A DNA stretch of 64,000 nucleotides, from NCBI GenBank assembly GCA_029204225.1, contig CM055103.1:47360458-47424457 (forward strand), in the 5' to 3' direction. Positions within the stretch are counted from its first letter, which is position 1. Each line of letters opens with the position of its first letter. Positions 1-64,000 of the stretch are shown here, in pieces. Made by a program: the position numbers and the translations under genes. This stretch comes from Diphasiastrum complanatum. Taxonomy: Eukaryota; Streptophyta; Lycopodiopsida; Lycopodiales; Lycopodiaceae. The notes under the pieces were generated by a model. It saw nothing but the letters and a program-made list of their open reading frames with translations. It was not told the origin of the DNA and ran no database searches.

Positions 1-155
1 ACTGCAATAGCATCACCATTAAACGTAAGTTAACTTGCCGTATCTATACTGAAAGCGCAGCTCACTTCATACTCTAACCTGCAAGCAAACAGCTTATATT
101 AAACCACCTTGTTTGATTATTAGGCCCCGGTAGCTAGAGCCTAATTAGTGGTAGT

Positions 156-469
156 TGATATGAAATACGTCTTTTGCAGTCGAATCGGTGAGTTTGTTCT
201 TTTTTTGTCTTTTCAAATCGTTTTTTATATGAATTATAATGGTAGTATTCACACTGAGGTAAATAATAACTAAATATTATGTGACCGTCAGTTACATTCA
301 CGACGACGTTTGAGAGGGACGCCTATTCCACCTGTTCGCACCTATGTAGAGGCTTCAGCCTACAATATGTAGTTAGAGTTTCTCTGGCTCTCTCTCTTGG
401 TGTGTGATGCTCTCTCTCTTTCCTCTCTCGCTGATCTTGTGATAGCTGCTTGCTGCCCATTCTGTATCA
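156..469 (+). mobile_element. Candidate LTR (5' copy of an unassigned LTR retroelement)
   Basis: The 3' limit is firm: sequence ending ...TATCA is followed at once by a plant tRNA-iMet type primer-binding site. The 5' limit is a proposal: TGATA at 156 forms a 5-bp inverted match with the TATCA end, giving a 314-bp LTR. Homology to the inverted partner continues outward past 156, so either the LTR is longer or flanking DNA was duplicated too. A CT-rich tract (390-430) lies near the 3' end. Confidence 0.45.
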
Positions 470-481
470 TGGTATCAGAGC
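470..481 (+). other. Primer-binding site (tRNA-iMet type)
   Basis: TGGTATCAGAGC directly follows an LTR end CA. This 12-mer is the common plant LTR-retrotransposon PBS complementary to the 3' end of initiator tRNA-Met. It fixes the LTR/leader boundary and the element's + orientation. Confidence 0.85.
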
Positions 482-1650
482 GAGGTTTGTCCACATCTTC
501 CATTCACGGCCGACATCTCCCTGTCTGCTAACTAGATTTGAACTGTGCCTTTCAAGTCTTGAAAATGTAGAGCCTTTGTCTGTATCGTGAAAGTCTGGGT
601 CGGACTTGCTGTAAATAATTCTTACGATCAAGGATGAAGGGTACTACAGGCCTGTGTGAAGTTGTTTCTATGGAGCGCTGCTTCCTATGAGTTAGGCTCA
701 ACGATTCTGCTTAACGTATCACCATGCAGCGATATGCATCTGCATGTGTGAACAGAGAGAGACCTGCTATCGTACTGAACAGCACCAACAACGAGATGGT
801 CCTGCATTTACCTTGTAGCACCATCGTCACCTAGGTCTTAATTATTGGGATCTCATTTTTTTCACAAATTTGATTGTTGTAATTTTCTCATGGACGAAAT
901 CTTGATACTACGTAACTCCAATGAATAGAATCTTGAAACTACATAGGCCTCCTGGATGGAGTTAAAAAAAACACCTTGCACTGACTACATGAGATGCTTA
1001 TGATTAGCATGAATGCTATAAGCATGACTTATGAACATGGGTTTTACTTGTAAATATAGCTGGTTACACAAGTACAGAATTTTGCATAGCTTTACTCTTC
1101 AAGAACTGTCGTAGCATGTTCACTTTAGATCATAAGATATTAGTGTAGTATATAGGATTATCGTTCCCACAGAGATGGATAGTTCACAATAATTGGAAAA
1201 AATAAGGCTTTTTATGTTTTAGCATATGAAAACCTGGTTATCATCAGATATTAGAGAGATCAGGCGGCCAGTACTACCTTAATGTAATGCAATAGTACCA
1301 CACTAGTTAAGTTGATTTTCCAAAGTTTCAAATAATTCTGATGAAATACTCAGAGTTCTTAGTGATTTCAAAAGTTCGACAAGATTAAATGTATCGACAA
1401 TTGATATACTCCTTATCAGGAAGTTTTGATAAGTTCTGTTCTACCAAATCTGAGGTAATTATTTCCCATAGTCAAATCTTAGAAATTGTTAGCCAGTGTT
1501 TGGAACTGTCGAAAAATATTAATCGACAATGAACTACACTCGAACACTTCTAAAATGGAGTTCAACATTCATTAATGAATCTCACTTCCGAATAGGTACT
1601 AGATGATGGAAATAATAGAAACATAATTGTGCAAATCTATCAGGCTTTGT

Positions 1651-3439
1651 GCAAATAGAAACCATGTTTGACTAGATTCATAACTTTTAGTGCTTGCATG
1701 CAATGGATTTACAGGGATGTGGATCTGATTGCACGAATTTGTGGATTTTCCCCACAAATTTTGGTTAAAATTGGTCAAAAACCAAGGTTTTTTGATGTTT
1801 TTTGGACTAATTTTGGGGTAGATCTCAAAATTCTCAGACAATGCTTGGTATGAACGTTTTCAGAGATGTAATGAAGTTGTCCCTGAGCTGTCATGAAGTT
1901 TGGAAGGGATTAGACACCATAAGGGGGCTCAAAATACCAAAAATTAGTGTATTTTTGATGATTTTTGAGCATGAATACCTCTCAATTGGGGGTCTGAACC
2001 TGTTGGTTCTTGTTACAAGCTTAAATATATGATGGATTGCGTCTGTTTTGAGCCATCATGGATCCAATTTGGATAGTTGAGCATAAGACACCATCATGTT
2101 GAAGTTTTGCTTGTTGAAAAAGGCCAAAAATGCATTTTTTGCTTGATCTGAGCTTATGATTAATTGCTGGACCTGTTAGAAGCTTCTATGCCCAAAAAAG
2201 TGCACACTCCTACCTGTCTTTCAGCCATTTACTGCTCGCACGTGTGAAGCCAGAGGTGCAGGGTGACATGGCAAGTGCCTTGTGGACCGACTCTCCCTCC
2301 GTACTGTGCTTTACAACGACCAATTTGGTGTCCTGTTGGAATTTTGGCAATTTTTGAACTAAAATTTGCAAAATTTTCAAAATGTTTTGATGCATGCATG
2401 TTTGTAACTCAGTGTAGTGCTTGTCTGTTGATGAAAATGTATGGATAGACCTGTATGCATGCATGGATGCATGTTGCATGTGTAATCAGTAGAATGATCA
2501 AAAGATTTCTTGCATGAAGCTATTTTTGGCAATTCTAGTTCAAAAAGCAGATTTCCTAGTGGCTAAGCTAATTACGGGATTTTTTTGTTTTTTCGAAAAA
2601 CTCAGTGCATGTCGAGTTTTGATTTGTGACAGTGCATGTGAATTTGATAAATCGATAATTTTAATCGATTTTCACAGTTGGTCCATTTCGAACTGATTTT
2701 GTGAATCCCAGTGCTAATTTGCCAGTTTCTTGGCAATTTACAAAAAATTGATTTTTTTTTAAATCACTGCATGTCACGTTGGATGCATGCTGGATGCTTC
2801 ATAATTCTTCTAATATGAGATGGTATCTGTGAAACTGTCAAGTCGATGTTTGGTCGATTTTCACAGTTTGGGTCCATATTCAATGGAATTTGAAAATCCC
2901 AGTTTACATAAAATTTGAGAAAACCATAGACGTTTTTTATTTGTTCCAATTCATTGGTTATTGATCAAACAGAAATTACTTATAAATTGAATGATCTTAC
3001 TGAGTTGAAATCAGTCGATTGTTAATATCACTATACCCTTCACTTTTAGTTGAAGATTTTGTGAATCTGTCAATTAAGGAGCATTTCTTGTTCTGAGGAT
3101 CAATAAGGACCAAGAATAATGTAAATCCAGTAGAACAATTCTATGCTGATCTATAAGCAAATTTGCTAGGGATTAAGTGCGGCACTTAATGAACAAATCA
3201 AAACTGTCTAGGTGATAGTGCTAAAGTTAGCGATACCAAATTGAACTTTTTCCTAGTACAAATTTGGGGTTTTGATAACCTGAACCGTTTTTGGAAGGGG
3301 GAAAAGAGTGGAAGTTTGATAGGTAGAAGATTGCTGGTCTTAGTGATCCAATTATTTAATTTACATTCAATTCCTGAAGTATAACTAATTGCAAGTGAGA
3401 ATAAAATTGGGAATTATTTAAGAAGACTGCCTCTGGGAA
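1651..3439. other. No gene recognised; spacer of the first inverted repeat
   Basis: AT-rich sequence between the arm and the gypsy fragment. Open frames here are short, overlapping and without family motifs. It contains clustered GCATGCATG-type words at 2390-2480 and a pair of diverged direct repeats at about 2640-2712 and 2829-2902, sharing 'cgattttcacagtt' and 'aatcccagt'. This looks like leader or LTR-type noncoding element DNA, but no terminus is visible. Confidence 0.5.
2640..2902. repeat. Pair of diverged direct repeats, about 75 bp
   Basis: Copy 1 (about 2640-2712) and copy 2 (about 2829-2902) share TCGATTTTCACAGTT, a GGTCCAT core and an AATCCCAGT end in the same order and spacing, 190 bp apart. 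Function unknown; probably internal duplication in noncoding retroelement DNA. Confidence 0.5.
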
Positions 3440-3932
3440 TTTGGATCTCAGCCCTGGTGGAGTATTGGCTTTGATCTACGTCCTCTTTGCCTCCCCTCAT
3501 GTTGGGAGGGTATTTCCTCTCAAACTTCTTTGACTCTCTTGTGTCAACCAATTTGCCTCTAGGCCTGGTAGGGGAAGTTATCCTATGCGGTTGGGATGGC
3601 CTCGCCAGATAATCATCTAGGGCCTTGGTGCTCGTATCTTTTTCTTTAGCTCGCGATATAAGTCTTGTCTCGCATAACTGGGCTAACGTAAATAGCCTAG
3701 TTTTGACTTGTCCTGCGATTGCAGCTTTTTCACAGAGATCTGTTGAAAAAACTTCCATGACTCTTAGCGAAGGTACTAAGAATTCTACGGGCATTACCGC
3801 CTCTTGACCATATATTAAGTGGAAAGGGGCAACCCACCCAGTGGCTTTCTTTGGGGTGGTGTGGTAAGCCCAGACAGCTGAGAAGAGTTTTGTTTTCCAA
3901 TCAGAGCGACTGGTTTCAACTATCTTGGTCAA
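3414..3932 (-). pseudogene. Ty3/gypsy integrase C-part fused to gag-like segment
   Basis: This 172-aa open frame is a deletion chimera. Residues 1-95 match the integrase segment after the catalytic Glu (start MTKIVETSRSDW; later a YGQEAVMPVEF motif typical of plant gypsy integrase). From about residue 96 the protein switches to the gag-like stretch 'AKEKDTSTKALDDYL', which in the longer copy is encoded near 47.85 kb, 3 kb from the integrase. The join is at about 3653. Compared with the 47.6-51.3 kb copy about 3.16 kb is missing and the frame stays open across the join. Homology ends near 3440. Confidence 0.85.
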
Positions 3933-4374
3933 AATTTTACATATCGTCTTGTTAGTTGATTCAGCCTGGCCATTACACTAGGGTAGTATGGTGGTGTACT
4001 TTTTATGTGAATAACAAGGTAATGGTGTAGGAGGTTATCAATGACAGCATTAAAAAAATGTGTGCCGCGATCACTAACTAGCTCTATGGGATAGCCAAAA
4101 CGTGTAATAATATTTTTGTAAAGAAAACATGCGACTGTTTTTGCGTTGGCATCCCTCGTTGCTCGAGCCTCAACCCACTTAGTGGCATAATCTGTGGCTA
4201 TGAGGATGTAGCGAGACTGGGTATTTTTGGCTGCTAGATTGATTGGTCCAACAAAGTCAATTCCCCACTTAGGGAAGGCTTCACGTTCTATAATGGGAGT
4301 CAGTGGCATGAAGTCTGCTTGGGTGTTTTTCTTTGCTCGTTGACAGACATCACACGTTGTTTGATCTCTGTGGC
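3929..4374 (-). pseudogene. Ty3/gypsy integrase core fragment
   Basis: Encodes the catalytic core of a gypsy integrase, the enzyme that joins element cDNA to host DNA. Visible motifs are the first Asp in 'KWGIDFVGP', 'ATDYATKWVEA' and the second Asp in 'LVSDRGTHF'. The catalytic Glu region (NGQAESTNK) is present in the DNA near 3965-3985 but in another frame, because one base is missing next to a TAG compared with the 51.3-kb copy. The N-terminal zinc-binding HHCC part is mostly deleted; only the 'NEQRKTPKQT'-type tail remains in a shifted frame. Non-functional. Confidence 0.9.
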
Positions 4375-4602
4375 AAAGGTCATTTTATGTTTATTTTCAG
4401 GGGCTATTTGAACAAGGAAATAACCACTGAATCCATCCAAGAAGCTGAAAGCTTCAACTCCTGCCATTTCCTGGAAAATGGTCTTTCTTCCTAACCACAT
4501 TAAGGTTCGTGAGGTCGACACAGATACGAAGCTTGTCGTCTTTCTTGGGTACAACCACAATGGGTGATATCCAATCAGTATGTTGAACTTCATAAATGAA
4601 GA
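4375..4602 (-). pseudogene. Ty3/gypsy reverse transcriptase N-part fragment
   Basis: Reads on the minus strand as the fingers part of a gypsy reverse transcriptase: 'FSFLDGFSGYFLVQIAPE' with an upstream stretch matching the RT at about 53.0-53.2 kb. Near 4374 it is joined directly to integrase sequence, so palm, RNase H and the integrase HHCC region (about 1.28 kb, 51706-52985 in the longer copy) are deleted. A short unmatched stretch of about 20 bp sits at the join. Homology to the long copy ends at about 4602. Confidence 0.85.
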
Positions 4603-4976
4603 GGCATAACTAATAACCATATACACCTGGAGTGACCGGCTATCCACGTCAGAAATTATTCTGATTCCCTTGTACAGGACATGGATGTAACAATTTGTGT
4701 ATCTCATTTACTTGTTTAATCAATTCTGCACACTGGTTCAATCTTGTTGAATGCTATATTGATCTATAACGTAGGTCAGCGATGTCTGTCTACATTCTGG
4801 AGGATTGTAGGAATCATATAGCAGGCAGTGACCAGCAATCATATTCGAACTCCATCCAATTTGATTTCGTTCGCAACTGTTTTCGCTTCGTGATTACTTC
4901 GCTTCAGCAATATCAATATCAGAGCTCGTTCAAGTTTCGCTTCATTTTGTCTACTTTCGTTTCGTTTCGTTACGTT
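4603..4976. other. No gene recognised
   Basis: Between the gypsy fragment and the right inverted-repeat arm. Contains a run of TTTCGTTTCGTT-type pentamers near 4940-4975 immediately before the arm begins. No coding motif seen. Confidence 0.4.
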
Positions 4977-6143
4977 ACAAAGCCTGATAGATTTGCACAA
5001 TTATGTTTCTATTTTTTCCATCATCTAGTACCTATTCGGAAGTGAGATTCATTAATGAATGTTGAACTCCATTTTAGAAGTGTTCGAGTGTAGTTCATTG
5101 TTGATTAATATTTTTCGACAGTTCCAAACCATGGCTAACAATTTCTAAGATTTGACTGTGGGAAATAATTACCTCAGATTTAGTAGAACAGAACTTATCA
5201 AAACTTCCTGATAAGGAGTATATCAATTGTCGATAGATTTAATCTTGTCAACTTTTGAAATCACTAAGAACTCTGAGTATTTCATCAGAATTATTTGAAA
5301 CTTTGGAAAATCAACTTAACTAGTGTGGTACTATTGCATTACATTAAGGTAGTACTGGCCGCCTGATCTCTCTAATATCTGATGATAACCTGGTTTTCAT
5401 ATGCTAAAACATAAAAAGCCTTTTTTTTTCCAATTATTGTGAACTATCCATCTCTGTGGGAACGATAATCCTATATACTACAGTAATATCTTATGATCTA
5501 AAGTGAACAGGCTACGACAGTTCTTGAAGAGTAAAGCTATGCAAAATTCTGTACTTGTATTACCAGCTATATTTACAAGTAAAACCCATGTTCATAAGTC
5601 ATGCTTATAGCATTCATGCTAATCATAAGCATCTCATGTAGTCAGTGCAAGGTGCTTTTTTAACTCCATCCAGGAGGCCTATGTGGTTTCAAGATTCTAT
5701 TCATTAGAGTTACGTAGTATCAAGATTTTGTCCATGAGAAAATTACAACAATCAAATTTGTGAAAAAAATGAGATCCCAATAATTAAGACCTAGGTAACG
5801 ATGGTGCTGCAAGGCAAATGCAGGACCATCTCGTTGTTGGTGCTGTTCAGTACGATAGCAGGTCTCTCTCTGTTCACACATGCAGATGCATATCGCTGCA
5901 TGGTGATACGTTAAGCAGAATCGTTGAGCCTAACTCATAGGAAGCAGCGCTCCATAGAAACAACTTCACACAGGCCTGTAGTACCCTTCATCCTTGATCG
6001 TAAGAATTATTTACAGCAAGTCCCACCCAGACTTTCACGATACAGACAAAGGCTCTACATTTTCAAGACTTGAAAGGCACAGTTCAAATCTAGTTAGCAG
6101 ACAGGGAGATGTCGGCCGTGAATGGAAGATGTGGACAAACCTC

Positions 6144-6155
6144 GCTCTGATACCA
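6144..6155 (-). other. Primer-binding site (tRNA-iMet type), inverted copy
   Basis: On the minus strand reads TGGTATCAGAGC immediately after ...TATCA. It is the partner of the site at 470-481 and shows that this arm carries a second retroelement 5' end in opposite orientation. Confidence 0.85.
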
Positions 6156-6469
6156 TGATACAGAATGGGCAGCAAGCAGCTATCACAAGATCAGCAAGAG
6201 AGGAAAGAGAGAGAGCATCACACACCAAGAGAGAGAGCCAGAGATACTCTAACTACATATTGTAGGCTGAAGCCTCTACATAGATGCGAACAGGTGGAAT
6301 AGGCGTCCCTCTCAAACGTCGTCGTGAATGTAACTGACGGTCACATAATATTTAGTTATTATTTACCTCAGTGTGAATACTACCATTATAATTCATAGAA
6401 AAAACGATCTGAAAAGACAAAAAAAGAACAAACTCACCGATTCGACTGCAAAAGACGTATTTCATATCA
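6156..6469 (-). mobile_element. Candidate LTR, inverted partner
   Basis: Minus-strand counterpart of 156-469: begins TGATA (plus-strand TATCA at 6465-6469) and ends TATCA before the PBS. Same reservations about the outer boundary apply, since homology between arms continues to at least 6625. Confidence 0.45.
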
Positions 6470-6613
6470 ACTACCACTAATTAGGCTCTCTGCTACCGGG
6501 GCCTAATAATCAAACAGCGTGGTTTAATATAAGCTGTTTGCTTGCAGGTTAGAGTATGAAGTGAGCTGCGCTTTCAGTATAGATACGGCAAGTTAACTTA
6601 CGTTTAATGGTGA

Positions 6614-6802
6614 TGCTATTGCAGTAGGTTGGCTTCATGCGAGGAGTTGGCAGAAAGAAGGGTGCGACAGAAGATAAGGGGTTGTCCAAGAGAGCGCAAT
6701 TGCGATTGGTGTCAAGAATGTGTTTGTCTTGGCTGCCGGATGTGCAAATACCTAGACTGTGAGTGCAGCGATTGTGTTGCCTTCTACGGCAATATGTCAT
6801 AA
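6614..6802 (+). CDS. Cysteine-rich reading frame, possible exon, unrecognised
   Basis: An open frame without ATG ends at TAA 6800-6802. The last ~45 codons are very rich in cysteine: CPRERNCDWCQECVC followed by CRMCKYLDCECSDC, spacing C-x2-C-x2-C-x-C-x2-C-x2-C-x4-C-x-C-x2-C. Such spacing suggests metal binding and is loosely like CXC/tesmin motifs, but I do not recognise a family. A splice-acceptor-like TTGCAG lies at 6619-6624, so it could be a terminal exon; equally, it may be chance or a decayed piece. A degenerate second copy lies at 7092-7290 with the cysteines lost. Confidence 0.35.
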   Translation, partial: CYCSRLASCEELAERRVRQKIRGCPRERNCDWCQECVCLGCRMCKYLDCECSDCVAFYGNMS

Positions 6803-8668
6803 TCGCCCTCCCTTCTCACTCTTTCTCTCTCATCCTTTTCTGTCTATCTGATTAGATTGGAAGTTAGACAATCTACTGTTACTCATTTTTCATTTGGCTC
6901 ATTTTCTGGCTTCTTCAACTGAAGGGTTCATGATAAGTGAACAATTAAAGCTTTCATTTGTCTGCTGGTCGAGAGTATAGGCAGTTAGCTAGTTTCGGTT
7001 TTTGCAGTTGAAAGAACAGTACAAATTCAAGTATAAACGGCCAGGACTTTACTCCAATCTGCCGCATAAACGAGGAAACACAAGAGAGAATTTATGCATA
7101 GACATGTATGTTTTTTTCCTCAGCTGATTCTGCAGGATTTCCTCGTGTTGATAATCCCGTTAGTTGATAACGAATGTTCAGGCTACCCAGCTGGTTGTGA
7201 AGAAAGTCTTGGTTCTGATATGCAAATATACATAGTATATACTGCAATTGTAGAGATTGTGCTGCAGTAGCCAACATTTCTGGATCTTTCCTGGCTTCAA
7301 AACGACAGAGAGAGCAGTTTACATTCTAACAAGTATCGGCTACTACGTACCCTTACAAGTATTACGCTGAGCTTGAAAAAATACATTTTTTTATGAGTTG
7401 ATGTATTTCAAAGAGTTTGAATGGTTGATAATTTATGATCTCTTTCGATATGCATATTTGATGAATGTTTTTTATGTTGCCCTTGTCTTGCAAATGCAAT
7501 ATACTATGTGTTAAAGTTGCTCATGGGAGTTGGTGAAGAAATCAATAGTAAAGGATAATATGAATTATTAAAACAAGAACCATACAGTATTCTAACACAA
7601 AGGCCTTGCTATATCATATTGTTCTATTTTTACTTCATGTCAAGCCAACAATTTTAGCTTATGGGAAGGCGTTCATGATATAACACATGAACACGAGAAC
7701 AATAAGTTGAACTTTCTGTAGAGATTAAATTGATGTACTATTAAGATAGAATTTAAAAATTTATCAAACTATTTTGTGCAATGGATTTATATTTTGATTT
7801 TGAAATATAACTATGATCTTCATACGTTTGTATTTTATAATAGGAAATTTGATATCACTTTGTTTTAACTTTTAGTATACATTTAAAATTTTAATAGATA
7901 ATAACAAAGTTTGGTACAAGTAGTAGAAAGCTCAATGTCTTATGATACAACATTTTTTTTTTTTTTAGAAATGAGTTTGGGCTTGTAAATCTGAATTTTC
8001 TAAATGTTAAGTTGATGTAACATGATAAGAGTCATTGATGATTAATATTATTTCATTGTATGCTCTTCAATCCATAATTAATTATACATAGGATTGTAAT
8101 TGATTCAGTAGTGTTCTGTATTGTACAGAGAACTTGAGAAAAACAAGTAGTTTAACGCTAGGTTGATTATTGTTTTGAAGGTAATTTTTGAAATGTGATA
8201 TCACTGATCATTGACTTTGTATATCACTTTGTAACATGAGTTCATGTCGATTTGATAGGAATAGAAGCTATGACATTAGGTAGGGAAACACGAAAAAAAA
8301 ATTGTTACTTGCTAAAAGCAACAATTTGCCTACAGATTAGATGCAACCATGTTATGAAAACAAAAAAATTGGAGAAGGATGTAAGGAAATGTCAAAGCCA
8401 CTTGGAGATCCAACATATACTTCAAATATGCTTTCTTTGAATGGCATGTGTGTGAATCAATCTTAAGAAAAATGCATTTATTCATTTATAAGGAATGAAT
8501 GTTGTTTGAACATAGTATCAATCATAGATGTACCGAATCGCGATGGCTGAAATAGCTTATGTCTGAATTTTTTTTAGGGGATCAATGGTCAAACCGGCGT
8601 TTTGCCTCTCAGAAGTGTAGTAGATGAGGCACAAACAAATCTTATTTTCAGTAGCTATCTGCTTTCTA
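6803..8668. other. AT-rich stretch without recognised genes
   Basis: Only short frames without motifs occur. It includes a poly-T run near 7950 and long A/T-rich blocks at 7370-8570. The sole structured item is the degenerate repeat of the cysteine-rich segment at 7092-7290. No LTR ends or polymerase motifs were seen. Confidence 0.4.
7092..7290 (+). repeat. Degenerate copy of the 6626-6802 segment
   Basis: The stretch 'agtcttggttctgatatgc' and following bases align with 6725-6790 with one-base gaps, in the same orientation, about 480 bp downstream. Cysteine codons have been replaced and the frame is broken, so it is a decayed tandem-type duplicate rather than a second gene. Confidence 0.45.
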
Positions 8669-9017
8669 GATATACATAACATTGTTCTATGCAAGTCCTA
8701 AACTGAACAGTTATTTGGTAAGCTATTGTGACAATTCTGAAAGATGATGTGTGTCTAGTAGATGAAGTTGAGTTGAAAATTGTGGTATAGTTCAAATCTC
8801 TTCGAATTGCCAAGGTTGTTAGATGTTTTTATTTTTTAAAGAATTTGCCAACATGCATGGAAAAGATGCTCAATCTTTTGAATTACCTTAATATATGACT
8901 GTAACACTACATGTAGGGATCAAGATGCCCTCTTCTTCTAGGAGGGATTTTCATTTTAAATAACCAATAATCAATCAAAATGAGTCATGTTTTGCTACAC
9001 AGTATACTTTTCCAAAT

Positions 9018-9195
9018 TCCACTATCAATTTGCCTGCCCAACGATAGATCTGAGTCCTGAGTGACAAGCAAACTACGTCTCTAGTGAGTCTGTCCTTCAG
9101 AATCGCTACATCTGCCCCCACATGCGTGACACCTCCTTAGTGTCTGATGATGCTACTATCCTTGCCTCTACCTAATTGCAAAGTAGCTCACTCAC
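9018..9195 (+). pseudogene. Older copia pol fragment, 5' of the nested insertion
   Basis: This stretch continues at 15099 after the younger copia element. Its partner on the right arm is uninterrupted (about 43960-44140, minus strand) and leads directly into copia RT/RNase H sequence. It therefore belongs to the spacer/RT region of an older copia copy that served as insertion target. No intact domain is encoded here. At 9017 the arm lacks about 340 bp that the right arm has. Confidence 0.6.
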
Positions 9196-9200
9196 AAATG
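9196..9200. repeat. Target-site duplication AAATG, left
   Basis: AAATG abuts the left LTR here and abuts the right LTR at 15094-15098. The inverted partner locus has a single copy (CATTT at 43956-43960) with continuous flanks on both sides, which proves the 5-bp duplication and both element ends. Confidence 0.9.
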
Positions 9201-9440
9201 AGTTAGAATTAAAGTAGAATCATTGTGCTACTGTACTGTGGGTCTTATCAGTTGATAAGGATCAGTTGGCCTTGTCATGAGGCAAGTCGACGGGACACGC
9301 GTCCCGCCAACGGCAACCTGGGTCATGCATGGGTTGCCTGAGTGAACAACTTTGCTATGTGAGCTTGTTGTGGAGAGTGTTTTTCTGTTTGTGTTACTGT
9401 GTAGCATGATCTGTGTTCCTGTGGAAAGCAAATTCTAAGT
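9201..9440 (+). repeat. 5' LTR of the copia element (240 bp)
   Basis: Starts AGTTAGAATT and ends AATTCTAAGT, followed directly by the PBS. It lacks the usual TG...CA ends; TTAGAATT/AATTCTAA is a perfect 8-bp inverted pair set two bases in from the ends. Compared with the 3' LTR it lacks about 35 bp after 'gtgaacaact' (near 9353). Many differences between the LTRs are C/T or G/A. Confidence 0.9.
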
Positions 9441-9453
9441 TGGTATCAGAGCC
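9441..9453 (+). other. Primer-binding site of the copia element
   Basis: TGGTATCAGAGCC follows the LTR end with no gap; it is complementary to the 3' end of plant initiator tRNA-Met and is the normal PBS of plant copia elements. Confidence 0.9.
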
Positions 9454-10717
9454 ATATAGGGACTGTACACAGTACAGCATCGCCGTTGAAGAGAGCTTCG
9501 GGAGAACTGTCTTATGAGAGTTCGGGGTTAACGGCGAGTTGAAGACGGAAAGAGAATCACTGGTGCATGGTTTTTTAGTTTATAGAGGCTTGCCAAGCTC
9601 AGCAGAGGGATTATTAGCCTGTGCATAGCATCAGACAGGGAGACATTTGGTGAAAAATTGACAATTTTGAAGCCAGTTGAAAATTGAAACCGGGTTTGGG
9701 GTTACGGTTTTTAATACATAACTGTTGATTTCTTCGCTATTTGTGCACCGTTTTGGATGCCGTTAGGACAAGAAGGAAGCTAATTACATTGTCAACCAGC
9801 CATGGAGATATTCTGAGGTTTATGTCAGAGATTTGTCTCCAGACAGTTAACCTAGCAGATTTGCAGTAAAAGGTGAAAAAAGTGACTTTGCCAAGTTGAG
9901 CTAAAATCACCGTTTCTCCACGGAAATTCATAATTGAACACTCTACAGACTTGGTATCAGTAGAGCGACCCTGCTCCAGGCCTCAGATCATGCTCAAATC
10001 GATCCAAAAACGAAATTGATCAAGCAAAAACCAGTTTGGGGAGGCGTGGCCGTAGACAGAGAGGAGCGTGGAGCTCACGCGCGACGAACGAGGCAGTAGC
10101 TTGGGGTTTTGAAGTGTCCAGCGGCTTCAAAAGTGTAGTTCGACGCACCGATCCAAGGAAGTCCACAAGATCATCTCCACAATGATCGACGGACAGGATT
10201 AATTGCATCTAGACCACAGAATTGAAACCTATCGTTGGATTTAACTGAAGTGGGCCCTGAAGAATTAAAGTGTATTTTGGCCTTCAATTTCATTAGAAAA
10301 TTTCATACTGAAAGTGGAGTTGGGTCCCTTCACAAGTGAAGAGTGAAGTTTCTTCAAGGTGAAGAAACAGTTAAAAAACAAAGAAAATCCCTATTTTTGG
10401 GTCCTTTGCCCATTTTGACCCAAACGAAGGGCACCCAGACTGTACCTGCAAGTACGGTACAACAAAGAAGAGTGATTACAGCGGAGAAATTGTTCGGAGT
10501 GCGCCAAAAGTGATTTCACCATTCCACTGGGCACGTAGTTGGGAGTTGACGACTGATTGCATTTCGGAAGGCGACGCCGATTTGGCTTTCAAATTGGTGA
10601 GAAAGTGGCAAGTAGCCTGGTTAGGGAAAAAGTGCAGGTCATTATTTTTAATTTCTGACATCACAGTTGGCCTCGGCATACTGCTTTTAGCCTACAACAG
10701 AAGTTTCAAGTAGGTTT
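9454..10717 (+). other. Copia leader (5' untranslated region), 1.26 kb
   Basis: Between PBS and the gag ATG. No ORF with motifs is present. The length is long for a copia leader. Short minus-strand frames inside it are without meaning. Confidence 0.7.
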
Positions 10718-11498
10718 GTGATGGCAAACATGGGAGAGTCCATTTTGAGTGAAAGTAGCAAATCGGACGGGATTTCCAACTATGCAGTGTGGAAACTCAA
10801 AATGAAAAACATACTGATGGAGAAAGACTTGTGGGAAGTCGTCACAGGTGATGAGAGAAGGCCGCAAGATGAAGCGGATATCAAAGTGGTTGACAAAAAG
10901 ATGAGGAAAGCTTTGACCTTCATTAACTTATCAGTGAAGGATCACATCATTACTCACATTTGTGATGCTGTTACACCCAGACAGGTATGGGATGTGCTAA
11001 AGGAGCAGTTCGAGATGTCAAATCCGTCAAGAATCATGTTTCTAAAGTCAAAGCTGAATAGTGCCCATATGGAACAAGGAGAGCACATTCAGACGTACAT
11101 GACCAAACTCAAGACAATGAGGGATGAACTGCATTCTATTGGTGAGCGCATACGTGATGTGGAGTTAGTGCACAATGCATTGTGTGGCATTGCAGAACCC
11201 TATCAGATGTTTGTGAGCGGAATAGCATCAAGAGAAAGATTGCCAACCTTTGATGAGCTCACAGGAATCTTGATGCAGGAAGAGCAATGACGCGAAATGG
11301 TGAAAGCTAGACGTCAAAATACTGATGATCAAGCACTTGCGACATGCCAAAAACAAGGCTAGAGCAAGGGCGAGAAGAAGTCTAAACAACAATATGCCAA
11401 GACTCGGTAGGATGAGAGATCTTCCAGTAAGACCAAGAAGAAAGGCAAGTGCTTCCATTGTGGTAAAAAGGGCCATTGGAAGAGTGAATGTCGCAAAT
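10718..11498 (+). pseudogene. Copia gag (capsid plus zinc knuckle)
   Basis: Gag builds the virus-like particle that packages element RNA. The first 190 codons are open: 'ISNYAVWKLKMKNIL' near residue 19 and a UBN2/gag-polypeptide fold pattern through 'PTFDELTGILMQEEQ'. The same frame then runs through TGA 11288, TAG 11360 and TAG 11408 to a CCHC zinc knuckle, CFHCGKKGHWKSEC, encoded at 11450-11491. All three stops could derive from CGA or CAG by single C-to-T changes, as expected for methylation decay. ATG 10718 is preferred to the adjacent 10721; the choice between them is uncertain. Confidence 0.9.
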
Positions 11499-11503
11499 TC
11501 CTA

Positions 11504-12052
11504 GTGGAACAAGGCAAAGAGAAACCAAAACAAGCAGGTAACCTTGTCAATGAGGGTGAGATTGAAGACTCTAGCATCTTCATATCTATGTTGTCATCTA
11601 ATCAAGATGATCAAGCGTGGTATATTGACTCGGGAGCCACAAGACACATGACAGGTAACAAGAATTGGTTCAGTAGCTTGAAAGTGTTGGATAATGGAAT
11701 GTCCGTTTCACAAGCAAATGGTGAGCTGAGCAAGATCAAGGGGATAGGCATTGTTTCAATCCAACTACCTGATGGCAAAAGCAGGATGATCAAGGAGGTA
11801 CTTTACGTACCAGGTTTGAAAAAAAATCTACTTTCTGTTGGAGTCATTGCTGATCAAAAGTTGAAAGTAGAATTAGCCCATGATCGTTGCTTTGTGAAAG
11901 ATGTGAAACAAAAGTTCAAAGTTATTGCGGATGGAGTAAGGGAGCCCAAAACAAAATTGTATAGGTTGAATGCTACAATCAAGGGAAACATGGACTTGTA
12001 TCATCCATTCCATCGCAAACTGAGTTGTGGCATAAGAGGCTTGGTCAGCTGA
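11504..12052 (+). pseudogene. Copia aspartic protease and pre-integrase region
   Basis: Same reading frame as gag. The protease active-site motif is 'WYIDSGATRHMTG' (near 11620-11655), the copia form of the D-[ST]-G triad, which matures the polyprotein. Downstream is the conserved 'EVLYVPGLKKNLLSVG' block. The pre-integrase HHCC region 'LYHPFHRKL' begins near 12000 but a frame change at about 12020 ends this frame at 12052. Confidence 0.9.
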
Positions 12053-12906
12053 ACTTGGGAAGCCTCATTTTGATGAGAAAACTGGAGATGGTAACATGAT
12101 TGCCTACCATAGAAGATCACTTGAAATCGATGTGCGAATCTTTTGTATATGGGAAGCAGCATCGAGAGAAGTTCAATAAAGGGGGTGTTGCAAGAGCAAA
12201 GAACATCCTACATTTAATCCACACAGATTTATGCGGGCCTGTGAGGACCATGTCCTTAAGTAAAGCCTTCTATTTCATGACCTTTATTGATGATATGTCA
12301 CGTAAGACGTGGATCTACTTCTTGAAGAAGAAATCAGATGCATTTGACAACTTCAAGAGCTTCAAAGCATTGGTCAAAAATCAGACAGGTAGGAAGATCA
12401 AAGTCCTAAGATCAGATAGTGGAGGTGAGTACAAGTCTAATGACTTCAATGATCTTTGTGATCAATGTGAGATTAAAAGACAATTTATGCAAGCTCTCAA
12501 TGGTGTAGCTGAGCGCAAGAATTGTACGATTGTGGACAGTGCCAGATCTATGCTAGCTGAGATGAAACTACCAAAAGATTTTTGGTCAGAAGCATGCAGT
12601 ACGGTAGCCTATCTTCAAAATAGAAGTCCTACCATTGCCATACCAAAGATTACACCTGAGAAAGCATTCACAAAGAAGAAGCCAAAGGCGAACCACTTGC
12701 AAATCTTTGGATGTAAGGCCTTTGTACACATTCCTAAGGAAGAGAGACGTAAACTTGATGTAAAAGCTATCAAGTGTATATTCCTAGGATATGATAATCG
12801 TGTGAAAGGCTATAGATGTTTTGATCTAGTGGAAAACAAAATCCATGTAAGTCGTGATGTTATCTTTGATGAATCCAAGATGTATGAAGACGAGGATACC
12901 ACCTGA
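12053..12906 (+). pseudogene. Copia integrase
   Basis: Open frame 12100-12906 (268 aa) encodes the integrase core: 'HTDLCGP' (Asp near residue 43), 'RSDSGGEY' (Asp near 105) and 'NGVAERKN' (Glu near 139). Between the second Asp and the Glu the usual TPYTPQQ-like block is shortened to 'FMQAL', a small deletion that likely inactivates it. The C-terminal copia signature 'KCIFLGYDNRVKGYRCFD' is intact. Integrase normally inserts the cDNA into the host chromosome. Confidence 0.92.
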
Positions 12907-13456
12907 TGATGATCTATTCATTGACCTTCCAAGTGATGAAAATCTCAAGATACTACTACTCAACCTCAAGAGACAAGTTGGAGAGGTAGGGACAAACATT
13001 TTGGTGCAAGAAGGATTGAAGTTGTAGGTGACAAACGCAAGAAGAAGGATGTACTGTGGGATACATTTTCACTAGGAAGCCGATCACCTGACAAGAAGCT
13101 CCCTAAGTGGTTTGAGAGATTGTTGGAGAGCCGCGATATGGATGACTTTCCAGGACCATCTAGCCAGGGAGAGCTACAAAGATCAACAAGAGAGAAGACA
13201 CAACCTGAAAGGTATGAAGCAAATTATTCAAAGCAAAGGACCTTCGACTTATGGTGAAGCGAAGGATGATGACATTTGGGTCAAGGCCATGGAAGAGGAG
13301 ATGGAGTCAATTGCTAAGCATAGCACATGGGATTTAGTAGACCCACCAATTGGCAAGAAACCCATTGGTTGCAAATGGATATACAGGACTAAGTATCATG
13401 CAGATAGAAGTATAGCAAAGCACAAGGCAAGATTGGTGATCAAAGGGTATGCATGA
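12907..13456 (+). pseudogene. Copia linker and reverse transcriptase N-part
   Basis: The 13112-13456 frame contains the start of the RVT_2 domain: 'WVKAMEEEMESI', 'TWDLVD', 'GCKWIYRTKY' and 'KARLVIKGYA'. It ends at a TGA where copia elements normally have Gln (GYAQ..GIDYEETFAPV). Two frame changes separate it from the flanking parts. Confidence 0.88.
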
Positions 13457-14402
13457 AGTAAAGGCATTGACTATGAGTAGACCTTTGCGCCAGTATGCAA
13501 GTGGAATACTACATCTACTTGTTTCTTTAGCTTCACATTTTGGTTGGCCTTTGCATTAGATGGATGTGAAATCTGCTTTTCTAAATGGTGAGTTAGAAGA
13601 AGAGGTGTTCATGGATCAACCTGAAGGCTTTGTAACAAAGGGACAGGAAAATAAAGTATGTCGCTTGAAGAAAGTGCTTTATGGTCTTAAACAAGCACCA
13701 CCTGCGTGGTATAGCCGGATTGATGCCTACTTTCGTTCAAAGGGGATGGTGAGAACACACTCTGATCCAAATCTATATGTCTTATGTTGTGATGATATGG
13801 TTGCTTTGATTGCTCTTTATGTTGATGACTTGATTATTACGAGAAATAATCAAGAGATGATAGATATGATCAAGAAAGACCTCATGGAACAATTCGAGAT
13901 GACAGATCTCAACCTGATGCATTATTGCCTTGGAGTAGAGGTGTGGCAAAAAGGACATGAAGTGGGTTTAACACAGGTGAAGTATGTCAAAGGGTTGCTG
14001 CACAAGTTTAGGTTGCAGGATTGCAAACTAGTAAACACTCCTATTGTACCAGGTAAAAAGCTCTCTAAGCTTGATGAGTCACAGTCATTGGATGCTACAC
14101 TGTATAGGCAGTTAGTAGGGAGCTTGATTTACCTTACCACGACTAGACCAAATATATGCTATGTTGTTGGCATTGTAAGTCACTTAATGGTAGCACCTAC
14201 GGAAATGCATTGGAAGGCAGCTAAACACATTTTGCGTTATGTGAAAGGCACTTCAGATTATGGCTTGATTTACAGGAAGCATGATGGTTTACCTGAGTTG
14301 TGTGGCTACGTGGATGCGGATTGGGGAGGTGACTATGTTGATCGTAGATCCACCACAGGGTATGTATTTCAGTTTTGTGGTAGTTGTTTTTTTCTGGTCT
14401 AG
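13457..14402 (+). pseudogene. Copia reverse transcriptase (palm) and RNase H start
   Basis: Frame 13560-14402 (280 aa) starts at '[12 protein letters not shown]' (usual copia context LDVKTAFLNG, so the ATG is internal, not a true start). It contains 'LYGLKQAP' and the catalytic 'YVDD' at about 13820-13830, then '[13 protein letters not shown]' and the RNase H Asp region 'YVDADWGGD'. It copies element RNA into cDNA. A frame change near 14395 splits off the end of RNase H. Confidence 0.93.
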
Positions 14403-14764
14403 TAAGAAGCAAAGTATAATTGCTCTTTCCACCAGCAGATTATAAGGAAATGTGTAGTGCAGCACATGAAGCTATATGGTTGAGACAAATCTTGGAAGAA
14501 GTTCGCATGAAGCAGAAAAATCCCATGACATTACATAGCGACAGTCAGAGTGGCATTCAGCTAGCAAAGAATCAAGTGTTCCATGCGAGAACCAAACACA
14601 TTGAGATTCAGTATCACTTTATACGTGAGAGGCTGTTGAGTCGTGAAATTCGTGTTGTTCATTGTAGCAGAGAAGAACAACTAGCTGATATTTTCACTAA
14701 GCCATTTGTTGGAGAAAAGTTTGATAAGTTTAGATCAAAGCCTTCTATATTTAAAGTTTGTTGA
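14403..14764 (+). pseudogene. Copia RNase H C-part
   Basis: Frame 14420-14764 shows the copia RNase H end: 'AAHEAIWLRQIL', 'LHSDSQSGIQLAKN', 'HARTKHIEIQYHFIRE' and 'ADIFTKPF'. The protein ends at TGA 14762-14764, 45 bp before the polypurine tract, which is the expected spacing. Confidence 0.92.
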
Positions 14765-14809
14765 CTTTAAAGCTATGTATATGACTGTATAAAAAGTAGA
14801 CTCTACTTT

Positions 14810-14818
14810 AAGGGAGAG
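14810..14818 (+). other. Polypurine tract of the copia element
   Basis: AAGGGAGAG lies directly before the 3' LTR start AGTTAG. It primes plus-strand DNA synthesis in LTR elements and independently fixes the LTR 5' end. Confidence 0.8.
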
Positions 14819-15093
14819 AGTTAGAATTAAAGTAGAAACACTGTGCTATTGTACTGTGGGTCCTATCAGTTGATAAGGATCAGTTGGCCTCGCCACGAGG
14901 CAAGTCGACGGGACATGCATCCCTCCAACGGCAACCTGGGTCATGCATGAGTTGCCTGAGTGAACAACTATATGTACAGTGTCATTTCATTTAGAGAAAG
15001 ATAGTTGCTATATGGGCTTGTTGTGGAGAGTGTTTTTTTGTCTGTGTTACTATGTAGCATGATCTGTGTTCCTGTGCAAAGCAAATTCTAAGT
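14819..15093 (+). repeat. 3' LTR of the copia element (275 bp)
   Basis: Starts AGTTAGAATT after the polypurine tract and ends AATTCTAAGT before the right AAATG copy (15094-15098). It is 35 bp longer than the 5' LTR around 14972-15007. Confidence 0.9.
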
Positions 15094-15098
15094 AAATG

Positions 15099-15730
15099 GA
15101 CCCATGCCTATGATTGTCGAAGGACCAGTGTCCTCAAACAAAGAAGAAAAAGAAACAAATGAGAGAATATCTTTATCAGTCGATTCTAGGATCTCTCATG
15201 TATGTAATGGTCTGCACCAGACCTGATTTCACTTTTGTAATAAGCTCACTAAGCCAATTCATGGTACCCTAGCATGATCCATTGGAAGGCTCTCATCAGA
15301 GTCATGAGGAATATTCGAACGACAAAAGACTTATGCATCGTTATGGATAAGTCAACAGTGACAAGCTCCACATACTCAATGGATACACAGACGCAAGCGG
15401 GGGCGAAGATGTAAATACTTGTAACTTCCACATCTAGATTTACATTCTTCCTCAACGGCGGTCCTATCATCTAGAATAGTCATAAGCAAACTTCTTTTGT
15501 TCTTCTTCTACAAAATTAGAGTCCATCGTTGCTTCTCAAGCCACTAAAGAAGCAGTATGGTTGAGAAATCTGTTATTATCAGACATTTGTCTGAAGCAAT
15601 ATGCTTTGACAATTCTATTATGTGATTATCAAAGTGCCATTGCCTCATCAGCCAACCCTAGATTTTATTCTACGATAAGCACATTGAGATTAATTATCAC
15701 TATTTCATGAGTAACAAGGAGGTAAGCTTA
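15099..15730 (+). pseudogene. Older copia RT end and RNase H remnant
   Basis: Continuation of the older copia copy into which the 9.2-15.1 kb element inserted. Frames read the copia block 'GSLMYVMVCTRPDFTF' near 15190-15240, then a decayed 'YTDAS'-type RNase H site and 'HIEINYHYFMSNKE'-like end near 15680-15720. Several stops and frame changes. The same remnant, uninterrupted, is on the right arm at about 43256-43956. Confidence 0.8.
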
Positions 15731-16161
15731 GAGTACTGTCATTTATTCTATCTCTCCCTAAATCCCATTGTTAATCTAGATGTATACATGTTGCTGCATA
15801 TTTACTCGTACTGTGGCACAGTTTGATTGAAGGCAGGTATCTACACGGTAGTAAAATCATCAAAGGCAGCCAAACTATTGATGAAGTCTGACCCAAATCG
15901 ACAAATTGTCGACTGACTTGTTGACGTATCACTCTAAATATAGCTAGTCACCTATAATAGCTATCTACTGCACTATGCAATTGTTTTGACAATGATAGTA
16001 GCCATGATCACCACTTGTCCAAGTAGGGGGAACCATGACTGTCGTCCACCTTAAATAGTGATAGCCATGATCCGGCACCAAGATCCATAGATGACATAAG
16101 CTCAACGTCTTCATACATTTGTGTGTATATATATATAAATATATAAATATATATATATATA
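15731..16161. other. No gene; flank between copia remnant and Helitron-like element
   Basis: Palindrome-arm DNA without coding motifs. Compared with the right arm (42771-43255) it lacks roughly 115 bp that holds repeated TCGATAGTT words. Ends in an A/T microsatellite (about 16128-16160), which is the insertion site of the next element. Confidence 0.5.
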
Positions 16162-16284
16162 CTAGTATAGAGTGCCCGTCGTTGACAGGGCAATGGACGG
16201 TCGATGACGTGGGCAGCCGACATGTGACCGCGATGATCTGGGTGACGGCCAGTTTAGGAGGAGAGCCGATGATCGTTGATGGGT

Positions 16285-16600
16285 GGCCGATGTGTGTGTG
16301 TGTGTGTATGTATGTGAGTGCTTGTGTTTATGTATGTGTGTATTCGTGAGAGTGCGTATATCTCTACATGCATGTGGGTAGTCTAGCATAGTGTGCCCGT
16401 CGATGGTAGGCGGCCGGCCGATGATGTGTGTGTGTGTGTGTGTGAATTTGTGTGTATGAGTGTGTGTGTGTGTATCTGGGTGTGTGGATTTGTGTGTATG
16501 ATTTGTGCTTGATGGTGTGTGTGATTTATGTGGTAGATGGTGTGTGTGTGTGTGTGGATCTGTGTGTATGAAATGTGTGTGTGTGTCTTATTTATGTGGC
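16285..16600. repeat. TG-rich microsatellite cluster
   Basis: Several (TG)n tracts with TATG and TTTG interruptions at about 16291-16335, 16423-16500 and 16535-16590. Open frames across these tracts on either strand are low-complexity Val/Cys or Thr/His runs and are not genes. Confidence 0.9.
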
Positions 16601-17081
16601 CAATGAAACAAATTGATCAAGCAAACTTGTGTAGCAAGAGAATAAAAAACTACAGAGCTAGGAAAAAAGAAAAAGAAAAAACCCTAGAGGTAAGAACAAA
16701 GGAAAACTTCTTGTCAAATTTTCATTTCAATTTAAATAAATAAAAAAATGTCTACTTCTAGATATTCAACTTCTACTATTTCCCACAGTCATTGCAAGGA
16801 TGAGATTAGCAGATATGCTCCTTCATAGAGCATGGATGCTAGACGGAAAAAACTTTGGGTAAAACTTTTTGTTCATGATTTATGGGTAGAACTTTGGTAA
16901 TTCAAAATAAATAAGAAAGTCATGTATGTTTATTTTTGATGGAATGGAGGCACCCCCTTGTTTTATATATTTATACACACACACACACATACACACACAC
17001 ACACACACATTTTAAGCTTCTTAATTTTTTTTTAGGGGCATGGAGGCACCTCCCTCCCTCTATGGGTGGTTGGTCAGCCTG

Positions 17082-17085
<4 letters not shown>

Positions 17086-17146
<61 letters not shown>
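17086..17146. repeat. (GA)n microsatellite, about 57 bp
   Basis: Uninterrupted GA dinucleotides. The right-arm partner at about 41826-41854 is only half as long, so the tract has changed length since duplication. Confidence 0.95.
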
Positions 17147-17148
<2 letters not shown>

Positions 17149-17237
17149 GGGGCCCGTGGGAGGGAGGGAAGGAGAAAAAGCACTCTAGACTCTATACTTC
17201 ATACAATATACCTCATCCACAAAAAGTTTTTTTATAT

Positions 17238-17289
17238 GAGTGTGTGTGTGTGTGTGTGTGCGCGCACACACACACACACACACACACAT
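17238..17289. repeat. (GT)n-CGCG-(CA)n perfect palindrome
   Basis: A (TG)n run, GCGCGC, then (AC)n, forming a symmetric inverted repeat of about 50 bp able to form a hairpin; alternating purine-pyrimidine throughout. The right arm has the same structure, expanded, at about 41660-41730. Confidence 0.9.
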
Positions 17290-17975
17290 TCGATGTATTG
17301 AGGAAAGCTCTCACACACATACAACGAACACGCACGCACACACACACATAGGCGCACACACACGCACGTGTGTTCCAAATCTCCCCCCCTCCTCCCCCTA
17401 TTTTTCTCTTTTTATTGTCTATTTTGCTTTCCTCACCCCATCATCCTCCTTTTTTTTCAACTGTGCATTTTTTGAGCATGGATAAAAGCTTGTGGGTAAT
17501 GATTTAGGAGTTAAAGCTAGTGAGTTTGGGCTTGTAGTTAAGCATTTCTGAAAATGGCGGGCCAAGATATGGATTTGAAGGATTGAAAAAAAAGAAAAAA
17601 CCAGTTTAAGGTAGTCAAGAAAATATCTATGTTTATGATTTATGGGTAAAACTTTGGTAATTCAAAATAAATAAGAAAGCCATGTAATGAAGATTATTGG
17701 CTAAAGTTTAAAGCTTAACTTCAAATCTTAACTTCAAACTTCAACCTTCAAACATTTGAATTTAGAGAAAAGTATTTGAATTTAGTGAGTGGGAGGGAGG
17801 GGTCGGGGAATCTTTTTGGGGCCACCCCTCAATGCACAAAATGTGCAGATGTATGGGGATATGCACTTTCCTCATACATGCATCTCCCTTATCATTTTTA
17901 GTTAAAAAAAAGCTCATGCATGGGTGAGGGGAGGAGGTTGCATGGGTGCACCCATACACATGCGCAAAAGTGTAC

Positions 17976-17978
17976 ATA

Positions 17979-18011
<33 letters not shown>
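17976..18011. repeat. (TA)n microsatellite
   Basis: About 30 bp of TA repeats at the outer edge of the Helitron-like element; the partner lies at about 40551-40582. Confidence 0.9.
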
Positions 18012-18014
<3 letters not shown>

Positions 18015-18147
18015 CAATCATCTCATAGTTGATGATGTTGTATCAAGCAAACCAGCATTCGGAATCAGATGGTCATTGTAATTAATCGGCAAACATTTTA
18101 GGTGTTATCACATTAATTAGGTTTAAATGGAGAACCCACAAATGATC

Positions 18148-19130
18148 CTACTGCTAGACTTCTAGCTAACCTTGGTGATGTCGAGAACATCCATGAAATT
18201 TAACGTCTTATGTAAAAGCTCAGTTTCTCCACTTTGCAAGACAAATACTTCCAGAATACGAGCAAAAGATCAGGGTCCTTCAATTTAAATAACCAAGCTC
18301 AGTCATGTCAGGAAGCGACAACAAGAATAAGACATATTTTTCTAATAGAGGCAATACTGAACAAGGCAACAACAGAATTTTCTACATTTACGCTACTACA
18401 ATAGATGTTTTGAGAAATGCTTCAAAGATTTTGTCTCTATGAATTTTGGGCATGTGGTTTCTATGAATACCAAGATTGTTAATAACAAGTCTTTAATAAA
18501 CGATTTGAGCAAAGGACTTAATCATATCCCAATTTAAAAATCAAACATAGATGAAGTTGCCACTGAAATCAGGAATGGTTAAAATTAGCTAAATTGTTAC
18601 CCGTATATCAGACCATTGATAATGAGGCAATTATTAGACATGCCCTACTGTGCAAATCTAATGTTACAAATTTTCTAAAGAAAACCAAATGGCTACATAG
18701 ACGATGTCTAACTGGTAACAAGTTAAAAGATGCCACATATGAACGTAGTTGGAATACTACAAACTTGTATGTTAATAGAGTTGAAAAAGCTCAACATAAT
18801 CATGGCTTCATGTGTATTCATTTTTTTAGGAAATTGGCTTTAGAAAGACTTTCTAGTCCAGATTTTGCCCCCTTTCTAGATGAGAAAAATAATTCTATCA
18901 GTAATACAATGGATGTCATAAAACAAACCTTTACAAGGAATACACTAGAGAATCTACTTGGAAAATAGGAGTTACCTTCCCTTCTATGTACGTTTAAAGC
19001 ACATAAGATCTCTTTCAGATGGATTACCAATGCAGATGATTGTTATTTTTCTAAGGCGGCCACATTTCTTATAGGAGCTCTTAGTATGCTGCCTCCGCTC
19101 CTCATGAAGGGAGCATGTCTATAGGCATAT
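18148..19130 (+). pseudogene. Penelope-like retroelement copy A, N-terminal RT region
   Basis: Decayed coding DNA, clearest at 18594-18968 (124-aa frame with 'SNVTNFLKKTKWLHRR' and 'LALERLSSPDFAPFLDEKNN'), followed near 18975-19070 by 'TFKAHKISFRWITNA', which fits the Y-K-x-H-K...R-x-I block of Penelope-type RTs. Upstream a 'LLSKGLN'-like word (right-arm copy: DLSKGLNHIPI) matches the N-terminal motif of this RT class. The left copy starts abruptly at 18148 because the part equal to 38185-40430 is deleted. Frame changes and stops make it inactive. Confidence 0.65.
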
Positions 19131-20225
19131 ACATATCAGAGTATCCTAAATGTGGATACTAACCTATTTTTGGCAATGCAACTCTTCCACTGAATTCTAC
19201 CTTAATGTACCAAGAATGATCACATCTATGTGGTCTACCAATATATCTAAGTGTTCTGAAAACAGTCCTCTGAATGGCCAAGATGGTTTAAAGCAGGTAA
19301 TACATAAAATGATTGTATATTCCTTCAAATACACTAAGAATGAGACACTTGCATACAAATATGAACCACGCTTTAGTGAATTTAAATGGAAGTGGAAAAA
19401 CCAATCTACAAATAAATGTTTTATTGATAAAATGCAATCATGCCAGTGGAATTATGCATTAATTAACAATTGCATAGTTAGAATAGAAAATAAGACTTGG
19501 AGGCAGGTATGCGGGATACCCATGGAGGGTTTCTCATGTTCTCCCACGTGGTGTCATTGGTATTTGTCTTACTACAAATTACAATCTATGAAAAGATTAG
19601 CCAAGCTTGGTAGATTGAATTATCTGCAGTCTTTCAAGAATACCTTTCGGTACATAGATGATATATGTTTTGTTAATAATCTGATGGTTTTGTTGTTTCT
19701 AGACTAGGAACAACCATGTACCAATGATAACCTATATGGATTTATCCGCTTGAATACTTAACTATAAAAGATGAAGATATTAAGAAAAATATTGTGAATT
19801 TTTTAAATATTACTACTACTTTTGATCTTGTTTCTAGGACTTTTCACATGAAAAGGTATGATAAGAGAAAGAGAGTTGCCCTTTACTTACTTCTAGTTTA
19901 TACGTCTTTCATCAAATAGGCCTTTTTTCAACTCATACAAAGTGATCATCTCACAGGTTATTGCTGCTATGTACTATTGTAGCAACCAGAATACCTTCAT
20001 TACGGAGGTACACAACATCGTTACGGCTTATGAAAAGAATGACTTCATGAAAGGGTCAAAGTTATGTGAGATTACTAATAATATCCTCAATCACAATGTG
20101 CCTCTTGGAGTGATGTATGAACTACCAGACAATGCTGATTTTCTCTTGGTAGGCAGTTAGCATTCCCTCTCAGGGGTGCTAACTGCCACCTGAGAAACCT
20201 TGCTAACTGTGGGTACAGTTGGTGG
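19131..20225 (+). pseudogene. Penelope-like retroelement copy A, RT catalytic region
   Basis: Frame 19150-19707 (185 aa) holds 'CGIPMEGFSCSP' (the GxxxG-x-SP palm block of non-LTR/Penelope RTs, with one extra residue) and the catalytic 'FRYIDDICFVNN' at about 19645-19680. Stop at 19707 replaces a residue before 'EQP'. Frame 19942-20160 continues the C-part ('NTFITEVHNIVTAYEKND', 'ILNHNVPLGVMYELPDNADFLL'). I see no GIY-YIG endonuclease motif. RT class by motif; clade not assignable by eye. Confidence 0.7.
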
Positions 20226-21433
20226 GTTCTCTCTCTCTCTCTCCCTCTCTCTCATGGGCTCTAATATATAATAGCTACACGACATATACGCTTTAAAACA
20301 ACATGGAAATGATCCTCCTTTATGATACCAAATTGAATAATTTGCTTTACTTTACCAAACTTGGTAATGAGACCCCTTATGAAGTTTTTTTTAGAAAGTC
20401 TTGTTGGAGGGAAATTTGCCTTCCTTTGAATGGCTAGGATCTATGCACATTATGGGGAAACAATCAGAGGGTGGGCATCTTCAAACACTTAGTGCATTCA
20501 AAGGTACTGACTTCTTTATATAAAGGAAGATCACACAAACCTAAATCACCTTCTTCTTTCCCTCTTTCTTTCATGCCTTTCCTTTGCTCTAGCTATGCTT
20601 CTCCCACTGTGACCTACTACAGCTTGTGAAGGACATTAGCTGGAAGCATACTACAAAGTAAGGTAAGAGTATGAACAGGCTTGAAGCTAAATGATCTTTC
20701 AAATACCAAAGGTTTTTCTGCACTGTATAAGCACTTGATGTTGAAGCTTACTTAGCGTATGATAATGCATGATTACATAGCTTTCTGAATTCAGAAGATA
20801 CATGGGAATTTATCACAGTTGGGCGCTGCTCCTGTAGCAAGTTGGATACTAAATCGCAAGTATACTACATCAACTCAATGATTGTAGCTCAGCATCGATG
20901 TATGTGCTTTCATTGATGATTTTTACCACACTTTTAAGCATTGAATGGCATGACATGTTGAATAATAGCCAACAAACCACTGATGGCCAGACCATCGCGA
21001 TTAGACACATGGATTGTTTACATATGATAGCACCACTTTTTGAGTAGCTACTGGCCGCGGATTTGAAATGCGACTGAGCAATTCATTTACTTCTGATTTT
21101 TGAGAAAGTACTTGTGCTTTGGAGATATATGCTTGGATAGCATATTGATCACTCATTCTATACATGATAGAATGCAGTTGGCTGCCCTACTGCAATGCCC
21201 ATTGCCGCATTGGTAGGCTTGGAGGTTGACGATTACTCAATGTATGACAATGATAATGTGTTGTGTATGAGGATACTAGTACTATCCACGGATGATAAGC
21301 ATATTGCTACTACTTGTATGGCTTCTATGAAGCACTATTGATTACTACGAGCATGATGTTTGTGCAACTAATACCTTTGATTGCTTGCTGGAAATTTGAA
21401 TAGGAGGCTGATACTCTTATTACAATGTGATAA
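20226..21433. other. Arm DNA 3' of the Penelope-like copy, no gene seen
   Basis: Begins with a (CT)n tract (20229-20255), then AT-rich DNA with no coding motif. Fully paired with 35268-36500 on the right arm. The arm ends at about 21433, where the partner enters copia gag DNA. Confidence 0.6.
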
Positions 21434-21944
21434 CTCTTTAAACCATAAGTATGAGCTACGCTTGTCTAAGACAGTTAAGTCTCTAATAATGTGATGAAGT
21501 ATTATTAGAATGCTATTTGCCATAACTAATTCCTTTCGGTATGATTATACTAGTACGTAAGAAGGATACCACCTTGGCTGAGGAAGATGAGTAGCTCACA
21601 AGAAACGTTGTCAACACATATCTAGGTATGAAGTTTTGTATTCTTTTAACAATGTGAGATAATGGAATCTGTATAAATACACATACGACACAGGGTAGAC
21701 GTCTAAACATGGTTAAAATGAGTGACTATATGCATAGGATCATTAAAAGCTTGTGTTTCTTTTGCAGTTTTTCATGGTTGTGAACCATATCGCATACTGG
21801 CTGCAAAAGTTTCCTTCACGATGGCCTTCAGTCAGCTACTTCGTGAACTGAGGTGCGGGAGGTGCGGTTGTGATTCCTTCGGTCTTCGCTAGCAGACTGT
21901 AATCATTGATGTTGCTGCTTCCTTTGGTTTGGTTCGTAATGAAT
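21434..21944. other. Unpaired left-only DNA, no gene seen
   Basis: First part of a 3.4-kb block (21434-24807) without partner on the right side. No recognised coding motif. Confidence 0.4.
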
Positions 21945-22400
21945 TGTATGCTGAAACCTTTTGGTTCCCCAGAGGTTTCCCTTGGCTTCAATTCACAATG
22001 AGTCGTAGGGTGAGGCCTTGTGGCTCTTCCCTTGCGGTTTTGCCTTCACTTCGTAATGAACCATAAGTGAGGCCTTGCAGTTCTTCTTTGGCAGTTTTGC
22101 TTCACTTCGTAATGAAGCATAAGTGAGGCCTAGCGGTTTCTCCCTAGATGTTTGTCTTCGCTTTGTTGGCCTTCACTTGTGGCCATTTGTGTTGACCTTC
22201 GGTTTGCTTGAAGGTGGGTTGTTTACCTTGGCTTTGCAATGGACCATTTGTGATGCTCCTTCAGTAGCCTGTGATGTGGTTGCTCATTGTTAACCGCAAC
22301 TTTGACTTTGCGGTTGCCTTTGGTGGCTTCGTTGATGCTGTTTGGCAGGGCCTTGTGGTTGCTCATTGGTTTACATTGGTGCACAATGCGGTTTGTGGCT
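21945..22400. repeat. Degenerate tandem repeat, about 60-65-bp unit
   Basis: The unit contains 'TTCGTAATGAA' and 'AAGTGAGGCCTTG' plus 'GCGGTTTTGC'; the clearest copies start near 21960, 22035 and 22090, and diverged versions ('GCCTTGTGGTTGCTCA') continue to about 22400. The 108-aa frame at 22271-22597 lies across the decaying end and shows no known domain. Confidence 0.6.
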
Positions 22401-22619
22401 GTCTGCCTATGGCATTTGCCCGTGTATTTCTACATGTTTGTGATCACAAGCTAAAAGAGCTTTTGGGTAGAAACTTGATGTTTCTTCATCCACTTCAAGG
22501 CAAATATGTATCTCAAGTAAATTGTCCTTTTCTTTGCACTTATCACTTGCCATTTCTATTTTTCCTTTATCAAAGGCTTTATTCCTCTTTCATCTAGTCT
22601 CATCAATGGGAGGTGTGCT

Positions 22620-23006
22620 ACACCTTATGTCTTCATCATGTGGTCCATCTTGAGGTTGTGCCATTGTTTCATTTTCAATGAACATGTTGGATAGATCATC
22701 ACTATCTCTCTCATCGTGTCCAAAATGTGAACCTCATTAAACATTACATCATGACTATAACAACGATATCCTTTTGTTTGTTCATCATACCCAATAAAAA
22801 TACATAATGGCTTCCTCTTTCATTTTACTCCTCTCGCTCTTAGGGATGTGAACATACACTCTATATCCAAACACTTGTAGGCCATCCACTCTCAATTTTT
22901 TACCATTGAATGTCTCATGAAGGCCAGTCTGCCCTCTGAGTGCCTTCATATGAAGTTTTGAAATTAAAGAACAAAATCCAATGGTCCCTTCAAATTCGAC
23001 AGTCAC
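22620..23006 (-). pseudogene. Ty1/copia integrase C-part fragment
   Basis: Minus strand encodes 'GLQVFGYRVYVHIPKSERSK', the copia post-core block, then after a frame change 'GYDEQTKGYRCYSHDVMFNE', the usual FLGY...KGYR signature. The catalytic core and all other domains are absent. An isolated relic in the left-only block. Confidence 0.85.
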
Positions 23007-23149
23007 GCTCGAACCAAATGTGGTCGTTGATCTCTGGGCCTAGAAATATAATGGTTAGGACTAATCCATAGGCTGAACCATATTCTTTAAGCAGCTATGC
23101 ACTATGGGCTGCTACTTCACCACCATTGTTGAACATGCGAATGCTAGAG

Positions 23150-23800
23150 AGAGAGAGTTACCAAATTTCACCTAGTTCCTCTTGACAAAGCAAGGCTGAA
23201 ATCTTTTGAAGCCTTTATTCATATTCCAACAAGGTTAAATATAGCTGAAAAGTAAAATATAGTACTGAAAGAGCACCATAAAGCATAATCACGTTCAAGA
23301 CGTCCAGCTGATACCTGCCACCATCCCACAACACAAAACTATATGAGTCAGTACAGTGGGAAAAGACAGGTGTCATAGCTGAGTGTCAGTTGTTATCCAT
23401 GTCAAGAAGAAGCTATACCACTTAGCAACATAGATAGCATTTTAAGATCATAGTCATGTATTCCCAAATAAAAGAAAATTTTTTTTAGCCATAGGCCAAG
23501 CCCTAATATTACCGTATCAGGGCTTCTGCCAAGCTGATTAGTTTATGGGTAGTTGGTCGATATCAAGTAATATTATTTTTAAATAGAGTACGAACAGTTT
23601 TAACAGTCTATATTCTATTTAGCTAAAAGACCTGGCATGGACACGTGTGCTAGTGTTAGGAAAAAGCCATGCTGTTCTAACCCAAGTGAGCCTTGTGAAA
23701 CAAGGTAGGTCACACACTACTGTCCATACTTTTGAGCATATCCATGCTTTCCAGCCGTATCTCACCAAAAGTCTAATGTGACACTTATTGTTGCAAGGTT
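23150..23800 (+). repeat. Dispersed repeat R1, copy 1
   Basis: Shares 'GAAGCCTTTATTCAT', 'AAATATAGTACT', 'GGACACGTGTGCT' and 'CTAACCCAAGTGA' in order with 26880-27612 (same strand) and 32163-32880 (opposite). The reverse strand has AATAAAGGCTT, a polyadenylation-like signal, so R1 may be LTR sequence of an uncaptured family. No ends determined. Parts near 23300-23440 also match 39680-39810. Confidence 0.7.
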
Positions 23801-24807
23801 CTTCCCAGTCTCAGAAGCTCTGCCAAGCAACCTAACCTCTGAGCCTGAGAAGAACATAAACTAGCCTTTCCTACAATTATGTTCTGCACATAGGATCACG
23901 ATGGCCAGTTTTGCAGTTTTCATTTTAGTATATTCACCCTGCCTGTCAGAGGATGACTTAAAGGCTTTGAACACTTTGTTGTTTATGAATGAGCACTTGC
24001 CAATGGAACAATTAACTCCGTTATGGGGCAAGCCATGGTGAACAAATTTAGATTTGCGATGCAGCACAGTTGCTCGATTTTCAAGATCCTAAGGGCTATA
24101 ACCAAATTTAAGGAAGCTACTGTACTTGCAAAACCAGAAAACTTAGACTAGCATGCCACATTCCTCATAAAAAAACAAGAAAACTAATTTCTACAAGCAT
24201 TCAAGAACCGAGATGCTCCATCTTCTTGATTCTTGAAGTTTCCAAGAAACTCAAGAAACCAAAACGTAAATGAATTTGCAAGATCTATACCACATTATTG
24301 GCTACAAATCTCTTGGATGCTTGCAACCTACACTAATCCACCAAAACAGAAAGGAAATCTAATCCACAACTAGCAAAGCAAGAAAACTAATCCCACTCTA
24401 AAGTCCACAGCCACACACAATATGAATGGAAGGGCATGATCATAGGGGCATCACTCAAGAAAACCATCATGATCAAGGAGCTTAGTGTAGCATCAAACTC
24501 ATGGAAAATCTTCTTATTAAGCATGGAGTAGATACAATGCAAAAGGATCCTCTTCACAAAGAGGGAGTCTCTTAAATAAACAAGAGAGCTCCTTAGGTGG
24601 CATCCTAGTGGCATTTCCACATTACACAAATTACAAATGGAATAATGCTCTCCACTAGAGGTGACCATCAAAAGGTGGCTCACTCTACTTTCTGTAAGAC
24701 GGGTCTACTTACATTTATTACTTTGCCTAGAAATACTAGTTCCTACATGGTCATTCCATCTTCTGGGATTCACCATGAGGCTTACACAGTTCTTGCTTGT
24801 CATTCCT
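23801..24807. other. No gene recognised
   Basis: AT-rich left-only DNA. A 98-aa minus-strand frame (24387-24683) has no recognised motif and is interrupted in comparison with no known relative. Confidence 0.35.
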
Positions 24808-25059
24808 AACTAGCATTTCTCGGCTCTCATACTCAGCTCTCAGTCTTCATTCGTCTCATCTTCTCAGAGACCTCCTCGGTCTAAGGTATGAGGTGCTCTT
24901 GGGTAGCTCTATCTGAGTATCTTGGGGATTCGTTAGAATTAGCCAACACTTATTCGGGTGGGGTTAAGTATTGTCGTGGTTGACTGCTATGAATACATAG
25001 GCATTAGGGCACATTCATACCATACTAATCCATACAACCTGTGTACTGTATATGCAGTG

Positions 25060-25290
25060 ACCGGTTCCGTATGGTTATGTTTGGTTCTAAGCAAATTCAT
25101 GCTATACAAAACACTTGTTTCAACCATGGTATCAGAACTTCACTATGGATAGGTATGGTTTATTGTTAATGAGGGATTTCCAATGTTTTTACCAGGTATT
25201 AGAGAAAATTCGTGCCATTCGTACCCTTATGTAAAAACTTCATATCTTACGCATATTCATGCTATCTAAGAACGTTATATTGGAAACCCT
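25060..25290 (+). repeat. Dispersed repeat R1, partial copy
   Basis: Matches 27400-27620 ('tcaaccatggtat', 'accaggtattag', 'catatcttacgcatatt' in order) in direct orientation. It lies within the 680-bp piece lacking from the right inner arm. Confidence 0.65.
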
Positions 25291-25690
25291 ACAATTTGGT
25301 TTGGGTATGAATTATTCAGAAATGGTGTGAAAGAGTTGTTAGATTGGTTTGTAAATATGATTCAAAGGCATATCTTTATACTCATATATATGCCGTTATA
25401 TATGAAGCAAAATGTTGTGACTAGAGGTAGATATTTGAGTAAAACGGAAACAACCATCTCATGAGTGTTACGAGCATGTAATGAAACCATGTTCATGATG
25501 TGTGTGGTTTGTATATAACCTAGAAATCGTCAAAAGATGTCATACCTGGATGATCGTAGACGTGGTTTCTTTAGAGGAAGCCATGTTATTTCCATGAATA
25601 GTTTGTTTGAACACAACAAAAAAGAATAGTCTTTATCTCATAACTTCGTTTAAAAATCAAATAAATGCCTAAACAACTTCAAAAGAGTGT

Positions 25691-26110
25691 TCAAACCCAC
25701 TTGTTATAATATGTTTCAACAAGTGACGTACCTTTATGGAGACTTAGTAATGCACGGTTCGAATTCGAATTTAAACGAAAGTGGTAGTAGGCCATGGTAA
25801 CAAAAAATGCTACATTACCACAAGGCATAGATGATAATTTAGGATAAAACTCTCTATGAGATAAGCAAAGCATTTGAAAAGACATGTTGAGATACCATTT
25901 GAGTACTAAATTAAGTAGTAGATCATTGTCCACATAGATTAGATCCATAAGCCTTGTTCTAAACAAACTTGCAAGCTTCCTACTGTTTCGGAAGTAAGTA
26001 AACTGGAATTTCTTCAACCTACTGTCCATCGCTAGGATAGGAGGTATGCCAACCAAAAAAATTTCAAGAAGAAAAATTGTTTTTGAGCCTACTGTCCCAT
26101 CGTTGGACAA
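25691..26110 (-). other. 139-aa frame carried by the inner repeat, function unknown
   Basis: A minus-strand frame with no recognised domain. The homologous frame on the right arm (33668-34135, plus) is shifted and stopped, and the neighbouring DNA is equally conserved, so selection on this frame is not evident. Listed because it is the longest frame in the inner arm; probably noncoding element DNA. Confidence 0.25.
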
Positions 26111-26400
26111 TGGCCACCCCTATTTGGTTTCAACTCCATATTATCTAGCATGTATGTAAGCTACAAATGAGCACCAATCCTTTGGTTTGCATCGCTGCCT
26201 GGTAGGCAACAACCAATTCATCAAAGTTCGTTGGTAAAGACATTTCGTGGTCCAACTCGCTGCCTATGAAGTAGAAATCACAACTTCATAAAGTGAAGGA
26301 GATGAGGAATGGTCCATCGCTGCCTATGAGGCAAATGGATCCATTTTTTTGAAGCAAAAATGTGATGAACTATCCATCGCGGACAACGAGCCATCATAGC
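26020..26400. repeat. Six spaced copies of a TCCATCGCT motif with small hairpins
   Basis: The word (G)TCCATCGCTG or close variants occurs near 26025, 26095, 26190, 26257, 26311 and 26376, at 55-95-bp spacing. Most copies are followed by a short inverted repeat, for example GCCTGGTAGGC and GCCTATGAGGC. The array is kept in the right inner arm at about 33400-33760. Confidence 0.6.
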
Positions 26401-26879
26401 AATAATTCAACATACATTTTGCTTAATGTGAGAAGCTATGAGCAAACATGTCGTAAAGCATTAAATTGAGTGTGTAAAGCAACACAAGATGCTTGTATTG
26501 AAATGAAATAGACAAGACCTCTTACCATGTGGTAGCTTCCAGAGGATGTAAGTATCGTAGGGCACAATCTCAAGAGGAACAAAATGGAGAACCCTTCTTC
26601 ACAAACTGTAGTGAAAAACGATAGTCGCAATTCCGTGATATATAGTGGTTTAACACGAGACTTCCTAGAGGGTACTAGCTTGCCTTAAGAGTGAAGCAAC
26701 AAATCCTATTCCTTCAAAAGAGGGAAAAGTTTTTTTTGAAAAGATATATCATAAAAGAGGGAGAAATTCTGAAAAGATATATTGTAGGTTAAGGGTGATG
26801 TTTATTTTGGACCTTATAAACTTGAAGTGTCAAAAGCTAGTTGTTGTTCAGTGGTATGGTAGCATAGCAAGGTGTGAAT

Positions 26880-27612
26880 AAACAAAGAAGCATCCATGAG
26901 AGAGAGATACAAGACTGCACTAGGTTCCTCTTGACTAAGCAAGACTGAAGCTTTTTAAAGCCTTTATTCATAATCCAACAAGGTAAAGTATAGTTGAAAA
27001 GTAAAATATAGTACTAAAAAGCAACATAAAGCATAACCACTTTCAAGTCGTTTAGTTGATCCGATAGTGTCTTCCCAATCCGATAGTGTTTTTGGCAATA
27101 GGCCAAGCCGTTATATCACCATATCAAGGTGAGTGCCATGCTAATCATTACGGTGAGTTGGTCCATATCAGTTCATTTTTAGTAATAATAGAGTATGAAA
27201 AGTTTGAACCATTTTTAATTTTCTTAGCCAAAAGTCTTGGTGTGGACACGTGTGCTGGTATTAGGGCAACTCCATGCCATGCTAACCCAAGTGACCCATA
27301 CAGAGCAAGGTATGTCATGCACCATTGTCCATACTCCTGAACATATCCATGATTTTCAGTTGTATCCCACCAAACGTCTAATAGCACTTATTAGGGTGAG
27401 TTTAATATTTACTATGCTTGATTGTATGATTGTCTCTACGCAAAGTCATGCAATATAGAAATCATAAATCAACCATGGTATACGGACACCACTTTGGATA
27501 GACATAATTAATAATGAGTGAGATTTTTCCAACGTTTCTACGAGGTATTAGGGCAGATCCGTGCCGTTCTAACCCTTTCATAGAAACTACATATCTTACG
27601 CATATTTGTGCC
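26880..27612 (+). repeat. Dispersed repeat R1, copy 2
   Basis: Direct-orientation copy of 23150-23800 and inverted partner of 32163-32880. Short frames inside (for example 27086-27340) are reading shadows; both copies contain the same frame only because they are recent duplicates. Confidence 0.75.
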
Positions 27613-27759
27613 ATCTAAGACCATTATATTGGAGGCCCCACTGTAAGGGTTTTTCTTGACATAGGTTTTTTAAAGAATCAATTAGTTGCTCAACTTTATG
27701 GATGTAGTATCTTTTACTTTAGTCATTCAAAAAAACAAATTGTTGAAGGTATCACAGAA

Positions 27760-28155
27760 TGCTTCTCCCTTTCTTGTTTGTGATTGGCTTCCTGCTCGAT
27801 CTCTTCCACTTTCATAGGGTCATCACCATGGTTCATTTGGTCCACTTGATGGTTATATGTGGTCCGCATCAAGTTCCATGGACATTCATTCCACCTATGC
27901 TACCCCAAACATCCAAAACAGAGGTTCTCCTTCTTTGCACGTTCTTGGTCCCGAGGCAATAGCATTGAAGGATGCTGACTCTTTTGGGCATTGGGCTGCC
28001 CATACAACCCTTTGCCTTTGGGGCCCCCTGCACCCTGGGCCTCTTTTTCCATCTTCATAATACAAAGCCATTTGTATGGCTCCCCACAATTCATGAGATT
28101 GCTCCCTTCGCACGAAAGGGCGAATAAGAGGGCCATTATTACAGATTCTCCTCAA
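27760..28155 (-). pseudogene. Ty3/gypsy gag fragment with CCHC zinc knuckle
   Basis: Minus strand reads a basic Gln/Gly-rich stretch followed by 'KENLCFGCLG', a stop, then 'HRWNECPWN': together a C-x2-C-x3-H-x4-C zinc knuckle of a gag nucleocapsid, broken by one stop codon at about 27900. It lies in the unpaired centre of the palindrome. Confidence 0.7.
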
Positions 28156-28173
28156 TCTTTTTGGGTACTATGT

Positions 28174-28440
28174 CTATTGGCGATACCCATTATGTAATTC
28201 AATTTCAATAATGAAATCATAGTCGAGCAGCTTCTGCAATTCTTGTTTGATTAGTTCCGTGTAGTTGGGATTGAAGTGATAATATCGGCTCACCTTGGGG
28301 ACTGTTCCATCCACCAAGGGTATGGTGTGTTGGGGACTACGATTGGTGGTATACCCTTCAGATCCTTGTAAGTCCATGCAAAACAGTCCTTGTATTTCAC
28401 CAATAGAGTATGTAGCCATGTGAACTGAGTGGGTATCAAT
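28174..28440 (-). pseudogene. Ty3/gypsy reverse transcriptase start fragment
   Basis: Frame 28174-28419 contains 'IPLVDGTVPKVSRYYHFNPN' and 'IKQELQKLLDYDFIIEIE', the fixed opening of gypsy RT (x-P...RYR-x-NP...E-x-I-x-KLL-x-x-x-FI). It lacks the palm. It sits 5' to the gag fragment on the minus strand, that is in reversed order for one element, so the two fragments are rearranged or from separate copies. Confidence 0.8.
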
Positions 28441-28489
28441 TTTTCTCCCACATAAACAATCTTCTTTTATGAAAAATAATTAGCACTTT

Positions 28490-28640
28490 GACTTTTTTTG
28501 ACCAGTTAAAATCTGCTACGTGGTAGTCTGACGCGTGATGCGCAGGTTGGAAAGTGCACCAATTATTTTTTGAAGAAAATAAATGACTATTCTGCTTTTT
28601 AATCTATTCAAAAAATGGACAGAATAGTCTGCATGGTAAG
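28490..28640 (+). repeat. Direct repeat pair, copy 1 (about 150 bp)
   Basis: Shares 'ctacgtggtagtctg'-type, 'ttttttgaagaaaa', 'tctgctttttaat' and 'ttcaaaaa.tgg.cagaa' blocks in order with 28755-28912. Confidence 0.7.
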
Positions 28641-28754
28641 GATTTCCATATTTTTTTTGGAAAGCCAAACCAGGCATAATGGCTTGTGCCTAGCGCTTTC
28701 CATTGCATATTGGATATTGAAAATTTTTACATGCTCATTATGAAGCATAATGAG

Positions 28755-28912
28755 GAGTTTGAATTTTTCCAACCACTCTGACGCTGCCACGTGGCAGCCT
28801 GGTGCCTGACGCCTGACTCTTGACATGCAGGCCAGAACGAGCAGCAATTTCTTTTTTGAAAAAAACATATGCCTATTTTGCTTTTTAATTTGTTCAAAAA
28901 GTGGGCAGAAAA
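28755..28912 (+). repeat. Direct repeat pair, copy 2, with GCCACGTGGC palindrome
   Basis: Second copy, about 270 bp downstream of the first. A perfect 10-bp palindrome GCCACGTGGC with a CACGTG core lies near 28787-28796; copy 1 has CTACGTGGTAG at the same place. Confidence 0.7.
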
Positions 28913-29305
28913 GGCACAAAGTATCCTTTACGTGAACGGAATGTGCATGTGAACAACAAATGTGCATGTGCATGTGCAAGTGGCAGCCCGTCATTGGCTA
29001 TCCACATGCACATTCCATCAAAATTTTCATGTGATTTGGGTTAACCTTTTTATTGGTTTGTCCACTTGAGAATTATGACAACACTTCAAAAAAAAAATCT
29101 TGGTTCTAAATTCACATGAATTGATTTCACAAGGTGCCTTGAGAAGAGAAATAAAATTTGGCACTTTGACATAAGTGGGTGCCCCACAATTTGGCATAAG
29201 TGAGTGCCCCACAAATTTAGTTGTGTGCGGTTCCACCATTTTCTTCATTAAAATGTCAAAAGTGATTTTATGTGCAGGGCAAAGGCTTAATTCACTAAGG
29301 TGGCA

Positions 29306-29333
29306 TTTTTTTTTTGGGGGGGGGGGGGGGGGG
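29306..29333. repeat. T10-G18 homopolymer junction
   Basis: Ten T followed by about 18 G, then GGCGGCGGAGGGAGGG: a strong quadruplex-forming stretch on the plus strand. Exact G count may be affected by sequencing. Confidence 0.85.
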
Positions 29334-30546
29334 CGGCGGAGGGAGGGCGTAGCGCCTTCCACGGGCGGAAAGGCCGAGGAGCCGGCCCTACCTCTATGTG
29401 AATTCAGATTTTACATATTTTTTGAGGGAAATTTTTTTTACACGCACTTTTCAGAGGTGCGTGTAAAAAAGGTAAATTTTTTTATGTGCATCGCCTGTTA
29501 AAAGAATTTGCCATAAAAAAATTTGACCCACAATTACGTTATGGAAAGCTGCTCCATTTTCTTTTGTAAAAATGTTAGAACTGATTTTAGAGTTAAAAAA
29601 AAGTGAATTGCTAAACTGGATACATACATACATACATACATAGCTTTGCGAGAGGATTCTCAGACGGCGCTCCCATTTATCGTTTTCCTTTTCATACACG
29701 CGGACTCACCTTTTCTCCCCTTACCCACCGTTGCTCCAGCGATCGGTTCGTCTACGCTACCAGGAGCCTGTCGCTGCTACAACTCGCTTTCGCATTGATC
29801 ATAACAATTCAGCTTAATCGTCGTAATCGCTTTGTTCTCTCCTACTTGAATCACTTAGTTTTGATTTGCGCTTGTGCTTGAGGTTTGGTAAGAACCAATC
29901 TATGTGTGTTTGACATAATGAGGTTGTTATTGCAGCCATCGCTTTTAGGTAGGACGATCGTAACTATTCTCGACAGGAAGCTACAACTCGCAAGCTCGAG
30001 TTAGAAATCGTAAGTAAGCAACTATGAAGGAATGGGTTCTCCTGTCAATACTTAACTATCAGCAGTCTTCCGTCCCGGGATGAAAAAATCATAAACGTTT
30101 TTATCAGCTTCTTTCCAAGTTTTGCGCTCTCTCTCTCTCTCTTTTGTTGCATCAGGTATTGTTCACTAGCTCAAAGCTATCGAAAATTAGAAATATTAGA
30201 AATATCAACTATGAGGCCTAAAGTCGCCGCCATGATCCGTTCTAAGAGAAACAAATATGTTATGCACCTTTTGACAAATCTTGCTTTGTCAAGAGGAGCT
30301 AAGGGCAGTCTTGTATCTCTCTTTATGCATCCTGGTGGTGTAAATTTGCCTATTCCTTGGTTGGGATAGGTCTGAGGATTTTACCTTTTATCCGATTCAT
30401 AAGCTAATAAAGGTCTGTTTTTATGGTTTAGGATGGATTCAGGATGCTTCCTCTTTTAGGTTATGGGGATCTCCTTACTCCACCTAACCATTTTGTTCAG
30501 ACACTGATTTGTTGTATGAAAAAGTCGTTGAGATGCATAAATTTGT
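29334..30546. other. Palindrome centre, no gene recognised
   Basis: Includes a GC-rich patch at 29331-29395, a (TACA)n tract near 29622-29642 and a less AT-rich region 29690-30120 that resembles a transcript leader; a GTAAG...TTGCAG pair 29889-29936 would be a 48-bp intron, too short to trust. 30270-30350 matches part of repeat R1. Confidence 0.35.
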
Positions 30547-30560
30547 CATTAACACTGATA

Positions 30561-30648
30561 TATATATGAGACGCTGGCTCAATTGGTTAGCTTGACATCC
30601 AAAGTTTCTTTGGTCTCAAGTTCGAGCCTCCGCTTGGAAACCAAGAAG
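30561..30648 (+). mobile_element. tRNA-derived SINE-type insertion (about 88 bp)
   Basis: Contains pol III promoter elements: box A TGGCTCAATTGG (near 30574-30585) and a box B-like AGTTCGAGCC (near 30619-30628), at tRNA-like spacing. It is flanked by near-perfect 14-bp direct repeats, CATTAACACTGATA at 30547-30560 and CATTAACACTAATA at 30649-30662, as produced by target-primed reverse transcription. The ends do not give a clear tRNA cloverleaf, so it is a SINE or retroposed tRNA rather than a working tRNA gene. Confidence 0.75.
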
Positions 30649-30699
30649 CATTAACACTAATAGGGCTACTTGTTCTTGTACTGACCTGAGGATAAGATT

Positions 30700-32130
30700 C
30701 TTTGTCTGATTGATTTGCTTGAAACTATTGACTGGATAAAGATTTATCTTGAGTTTGTTAAGAACAAAGACACTTTGAGCATAGTGGAGAATTGTCTTAA
30801 TGATTTCGTTAAAAAATTCGAGGAAGAGAAAAAGTTCTGTAATATGCACATTAGAAAAGTGTTCATGTGCTTGGAGAATGAAAATGGTATTACTCCTACT
30901 ATCCTTCCCCTACCGTGTCTGATGCTCCTCTATCACCACATCCTTTAGTCTTTACTGATGACCTTGATGAGGATAGTGCCTCTCAGCTTGAGATCTTCTC
31001 TCAAGACATTTGCGACATTGGTGACCTCTCTTCTTATGACTTTTGCCAATCTAAAGGCTGTCAAGTACCCTTTCTTCCTGGCAGAATTATTGAGTACAAT
31101 CCGCCCCTCACGTCTTATAAACTCTGGAGTCTGCCTTCTGTCACCCATCCCTATCGATCTTTGGATCATGATGACTCATATGACAGAAAAAGAAATACAA
31201 GTCTACAAGTTGGCCACCATGCATAAAAATCCTTCACTTGAGACCCCTATTTCTTTTGATACCATCATTCGTATGAACAAATTTGAACCATCATGTTGTT
31301 TGTCTGAGCAAACCTGGGCCAGAATTAGAGGCCACTTTGAGACCAGTTTCAATAGAATGAACCTTAAACAGGCCAGAATCTGGAATTGGAAAAGACCTTT
31401 TTTAAATGTAGATGTGGTGAAAAATACAAAAACAGCTCTTCCATCATTTGGTTTGACCATGCTATCTGGTTCATGATGAACAGCCTAGCCAAGTTCTTTC
31501 CTGGTGCTTCCCTTCAAAATCAGATGAATGCATTTTTCATGTGGCTTCATAAACCTGCTAGGGATGTAGTGAAATCACACTTGACTTTTCTCTTTATCCA
31601 CCAATACATGACTAACATTTCCATTGAACTTGCAAAAGATTCCTTTTCTTAACTTCTTGCAACTTTGAGAGATGCTGAAAACATCCGAGAAATAGAGAGT
31701 CTTCTAAAACGACCTAGTTTTTCTACCCTCCAAGATAAGTACTTCCAAAACTCGAACAAAAGAACTGGCTCTTTTAATCTCAATAATCTGAATTTAGTCA
31801 TTTCTAGATCAGGAACATGAAAGAAAAAGCGGTTTTTAGATTACAAAGGAAAGGAAGGACAAAGTATTGGCACCAAAGATGATCTACCAATAAAAAAACT
31901 AAACTTTTACAAATCCTAATCGATGTGCAGGATGAAGATGAGTTAGTTAGAAGGGAAATTAGTATATCAGTGACCGGCCGTATCCAGTTCACCACTAGCA
32001 GTGACACAAGGAGACTTTTTTTACATTTATGTTACCGTAATAGAGTTTTTGAGACTACTTTCATACATTATTTCAGATACATTGATGACATATGTTTTAT
32101 CAATGACCCTAATATTCAGATTTTTATGGA
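30700..32130 (+). pseudogene. Penelope-like retroelement copy C, core deleted
   Basis: The N-region is best preserved here: 'KKFCNMHIRKVFMCLENENG' (30826-30885), 'DDLDEDSASQLEIFSQDIC', 'CQVPFLPGRI', then 'MTEKEIQVYKLATMHKNPS', a cysteine pair in 'FFKCRCGEKYKN' and 'STLQDKYFQNSNKRTGSFNL'. At about 32020 it jumps to the catalytic end 'FRYIDDICFINDPNIQIFMD' (32070-32130), so the central RT is deleted. Frames change several times. Copies A and B share the motifs. The N-region may correspond to a gag/ORF1-like part; function unknown. Confidence 0.65.
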
Positions 32131-32162
32131 TAAAACACAAACTAGGACCCTTGAAAAGCCAT

Positions 32163-32880
32163 ACTTAGCACGGATATGTGTAAGATACGTAGTTTCTACA
32201 AAAAGGTTAGAACGGCACGGATCTACCCTAATACCTTGTAGAAATATTGGAAAATTCTCACTCATAATTAATTATGTCTATCCAAAGTGGTGTCCGTATA
32301 CCATGGTTGATTTGTGATTTCTATATTGCATGACTTTGCATAGAGACAATCATACAATCAAGCATAGTAAATCTTAAACTCACCCTAATAAGTGCTATTA
32401 GACGTTTGGTGGGATACAACTGATAAGCATGGATATGTTCAGGAGTATGGCAACGGTGCATAACATACCTTGCTCTGTATGGGTCACTTGGGTTAGCATG
32501 GCATGGATTTGCCCTAATACCAGCACACGTGTCCACACCAAGACTTTTGGCTAAGAAAATTAAGAATGGTTCAAACTTTTCATACTCTGTTATTACTAAA
32601 AACGAACTGATATGGACCAACTCACCGTAATGATCAGCATGGCACTTACCTTGATACAGTGATATAACGGCTTGGCCTATCGCCAAAAACACTATCGGAT
32701 TGGGAAGACACTATCGGATCAACTAAACGACTTGAAAGTGGTTATGCTTTATGTTGCTTTTTAGTACTATATTTTACTTTTCAACTATACTTTACCTTGT
32801 TGGATTATGAATAAAGGCTTTAAAAAGCTTCAGTCTTGCTTTGTCAAGAGGAACCTAGTGTAGTCTTGTATCTCTCTCTC
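32163..32880 (-). repeat. Dispersed repeat R1, copy 3 (inverted)
   Basis: Partner of 26880-27612. In plus orientation it shows AATAAAGGCTT near 32809 and a CTCTCTCTCATGG tract near 32872, compatible with an LTR R/U5 region, but no LTR ends were proven. Confidence 0.7.
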
Positions 32881-34297
32881 ATGGATGCTTCTTTGTTTAT
32901 TCACACCTTGCTATGCTACCATACCACTGAACAACAACTAGCTTTTGACACTTCAAGTTTATAAGGTCCAAAATAAACATCACCCTTAACCTACAATATA
33001 TCTTTTCAGAATTTCTCCCTCTTTTATGATATATCTTTTCAAAAAAAACTTTTCCCTCTTTTGAAGGAATAGGATTTGTTGCTTCACTCTCAATGCAAGA
33101 TAGTACCTTCCAGGAAGTCTCGTGTTAAACCACTATATATCGTGGAATTGCGACTATCATTTTTCACTACACTGTGTGAAGAAGGGTTCTCCATTTTGTT
33201 CCTCTTGTGAATGTGCCCTACAATACTTACATCCTTTGGAGGCTACCAAATGGTAAGAGGTCTTTTCTATTTCATTACAATACAAGCATCTTGTGTTGCT
33301 TTACACACTCAGATTTATGCTTTATGACATGTTTGCTCATAGCTTCTCACATTAAGCAAAATGTATGTTGAATTATTGCTATGATGGCTCGTTGTCCACG
33401 ATGGATAGTTCATCACATTTTTGCTTCAAAAAAATGGATCCATTTGCCTCATAGGCAGCGATGGACCATTTCTCATCTCCTTCACTTTATGAAGTGGTGA
33501 TTTCTACTTCATAGGCAGCGAGTTGGACCACGAAATGACTTTACCAACAAATTTTGATGAATTGGTTGTTGCCTACCAGGCAGCGATGCAAACCAAAGGA
33601 TTGGTGCTCATTTGTAGCTTACATACATGCTAGATAATATGGAGTTGAAACCAAATAGAGGTGGCTGTTGTCCAATGATGGGACAATAGACTCAAAAACA
33701 ACTTTTCTTCTTGAAATTTTTTTGTTTGACATTCCTCCTATCCCAGCGATGGACAGTAGGTTGAAGAAATTCCAGTTTACTTACTTCCAAAACATTAGGA
33801 AGCTTGCAAGTTCATCCTTTATCCCACAAAAAGTTTGTTTACAACAAGGCTTATGGATCTAATGCTATGTGGAAAATGATCTACTACTTAATTTAGTACT
33901 CAAATGGTATCTCAATATGTCTTTTCAAATGCTTTGCTTATCTCATAGAGAGTTTTATCCTAAATTATCATCTATGCCTTGTGGTAATGTAGCATTTTTT
34001 GTTACCATGGCCTACTACCACTTTCGTTTAAATTCCAATTCAAACCGTGCATTACTACAGGTTGTACGGATTAGTATGGTACGAATGTGCCCTAATGCCT
34101 ACGTATTCATAGCAGTCAACCACGAGAATACTTAACCCCACCCGAAGAAGTGTTGGCTGATTTTGATGAATCCCCAAGATACTCCAATAGAGCTACCCAA
34201 GAGAACCTCACACCTTAGACCGAGGAGGTTTCTGAGAAGATGAGACGAATGAAGACTGAGAGCTGAGTATGAGAGCCGAGAAATGATAGTTAGGAAT
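32163..34297 (-). repeat. Inner right arm of the large inverted duplication
   Basis: Reverse complement of 24808-27612, lacking the 680 bp equal to 25055-25735 (the join is at about 34062, 'ttactacaggttg'). Confidence 0.88.
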
Positions 34298-35262
34298 GTC
34301 AAAGATATGCATAGTTCTTGAGTCCTCCAGGGTTAACTTCCTATCATGGAAGGTAAATACTTCTCTCATCTTGAAAGGAGAAGGTCTACGACATTGGGTC
34401 AAAGGAACATAAGAGATGCTTGCTAGCACATGCAAGGAGCTACAAGAGTGGAAATAAAATAATGACAAAGCAATAGGTGTCATGTCTTCTTCCTTTGAAG
34501 ATAGAATCACATTTGACCATGCAACAATCTCTAATGCAAGAGAGATGTGGGATGCATTACTAGCTAAGTTCCAATCTAAATTGCGAAGTCAGATCAGGCA
34601 TTTAGAAGACTGACCAACTTATCTAAGATGGGATGGCAAAGATCTCACGTCCTTTATCAGAAGAATGAAGGATCTATTCCTGTCACTACACAACGCTGAA
34701 ATAGAACATGCAATCTCAGTAGAGAAGCAGCTCACCTACCTGCTACATGCTCTATCGAGATTTCAAACAACCCGAACTTTGTTGGCTAAAGATTTACAAA
34801 TGACACTTGAGAAGGCTGTGATCAAAATCAGGTAAGAAGTGGAGGCTCGTGACCACCTTGATGACAAGGACACCTCCGATCAAGCTCTCTATAGCAATAA
34901 AGAGAAGTAGAAAACGAAGTTCCAACCTAAGAGGGAGTCAGACCAAAGGCAAGATCGAAATCAGTAAACAGAGGGAGGCCAAAGGGGCAAGTGGAAAGGC
35001 AAAAGCAAGCAAAAGCAACAAGGTGGTGACAAAAAGACATGTGTGAGATGCAGACATGAAGTCCAAACTATTGATACATGTTGGCTTAATCCCAAGATAG
35101 AATGCATCCACTGTCATAAGAAAGGTCATGCAGCCATGGACTGCTATCAAAATCCAAGGAGTAAACAAGCTCAGAACAAACGAGAGAACAACAATAGTTC
35201 TTTCTACATGGAGGAACCAGAATTCTCCAAGATGGCTGAAGAATGAGCAAGCAGAAACTCAA
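34298..35262 (+). pseudogene. Ty1/copia gag with double zinc knuckle
   Basis: Reads as copia gag with stops: 'FLSWKVNTSLILKGEGL' near 34330, 'REMWDALLAKFQSKLRSQI', 'IRRMKDLFLSLHNA', 'QLTYLLHALSRFQ', a Lys-rich tail, then two zinc knuckles at 35037-35140. The first (CVRC...TC) has lost its His; the second is intact, CIHCHKKGHAAMDC. The last 67 codons are open (35043-35246). The sequence stops at about 35265, exactly where the outer right palindrome arm begins. Same family as 45560-46925. Confidence 0.85.
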
Positions 35263-36469
35263 CTATTTATTTATGCACTGTAATAAGAGTATCAGCCTCC
35301 TATTCAAATTTTCAGCAAGCAATCAAAGGTATTAGTTGCACCAACATCATGCTCATAGTAATCAATAGTGCTTCATAGAAGCCATACAAGTAGTAGCAAT
35401 ATGCTTATCATCCATGCACAGTACTAGTATCCTCATACACAACACATTATCATTGTCATACATTGAGTAATCATCAACCTCCAAGCCTACTAGTGTGGCA
35501 GTGGGCATTGCAGTAGGGCGGCCAACCACATTCTATCATGTATAGAATGAGTGATCAATATGCTATCCAAGCATATATCTCATAAGCACATGTACTTTCT
35601 CAAAAATCAGAAGTAAATGAATTGCTCAGTCGCGTTTCAGATATGCGGCCAGTAGCTACTCAAAAAGTGGTGCTATCATCTGTAAACAATCCATGTGTCT
35701 AATCGCGATGGTCTGGCCATCAGCGGTTTGTTGGCTATTATTCAACATGTCTGCCATTCAATGCTTAAAAGTGTGGTAAAAATCATCAATGAAAGCACAT
35801 ACATCAACGTTGAGCTACAATCATTGAGTTGATGTAGTATACCTACGATTTAGTATCCAACTCGCTAAAGGGGCAACGCCCAATTGTGATAAACTCCCAT
35901 GTATCTTTTGAATTCAGAAAGCTATGTAATCATGCATTATCATACGCTAAGTAAGCTTCAACATCAAGTGCTTATACAGTGCATAAAAACCTTTGCTATT
36001 TGAAAGATCATTTAGCTTCAAGCTTGTTCATACTCTTACCTTACTTTGTAGTATGCTTTCAGCTAATGTCCTTCACAAGCTTTGATCGTCAAGGTTGTAG
36101 TAGGTTGCAGTGGGAGAAGCATAGCGAGAGCAAAGGAAAGGCAGGAAAGAGAGAGGGAAAGAAGAAGGTGATTTAGGTTTGTGTGATCTTTCTTTATATA
36201 AAGAAGTCGGTACCTTTGAATGCACTAAGTGTTTGAAGATGCCCACCTTTTGATTGTTTCCCCATAATGTGCACAGATCCTAGCCGTTCAAAGGAAGGCA
36301 AGTTTCCCTCCAACAAGGCTTTTTAAAAAAGACTTCATAAGGGGTCTCATTACAAAGTTTGGTGAAGTAAAGCAAATTATTCAGTTTGGTATCATAAAGG
36401 AGGATCATTTCCATGTTGTTTTAAAGTGTATATGTCATGTAGCTATTATATAATATAGCCCATGAGGGG

Positions 36470-36501
<32 letters not shown>

Positions 36502-36504
36502 TCA

Positions 36505-37760
36505 AATGTAGTAGTAATATTTAAAAAATTTACATATTTTCCTTAATATCTTCATTTTTTATAGTTTAGTATTCAAGCGGATAAATTCATATAGAATTAT
36601 CATTGGTACGTGGTTGTTCCTAGTCTAGAAACAACAAAGCATCCGGATTATTAATAAAACATATATCATCTATGTACCGAAAGGTATTCTTGAAAGACTG
36701 CAGATAATTCAACCTACCAAGCTTGGCTAATCATTTCATAGATTGTATAATTTGTAGTAAGACAAATACCAATTACACCACGTGGGAGAACATGAGAAAC
36801 CCTCCATGGGTATCCCGCATACCTGCCTCCAAGTCTTATTTTCTATTCTAACTATGCAATTGTTAATTAGTGCATAATTCCACTGGCATAATTGCATTTT
36901 ATCAATACAACATTTATTTGTAGATTGGTTTTTCGACTTCCATTTAAATTCACTAGAACGTGGTCCGTGTTTGTATGCAAGTGTCTCATTCTTAGTGTAT
37001 TTGAAGGAATATACAATCATTTTACGTATTACCGGCTTTAAACCATCTTGGCCATTCAAAGGACTGTTTTCAGAACATTAAGATATATTGGTAGACCACA
37101 TAGATGTGATCATTCTTGGTACATTAAGGTAGAATTCAGTGGAAAAGTTGCATTGCCAAAAATAGGTTAGTATCCACATTTAGGATACTCTGATATGTAT
37201 ATGCCTATAGACCTGCTCCCTCCATGAGGAACGGAGGCAGCATGCTAAGAGCTCCTATAAGAAATGTGGCCACCTTAGAAAAATGACAATCATGTGCATT
37301 GGTAATCCATCTAAAAGAGATCTTATGTGCTTTAAAGGTACATAGAAGGAAAGGTAACTCCTCTTTTCCAAGTAGATTCTCTAGGATGTTCCTTGTAAAG
37401 GTTTGTTTTATGACATTCATTGCATTACTGGTAGTATTATTTTTCTCATCTAGAAAGGGGGCAAAATCTGGACTAGAAAGTCTTTCTAAAGCCAATTTCC
37501 TAACAAAATGAATATACATGAAGCCAAGATTATGTTGAGCTTTTTCAACTCTATTAACATACAAGTTTGTAGTATTCCAACTATGTTCATATGTGGCATC
37601 TTTTAACTTGTTACCAGTTAGACATCATCCATGTAGCCATTTGGCTTTCTTTAGAAAATTTGTAACATTAGATTTGCAAAGTAGGGCATGTATGATAATT
37701 GCCTCATTATCAATGGTCTGATATACGGGTAACAATTTAGCTAATTTTAACCATTCTTGA
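36505..37760 (-). pseudogene. Penelope-like retroelement copy B, RT region
   Basis: Minus-strand partner of copy A. It has 'LLCTFKAHKISFRWITNA' (37205-37564 frame), 'CGIPMEGFSCSP' (36736-37059 frame) and the catalytic 'FRYIDDICFINNPDALLFLD' near 36640-36682. Here the Asn-Pro after the catalytic block is kept, as in copy C. The C-terminal part present in copy A at 19830-20225 is deleted at about 36505, next to a (GA)n tract. Confidence 0.7.
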
Positions 37761-38990
37761 TTTCAGTGGCAACTTCATCTATGTTTGATTTTCAAATTGG
37801 GATATGATTAAGTCCTTTACTCAAATCATTTATTAAAGACTTGTTATTAACAATCTTGGTATTCATAGAAACCACATGCCCAAAATTCATAGAAACAAAA
37901 TCTTTGAAGCATTTTTTAACATCTATTGTAGTAGCGTAAATGCAGAAAATTTTGTTGTTACCTTGTCTAGTATTGCCTCTATTAGAGAAATATTTCTTAT
38001 TCTTGTTGTCGCTTCCTAACATGACTGAGCTTGGATTATTTAAATTGAAGGACCCTGACCTTTTGCTCATATTCTGGAAGTATTTGTCTTGCAAAGTGGA
38101 GAAATTGAGCTTTTACATAAGACGTTAAATTTCATGGATGTTCTCGACATCACCAAGGTTAGCTAGAAGTCTAGCAGTAGGATCATTCGTGAGTTCAATA
38201 GCGGCATCAATCATGTATTGTCTAATGTAAAGCTTTGAAAACATCTATTTTGGATTTGTGTAGCCACAGGAAAAAGACATTTATTTGGTTATGCAGGGAA
38301 GCACTAGGAAATAATTTATCAAAATTGTTCATCATAAACCATACGGCGTGGTTGAATCAAATAACGAAAGAATTATTTTTATCACCTCGTCTACATTTAA
38401 AAAAACGCCTTTTCCAATTCTAGATCCGAGCTTGATGTAAGTTCATTCTATTGAATCCTGTCTCAAAATGGCCTCTAGTTCTAGCCTAGGTATGCTCAAA
38501 AGGACATTTCAAAGGCTCAAATATATTCATCTTGATAGCAGTATAGAAGGAAATGGGAGTATTAAAAGTAGGATTTTTATGTAAAGCAGCTTGTTTGCAA
38601 GTCTAGACTTCCACATCAGTCAAATGGGCGAGAGTAATCCATAGTTCTATAGAAATCAGTGTAAAAAACTTAATAGAAGGGAGACTCCATAATTTGTAGG
38701 CAGTTTTGACAAATTTGAATTCGATAGTTTAATTGTGGACCAGTGGTACTTGGCAACTCTTAGCTTGAATAAACTCGAAGGAACATTGATTTACTTCACA
38801 AATTTTTTGTGACAAGGATTCTAGTTGTGAGGCACTTTCTTCATCAAGGTCATTGACAAAAATCAACGCGTGTGGAGAGAGAGGGGGGTTCGATGGGGAT
38901 AGAAATTTAAGAAGAAAAAGCACCATTTTTTTTTTCAAGACAAGCAAATATTTTTCGAATATGAGCATTACAAAATCTTTTCTCTTTCAC
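37761..38990 (-). pseudogene. Penelope-like retroelement copy B, N-terminal region
   Basis: Frame 37792-38094 contains 'LQDKYFQNMSKRSGSFNLNN'-type sequence, 'YATTIDVKKCFKDFVSMNFG' and 'LINDLSKGLNHIPI'. Frames at 38729-38990 give 'FVNDLDEESASQLESLSQKIC' and 'KRFCNAHIRKIFACLEKKNG', matching copy C. The segment upstream of 38185 exists only on this arm, so this is the longest copy of the family in the window. Confidence 0.65.
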
Positions 38991-38996
38991 GTGTGA

Positions 38997-39265
38997 AGGG
39001 AGATGGTAAGTCGAGTATGTCGATGTCGAGTATATACATGAGATATCGAAGTCGATGGAATGAAGTAAGTCAGGTACTTTGATGTTGAGCACTTCAATGT
39101 CGGGCACTTCGATGAAGTCTATGTCGATGGAGTCAGGTGTGTGAGTTGATGAAGAAGTCGAAGTCAATGGAGTTGAATGGAGTAAGTTGGTGAATATACA
39201 AGGGAAGTCGAAGTCGGACTTCATACTTCGGACTTCAAAGTCGATAGAGTCGGACTTTGACATAT
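38997..39265. repeat. GAAGTCGATG-type low-complexity repeat
   Basis: Irregular iterations of GTCGA, GAAGTCGAAGTC and CACTTCGATG over 270 bp. On the minus strand it gives a Ser/Asp/Ile-rich frame (39431-38907) that runs into the start of the Penelope-like N-region, so it may be a repetitive N-terminal coding part or 5' untranslated repeat. Confidence 0.7.
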
Positions 39266-40551
39266 TTTTAGGATGCTCATTATTGAATGAATTTGAGGCT
39301 AAGCATTGAAATCCAACAATACCAAGGATGATGGGTGCCCAATCTATGGTTAAAATGCTATGTAGTTGAAGCACATTTAAGCATGGCCAAACATTGCATA
39401 AAAGTTGCAAATTAATGTCACTTTTCTTCATGAGAAATCATAGAGAAAGGTTGATGGCCACAATGTGGGAGAATACCTACAAGACACCTTCTGACCAAAA
39501 GATGACGGGAGATGTTGGCGAACAGATGTCTCAGAGTAAAACATTTTATGTAGTCCCTGACAAGTCAAGACCAAACCTTTTGAACCCTTTTGTTATATAG
39601 CACAACAAGTTAAAGAAAAGCTGCATGAAATCTTGTAGTAAGGCAATAAAGAGACGCAAGTTTTAATATGCTTAGCTGTTACCTGCCACCATCCCACAAA
39701 ACAAAACTGCATGAGTTAGTATGTGAGAAAGACATGTTTTGTGGCTGAGCATCACTTGTTATCCATGTCCGAAACAAGATCCACTACATGACAACTTAAA
39801 TAGCATTTACGAATAATAGTCCAATCTTGTACACCAATACATTCTATAGCAATACGTTCTGTCCTGAAAAAGCCGTATAAGAGAAGAATCCATATTGATT
39901 AGCATAAAGGCAAGAAACCGTATATTATTCACCCAACATAGTATAGTAATTGAGAAAAAACTATAATCAATCACTTATAGTAGGATAGGTAGTACAAGGT
40001 ATCAGGACAGATCCATGCCATACTGATTTCTTAGGCCTCATAATTGCTCATATAAGTCTATGAACTACGGTATGTATTTAGGGAAACTCCATACCATTCA
40101 GACTACTTTGAACTAAAAACAACTCCCAATTATACAATTAATATGTTTCCAAAATTAAAAATAACAATATAATTCCGTTTCTTTTTTTTGATAAAAGGAA
40201 TCTATGATGCATTGGCTGAAAACAAAATTGTAAAACCTATCTCGAATATTAGCATTTAGTTTGCATTGTTTATGTGCAATTTGTACTAATTTGGCTCATT
40301 TTAATAGTACTTTGTGAAAAACAAATTCTTGGTTCAAAAACTCTAAAACATTTCGTCGCATACTCAAAACTAGCTCTTAGTTCTATAATGGCCGTGATGA
40401 TACGAAGAACATTCAATGGAGAGTCTAACTGTCCATCTAAACCTAATTGATGTGATAACACCTACAATGTTTGCCAATTAATTACAATGACCATCTGATT
40501 CCAAATGCTGGTTTGCTTGATACAACAACATCATCAACTATGAGATGATTG

Positions 40552-40560
<9 letters not shown>
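39266..40560. other. Right-arm DNA, no gene; includes part of repeat R1
   Basis: No coding motif. 39670-39810 matches 23300-23440 ('acctgccaccatcccaca', 'ttgttatccatgtc'), and 39985-40090 has R1-like words. 38185-40430 is missing from the left arm; pairing resumes at about 40430 and a (TA)n tract starts at 40551. Confidence 0.5.
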
Positions 40561-40582
<22 letters not shown>

Positions 40583-40585
<3 letters not shown>

Positions 40586-40958
40586 AACTTATGTACAGTT
40601 TTGCGCATGTGTATGGGTGCACCATGCATCTATCTCCTCTCACCTATGCATGAGCTTTTTCTAACTAAGATGCATGTATGGGGAAAAGGATGCATGGCCT
40701 TCCTCCCCATGCATGCATCTAAGGGGCCCACTCCAAATTCAAATTATCCTTTACCAACACACACAGTGTTTTGAAGTGCATGTACGTACTTTCATGGTGA
40801 AAGATGTTAAACAAATGAGACTTTCATTATCAAAAATTTGAAAGGTGCTCTAAGGATTTTTTAAATTATCAGCCTTTCCACGGGAAAGGTTGAAATAAAA
40901 ATGCATTTCTATGAAGATCGGCCTCCATTGCTCGTCAACGATGGGCACTCTTTACTAA
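40583..40958 (+). mobile_element. Short Helitron-like element (about 375 bp)
   Basis: Begins after a TA tract with 'TTTAAACTTATGTACA' and ends with a decayed hairpin (CTCGTCAACGATGGG), then CTAA followed by T at 40955-40959, again within TA repeats. Both ends match those of the adjacent longer element, so it looks like an internally deleted family member in tandem. The left arm lacks it. Confidence 0.55.
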
Positions 40959-40969
40959 TATATATATAT

Positions 40970-41659
40970 TTAAACTTATGTACACTTTTGCGCATGTGTA
41001 TGGGTGCACCCATGCATCCTCCTCCCCTCACCCATGCATGAGCTTTTTCTAACTAAAAATGATAAGGGGGATGCATGTATGGGGAAATTGCATATCCACA
41101 TACATTTGCACATTGTGTGCATTCGGAGGTGGGCCCTAAAAAGATTCCCCACCTCCTCCCTCTCACTCACTAAATTCAAATACTTTTCTCTAAATTCAAA
41201 TGTTTGAAGCTTGAAGTTTGAAGTTAAGATTTTTATTTTTTCACACACTTCAATGTGTTTTAATCTTTAGCAATAATCTTTATTACATGACTTTCTTATT
41301 TATTTTGAATTACCAAAGTTTTACCCATAAATCATGAACATAAATATTTTCTTGACTACCTTAAACTGGTTTTTTTTTTTCAATCCTTCAAATCCCTATC
41401 TTGGCCCGCCATTTTTAGAGATGTTTAACTACAAGCCCAAACTCACTAGCTTTAACTCCTAAATCGTTACCCACAAGCTTTTATCCATGGCTCAAAAAAT
41501 GCACAGTTGAAAAAAAAGGAGAAGGATGGGGTGAGGGGAGCAAAATAGACAATAAAAAGAGAAAAATAGGGGGGGGGGATTTGGAACACATGTGCACCTA
41601 TGTGTGTGTGCACACATGTTCGTTGTATGTGTGTGTGAGAGCTTTCCTCGATACATCGA

Positions 41660-41700
<41 letters not shown>

Positions 41701-41821
41701 TGCACACGCACACACACACACACACACACCCATATAAAAAACTTTTTGTGGATGAGATATATTGTATGAAGTATAGAGTCTCGAGTCCATTTTCTCCTTC
41801 TCTCCCTCCCACGGGCCCCAC

Positions 41822-41860
<39 letters not shown>

Positions 41861-42770
41861 CAGGCTGACCAACCACCCATAGAGGGAGGGAGGTGCCTCC
41901 ATGCCCCTAAAAAAAAATTAAGAAGGTTAAAATGTGTGTGTGTGTGTGTGTGTAAATATATAAAACAAGGGGGTGCCTCCATTCCATTAAAAATAAACAT
42001 ACATGGCTTTCTTATTTATTTTGAATTACCAAAGTTCTACCCATAAATCATGAACAAAAAATTTTACCCAAAAAGTTTTTTCTCCGTCTAGCATCTATGC
42101 TCTATGAAGGAGCATATCTGCTAATCTCATCCTTGCAATGATTGTGGGAAATAGTAGAAGTTGAGTATCTAGAACTAGATATTTTTTTATTTATTTAAAT
42201 TGAAATGAAAATTTGACAAGAAGTTTTCCTTTGTTCTTACCTCTGGGGTTTTTCCTTTTTCTTTTTTCCTAGCTCTGTAGTTTCTTATTCTCTTGCTACA
42301 CAAGTTTGCTTGATCAATTTGTTTCATTGGCCACATAAATCACACACACACATTTCATACACACAAATCCATACACACACACAAACACACACACACCATC
42401 GACTACATAAATCACACACACCATCAAGCACAAATCATACACACATCCACACACACAGATACCCACACACTCATACACAAATTCATACACACACACACAC
42501 ACACACACACATCAGCGGCCGGCCACCTACCATCGACGGGCACACTATGCTAGACTACCCACACGCATGCAGAGATATACGCACTCTCACGAATACACAC
42601 ATACATAAACTCATGCACTCACGTACATACACACACACACATCGGCCACCCATCAATGACCATCGGCTTTCCTCCTAAACTGGTCGTCACCCAGATCATC
42701 GTGGTCGCCTGTCGGCTGACCACACCGTCGACGGTCCATTGCCCCGTCAACGACGGGCACTCTATACTAG
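40970..42770 (+). mobile_element. Helitron-like non-autonomous element (partner of 16162-17985)
   Basis: The 3' end is textbook: perfect 6-bp-stem hairpin CCCGTCAACGACGGG at 42743-42757, nine bases, CTAG at 42767-42770, then T in a TA tract. The 5' part starts 'TTTAAACTTATGTACAC'. A second 3'-end-like block, CGACGGGCACACTATGCTAG, ends at 42553, suggesting a nested or duplicated terminus. No proteins are encoded; frames crossing the microsatellites are artefacts. Confidence 0.6.
41660..41730. repeat. Expanded (TG)n/(CA)n palindrome
   Basis: Right-arm version of 17238-17289: about 36 bp of TG, a GCGCGTGCACACGC centre and a CA tract. It is longer and slightly less perfect than the left copy. 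Confidence 0.9.
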
Positions 42771-43255
42771 TATATATATATATATTTATATATTTATATA
42801 TATATACACACAAATGTATGAAGACGTTGAGCTTATGTCATCTATGGATCTTGGTGCCTGATCATGGCTGTCACTATTTAAGGTGGACGATAGTCGTGGT
42901 TCTTGCTACTTCGACAAGTGGTGATCATGGCTACTATCATTGTCAAAAAAATTGCATAGTGCATTAGATAGCTATTATAGGTGACTAGCTATATTTAGAG
43001 TGATACGTCAACAAGTCAGTCGACAATTTGTCGATTCGAGTCAGAATCGCGTAGGCTGAAGTTGAGGATGACAAGGGTTCAGATGTTCGAGTTGATAGTT
43101 GTTCGAATTGAACGTTTGAGCACTTGTCGATAGTTGGTTGAATCAATACTTCATCGATAGTTAGTCCTTCATCAATAGTTTGGCTGCCTTTGATAGTTTG
43201 ACTACTGTGTAGATACCTGCCTTCAATCAAACTGTGCCACAGTGCGAGTAAATAT
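42771..43255. other. No gene; flank with spaced TCGATAGTT words
   Basis: Starts in an A/T microsatellite. Between 43090 and 43205 the word T(C)GATAGTT recurs five times at 18-40-bp spacing, resembling the repeated U3 motifs of plant LTRs; most of this array is missing on the left arm. No coding motif. Confidence 0.5.
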
Positions 43256-43955
43256 GCAGCAACACATATGAATCTAGATTAACAATGGGATTTAGGGAGA
43301 GAAAGAATAAATGACAGTGTTCTAAGCTTACCTCCTTGTTACTCATGAAATAGTGATATTTAATCTCAATGCGCTTACTCGTAGAATAAAATCTAGGGTT
43401 GGCTGATAAAGCAATGGTACTTTGATAATCACATAATATAATTGTCAAAGCATACTGCTTTAGACAAATGTTTGATAATAACAAATTTTCCAACCGTACT
43501 ACTTCTTTAGTGGCTTGAGAAGCAACGATAGACTCTAATTTTGTAGAAGAAGAACAATAGAAGTTTGCTTATGACTATTGTAGGTGATAGGACCGCCGTT
43601 GAGGAAGAATGTAAATCTAGATGTGGAAGTTACAAGTATTTACATCTTCGCCCCAACTTGCGTCTGTGTATCCATTGAGTATGTGGAGCTTGTCATTGTT
43701 GACTTCTCCATAATGATGCATAAGTCTTTTGTCATTCGAATATGCCTCATGACTCTGATGAGAGCCTTCCAATGGATCATGCCAGGGTACCATGAATTGG
43801 CTTAGTGAGCTTATTACAAAAGTGAAATCAGGCCTGGTGCAAACCATTACATACATGAGAGATCCTATAATCGATTGATAAATATATTCTCTCATTTGCT
43901 TCTTTTTCTGCTTTGTCTGAGGACACTGGTCCTTCGACAATCATAGGCATGGGTC
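43256..43955 (-). pseudogene. Older copia RT end and RNase H remnant, uninterrupted copy
   Basis: Minus strand encodes 'YQSIIGSLMYVMVCTRPDFT' (43880 region), 'GYTDASWGED' (RNase H Asp), then after frame changes 'KLESIVASQATKEVVRLENL', 'ILCDYQSTIALSANP' and 'KRIEIKYHYF', the standard copia RNase H blocks. The frame is better preserved than in the left arm. It is the pre-insertion state of the locus that received the 9.2-15.1 kb element. Confidence 0.85.
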
Positions 43956-43960
43956 CATTT
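43956..43960. other. Empty target site of the copia insertion
   Basis: CATTT (AAATG on the minus strand) is single copy here, with flanks continuous with both sides of the filled site at 9196 and 15098. Confidence 0.9.
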
Positions 43961-45167
43961 GTGAGTGAGCTACTTTGCGATTGGGTAGAGGCGAGGATAG
44001 TAGCATCATCAGACACTGAGGAGGTGTCACGCACGTGGGGGCAGATGTAGCAATTGTAAAGGACAGACTCACTGGAGATGTAGTTTGCTTGTCACTCAGG
44101 ACTCAAATCTATCGTTGGGCAGGCAAATTGATAGTGGACACATCCACGCTTCTTCATTCACATAAGACAACAGTTGAAAGCGTAGGTTCTCATATTGATT
44201 CGCTCAGGAACAATGTAGAGCACAAGTTGTGGTTGTTTACTCTATTGTTGCCAGTCAACTGGTGAATATGAACATTTCATATATTATTTTAACATCTCTC
44301 TCTTTCTCTTTCTCTCTAGAAATATTCTCTCTACTAGAATTCCTTGTTTTGGTCCCTCTAACACCTCCCTTTGTTGCATGAAGGCATATTACTTCAACAA
44401 TTGTACTCCATTGCATTAGAATGCAGGAAAATTGAAAAGAAATAAATTTTGTCATCTTTTGAGTAAGTTCACATTGAAGAATTTGGAAAAGTATATTGTG
44501 TAGCAAAACATGACTCATTTTGATTGATTATTGGTTATTTAAAATGAAAATCCCTCCTAGAAGAAGAGGGCATCTTGATCCCCACATGTAGTGTAACAGT
44601 CATATATTAAGGTAATTCAAAAGATTGAGCATCTTTTCCATGCATGTTGGCAAATTCTTTAAAAAATAAAAAAATCTAACAACCTTGGCAATTCGAAGAG
44701 ATTTGAACTATACCACAATTTTCAACTCAACTTCATCTACTAGACACACATCATCTTTGAGAATTGTCACAATAGCTTACCAAATAACTGTTTAGTTTAG
44801 GACTTGCATAGAACAATGTTATGTATATCTAGAAAGACGTCATTGCATAACTATGCAGTTGAGCATACAAAAATTATCTACTATGGCAAATATTAGGTGC
44901 CAGAAAGCATTGTTTGATGTGGATAGTGTGCTTGTTTTACAACTAAAGAATAATTTTGGGGATTGAAACTGCTGTTTGGCATCCATGTAGATTCATGCAA
45001 AGACAGTATGGCATCAATTATTAATGACTTCTAGCCACATATGAAGGTAGCAAAAATCCAAAGATTGAGCATTTGTTGATTTCTTTGTTGTTATTTGGTC
45101 GAACTTTTTCTTTGAAGCAAGAACAACCGTACAAGCTTGAAAGAGATTCAAAAGCTCAAAAGAGGAA
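43961..45167. other. Arm end and flank, no gene
   Basis: Up to 44838 pairs with 8669-9195, except about 340 bp (roughly 44140-44480) that the left arm has lost; this piece includes a CT-rich tract at 44289-44315. 44839-45167 is unpaired and without recognised motif. Confidence 0.5.
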
Positions 45168-45554
45168 ATGCCGAAACACAGAAACACCACTAAAACACAG
45201 CAGCCAGACAACCCTCAACTCAACCAGCAAGATGTCAAGCTGAGTAACGCTGCGGATGCTCTTATACAGTTATCAGAAATATTAACCCAGGATTTGAATT
45301 ATGAAAAGGCATTAACTGAGGAAGTTTCCAAAGAAGGCTCCGATGGGGAGGGCCCAAGTAACAGGCCTCATCGAAGATCTGAAGAAAAGTCCCAACGCAA
45401 CGAGAACGAAACAGCTGAAGTTCCTCACAAGGAATTCAGATGTGGCGTTTCAAGCGCATTTGGAGATACAATTGGTGTTTTGAAGGCATATGACTCTGGG
45501 ATCATGAAGATCTTCTGCAGTTGCTCTAAAAATGGAAGAATAAAGAAAAGTTAA
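45168..45554 (+). CDS. 128-aa ORF, unrecognised, adjoining copia gag tail
   Basis: A clean frame from ATG 45168: hydrophilic, Gln/Asn-rich start, then 'AADALIQLSEILTQDLNYEK', an acidic/basic middle and a C-part 'FGDTIGVLKAYDSGIMK'. It does not look like a repeat product and I do not recognise it. Immediately downstream, in another frame, begins copia gag zinc-knuckle sequence. It could be captured host coding sequence or an element-specific domain. Confidence 0.35.
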   Translation: MPKHRNTTKTQQPDNPQLNQQDVKLSNAADALIQLSEILTQDLNYEKALTEEVSKEGSDGEGPSNRPHRRSEEKSQRNENETAEVPHKEFRCGVSSAFGDTIGVLKAYDSGIMKIFCSCSKNGRIKKS

Positions 45555-45559
45555 AACAA

Positions 45560-46364
45560 CATAGTGGAGACAAGAAGATTTGTGTGAGATGCAAACATGA
45601 AGGACATACTGTCGATTCATGTTGGCTAAATCCAAAAATTGAGTGCATCCACTGTCATAAGAAGGGTCATGCAGCCATGGACTACCGTAGAATGCAAGAA
45701 ACAAACAAGCTCAAAGTAGACAAGTGAACAATAATAGTTCGTCCTATGTCGAAGAACCAGAGAGCTCGAAGATGGGCGAAGAAAGATTGAATCATAAAAA
45801 TTTGACCACCTACATCTGTGCAGACATGTGTGCAGTATCAACACCTGACACACACTGGAGGTAATCCTAGATTTAGGAGTTACCTCGCACTTCATTACAT
45901 CAAGATGGATCATGTCTGATTTCCAAAGTGCAGATCCATCAAGATTTATCATTCTTGGAGATGGATCAAAGCATCAAGTGAATGGTCTTGGTTCACTATG
46001 GCTCAACACAAACGGCAGAGACAAACGACTCGAAGATGTTTTGTTCATGCCTACACTACAGCAGGACTTGTTATCAGTGGCAAGAACAGCTGATGCTGGG
46101 ATGCGTGTAACGTTCTCAGACGAAGCATGCAATGTTGTTGATGCAAGCACCAGTACACTGATCACTCAAGGAAGAAGAAAAGACAACCTATATCACTTGA
46201 AGGTACGCCTACCTACAGATCAAGTGCATCAAACTCATGATGATTCGTTTGAATATTCTATGGCACATGAGACTATGTCATATGAATTCAATGGTACTAT
46301 ATCAAGCAAGCCATCATGGAGCAATCACAGGGGTGAGCATCTCGAATGCAACCAGTTCGAATGA
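45560..46364 (+). pseudogene. Ty1/copia gag zinc knuckles, protease and pre-integrase
   Basis: Starts with a double zinc knuckle: CVRCKHEGHTVDSC and CIHCHKKGHAAMD (final Cys lost), encoded near 45582-45690. After a frame change comes a decayed protease motif ('DLGVTSHFI' in place of DSGATSHFI, near 45870-45900), then the 45912-46364 frame with 'FIILGDGSKHQVNGLGSL', 'LEDVLFMPTLQQDLLSV' and 'NLYHL'. The changed Gly/Ser in the protease triad means no activity. Confidence 0.85.
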
Positions 46365-46925
46365 CCTGTGATGCATGTATAAAGGGTAAGATGTCACGTA
46401 CTCCTTTTGTCAAGGACTCCTACACAACGACAAAGATTCTGGAGCTAGTACATTCAGACATCTATGGACCTTTCAACGTGATCTCAATAGGAGGCTCGAA
46501 ATATTATATCACCTTTATTGATGATTACAGTAAGTTTGCTAGAGTCTACTCCATTCACAATAAATCAGAAGCATTCGACAAATTCACAGAGTATGTGAAT
46601 TCAGTAGAAAGATGCACAAGAAATAAGAAGAAGCATATCAGAACAGATCGGGGTGGAGAATACATCTCAAACCGATTCATTGATTTTTGCAATGATCGCG
46701 GAATCATTCACAAAAGAACTGCATCTTATACACCGCAGCACAACAGTGTTGTAGAAAGAAAGAACATGACTCTTATGGAAGCTGCCAGGTGCATGATGGC
46801 CTATTTGAAGGCTCCAAGAGTGTTGTGGGCTGAAGTAGTAGCTACAACTGCTTACATTCAGAACAGGATAGGAAAATTTGGTGCTCCTCACACAACACCA
46901 CACAAATTATGGTGGGGTAGATCTT
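46365..46925 (+). pseudogene. Ty1/copia integrase, 3'-truncated
   Basis: The frame from 46346 holds 'CDACIKGKMSRTPF' (zinc-binding), 'LVHSDIYGPF' (Asp), 'IRTDRGGEY' (Asp) and 'PQHNSVVERKNMTLMEAARC' (Glu): a complete D-D-E core. It stops at 'HKLWWGRSS' (46925), where the sequence turns into gypsy gag of the opposite strand. RT and RNase H are missing. Confidence 0.92.
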
Positions 46926-46929
46926 CGTT

Positions 46930-49760
46930 CGCTTCCCTAAAACCAGGTGCTTATTATCCACAAAACTTATTCTTCAAAATTGGAAGTCTCTCAATTGGCC
47001 GCTACATTCCAGCCCTCTTGAGAACTTCTTGCGAATCTTGCTCGTCCCGTCGTCATGCCATTTGTTTTCTCTTGCTCAGCTTTCACCCCAGGGTTTCAAA
47101 AACTTGGAAGCGGAGCTTACTTCCGAAATTGAGAGGCCCCAGGTATTCTCTTATCTTTTCCACAAAGCCCATTTTTTGTCAGTCTTCCACCATGGTCACA
47201 TAGCATGACGACATTTTGTAGTATAGTCTGGCCATCATCTCATGGCCTTCTTCCGACTGGAGAGCTACATTCGGGTTGATCTTGATGGGATCCAAGCCTC
47301 GATTCCAGAAACAATCTTGCTACATCAGAAAGGCCATAGATCTACAATATTTGGCACTTTCTTGCACACAAAGATCGGCACTTGCTTTGTACTTGTGCCC
47401 GAAGTCGAGTAACTGCAGCCTCAGATCATCCGAGGAGGTTCTCTCTGAAATTCCCGGAATGACTAGCCAGTTTACCAACTCCACTCGTGGCTTTTCTACC
47501 GACCATGGATTTCTGCGTTTGAGTGGCATGTAGAAAGTATCCACTCGCTTCCATGCCGGTGCCTTCAGATACTCTTGGAGTCGCCTGCTACCCCTTTAGG
47601 ACATTATTCCGCCACTCTGGTTGCGGTTGTAATGCCGCAATGATCTCAGCCCTGCTGGAGTATTGGCTTTGATCTACGTCCTCTTTGCCTCCCCTCATGT
47701 TGGGAGGGTATTTCCTCTCAAACTTCTCTGACTCTCTTGTGTCATCCAATTTGCCTCTAGGCCTGGTAGGGGAAGTTATCCTATGTGGTTGGGATGGCCT
47801 CGCCAGATAATCATCTACGGCCTTGGTGCTCGTATCTTTTTCTTTAGCTCGCTCGCTTGTCGACGGCTCAGCTGTGCCCATGTCTTGCCTGGGTGAGAAC
47901 CTTCTTGTCTCTGGTTGATCTGCCAGGAAGTCATCATCACCTCCCATGTCGGTGTTAGTTTCTGGAAGGTCATGGATGGAATGATCTGGAGAGAGGGGTG
48001 TGGGAGCGACAGGTTTCGAAGGCGGTGGGTTTAACAAATTATACACCGCATCGAGGGAGTGGAGTTGTTGGAGGAACTCGTTCCATCGGGCTTTGTATGT
48101 GTCAGCTGGACCTTTTGATGGGCCCATTATTTTGGTAGGAGGTGATGGAGAGAGGGAAGATGAAAGGATCGGGTAAGTTGGAATAAATGTTTCGGAAAAA
48201 TTAAATGCAGAGTAGGAGGAGGGATTAACGGTGGGAGGGGACCGGGGAAAAGTTCTGGAAGCAGCATTGGCTCTCTGGCCACCCGATCCCGAACTACCGT
48301 CTGAAGGTTGGGTTTGCCTGTCCTGATTCCCTGCTCCATCATTCCCATCATCGTCCCGTGGCTTCTTGAATGAGCGCCTGCTTGGGCCTTGCACGTTGTG
48401 TCCCACAATTGGTTCATCTTGTCCAAGGCTTGCTACATGGCTTTCGTTGTGTCTTCCAACTGTTCTGGAACTCCAGGATGATCTTCTCTTGATTGGCCAC
48501 AATATTTTTGAAGTTTTTCTTCTCGGCCTCTCATTCTTGGTTTAGCCTTACATACTTTTCCATCCAGATGGCTGAGGCCTGTGGGGCTTGGAATTGAATA
48601 TCCTCGGGCTTGACTAGAGGAGCATCGATTGTCATTGCACCCGATGATCCATCTCGTACTTAGTCGATTTGGACCATCTGGTGCTTCAGTTGCTGTTGAA
48701 CCTCTTCCAGAGTGATCTTCTACAGCCATCATGGATTTGATTTCCACTGTCTCTCTTTCTTTTTCTTTGGCCAACTTCTTACGATGTGTAATTTTTTGGT
48801 CTTGATGCTGGACCTTGCTCTCGTGCATTTGATATAGGCTCACCAACCAATGCATATGGTAGCTTGTCTCGGATAGGCCGATCACTGAGCATTTGGCTAC
48901 TTTGGTGAGCTTCTCAGGGTTAGTGAGGGTTGGGTACTGATCTGGAGTGTGGGATGGTGAGGCTAAACCAAAAAATAAATGTTGTGTTAGAGCTGAAGAT
49001 GGAGGTGGAGGGAGTGGAGGGATGATGTTAGTAACTGTTGTGGTGGTGGTGGTTAGTGGAGGGGTCAGGCTTCTTCCTGGCTGCTCCACCTTCTTTGGCT
49101 CGTCATCACTTATTTCCATCAGGTCCGTAGCATCAAAATATCGAGATGTGTCCAATGTGTGGACTTGTTGGGCCTGTGGTTGTTGACCTTGTGATTGTTG
49201 AGCCGCCTTCTGCATCCTAAGGACTGGATGTCCCCACTCCTCCCCCCAAAAAAACTTGTGCCGATGGCGTTGGCGTGGTAATCAATGTGGCTGGGGTGGT
49301 AACTTTGTCTGGCTGACCGATGACTTGAGATATCGTCGTGTCAGGTGTTGGTGTAGAGGTAGTTGCTCCATCACCCCCGTCGATGACATGTGAGGGTGAC
49401 GAGTGTTGTTGTGAGCCTGTGGATGAACTTCCATCATCTGAGGTGGAACCATCTGAAACTGATCCCACTGGTGATGTGCTTACAGCTTGAAGTTTCTTTT
49501 GCATCCTTTGTTGCCTTGTGTCTAGCAACTGGGCCTTGGAGGTATCGGCCTCTTAAGCTCCGGAGGTTGCAGCTGTTTGTGGGTCCAGTTGTGGGCTTCT
49601 TTGCTTCTATACCAGAGGGAGAATATTGGTGTTTACTCGTTTAGGTTGGGATCCCGATGGTGAAGTAGCCCTTGATCGTGCACGCTTGGACTTTTTGGAC
49701 TCAATGGGAATGTCCCATGCCTTGTCCGCAAGCTGCAGGTGTTGTTGAAGCTTTGGCCCA
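46930..49760 (-). pseudogene. Gypsy-associated gag-like ORF, downstream of pol
   Basis: Several minus-strand frames (49528-49217, 49215-48433, 48502-47588, 47544-47320) join into one long Ser/Thr/Pro/Gln-rich protein with few interruptions. Later blocks: 'RFSPRQDMGTAEPSTSERAK', 'ARPSQPHRITSPTRPRGK', 'SVEKPRVELVNWLVIPG' and, near 47250-47190, 'NVALQSEEGHEMMARLYYKM'. It lacks an obvious zinc knuckle. Its assignment to gag rests on composition, position beside gypsy pol and its linkage to integrase in the 3.4-kb copy. It lies 3' of integrase on the same strand, an unusual place. Confidence 0.55.
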
Positions 49761-50057
49761 TTCTATACTTGGTGAAGAGTGATATGGAATAGTAACGATG
49801 GTGGTTGATAGTCTGTAGAGATGGTGTGAAGACGATAATAGAAAGATTGAACAGACGAGCGCCAGGATCGGTCATAGTATAAAGGAAATCGCCAGCAAAT
49901 CTTCGCCAGAAAATGCTAGAATTCACGCTTTGTTGAGGTGCGAATGGCATCGGGGTGAGGGCATTTATGGTCGCCGTCTTCTGGTTTCGAGCGAGATGGG
50001 ACGTGCCGGTTCGTGAGATTTGAATTTAGGGCCTCCGGTCAAGACTTAACAGTTTGT
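49761..50057. other. Leader or LTR candidate between gag-like ORF and minisatellite
   Basis: No coding motif. If two elements are in tandem, an LTR and a primer-binding site should lie between 49.8 and 50.7 kb; I could not find a clear TG...CA pair or a PBS. Confidence 0.3.
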
Positions 50058-50352
50058 GCCAGTTGAGGTCGAATAGGTCGCTCTGGTCAAGTTTTGATAG
50101 AAGCGCTTCGGTTGAGATCTGATAGAAAAACTTCGGTTAAGATCTGACAGAGACGCTCCAGTTGAGATCTGACATAAACGCTCCGGTTGAGATCTGACAA
50201 AAACGCTCCAGTTGAGATCTGACAGAGACGCTCTAGTTGAGATCTGAAAGAAACGCTTCGGTTGAGATTCAACTGAACGCTTTGGTTGAGATTCAAGCGA
50301 AGTGCTCCGGTTGAGATTTGGGAGAAGCACTTCGGTTGAGATTTGAGAGAAC
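50058..50352. repeat. 25-bp minisatellite, about 11-12 units
   Basis: Unit GTTGAGATCTGACAGAGACGCTCCA with mismatches, exactly 25 bp from unit to unit across most of the array; the outer units are more diverged. Because 25 is not a multiple of 3, the repetitive frames read across it (for example 50046-50399, minus) cycle through phases and are unlikely to be protein-coding. Confidence 0.92.
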
Positions 50353-50731
50353 CTCATTATGAAGGAATGGACCTGTTTGATGCAAGTGAAGAACTTCAAA
50401 GAAAAAATATGACTGTGGCTCAGAGTAGAAGTTCTTATGGAAAAGATGTATCTCTAGGAATGTTTGTATGTCTGATATACCAGTCAGACAGAGATGAGGT
50501 GGCTAAAGTGTGAGAATCATTTTCTATGGTGTAGCCTATCATTTGTTGATCTAGAACATCCATGACCCATGAGTATGTACAGGAAAAAGAAAATGCATAG
50601 AAAGTACATAAGTAATGGTATGCAGTATAAACAAGGAACGAGGTGAAAAATAGACATGCAAAACGAGAATTACAAGCTAGGAAATAAAATAAAAATAAAA
50701 AAATTGTAAAATATATACTAGGGAAAAGATG
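50353..50731. other. No gene; 3' flank of gypsy integrase
   Basis: AT-rich sequence downstream of the integrase stop; likely 3' untranslated or LTR DNA of the gypsy element. Confidence 0.35.
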
Positions 50732-50980
50732 TTAAATTGGGTCAACAAAGAACAACTCTTCGTAATACCGCCGTAGACGATCACCATTTACGACAGTGTC
50801 TAGGAGTATCCCATCAAGTGTTTGCAACTGGACTGCACCATTAGGAAAGATTTTATTAATAACATACGGCCCCTCACTTTTGAATTTCAATTTGTCAGGG
50901 TGCTTCTTTGATGTATAAAGAAACACCTAGTCATCTAAGTGTAGATCTTTACTGCGTAGGTGACGGTCATGCTAGGTCTT
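50732..50980 (-). pseudogene. Gypsy integrase C-terminal domain
   Basis: Frame 50926-50732 encodes 'KLKFKSEGPYVINKIFPNGA', the GPY/F module at the end of gypsy integrases, then 'LDTVVNGDRLRRYY' and a stop. This is the true end of pol. Confidence 0.88.
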
Positions 50981-51910
50981 TTGGCGTTGTTTGTTAACCA
51001 GTTGTGCGTGGTAAGATATAAGTCTTGTCTTGCATAACTGGGCTAACGTAAATAGCCTAGTTTTGACTTGTTGTTCGATTGCAGCTTTTTCACAGAGATC
51101 TATTGAAAAAGCTTCCATGACTCTTAGCGAAGGTACTAAGAATTCTATGGGCATTACCGCCTCTTGACCATATATTAAGTGGAAAGGGGTAACCCACCCA
51201 GTGGCTTTCTTCGGGATGGTGCGGTAAGGCCAGACAGCTGAGAAGAGTTTTGTTTCCCAATCAGAGCGACTGGTTTCAACTATCTTGGTCAAATTTTTAC
51301 ATATCGTCTTGTTAGTTGATTCACTTTGGCCATTACATCTAGGGTAGTATGGTGGTGTACTTTTACTGTGAACAACAAGGTAATGGCATAGGAGGTTATC
51401 AATGACAGCATTTAAAAAATGCGTGCCGCGATCACTAACTAGCTCTATGGGATAGCCAAAATGTTTTCGTAAAGAAAACGTGCGACTGTTTTTTCGTTGG
51501 CATCTCTCGTTGCTCGAGCCTCAACCCACTTAGTAGAATAATCTGTGGCTATGATGATGTAGCGAGAGTGGGTATGTTTGGTTGCTGGACTGATTGGTCC
51601 AACAAAGTCAATTTCCCACTTATGGAAGGCTTCGCGTTCTATAATGGGAGTCAGTGGCATGAAGTCTGCTTGGGTGTTTTTCTTTGCTCGTTTACAGACA
51701 TCACACGCTTTAATGATAGCAAACGTGTCCTTAAACAAAGATGGCCACCACAATCCTGCTCGAAGGATAATCTGCGATGTGGCTTCAGCAGAAAAGTGGC
51801 CACCTCCGATGCCCTCATGAGCCTGAGATATGATTGGTCGTATCTCAGATCCATAAGCACATCATCGAATGATACCGTCAATGCTCCTTTTGTAGAGTTG
51901 TCCAGCAATT
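50981..51910 (-). pseudogene. Gypsy integrase HHCC and catalytic core
   Basis: Minus-strand reading shows 'AHEGIGGGHFSAEATS' and 'CDVCKRAK' (HHCC zinc finger), 'KWEIDFVGPIS' (first Asp; usual Gly changed to Glu), 'YSTKWVEARATRDAN' and, in a different frame near 51335, 'NGQSESTNK' with the catalytic Glu. The second-Asp block (SDRGTHF) sits near 51430-51445, where a short deletion relative to the 4.1-kb copy removes 'RFGY'-type sequence. Not functional. Confidence 0.9.
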
Positions 51911-52600
51911 AACTAAAAGGGCGCTACTTTTAGCAAAAATTTTCTTTTTGCCTCCATACTCAGGCCTTCTTTGAGTCTGCCTGTTGTGAGGAACTGAGTG
52001 ATCTCCTCAGCCCATAAGGGTATAGCATCGATCTGAAAAAGGCATGCATCAGGGAGATCATCATTGACTGGTGCAGTTGCTTTTTTAGCACTTGGTAGTT
52101 TGGAAAGGTGGTCCGCCATGAGATGTTGGGTCCCTTTCTGAACGACTACGCGGAAATTAAATTCCTTTAAAATCAACAGCCATCGAGATATACGTCCCGT
52201 TTTACAAGATTTATTAATGATATATAGAAGGGCTCAATGGTCTGTGTAGAATGCAAAGGTCTGGCCTTATAGATAATGTCGTAGTTGTTGCACAACATAG
52301 ACCACCGCTAATGCTTCTCTCTCAATGGTTGTATAGTTTACTTCAGCAGGCACCAGTTGCCTACTCAAGAAAGTCTTTGCCATACTCGTCCGATTGCGCA
52401 AGAAGACCTCCAATGACATACTTACTTGTGTCAGTATGCACATGGAACTCTTTCGTGTAATCTGGCGAGCGGAGGGAGCCATGGTGAGTGCTGTTTTCAA
52501 CTCCTCAAAGGCCTTGATTTGTTCTTCGGTCCAGCGAGGATCTACCACAACTAAATAAACGAGGCGTGCCTTGCCGTCATAGTCAATTATAAAGATGTGA
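51911..52600 (-). pseudogene. Gypsy RNase H
   Basis: Frame 52758-52267 includes 'DPRWTEEQIKAFEELKTALT', 'SRQLVPAEVNYTTIEREALA' and 'VQQLRHYL'; frame 52176-51913 gives 'GTQHLMADHLSKLPS', the end of the domain. This degrades the RNA of the RNA-DNA hybrid. Frames change around 52250. Confidence 0.9.
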
Positions 52601-53270
52601 TAATAATTTGTATGACCGAGGAAGACATATACTTTTCCTTCACTATTGTAGGTAAGGGCATTTCCACTATAACCTTGTTTTTTTATGGGTCGGTAGAAAT
52701 ACCGTCCTTTGAGATTATATGCCTGAGTACGACCCCATGGGTGACCCAAATTTGGCATTTATCAGGGTCTAGTGAGATTCCAAATCTACGATAGCGAATG
52801 AAGATTTTCTCCAGGGAGTCAAGGTGCATAGCTGCGGAAGAATGTACACCTAGATCGTCGAGATAAATCTCCACGATCCGATGTAACAGATCTTGAAAGG
52901 CCAGTTGCATGACCCTCTAGAATGTTGAAGGGGCATTGCATAAGCCAAAAGGCATACAGTTATAAGCATAATCCCCGTTCTCTATGGCAACGGTCATTTT
53001 ATGTTTATTTTCAGGGGCTATTTAAACAAGGAACTAACCGCTGAATCCATCCAAGAAGCTGAAAGCTTCAGCTCCTGCCATTTCCTGGAAAATGGTCTTT
53101 CTTCCTAACCGCATTAAGTTTCTTGAGATCGACACAGATACGAAGCTTGCCGTCTTTCTTGGGTACAACCACAATGGGTGATACCCACTCAGCATGTTGA
53201 ACTTCATAAATGAAGCCAGCTTCCAGCAATTTCTTAATATCCTCATCGATCCTCTCACGATAGATGGGGT
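52601..53270 (-). pseudogene. Gypsy reverse transcriptase
   Basis: Reads 'VPKKDGKLRICVDLKKLN' (about 53120-53180, minus), 'FSFLDGFSG' and, in frame 52910-52683, 'VEIYLDDLGVHS' with the catalytic YLDD, then 'LDPDKCQIWV' and 'LRHIISKDGI'. Several single-base shifts split the domain. The 4.4-kb copy keeps only its first part. Confidence 0.92.
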
Positions 53271-53633
53271 TACTTCAATAAGGTTTAGCCCAAACAGGCT
53301 TAGCATTGTCTTCTGGAGGAATCCAATGGACCACTATTTTAGGTGCGATTCCTTTCATTTCTACATGATTCCATGCAAATACATCCTTGTAGTTGCATAG
53401 TAAAGTCTCCAGATCAGCAAGTGGGTTGATGACAAATGTGCACCAACAAGAACTATTTGATCTATCTCCTCGTCAAGATCTTTAAGGTTTAGTGGAATTG
53501 TCTTAGCAGGTCCTTCAAAGGAGTTGGAACTTGGTGTAGGTTCCCGATGCGGCTGTGGTAACTGGATAACAACGTCATCCAGTGTGAAATCTTTAAATTT
53601 TCATGGAAGATCGAAAGGTGGTTCCTTATAATT
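53271..53633 (-). other. Gypsy pol linker, no clear motif
   Basis: Between the protease frame and RT. Presumably spacer coding sequence of the same element; frames are broken. Confidence 0.5.
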
Positions 53634-54815
53634 TTATGGAACTTTGGGAATCATCTGTGTTGAGTCACTACCGGAGGTGGAAGCTTGGTCCAATGGCTTA
53701 GATTCTTGATCGTTAGACAAGGGCTTTATTGGCTGCTTAAGCTTTGCATGCATCTGTTTTTGGTGCTCGGTTAGTTTTGTATCGATAATTTTATTTGTTT
53801 GTAACTGAGGTTTTTGAGGATTTTGAATTGGCAGTGTGATTGCCTCATTGATCATCTCTTCATCAATTGTCTCCCAAACTTTGTCTGCATACACATCCCA
53901 GGTATATACTTTGGGCTTGGGCCTATATGCTTGTGGGTTTTGTGTTTTGGATGTCAGTTGGACGTGAGCCAACGGTCTTGGTGTCTTGATTTTCGTAGAA
54001 ATTGATTTTGGCGGATAAGGTTGTGCATCTAGATATAGGAGTACATGTTCATCCGTCATTTCTACATTATCCATGGAAGGAATTCTTTCTTCTGAAACAT
54101 GGGCGGTAGAGATACTAGGTTCTCCTAGGCACCAAGCTATAGGAATTGGGTCAATCATCATAAGTGGGATGATGGGTATGTCAATGTCTGTAAAAGATGA
54201 GAGAATATCCACATCTTCTGCAGCCGTTTCGATACGACATCGATTGGAATCAGCACAGTCCATAGTGGCTAGTGCGCGACCCCAATTGATTATGTCCGTA
54301 GATCTCGTATAGTGGCCTTTTGGTTGGATTGGGACACTATCTGATTCATCATATGTTGTGGATGACCAATCATCGTATACCTTGGTGGGCTTGACATGGC
54401 CATTTGAGTCAACAGTGACTCGTTTATCGTGGTTGCCAAAGGTAACTTTGCTATGTTTCCAATCTTGGACAACACCTGCCATCTGGAGCCAGGGTGTACC
54501 AAGAAGGAGTTTATAAGTATTGGCATCTTTTGCTAGGTCTAAAATGACACAATCGATGACAAACTTGACACCTGCTATTCGAACTTTTATATTTGATAAA
54601 TGACCAGCAGGGTCGGTAACTCGTTGATCAGCCATGCGAAGTTTGTATCGTGGTTGATCGAGGGTATGGAAGCCCCATGACTTTGCCAAGGACAAAGCCA
54701 TTATATTAACACCCGATTCGCTATCTAGGATAGCAGATACTGCAGTATAATCTTTATAGGACAAAGGTAAGGTGATGCTAGTCCCCTTAGCAACACCTAT
54801 ATTCAGCAGATTCAT
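53634..54815 (-). pseudogene. Gypsy aspartic protease and linker (393 aa)
   Basis: The longest frame in the window. Residues 12-135 are a retropepsin: 'YTAVSAILDSESGVNIM' around residues 22-38 and 'YKLLLGTPWLQMAGV' near 106-120. The catalytic triad D-[ST]-G is interrupted as D-S-E-S-G, so activity is doubtful. The rest is a Pro/Lys-rich linker toward RT. The stop at 53634 breaks the link to RT. Homology to element DNA ends near 54840 and no gag lies upstream. Confidence 0.88.
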
Positions 54816-54839
54816 AGGAATTTGGAGAATTTGAGGAAT

Positions 54840-57154
54840 CTCATCTGTTTTTCACTGTTCATCAAGAATAGTAGAACTCAAGCATACACATAATATTATG
54901 AAACTTTTCATATACATATCATATGTCAACAATCCTTTTCAAATCAATTAAAAAGTATATAACATTCATCAAGAAATGACACATTAATAACAAATCTTTT
55001 TTCAAACCGTATTCTTTTGTTATATTATCAAAATTAGCGGTAACAACCCCTACCGCTTGAGGTATTAAGTACTTACTTTCCTTTATGGTTTAGGCATAAC
55101 CACCAATACAAACTATAATGTCTCTACATTTATATCCATTCTCCTTCATCAGACTCCTCAAACCCAGAATTTGAGTCTTCAAATGAATCTGTATTTGAAA
55201 GGTGATTCCAAACGGTCTTGATGCGCTAAAAAGGACTAAGTCATACTATATATATATATAGATATAGATATTCCCAGAACCTCCAGCCGTGGTGAGAGGT
55301 TTTGAGGCATTTTTTTTTCTCCCGAGTACCTCCAACCGGTGTTCGAGAAAGTCTGAATAATCCAAGAATGAAATCGATAGCTTTCTCAAAAAAATTAACT
55401 TGAAATTTGTTTTGTTAGATTTTTTATGCCTTAATCTCAAGTTTTGTACAGGAAAACTGTGGCAAAAGTGGATCTTGAATGGATCTAGGATCCCAAATGT
55501 TCCGGCTAAGATCTTTGCACAACAAGCTACAAAAGCTAGAAATGGCAAAGCATCCTAATGCTACATTTGATACACATGAACTTGACAAAGCATTCAAGAG
55601 ACAAAAGAAACTAATAAAAGGTATTGATGGTAGCCAAAATAGCAATAAACAGGGCTTCCAACAGCAGCCTACCACTTTCGGAAACCTCTTAACATCACAC
55701 ACAAAAGCTTGAAGACAATACACAAAGCAATGCTCTCAATGGAGGAAGAAACTGTGACAATGATCTATTGATCTCTCTCAAGAATTAAATAAGTTTCTCC
55801 AACCTGTTCTCCACGAATTTCAGCCTAATATAGGTGAAAGACATGACTGTCTCTCCTCCCTCTAGAACTTAGGACCCAATTTCAGGGCACCAGTAGCCTA
55901 AAATAGCCAATTTTGGCCTACATTATTCTGGTGTCATTTAGAAGGTCCTGAAGTTTGAGACTTCTTCAATATGAAATATATACTAAAATAAAAGTATCTA
56001 GGCCTCTTTCACACATGTGAAAGGTTACTATGTACAAAAATTGCCAATTTAGGCCTCGAACTAGCTAGAAAACGTTGACAATTTTCACAAAAACTGGCAA
56101 CTATGAGTACCTTCATCATTAGGATCCAAAACACTTCTTAGAATAAGAATTTTCTTCACAAAAACCTCAAAAAAGTTTCTAGAACACTACCTCCACCCCA
56201 CACCCGGGCCACAAATCATTGCAAAGAGTTAGCCGCCTTACACAAAGGGTCTGACAATTGTGTATGTCAATATGGGCAGAGGCCTTTTGAGCAGACAATT
56301 GAGTTCATCAGTAATCACAACTGCATAGGCATTTCACCTTACTCAAATTGTTTTAAACTAAAAAAATGTGTGGTGTGGTCTATCTCATTCAATGGATACT
56401 CAAGCGGGATACCTCCATCTTTGGAGATTTTGAGTTAATATCACTGACACGATGTGAGAAAGCTTTCCGGTGAACTTGTTGGTAATAATTCCTCCTAAAA
56501 GCATTAGATGGCACCCCTTTAGAATCTGTAGCAGCTTCTTGAGAAAACTCAAAGCTAGAATTGTAGTAAATCACATGCTAACTATCTACACAAAAATGAT
56601 GATTATTTTGCATCAGGAACAAAGTTTGAAGTAAGAGCGCAAAACAAAATCCAAAGATCAAATTAAAATCTAAAGACGCTCACCTCACCATATCTGCCGC
56701 TGCAGTTGAGGCTTCACCATACCGATTCAGATCAGTCAAAAGACATAACTGCAGAAGCAGTTCACGCATATGTCGGCACCACCAACACCATAGCAATCCA
56801 AGATGCCTGCAATTGCTGCAAAAAAAAATCAGCAACAATGAACTATTGGTGATGGGAATCTGTGTTAGCAAAAATGGAAGCCCCTTCAGGCCTTTCGAGG
56901 TAGCTGGCATTTCGAGGTAGGGGTGCTATTTTCTCCATGGATGTACATTAGTTAGGAGCTACATTGTCTCGCTTGCTACTGTCATCATGAAACTTCCATA
57001 GAAGGTCGCTAACAACACACAAGGATAGGGGCGGCTGACTGATTGACTGGCATTGGAAAATAGGATAAGGATCATCCCACAGAAGAAATCACTTTGGCAG
57101 GAAAATAATGCGTCAACATGCAGCTCATCTTGGATTAGCGTTACCTTCATCACC
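54840..57154. other. No gene recognised; one 77-aa frame
   Basis: Contains a (TA)n tract at 55240-55262. Frame 55479-55712 (plus) is a charged 77-aa sequence without recognised motif. A CCTCCAACCGGTGTTCGAG-like stretch near 55328 resembles a pol III B box but has no box A partner. The rest is AT-rich. Confidence 0.35.
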
Positions 57155-57232
57155 CTATGCCGACGCTTACTCCATCATCGCTTTGCCGATACTGACTCCA
57201 TCATCGCTCTGCCGATGCTTACTCCATCATCA
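57155..57232. repeat. Three tandem 26-bp units
   Basis: Units at 57155-57180, 57181-57206 and 57207-57232, each CT.TGCCGA..CTTACTCCATCATCG with few changes. Two units occur in the related repeat at about 61129-61181. Confidence 0.9.
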
Positions 57233-57313
57233 TTGGCCATGTGCAGGAAAAAAATCAGTGGAACTTAGAGAAATACAAAAGAAAAACAGTTCGTGAGAGA
57301 GAGGGTAGTTCGT

Positions 57314-57344
<31 letters not shown>

Positions 57345-57977
57345 TGCGTAGGATAGATGTATGATGGCATTATTCTTGGGTTTTGGAGTCAGCATTGATG
57401 ATTATTAATCTGCCTCATGCCTTTCAATCTTCATAGCTAATCAAGAATGCCAATAGCGCCCGAGCTCCATGGGTCAGATCTGCACACAACAAAAAAGGTG
57501 CTACTACTTGTGGTGCAGCGACCCACTTTCCTCCTAATTGTAACTATGGCCTTTCCACAAATGGTGTGCGGAGTAGATCCATATAGATGAAAAAAAATTT
57601 CTATTCTAGTTAATAGATCACCTGGCTAAATAACTGGAATGAATGCAATTGTGAATGAAAAAACATTTGTTGTTTAATTAGAAGAGCCTCTCTAAATCCA
57701 TTTTGAATCAAACAATCGCTGAGCTATGATAACTTTTTATCCCTTTTTCTGGCATGTACTGAACATTTAAGCATACACCGTAAAGGTTTCTACACTTCTA
57801 TCCTTCCCAACAGACAATGAATTCATAAAATAAAGTGCCTCTACAGAACTTTTATGCACACCACAACAATTAGGAATCATTATCATTCCAATCTCTTAGC
57901 TCATTTTATGTCAGCTCCCCAAATAGTCGCTCCATTGCTCACATTACAGACATCCAACTAAGAAAAAAATACGTACC
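57184..57977 (+). repeat. Direct repeat D1, copy 1 (about 0.8 kb)
   Basis: Matches 61131-61979 in the same orientation with scattered mismatches, including a (GA)n tract (57316-57340) and 'cccaacagacaatgaattca'. Ends exactly after 'gtacctttcta'. The ends are not TG...CA. Confidence 0.9.
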
Positions 57978-58916
57978 TTTCTACTGGAAAATTCATATGA
58001 CGGAGGCCCAATCAGATTCATCACCTCAAATTTGATTTTGGGGCAGGATGTATCTTCAAAACTTTCAGAAGCAAGGTCTGGACTGGAGTTACATGTATTT
58101 GTAGTCGATACCACAACAACAAGCCACGGTGCGATCAAAAGCTATCCATGAGGTAAAAGCAATCAAAAGCTATCAAAAGCCATAGTGCAATCAAAATCAA
58201 GCCACGATGCGATCAAGCCTTGCACCATTCCTGCCATCATCTACACTATAACACGCCAGATGTCAGATGCATAGCAACTACGTGAAGATTCATGAGAGAT
58301 AAACTACGATGAGAAATCTTAAACATTTAATTTTGAGTATAGTTCATAGGTAAATTGGCTATAAATCGATTAATCTGGTTAATATGGACTGTTTGTAGCG
58401 AAATTACAATGTTTAGCTAGTTGCATGTTGAGGATGGAAAGTTTTTCCCTGAATCCTGTAGAGAATCTGCTTGTTGGAACATGATGGAAAGTGCAACGAT
58501 CTAATTTTTTATGTTGGTAAAACAAAGTGAGCAATGCATGTATGGTTAGTGAAATCCATCCTTACCCTGTTTGCTAATGGATCAGTATCTGTGATGCTTA
58601 GGTGAAGGCATGCAATGGGTTTTGGTCTTAATAACCTGTAGTACCTTCTGGTTAAGAAGGTTGCTGACCAAAATTTGCATGGAGAGGTTGATTTGAACTC
58701 CTAGATTGCTTTGAAGCAGTCGTTAGATAGCTAGTTCCTGACCTGCAATCACGTTTTCAGAACATGATTAAGCTGTGAAGTCTAGTGGACGGTTTGTTGT
58801 TCAATAGCTATTCTTTTTTTTTTTGTAGCTCAATGAGAGTGGTGAAAGCAAGTGGAGGGCCGTCAGCCTGATAGATCCCTCTGTGATCCGCTTTCCTTAT
58901 GATGCTATCCCTCTCT
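57978..58916. other. No gene recognised
   Basis: DNA between D1 copies. 58141-58215 has iterated ATCAAAAGC/GCGATCAAG words. A pyrimidine tract and TTTTTTTTGTAG at 58812-58829 could be a splice acceptor before the next feature. Confidence 0.35.
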
Positions 58917-59000
58917 TGCTACTTTGCTGACAACATGGGTTATTCCACGGACTGTGGCAAGTGCTATGAATTGCGCTGGCTCAACCGACAGGTGGGACGT
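58917..59000 (+). pseudogene. Possible double-psi-barrel (expansin-like) exon remnant
   Basis: Plus frame reads 'CYFADNMGYSTDCGKCYELRW' then 'LNRQ' followed by GTGGGA, a possible splice donor (58991). CGxCYE(L/I)-x-(C/W) is the pattern seen in expansin-type double-psi beta-barrel domains, where a Cys usually stands in the place of Trp. A TGA lies 14 codons upstream, so only a fragment is present. Identification is weak. Confidence 0.25.
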
Positions 59001-59394
59001 TAAAGTGTGGTTGATTCTATATTTGAAAGCGCACTTTTACCCTGCTAAACTCTAGGTGTATAGTCCTGTTTGGATAAAACTTGGTGGAACTTCTGTTGTA
59101 GGTTACCTACAAGGCAGCAATGGTGAATGAATTGTTGTTAGGTAGATGAGGAGCAATCTACCCTGCCTTAGTTGGTATCTATCTCTCTCTCTCTCACGAT
59201 TTAGAAGCCTTTTTTGCCACAAGAGATTCTGGTGGCTGGCTCTTTCTTCCTCGCTAATCCAGGGTAGGGAGCGACTGTTTGAACTTGGGTAGGGCACGAG
59301 GCTGAATGTATTTGTAGCTGATCCACGGTGCGATATATACATTGAGAACATGTTTCTCAAAATCTATAGCTAGAGAAGACAATTTACCAAGTAA

Positions 59395-59890
59395 CCATTC
59401 ATATCCAAAAATTAAATCAGTGCGGGCTAGGTCTAAAACATGAGTGACTATCTAATTCTCTATGTCTTTGTATCAAAACTGGGAGATTTCGACACTTTTA
59501 CGTTCCAAGTCTCCAACTCTGCTCCTAAAGCTAGATAAACTCTGTATGTATGATTATTGGCTCAATTTTCAAGCTGAGTTTCTACACAAGACGAGAATTA
59601 ATGAAATTATGAGTAGAACCACTGTCTAATAAAATACTTACTTCTTGATTTTTAATTGTGCCTGTTAAACGAAATAGTTCATTAGGCAAGAAAGAAGCAA
59701 TACTAAAAGAACATTCACACTCACAATCAGACAAATTAAATTCCAAAGTTTTATCTTTACCCCTTGAAATATCAATCATATGTGCCGCAGGTTTTTTTTT
59801 TTCTCTGGACAAAACTTTATCATATGTCCAGCCTTATCGCAAATGAAACAAAGATTTGTTTTCTTAGCCTTCATCTAGGACATAGATTTC
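59395..59890 (-). pseudogene. Ty3/gypsy zinc knuckle and aspartic protease fragment
   Basis: Minus strand: CCHC knuckle CFICDKAGHMIKFC (about 59810-59860), one frame change, then the 59812-59582 frame with 'FRLTGTIKNQEVSILLDSGS' and 'THNFIN', the classic plant gypsy retropepsin with intact DSG. Further on, after stops, 'LARTDLIFGYEWL' corresponds to the protease end (D-x-I-L-G-x-x-W-L). RT and beyond are absent. It is a family distinct from the 47-55 kb element. Confidence 0.88.
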
Positions 59891-61130
59891 TTCAACTTTT
59901 TATTCTTCGGTTGTTGGAGTTCCTGTGAGATTTCTAGAAGTTCACACAAAACAATATCTATCTATAGGTTCTATGGCTAAATCACAATCTAGCATTCTAG
60001 TAATAAAAAATTTATTACTTTCACATGTGTGAGAAAAGTAGAAAGAAAATTAATGTATGAGGAAAGCCTTATCCTCGAGTAGAGAGAGACTCGACAATTC
60101 AAGCTTACTAGATAAAAATCCAAATGACAAGAGAATAGCTTCAATGCTTGATTCATCATCAAAAATTGTGAGAAAACTCACATACATATATAATAGATGG
60201 GATTACCTCGAGGTAGATCAGCCCTCAAATCTTATTGTTCCACTTATAAGAGTAGTTTCTACCAAAAAAATGACACCTACCACTTTGCATGTTGAGAAAT
60301 GCAAGTCTACCTACATTTTTCATACTTATGTGACTTTCTAGAATACATATGTACAAATGTTCATGAATGTGCCAATACAAGTCTTAGTTTGCTTTCCATG
60401 TCACTTTTGACAAACTTGACTTAATGCATGTGAAGTGGCTCGAGTTCCTACCAAGCCAAAATTGGCCTTTTCATGTTCTACACCTACATGAATGATGGAA
60501 AACTTCATCAACCCCAAAAGTCAAGATAGATGGGTTTTTTATTTTCAACACTCCTAAAAAGTTATCTATTTGACTTAAACATTGATCATAGAATTAATCC
60601 AAAATTGGACCTATGCTTGATGAAGGAACTTTTACCCAAAGGTTTGGTGAGTAGATATGTAATACATGATGTTGTACTATTAATATGTGCCAAATAGATC
60701 TCTCCTCCTGTTATGTCCATGTCTTGTATAAGGGAATCAGAATAATTCCTGACATGGATAGTCGGGTCACTCCAGTTGTATGTGGTTATTAGTTATACCA
60801 CATCATTCCGGACGTGATCGTTTCAAGTAATTAATAATCATATGAGGGCCCAGACCTATAATTGGACATAGGAGCACATGCATGGTGAATGACTCCTTTA
60901 ATGCAAAAATAGGAGGTCGGTAGCTCAATATAGGCTGCATGGGGATCCTAAGGAAAATATTCTCTCCTCTTGAAGAGAATATATACCATGGAAACTCACC
61001 CATCTCCCTATTGGAATTTCAGATTCTTGAGCCAGGTTTCCTCTCCTCTCTTGTGTTCATTCATTTTGGCTTGGGGGTGGATTGGTTAGGGTATTGACTA
61101 TCCTCTCCATATTGGTTGGGTGGTTCATGC
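59891..61130. other. No gene recognised; one 94-aa frame
   Basis: Frame 60057-60341 (plus) encodes a basic 94-aa sequence with no recognised domain. 60640-61060 contains short inverted words (CTCTTGAAGAG near 60968) but no element ends were found. Confidence 0.3.
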
Positions 61131-61286
61131 TCTGCCGATACTAACTCCATCATCGCTCTGCCAATGCTGACTCCATCATCATTGGCATGTGCAGGTAAAA
61201 AATCAGTGGAACTTAGAGAAATACAAAAGAAAAACAGTTCGTGAGAGAGAGGGTAGTTCGTGAGAGAGGGGGAGGGTAGTTCTTGA

Positions 61287-61343
<57 letters not shown>

Positions 61344-61979
61344 TGCGTAGGATAGATGTATGATGGCATTATTCTTGGGTTTTGGAGTCAGCACTGATGA
61401 TTATTAATCTGCCTCACGCCTTTCAATCTTCATAGCTAATCAAGAATGCCAATAGAGCTCCATGGGTCATATCTGCACACAACAAAAAAGGTGCTACTAC
61501 TTGTGGTGCAGCGACCCACTTTCCAGCTAAATGTAACTATGGCCTTTCCACAAATGGTGTGCTGAGTAGATCCATATAGATGAAAAAAGAAATTTCTATT
61601 CTGATTAGTAGATCGCCTAGCTAAATATCCAGAATGGATGGAATTGTGAATGGAAAAACATTTGTTGTTTAATTAGAAGAGCGTCCCTAAATCCATCTTG
61701 AATCAAACAATCGCTGAGCTATCATAATTTTTAATCCCTTTTTCTGGCATGTACTGAACATTTGAGCATACACCGTAAAGGTTTCTGCACTTCTATCCTT
61801 CCCAACAGACAATGAATTCACAAAATAAAGTGCCTCTACAGAACTTTTATGCACACCACAACAATTAGAAATCATTATCATTCCGATCTCTCAGCTCATT
61901 TTATGTCAGCTCCCCAAATGGTCGCTCCATTGCTCACATTACAGACATCCAACTAAGAAAAAAATATGTACCTTTCTAG
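61131..61979 (+). repeat. Direct repeat D1, copy 2 (about 0.85 kb)
   Basis: Second copy, 3.95 kb downstream. It has a longer (GA)n tract (about 61290-61337) and an additional GTAGTT...GAGAG iteration. It ends at the same 'tacctttcta' as copy 1, after which the two flanks are unrelated. Confidence 0.9.
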
Positions 61980-63398
61980 AAACAAAAGCACATTGCTTCT
62001 GAAATTGTACATAACTGCTGTGATTCAACATGAACAATAAGGGTCAATATAGCAAAATGGAATAATGTACAGGAGTCACAGCAAGAAGTATTACGAAGGG
62101 AATTGTTGGACCCCTTGTATGAAGAAAATGACAAAATTCTTGATGAGCTGCTCAACATCAAAGAGAACATGATAGATTCGACAACCGTACTTGTACACTT
62201 AGAGTATATACTGTGAAATTTCACACATGTGGGAATGCCCTAAAGTGTGTGAATGATCTCCTAAGCAAGCTTGTGCACTTGTTGATGGATGCTAGATTGA
62301 ATTCCAAGATCTAGATTAAAAAACTAAGGCATAGAGGCAAAGATGGATGCATATGCTGATAACCAAGGTACATACACTTGAAACGAAGTGATTCTTGAAA
62401 AAACTAAGTAAAATTAAGCTTCTCTCCTCGAGTAGAGACTTTGCTTACATTCAACTTTAAGCAATGTAAGGCTAATCTAGCCCTCTTCTTGTATTTTAGT
62501 TGTTCTTGGGCAGCTTGAGGCTCTTCCTCAACTCCTAAAATAGTATCAAAGATGTCATGGATCACAAGTAGTGATTCCATCCTCACTTTTCAAATGGAAT
62601 AGCTTGTGGAAGTTAGTTTCTCACTATATTCTAACAAATATCCCACCCATGGATGACATTGTGAATGAAAGCCTATGAGATGCACAAAGATCTCTTGATA
62701 AAGAGTGAACTAAGATAGATTTCTAGCTTTCCAATAAGCTTCTAATCTTGGCCCAATCAACCTAGTTCAACTTGGATGATGGTATAATAGATCTACTCCA
62801 AATATCCTACCAAATCACTCCTCCAAAAAATTGATTCTAGTACAATTTTGTTTGATATTTCACACACACTTAAGATATGAACAAATCAGCCTTATAGATC
62901 TAATCTAATGCTTCAAAATGAATTGCTTCAATGAATCAAAACACTATTTGATCACTAGCATTCAATAGATTGAACTAGATCTCTAGACAATGCACCAAAA
63001 ACCTTGAATTTTGGACCAGTATGCACATTTTTGGGTCAAAAACACTAAAGGAAGTTAATTTGAAGGTTGCTATATGGTTTCACACGTGTGGACAATACAT
63101 CAGCAGCTCACAAATCGATCTTGACCAAAATATTGATAGTACCTTTCTCCTTGAACTCACCCTCTCAAGTAAAGGGTTAATCATAAAGCACGCAAGAACT
63201 TTTGTGCTATCTTGAATTTGAAAATCAAGGCTTTCAAAGATCCAGATTAAGGGGGGATGTCTCTCTACTAATCTAGATCCATTCACTGGTTGTTATAAAT
63301 ACTTGTACAACCGCATATTCTATAGATACCTTGTTTTCTAACAATCTGCAGAAATACAAAGGAATAATGATAGTGTCTTGATGACATAGTTGACACTG
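61980..63398. other. No gene recognised
   Basis: AT-rich DNA. Frames are short and without motif. CACACATGTGGGA at 62222 and CACACGTGTGGAC at 63081 are similar words 860 bp apart with a CAC(A/G)TGTG palindrome. Confidence 0.35.
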
Positions 63399-63490
63399 AC
63401 TATTCAGCCATCCTTTGACTATTTGGCCTACTCTGACTATTCATCGGTCATGTCTACTCTACCGAGATCGACTATTTGTCGGACAGCCGA
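63399..63490. repeat. Short array of GACTATT(T/C)xxCGG motifs
   Basis: Four copies of GACTATT followed by CAGCC, TGGCC, CATCGG or TGTCGG at about 63402, 63418, 63437 and 63471. Such spaced motifs are common in LTR U3 regions; similar TCGATAGTT/GTCGAC words occur at 43000-43205. Confidence 0.6.
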
Positions 63491-64000
63491 CATCGACAAT
63501 TTTACTTCACCAATTTCTCGTATGTCAATATTAACTCCAAAAGTTGACTCGAACAATTGATGGCTCATCAGTACCTTCATCACGAGCAGACATATTCAAA
63601 TATCGTCCGAAGGCGACTTTCAACAGTATGTAGTGCCGTAATCCTAATTGTAAAGTACAGATTAACTATTCTTTTAATTAGTTAGCCACGTGTGTATATT
63701 CAGCGGCTTATTAGTTGTTTTGGTTAAGCTCTACACACATTGAATCAGCTCAATCATCTACCAAGTCGATCAATCGAGCATCCAGAGTGCAATTGTTTTG
63801 TTCTCTCTCTCCGGTATTACAGAGTATTGATTCAAGAAGAACACGACTATGTATGCATTCAAACTGTATTTCTTCATGACTAAATAATCAATGTTACAAT
63901 AATCTAGGTTGTGTATGTCATCTTGAATGCTCATTTAATTCATAATCTGATCATTTCTTCCTAATAGATAAACTCGTTCGTGGATTAAATTGTTTTGTAT
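63491..64000. other. Possible LTR-like DNA at window end, unproven
   Basis: Contains CCACGTGTGTATATTC near 63688, a CTCTCTCTC tract at 63803 and 'attacagagtattgattcaagaagaac', typical of LTR R/U5 text, but no PBS or second copy is inside the window. Confidence 0.3.

Follow-up and report, generated by a model that had tools for sequence, protein, structure and literature searches.

Segmental duplications, also called low-copy repeats, form clusters in plant and animal genomes. The locus described here resembles such clusters in that kilobase blocks of more than 90% identity, falling into several levels of similarity, lie in mixed orientation within one chromosome region. It differs from them in that the frames scanned yielded no recognisable host gene, all Pfam matches above the cutoff being transposon-derived. 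In a fold-back event, the two arms of an inverted duplication are copies of each other. Filler-DNA end joining, in turn, was reportedly described in plants by Gorbunova and Levy in 1997.

In filler-DNA end joining in plants (PMC8395108), as at our joint, one partner is truncated, DNA has been copied in from another part of the genome and the ends overlap by a few bases; unlike those joints, ours is an evolutionary joint of two repeat copies and not the product of an induced break or of transformation. Fold-back inverted duplications, as depicted in PMC3907307 and PMC10622511, likewise feature kilobase inverted arms and a spacer, whereas the arms reported here group with other copies and their joint links non-homologous ends.

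Inverted arms and their divergence

The window, i.e., the entire 64,000-nucleotide stretch that was analysed, corresponds to C12:47360458-47424457, and the host genome searched comprises 1.74 Gb. Self-BLAST of the window confirmed both the existence and the collinearity of the inverted arms (8662-27611 versus 44836-32168), the inner and outer arms forming one collinear homologous unit, as a sequence-only reading had suggested. Kilobase matches between the arms were obtained at E=0, far beyond chance. Inverted pairs were found at 8662-9019/44479-44836 (98.3% identity), 9018-9200/43956-44138, 15094-15886/43167-43960, 15887-17997/40958-43045, 18132-19828/36499-38196, 20228-21427/35276-36489, 24797-25042/34057-34302 and 25745-27611/32168-34057.

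The arms had been estimated to be about 97% identical; the identity measured over 8,491 aligned columns is 94.8% (K2P 0.0545). Among nine arm segments, the outermost 358 bp alone reaches 98.3%, and this greater likeness may possibly reflect a younger copy that both share, or local conversion. Nor do the arms share a single centre of symmetry near 29.9 kb, as the same reading had it. Pair midpoints shift from 26.6 to 29.9 kb: the outermost pairs are centred at about 26.6-26.7 kb, those in between at 28.2-29.5 kb and the inner ones at 29.5-29.9 kb. Because the order of the arms is collinear, this drift can be explained by large indels. The 5% divergence and the separate indels in each arm bear out the view of a real, aged structure that is no simple fold-back artefact.

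Elements and blocks present in one arm

The left arm carries a copia LTR retrotransposon (9201-15093, plus strand), the ends of which read AGTTAGAATT...AATTCTAAGT. Its LTRs (about 9201-9440 and 14819-15093), the 5-bp target site duplication (TSD) AAATG, a copia-type gag and an integrase located before the reverse transcriptase are all features of copia elements; the Pfam domains are Retrotran_gag_2, rve, SH3_retrovirus and RVT_2. The 5' LTR is followed by TGGTATCAGAGC, which we take to be PBS-like. The insertion is clean and private to the left arm, the empty site being preserved at 43956-43960 in the right arm. Between the two LTRs, 17 of 240 aligned columns differ, with 35 gap columns left out. 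This divergence is nominally higher than the 5.2% between the arms, yet the right arm lacks the element; the value runs against a simple clock, but the sites are few and little weight is given to it.

A Helitron-like copy, perhaps at 38197-40431, had been regarded as private. Within the pair, this 2.2-kb block does occur on the right only; however, parts of it recur in the copies L030 (98%) and L035/L036 (88%), and an open reading frame within it is matched 149 times across the genome. The simplest explanation is thus that the left arm has lost the block. A private Helitron insertion is not supported, as no other large block is confined to the right arm and this one is seen in further copies, the protein evidence consisting of Pfam scans.

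A left-arm block (21428-24796), in place of which the right arm has 34303-35275, had been read as a later replacement. This simple account does not hold, as the first kilobase of the block is present in L035/L036 and in a copy located at -204 kb relative to the window; it is therefore more likely that the right-hand lineage is the changed one.

A degenerate reverse-transcriptase-like element is located at 18414-20253 on the plus strand, and its right-arm counterpart, on the minus strand, lacks 399 bp. Dispersed genome copies are 72-84% identical to it, several of them ending at query position 2122, which corresponds to 20253, and a longer relative gave a weak RVT_1 match (E 3.2e-05, below Pfam's cutoff). 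On the basis of its motifs, the element may be Penelope-like. Penelope-like elements feature a telomerase-related reverse transcriptase, with or without a GIY-YIG endonuclease. The one PDB match of the relative was weak (E 0.82) and unrelated. GH113 and mannanase matches in 19150-19704, as well as VtrC and FecR_C matches, were weak or below cutoff and were judged to be due to chance. An Asp_protease_2 match in 53637-54851 was also weak or below cutoff, and no Rfam matches were found in the window at gathering thresholds.

A cluster of duplicated blocks on C12

The duplicated block, about 13-20 kb long, is present in at least 12 copies over 1.17 Mb, in both orientations. In a search in which the best 40 of 1,819 candidates were considered, the outer marker (8662-9019) was found at 12 or more places, all in C12:46.36-47.53 Mb. 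Of the marker copies listed, eight lie on the plus and four on the minus strand, and 7 of 11 neighbouring pairs are inverted versus about 5.3 expected for random order, which is no clear excess. The blocks measure at least 1 kb and are at least 90% identical in several copies, as is typical of segmental duplications. The copies are local rather than genome-wide, all marker places listed being on C12; internal pieces of the unit are also dispersed genome-wide, as transposons are.

Similarity within the cluster falls at levels of about 99.5%, 97% and 95%. The stretch 8662-9204 is 99% identical to C12:46978057-46978599. The window also includes the end (1-8354) of a separate inverted duplication, 45 kb in length and 99.45% identical, the other arm of which lies 134-179 kb upstream. 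The cluster also contains a 10-kb run of N and further copies that are 99.8% identical over 23.6 kb. The pair is best filed as a member of an ordinary segmental-duplication cluster, mostly ordinary genome churn, the joint of which is unusually readable.

The arms belong to different lineages

Copies of the block fall into two lineages, referred to as L and R. In a tree of the inner segment (10 copies, 9 different), a 100/100 branch splits the left arm and four copies from the right arm and four others. The tree of segment 20567-21427 (9 copies, 8 of them different) also has a 100/100 branch, which separates the left arm and two copies from the right arm and five others. Neither tree has a root, and neither includes the copies at 46.35-46.88 and 47.05 Mb. 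In these trees of 10 and 9 copies, as in the identities, the arms are not each other's closest relatives. The left arm is 98% identical to C12:47174435-47176226 versus 93-95% to the right arm. The right arm is 98% identical to two pieces at C12:47052264-47054083 versus 95% to the left arm, and 97% identical to four full copies. Both arms also occur singly elsewhere. Over 18132-21427, some copies that resemble the L type in other segments (46.987, 47.063 and 47.426 Mb) are 93-96% identical to the left arm, which is no more than the right arm shares with it; unit copies may, on this pattern, be mosaics. The DNA compared contained no L-type sibling for segments 18293-19827 and 15094-15886, where the left arm stands alone beside R copies.

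The left arm (8662-27781, plus strand) is an L-type copy, about 13 kb long without the copia element, that is cut off at 27781. The other L-type copies (4/4 read) run beyond 27785 into shared sequence that the window lacks. The right arm and its extension (30649-45528, plus strand) form an R-type copy, of which 32168-44836 pairs with the left arm, and 30649-32167 and 44837-45528 are common to R-type copies.

The intervening region is not the 4.5-kb unpaired core that had been proposed, as most of it, by coordinates, is part of the right-hand unit, to which the 345-bp joint is added. The inner end of this unit (28125-30560, plus strand) is 98% identical to C12:47055585-47058009, which by coordinates is collinear with a right-type copy. 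The 1,501 bp between that stretch and the R copy agree with the spacing here, which is about 1,505 bp once a SINE-like insert is subtracted; by coordinates, 28125-30560 would thus belong to the right-hand unit. No unduplicated spacer was found, as 28125-30560 recurs beside a right-type copy and 27782-28126 matches a repeat on C8. All four R copies read extend past about 30372 into sequence that the window lacks. The 92-bp insert (30557-30648), flanked by the 10-bp TSD CATTAACACT, is missing from the right-type copies (4/4 read); its tRNA-like boxes lead us to assume that it is a SINE.

A probable filler of 345 bp at the joint

The joint (27782-28126) is a 345-bp filler that is 100% identical, with 0 differences, to C8:14773557-14773901, a stretch from the interior of a dispersed repeat. 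Neither a TSD nor a terminal inverted repeat was found at 27782-28126, and the ends of the joint overlap their partners by about 1-3 bp, as judged by eye. Among 38 other places listed for the filler family (best 40 of 736 candidates), 29 feature two parts about 115-130 bp apart, 8 have just the first of these parts, and a single one (C13, 82%) extends over 385 bp; among the family places listed, the unbroken 345-bp match is confined to the window and C8. One of the two C8 flanks directly adjoins the same segment in family members on C13, C3, C1647 and C438; the C8 copy thus sits within the repeat, and the window has a bare fragment.

A fragment that matches elsewhere and has neither TSD nor element ends is characteristic of filler DNA, the comparison resting on one of two C8 flanks, and the joint looks like templated filler from break repair. 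Its structure suggests an origin at a double-strand break. The perfect match to C8 implies that the joint, or the last repair there, would be far younger than the 5% divergence of the arms.

Origin of the inverted pair

Most probably, an L copy and an R copy of the clustered block came to lie face to face and were joined late by filler repair. Confidence in this account is tempered by the 93-96% copies over 18132-21427 and by the chance expectation for inverted neighbours. A block in which the coding domains recognised are those of transposable elements only has been copied locally in both orientations, its copies splitting into lineages about 5% apart. The window arms are one copy of each lineage, head to head. 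At a double-strand break or a stalled fork, the truncated L copy may have been joined to the inner end of the R copy, the repair using as template 345 bp of a repeat that lies on another chromosome. The joining would have occurred long after L and R diverged.

It is unlikely that the pair is instead one ancient inverted duplication with a longer spacer, the arms of which seeded further copies before a deletion and the filler produced today's joint; the filler would then date the later deletion only. Such an origin would fit the collinearity of the arms from end to end, as well as the midpoint-rooted tree, in which the deepest branch parts L from R. However, L and R copies are found apart from each other in the DNA compared, direct and inverted marker neighbours are mixed, the window's junction is absent from all siblings examined (four L, four R), and no second L-filler-R joint was found among the genome matches listed. 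Of the single inverted duplication originally proposed, the collinear inverted unit stands; its simple origin around a 4.5-kb core is not supported, given the grouping of the arms with other copies, the placement of most of the core in the right-hand unit and a joint made of a 345-bp insert that does not differ from its C8 counterpart.

It is rather improbable that the cluster repeatedly builds inverted neighbours by template-switching repair, the filler of this joint coming from another chromosome, as inverted neighbours show no clear excess (7/11) and one joint was read. The joint is known from one assembly, and very similar copies of 45 and 23.6 kb (99.45% and 99.8%, respectively), together with the 10-kb run of N, mark the cluster as a place where assemblers fail. 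An artefact in which haplotypes or chimeric reads were joined in inverted orientation is nevertheless very unlikely, since the arms differ by 5%, carry separate insertions with TSDs and have distinct flanks, and a 345-bp filler is not the usual look of a misjoin between repeats. A single large foldback-type transposon with long terminal inverted repeats would account for the long inverted arms, but is hardly credible, as no TSD or direct repeat was found at 8661/44837 (judged by eye), right-type copies continue beyond 44836 to 45528, and the arms occur singly elsewhere.

Implications

A convincing palindrome can consist of two old paralogues that were recently joined, and dating the arms does not date the palindrome. 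As the filler matches C8 perfectly, the joint has a clock of its own. Perfectly complementary runs between the inverted neighbours reach 229 bases, and hairpin RNA could possibly arise from the arms; such a transcript, if any, would be a by-product of a pair without demonstrated function. Inverted neighbours with long complementary runs could give rise to small-RNA silencing and to new rearrangements. Should fillers also be present at other joints of the cluster, these would document how break-induced or microhomology-mediated replication makes palindromes from old repeats in nature.

Pairing and identity of the arms

Self-BLAST of the window recovered, nearly at the positions proposed by the sequence-only reading, a left arm (8662-27781) and a right arm (32168-44836, with an extension to 45528) that lie face to face. 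From the outside to the inside, the inverted pairs, all of which are collinear, are 8662-9019/44479-44836, 9018-9200/43956-44138, 15094-17997/40958-43960, 18132-19828/36499-38196, 20228-21427/35276-36489, 24797-25042/34057-34302 and 25745-27611/32168-34057. Pair midpoints shift along the series, with the outermost at 26.6 kb and the innermost at 29.9 kb, and the arms therefore lack the near-common symmetry centre attributed to them. Arm-to-arm identity is 94.8% over 8,491 columns in nine aligned segments (305 transitions, 139 transversions, K2P 0.0545); the earlier estimate of about 97% is reached in only one of the nine, the outermost 358 bp (98.3%).

The longest run of perfect complementarity between the arms is 229 bases, and runs 40 bases or longer number 54 and, simple repeats included, total 3,539 bases. 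A hairpin transcript is a possible candidate product of the arms, and would cross a 4.5 kb spacer. Pfam scans of 10, 10, 4 and 10 frames, a part of those present from which short frames were left out, gave above the cutoff only transposon-derived domains, plus DUF4219 alongside the copia gag.

Two lineages of the repeated block

The arms belong to different lineages of a block repeated in a cluster of segmental duplications on contig C12, left-type (L) and right-type (R). In a midpoint-rooted maximum likelihood tree of the inner segment (ten copies, nine different), one 100/100 branch has the left arm with four copies on one side and the right arm with four others on the opposite side. In a second tree, built on 20567-21427 (nine copies, eight different), a 100/100 branch separates the left arm and the copies at -185 kb and +65 kb from the window start from the right arm and five others. 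Both trees cover copies other than those at 47.05, 46.88, 46.80 and 46.38 Mb, among others.

Elsewhere, the left arm is 98% identical to L006, another C12 copy, over 25396-27785. Its outer end (8662-9204) is 99% identical to C12:46978057-46978599; a 340-bp stretch present in the right arm is missing both there and in the left arm. The right arm over 37410-40939 is 98.5% identical to L030 (C12:47045318-47048845). For 18293-19827 and 15094-15886, the right arm shares 98-99% identity with other R copies; the left arm is more distant, at approximately 95%, with no L-type sibling found in the 294 kb compared (six copies per segment). A whole-genome search with 18132-21427 of the left arm found C12:47174435-47176226 at 98% identity, and right-type copies at 93-95%. 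Further copies (46.987, 47.063 and 47.426 Mb) are just 93-96% identical to the left arm in this stretch, and the comparison therefore favours the view that copies may be mosaics.

Core and joint between the arms

The 4.5-kb core, which the sequence-only reading left unpaired, is probably not a loop. Most of it (28125-30560) is 98% identical to C12:47055585-47058009, which lies beside a right-type copy. The right-type pieces at C12:47052264-47054083 are on the same strand as this match, and the gap between them is 1,501 bp, which agrees with the distance in the window, 1,505 bp once a 92-bp insert and its 10-bp duplication are taken out. Because of this match and spacing, most of the core would belong to a right-type unit, as its inner end, judging by coordinates and identities. 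Segment 30649-32167 is common to four R copies; past the insert, all four match 175 bp more, to approximately 30372, beyond which they enter sequence missing from the window. The 92-bp insert (30557-30648), which we take to be tRNA-like or SINE-like, has a 10-bp TSD and is absent in four right-type copies. Beyond 27785, all four L copies compared (L006, L008 and those at -70 kb and +71 kb) run into common sequence missing from the window.

Between the cut-off L copy and the R unit stand 345 bp (27782-28126) that are 100% identical to C8:14773557-14773901. Among the matches listed (best 40 of 736 candidates scored), the unbroken fragment occurs only in the window and on C8. The 38 other family places show 82-93% identity; two fragment parts lie approximately 115-130 bp apart in 29 of them, the first part stands alone in eight, and one (C13, 82%) covers 385 bp. 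In a search with one C8 flank (best 40 of 392 candidates scored), 100 bases of the flank directly adjoin the same segment in C13, C3, C1647 and C438 members; since they do, the C8 copy appears to sit inside the repeat, the window holding a bare fragment. By eye, the C8 flank presumably resembles a retroelement gag; Pfam gave no match on 33 residues of it.

Neither a TSD nor a terminal inverted repeat was found at the joint, the edges of which overlap neighbouring sequence by approximately 1-3 bp (by eye). No differences from C8 are seen, where a divergence of 5.2%, as between the arms, would give approximately 18; provided that rates are alike, the L/R split would therefore be far older than the joint, or at least than its most recent repair. 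In plants, end joining is known to leave filler taken from other genome regions (PMC8395108).

Duplications in the C12 neighbourhood

The genome searched comprised 1.74 Gb in 5,176 contigs, and the window occupies C12:47360458-47424457. With the inner right arm (32168-34057) as query, many copies were found in C12:46.38-47.43 Mb in both orientations. The best non-self matches were the two adjoining pieces at C12:47052264-47054083 (98%), followed by four full-length copies at 97% and the left arm at 95%; pieces of the query also match other genome regions at 82-92%. The outer marker (8662-9019, query 7900-9205) occurs in at least 12 places, both arms included, among the matches listed (best 40 of 1,819 candidates scored, so that counts are lower bounds). 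All lie within C12:46361869-47526831, eight on the plus and four on the minus strand, and in 7 of the 11 pairs of neighbours the two copies face opposite ways (approximately 5.3 in random order).

The 294 kb compared around the window include 10 kb of N (exactly 10,000, at C12:47226458-47236457, mid-cluster). Right-type copies here match the right arm at approximately 96-97.6% identity; for left-type copies and the left arm, the range is approximately 95-98%. A 23.6-kb direct duplication (99.8%) and a 45-kb inverted duplication (99.45%; -179223 to -134000 versus -36906 to 8354, relative to the window start) were also identified. The latter is larger and more alike than the window's arm pair; one of its arms ends within the window (1-8354), and the other (C12:47181234-47226457) stops at the N run. 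Position 8662 is flanked by sequences, to the left (up to 8664) and right (from 8662), that each have numerous copies in the cluster, but their junction, with a 3-bp overlap, occurs only in the window among the matches listed; 8662 is likely another breakpoint. A tandem array (25-bp unit, 10.3 copies) lies at 50095-50351.

Mobile elements and other differences between the arms

The private copia insertion noticed earlier in the left arm (9201-15093) was borne out by a 5-bp TSD and an empty site in the right arm, and features gag, integrase and RVT_2 matches. Its coding region is broken across several frames. It ends in AGTTAG...CTAAGT; the usual ends of such elements are TG...CA.

Parts of a right-only 2.2 kb (38197-40431) recur in three other copies (L030, L035 and L036), and its ORF belongs to a dispersed family (149 genome matches); because of this, the simplest account of its absence would be that the left arm lost it. 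The left block (21428-24796) has its first kilobase in common with L035, L036 and the -204 kb copy, and the sequence that the right arm has instead (34303-35275) is common to right-type copies. The left-only 399 bp (19829-20227) fall within an old reverse-transcriptase-like element widespread in the genome, and since they belong to it, the right arm has lost them.

The reverse-transcriptase-like domain spans 18414-20253 (+), with a right-arm counterpart within 36499-38196 (-). It has at least 150 genome matches (best 150 of 2,849 candidates), some with frames exceeding 500 aa, and one relative gave a weak RVT_1 match. Its motifs may be Penelope-like. Penelope-like elements are described as patchy in plants, with Selaginella and conifers named (PMC9033089). 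A plant rich in such elements would merit separate study.
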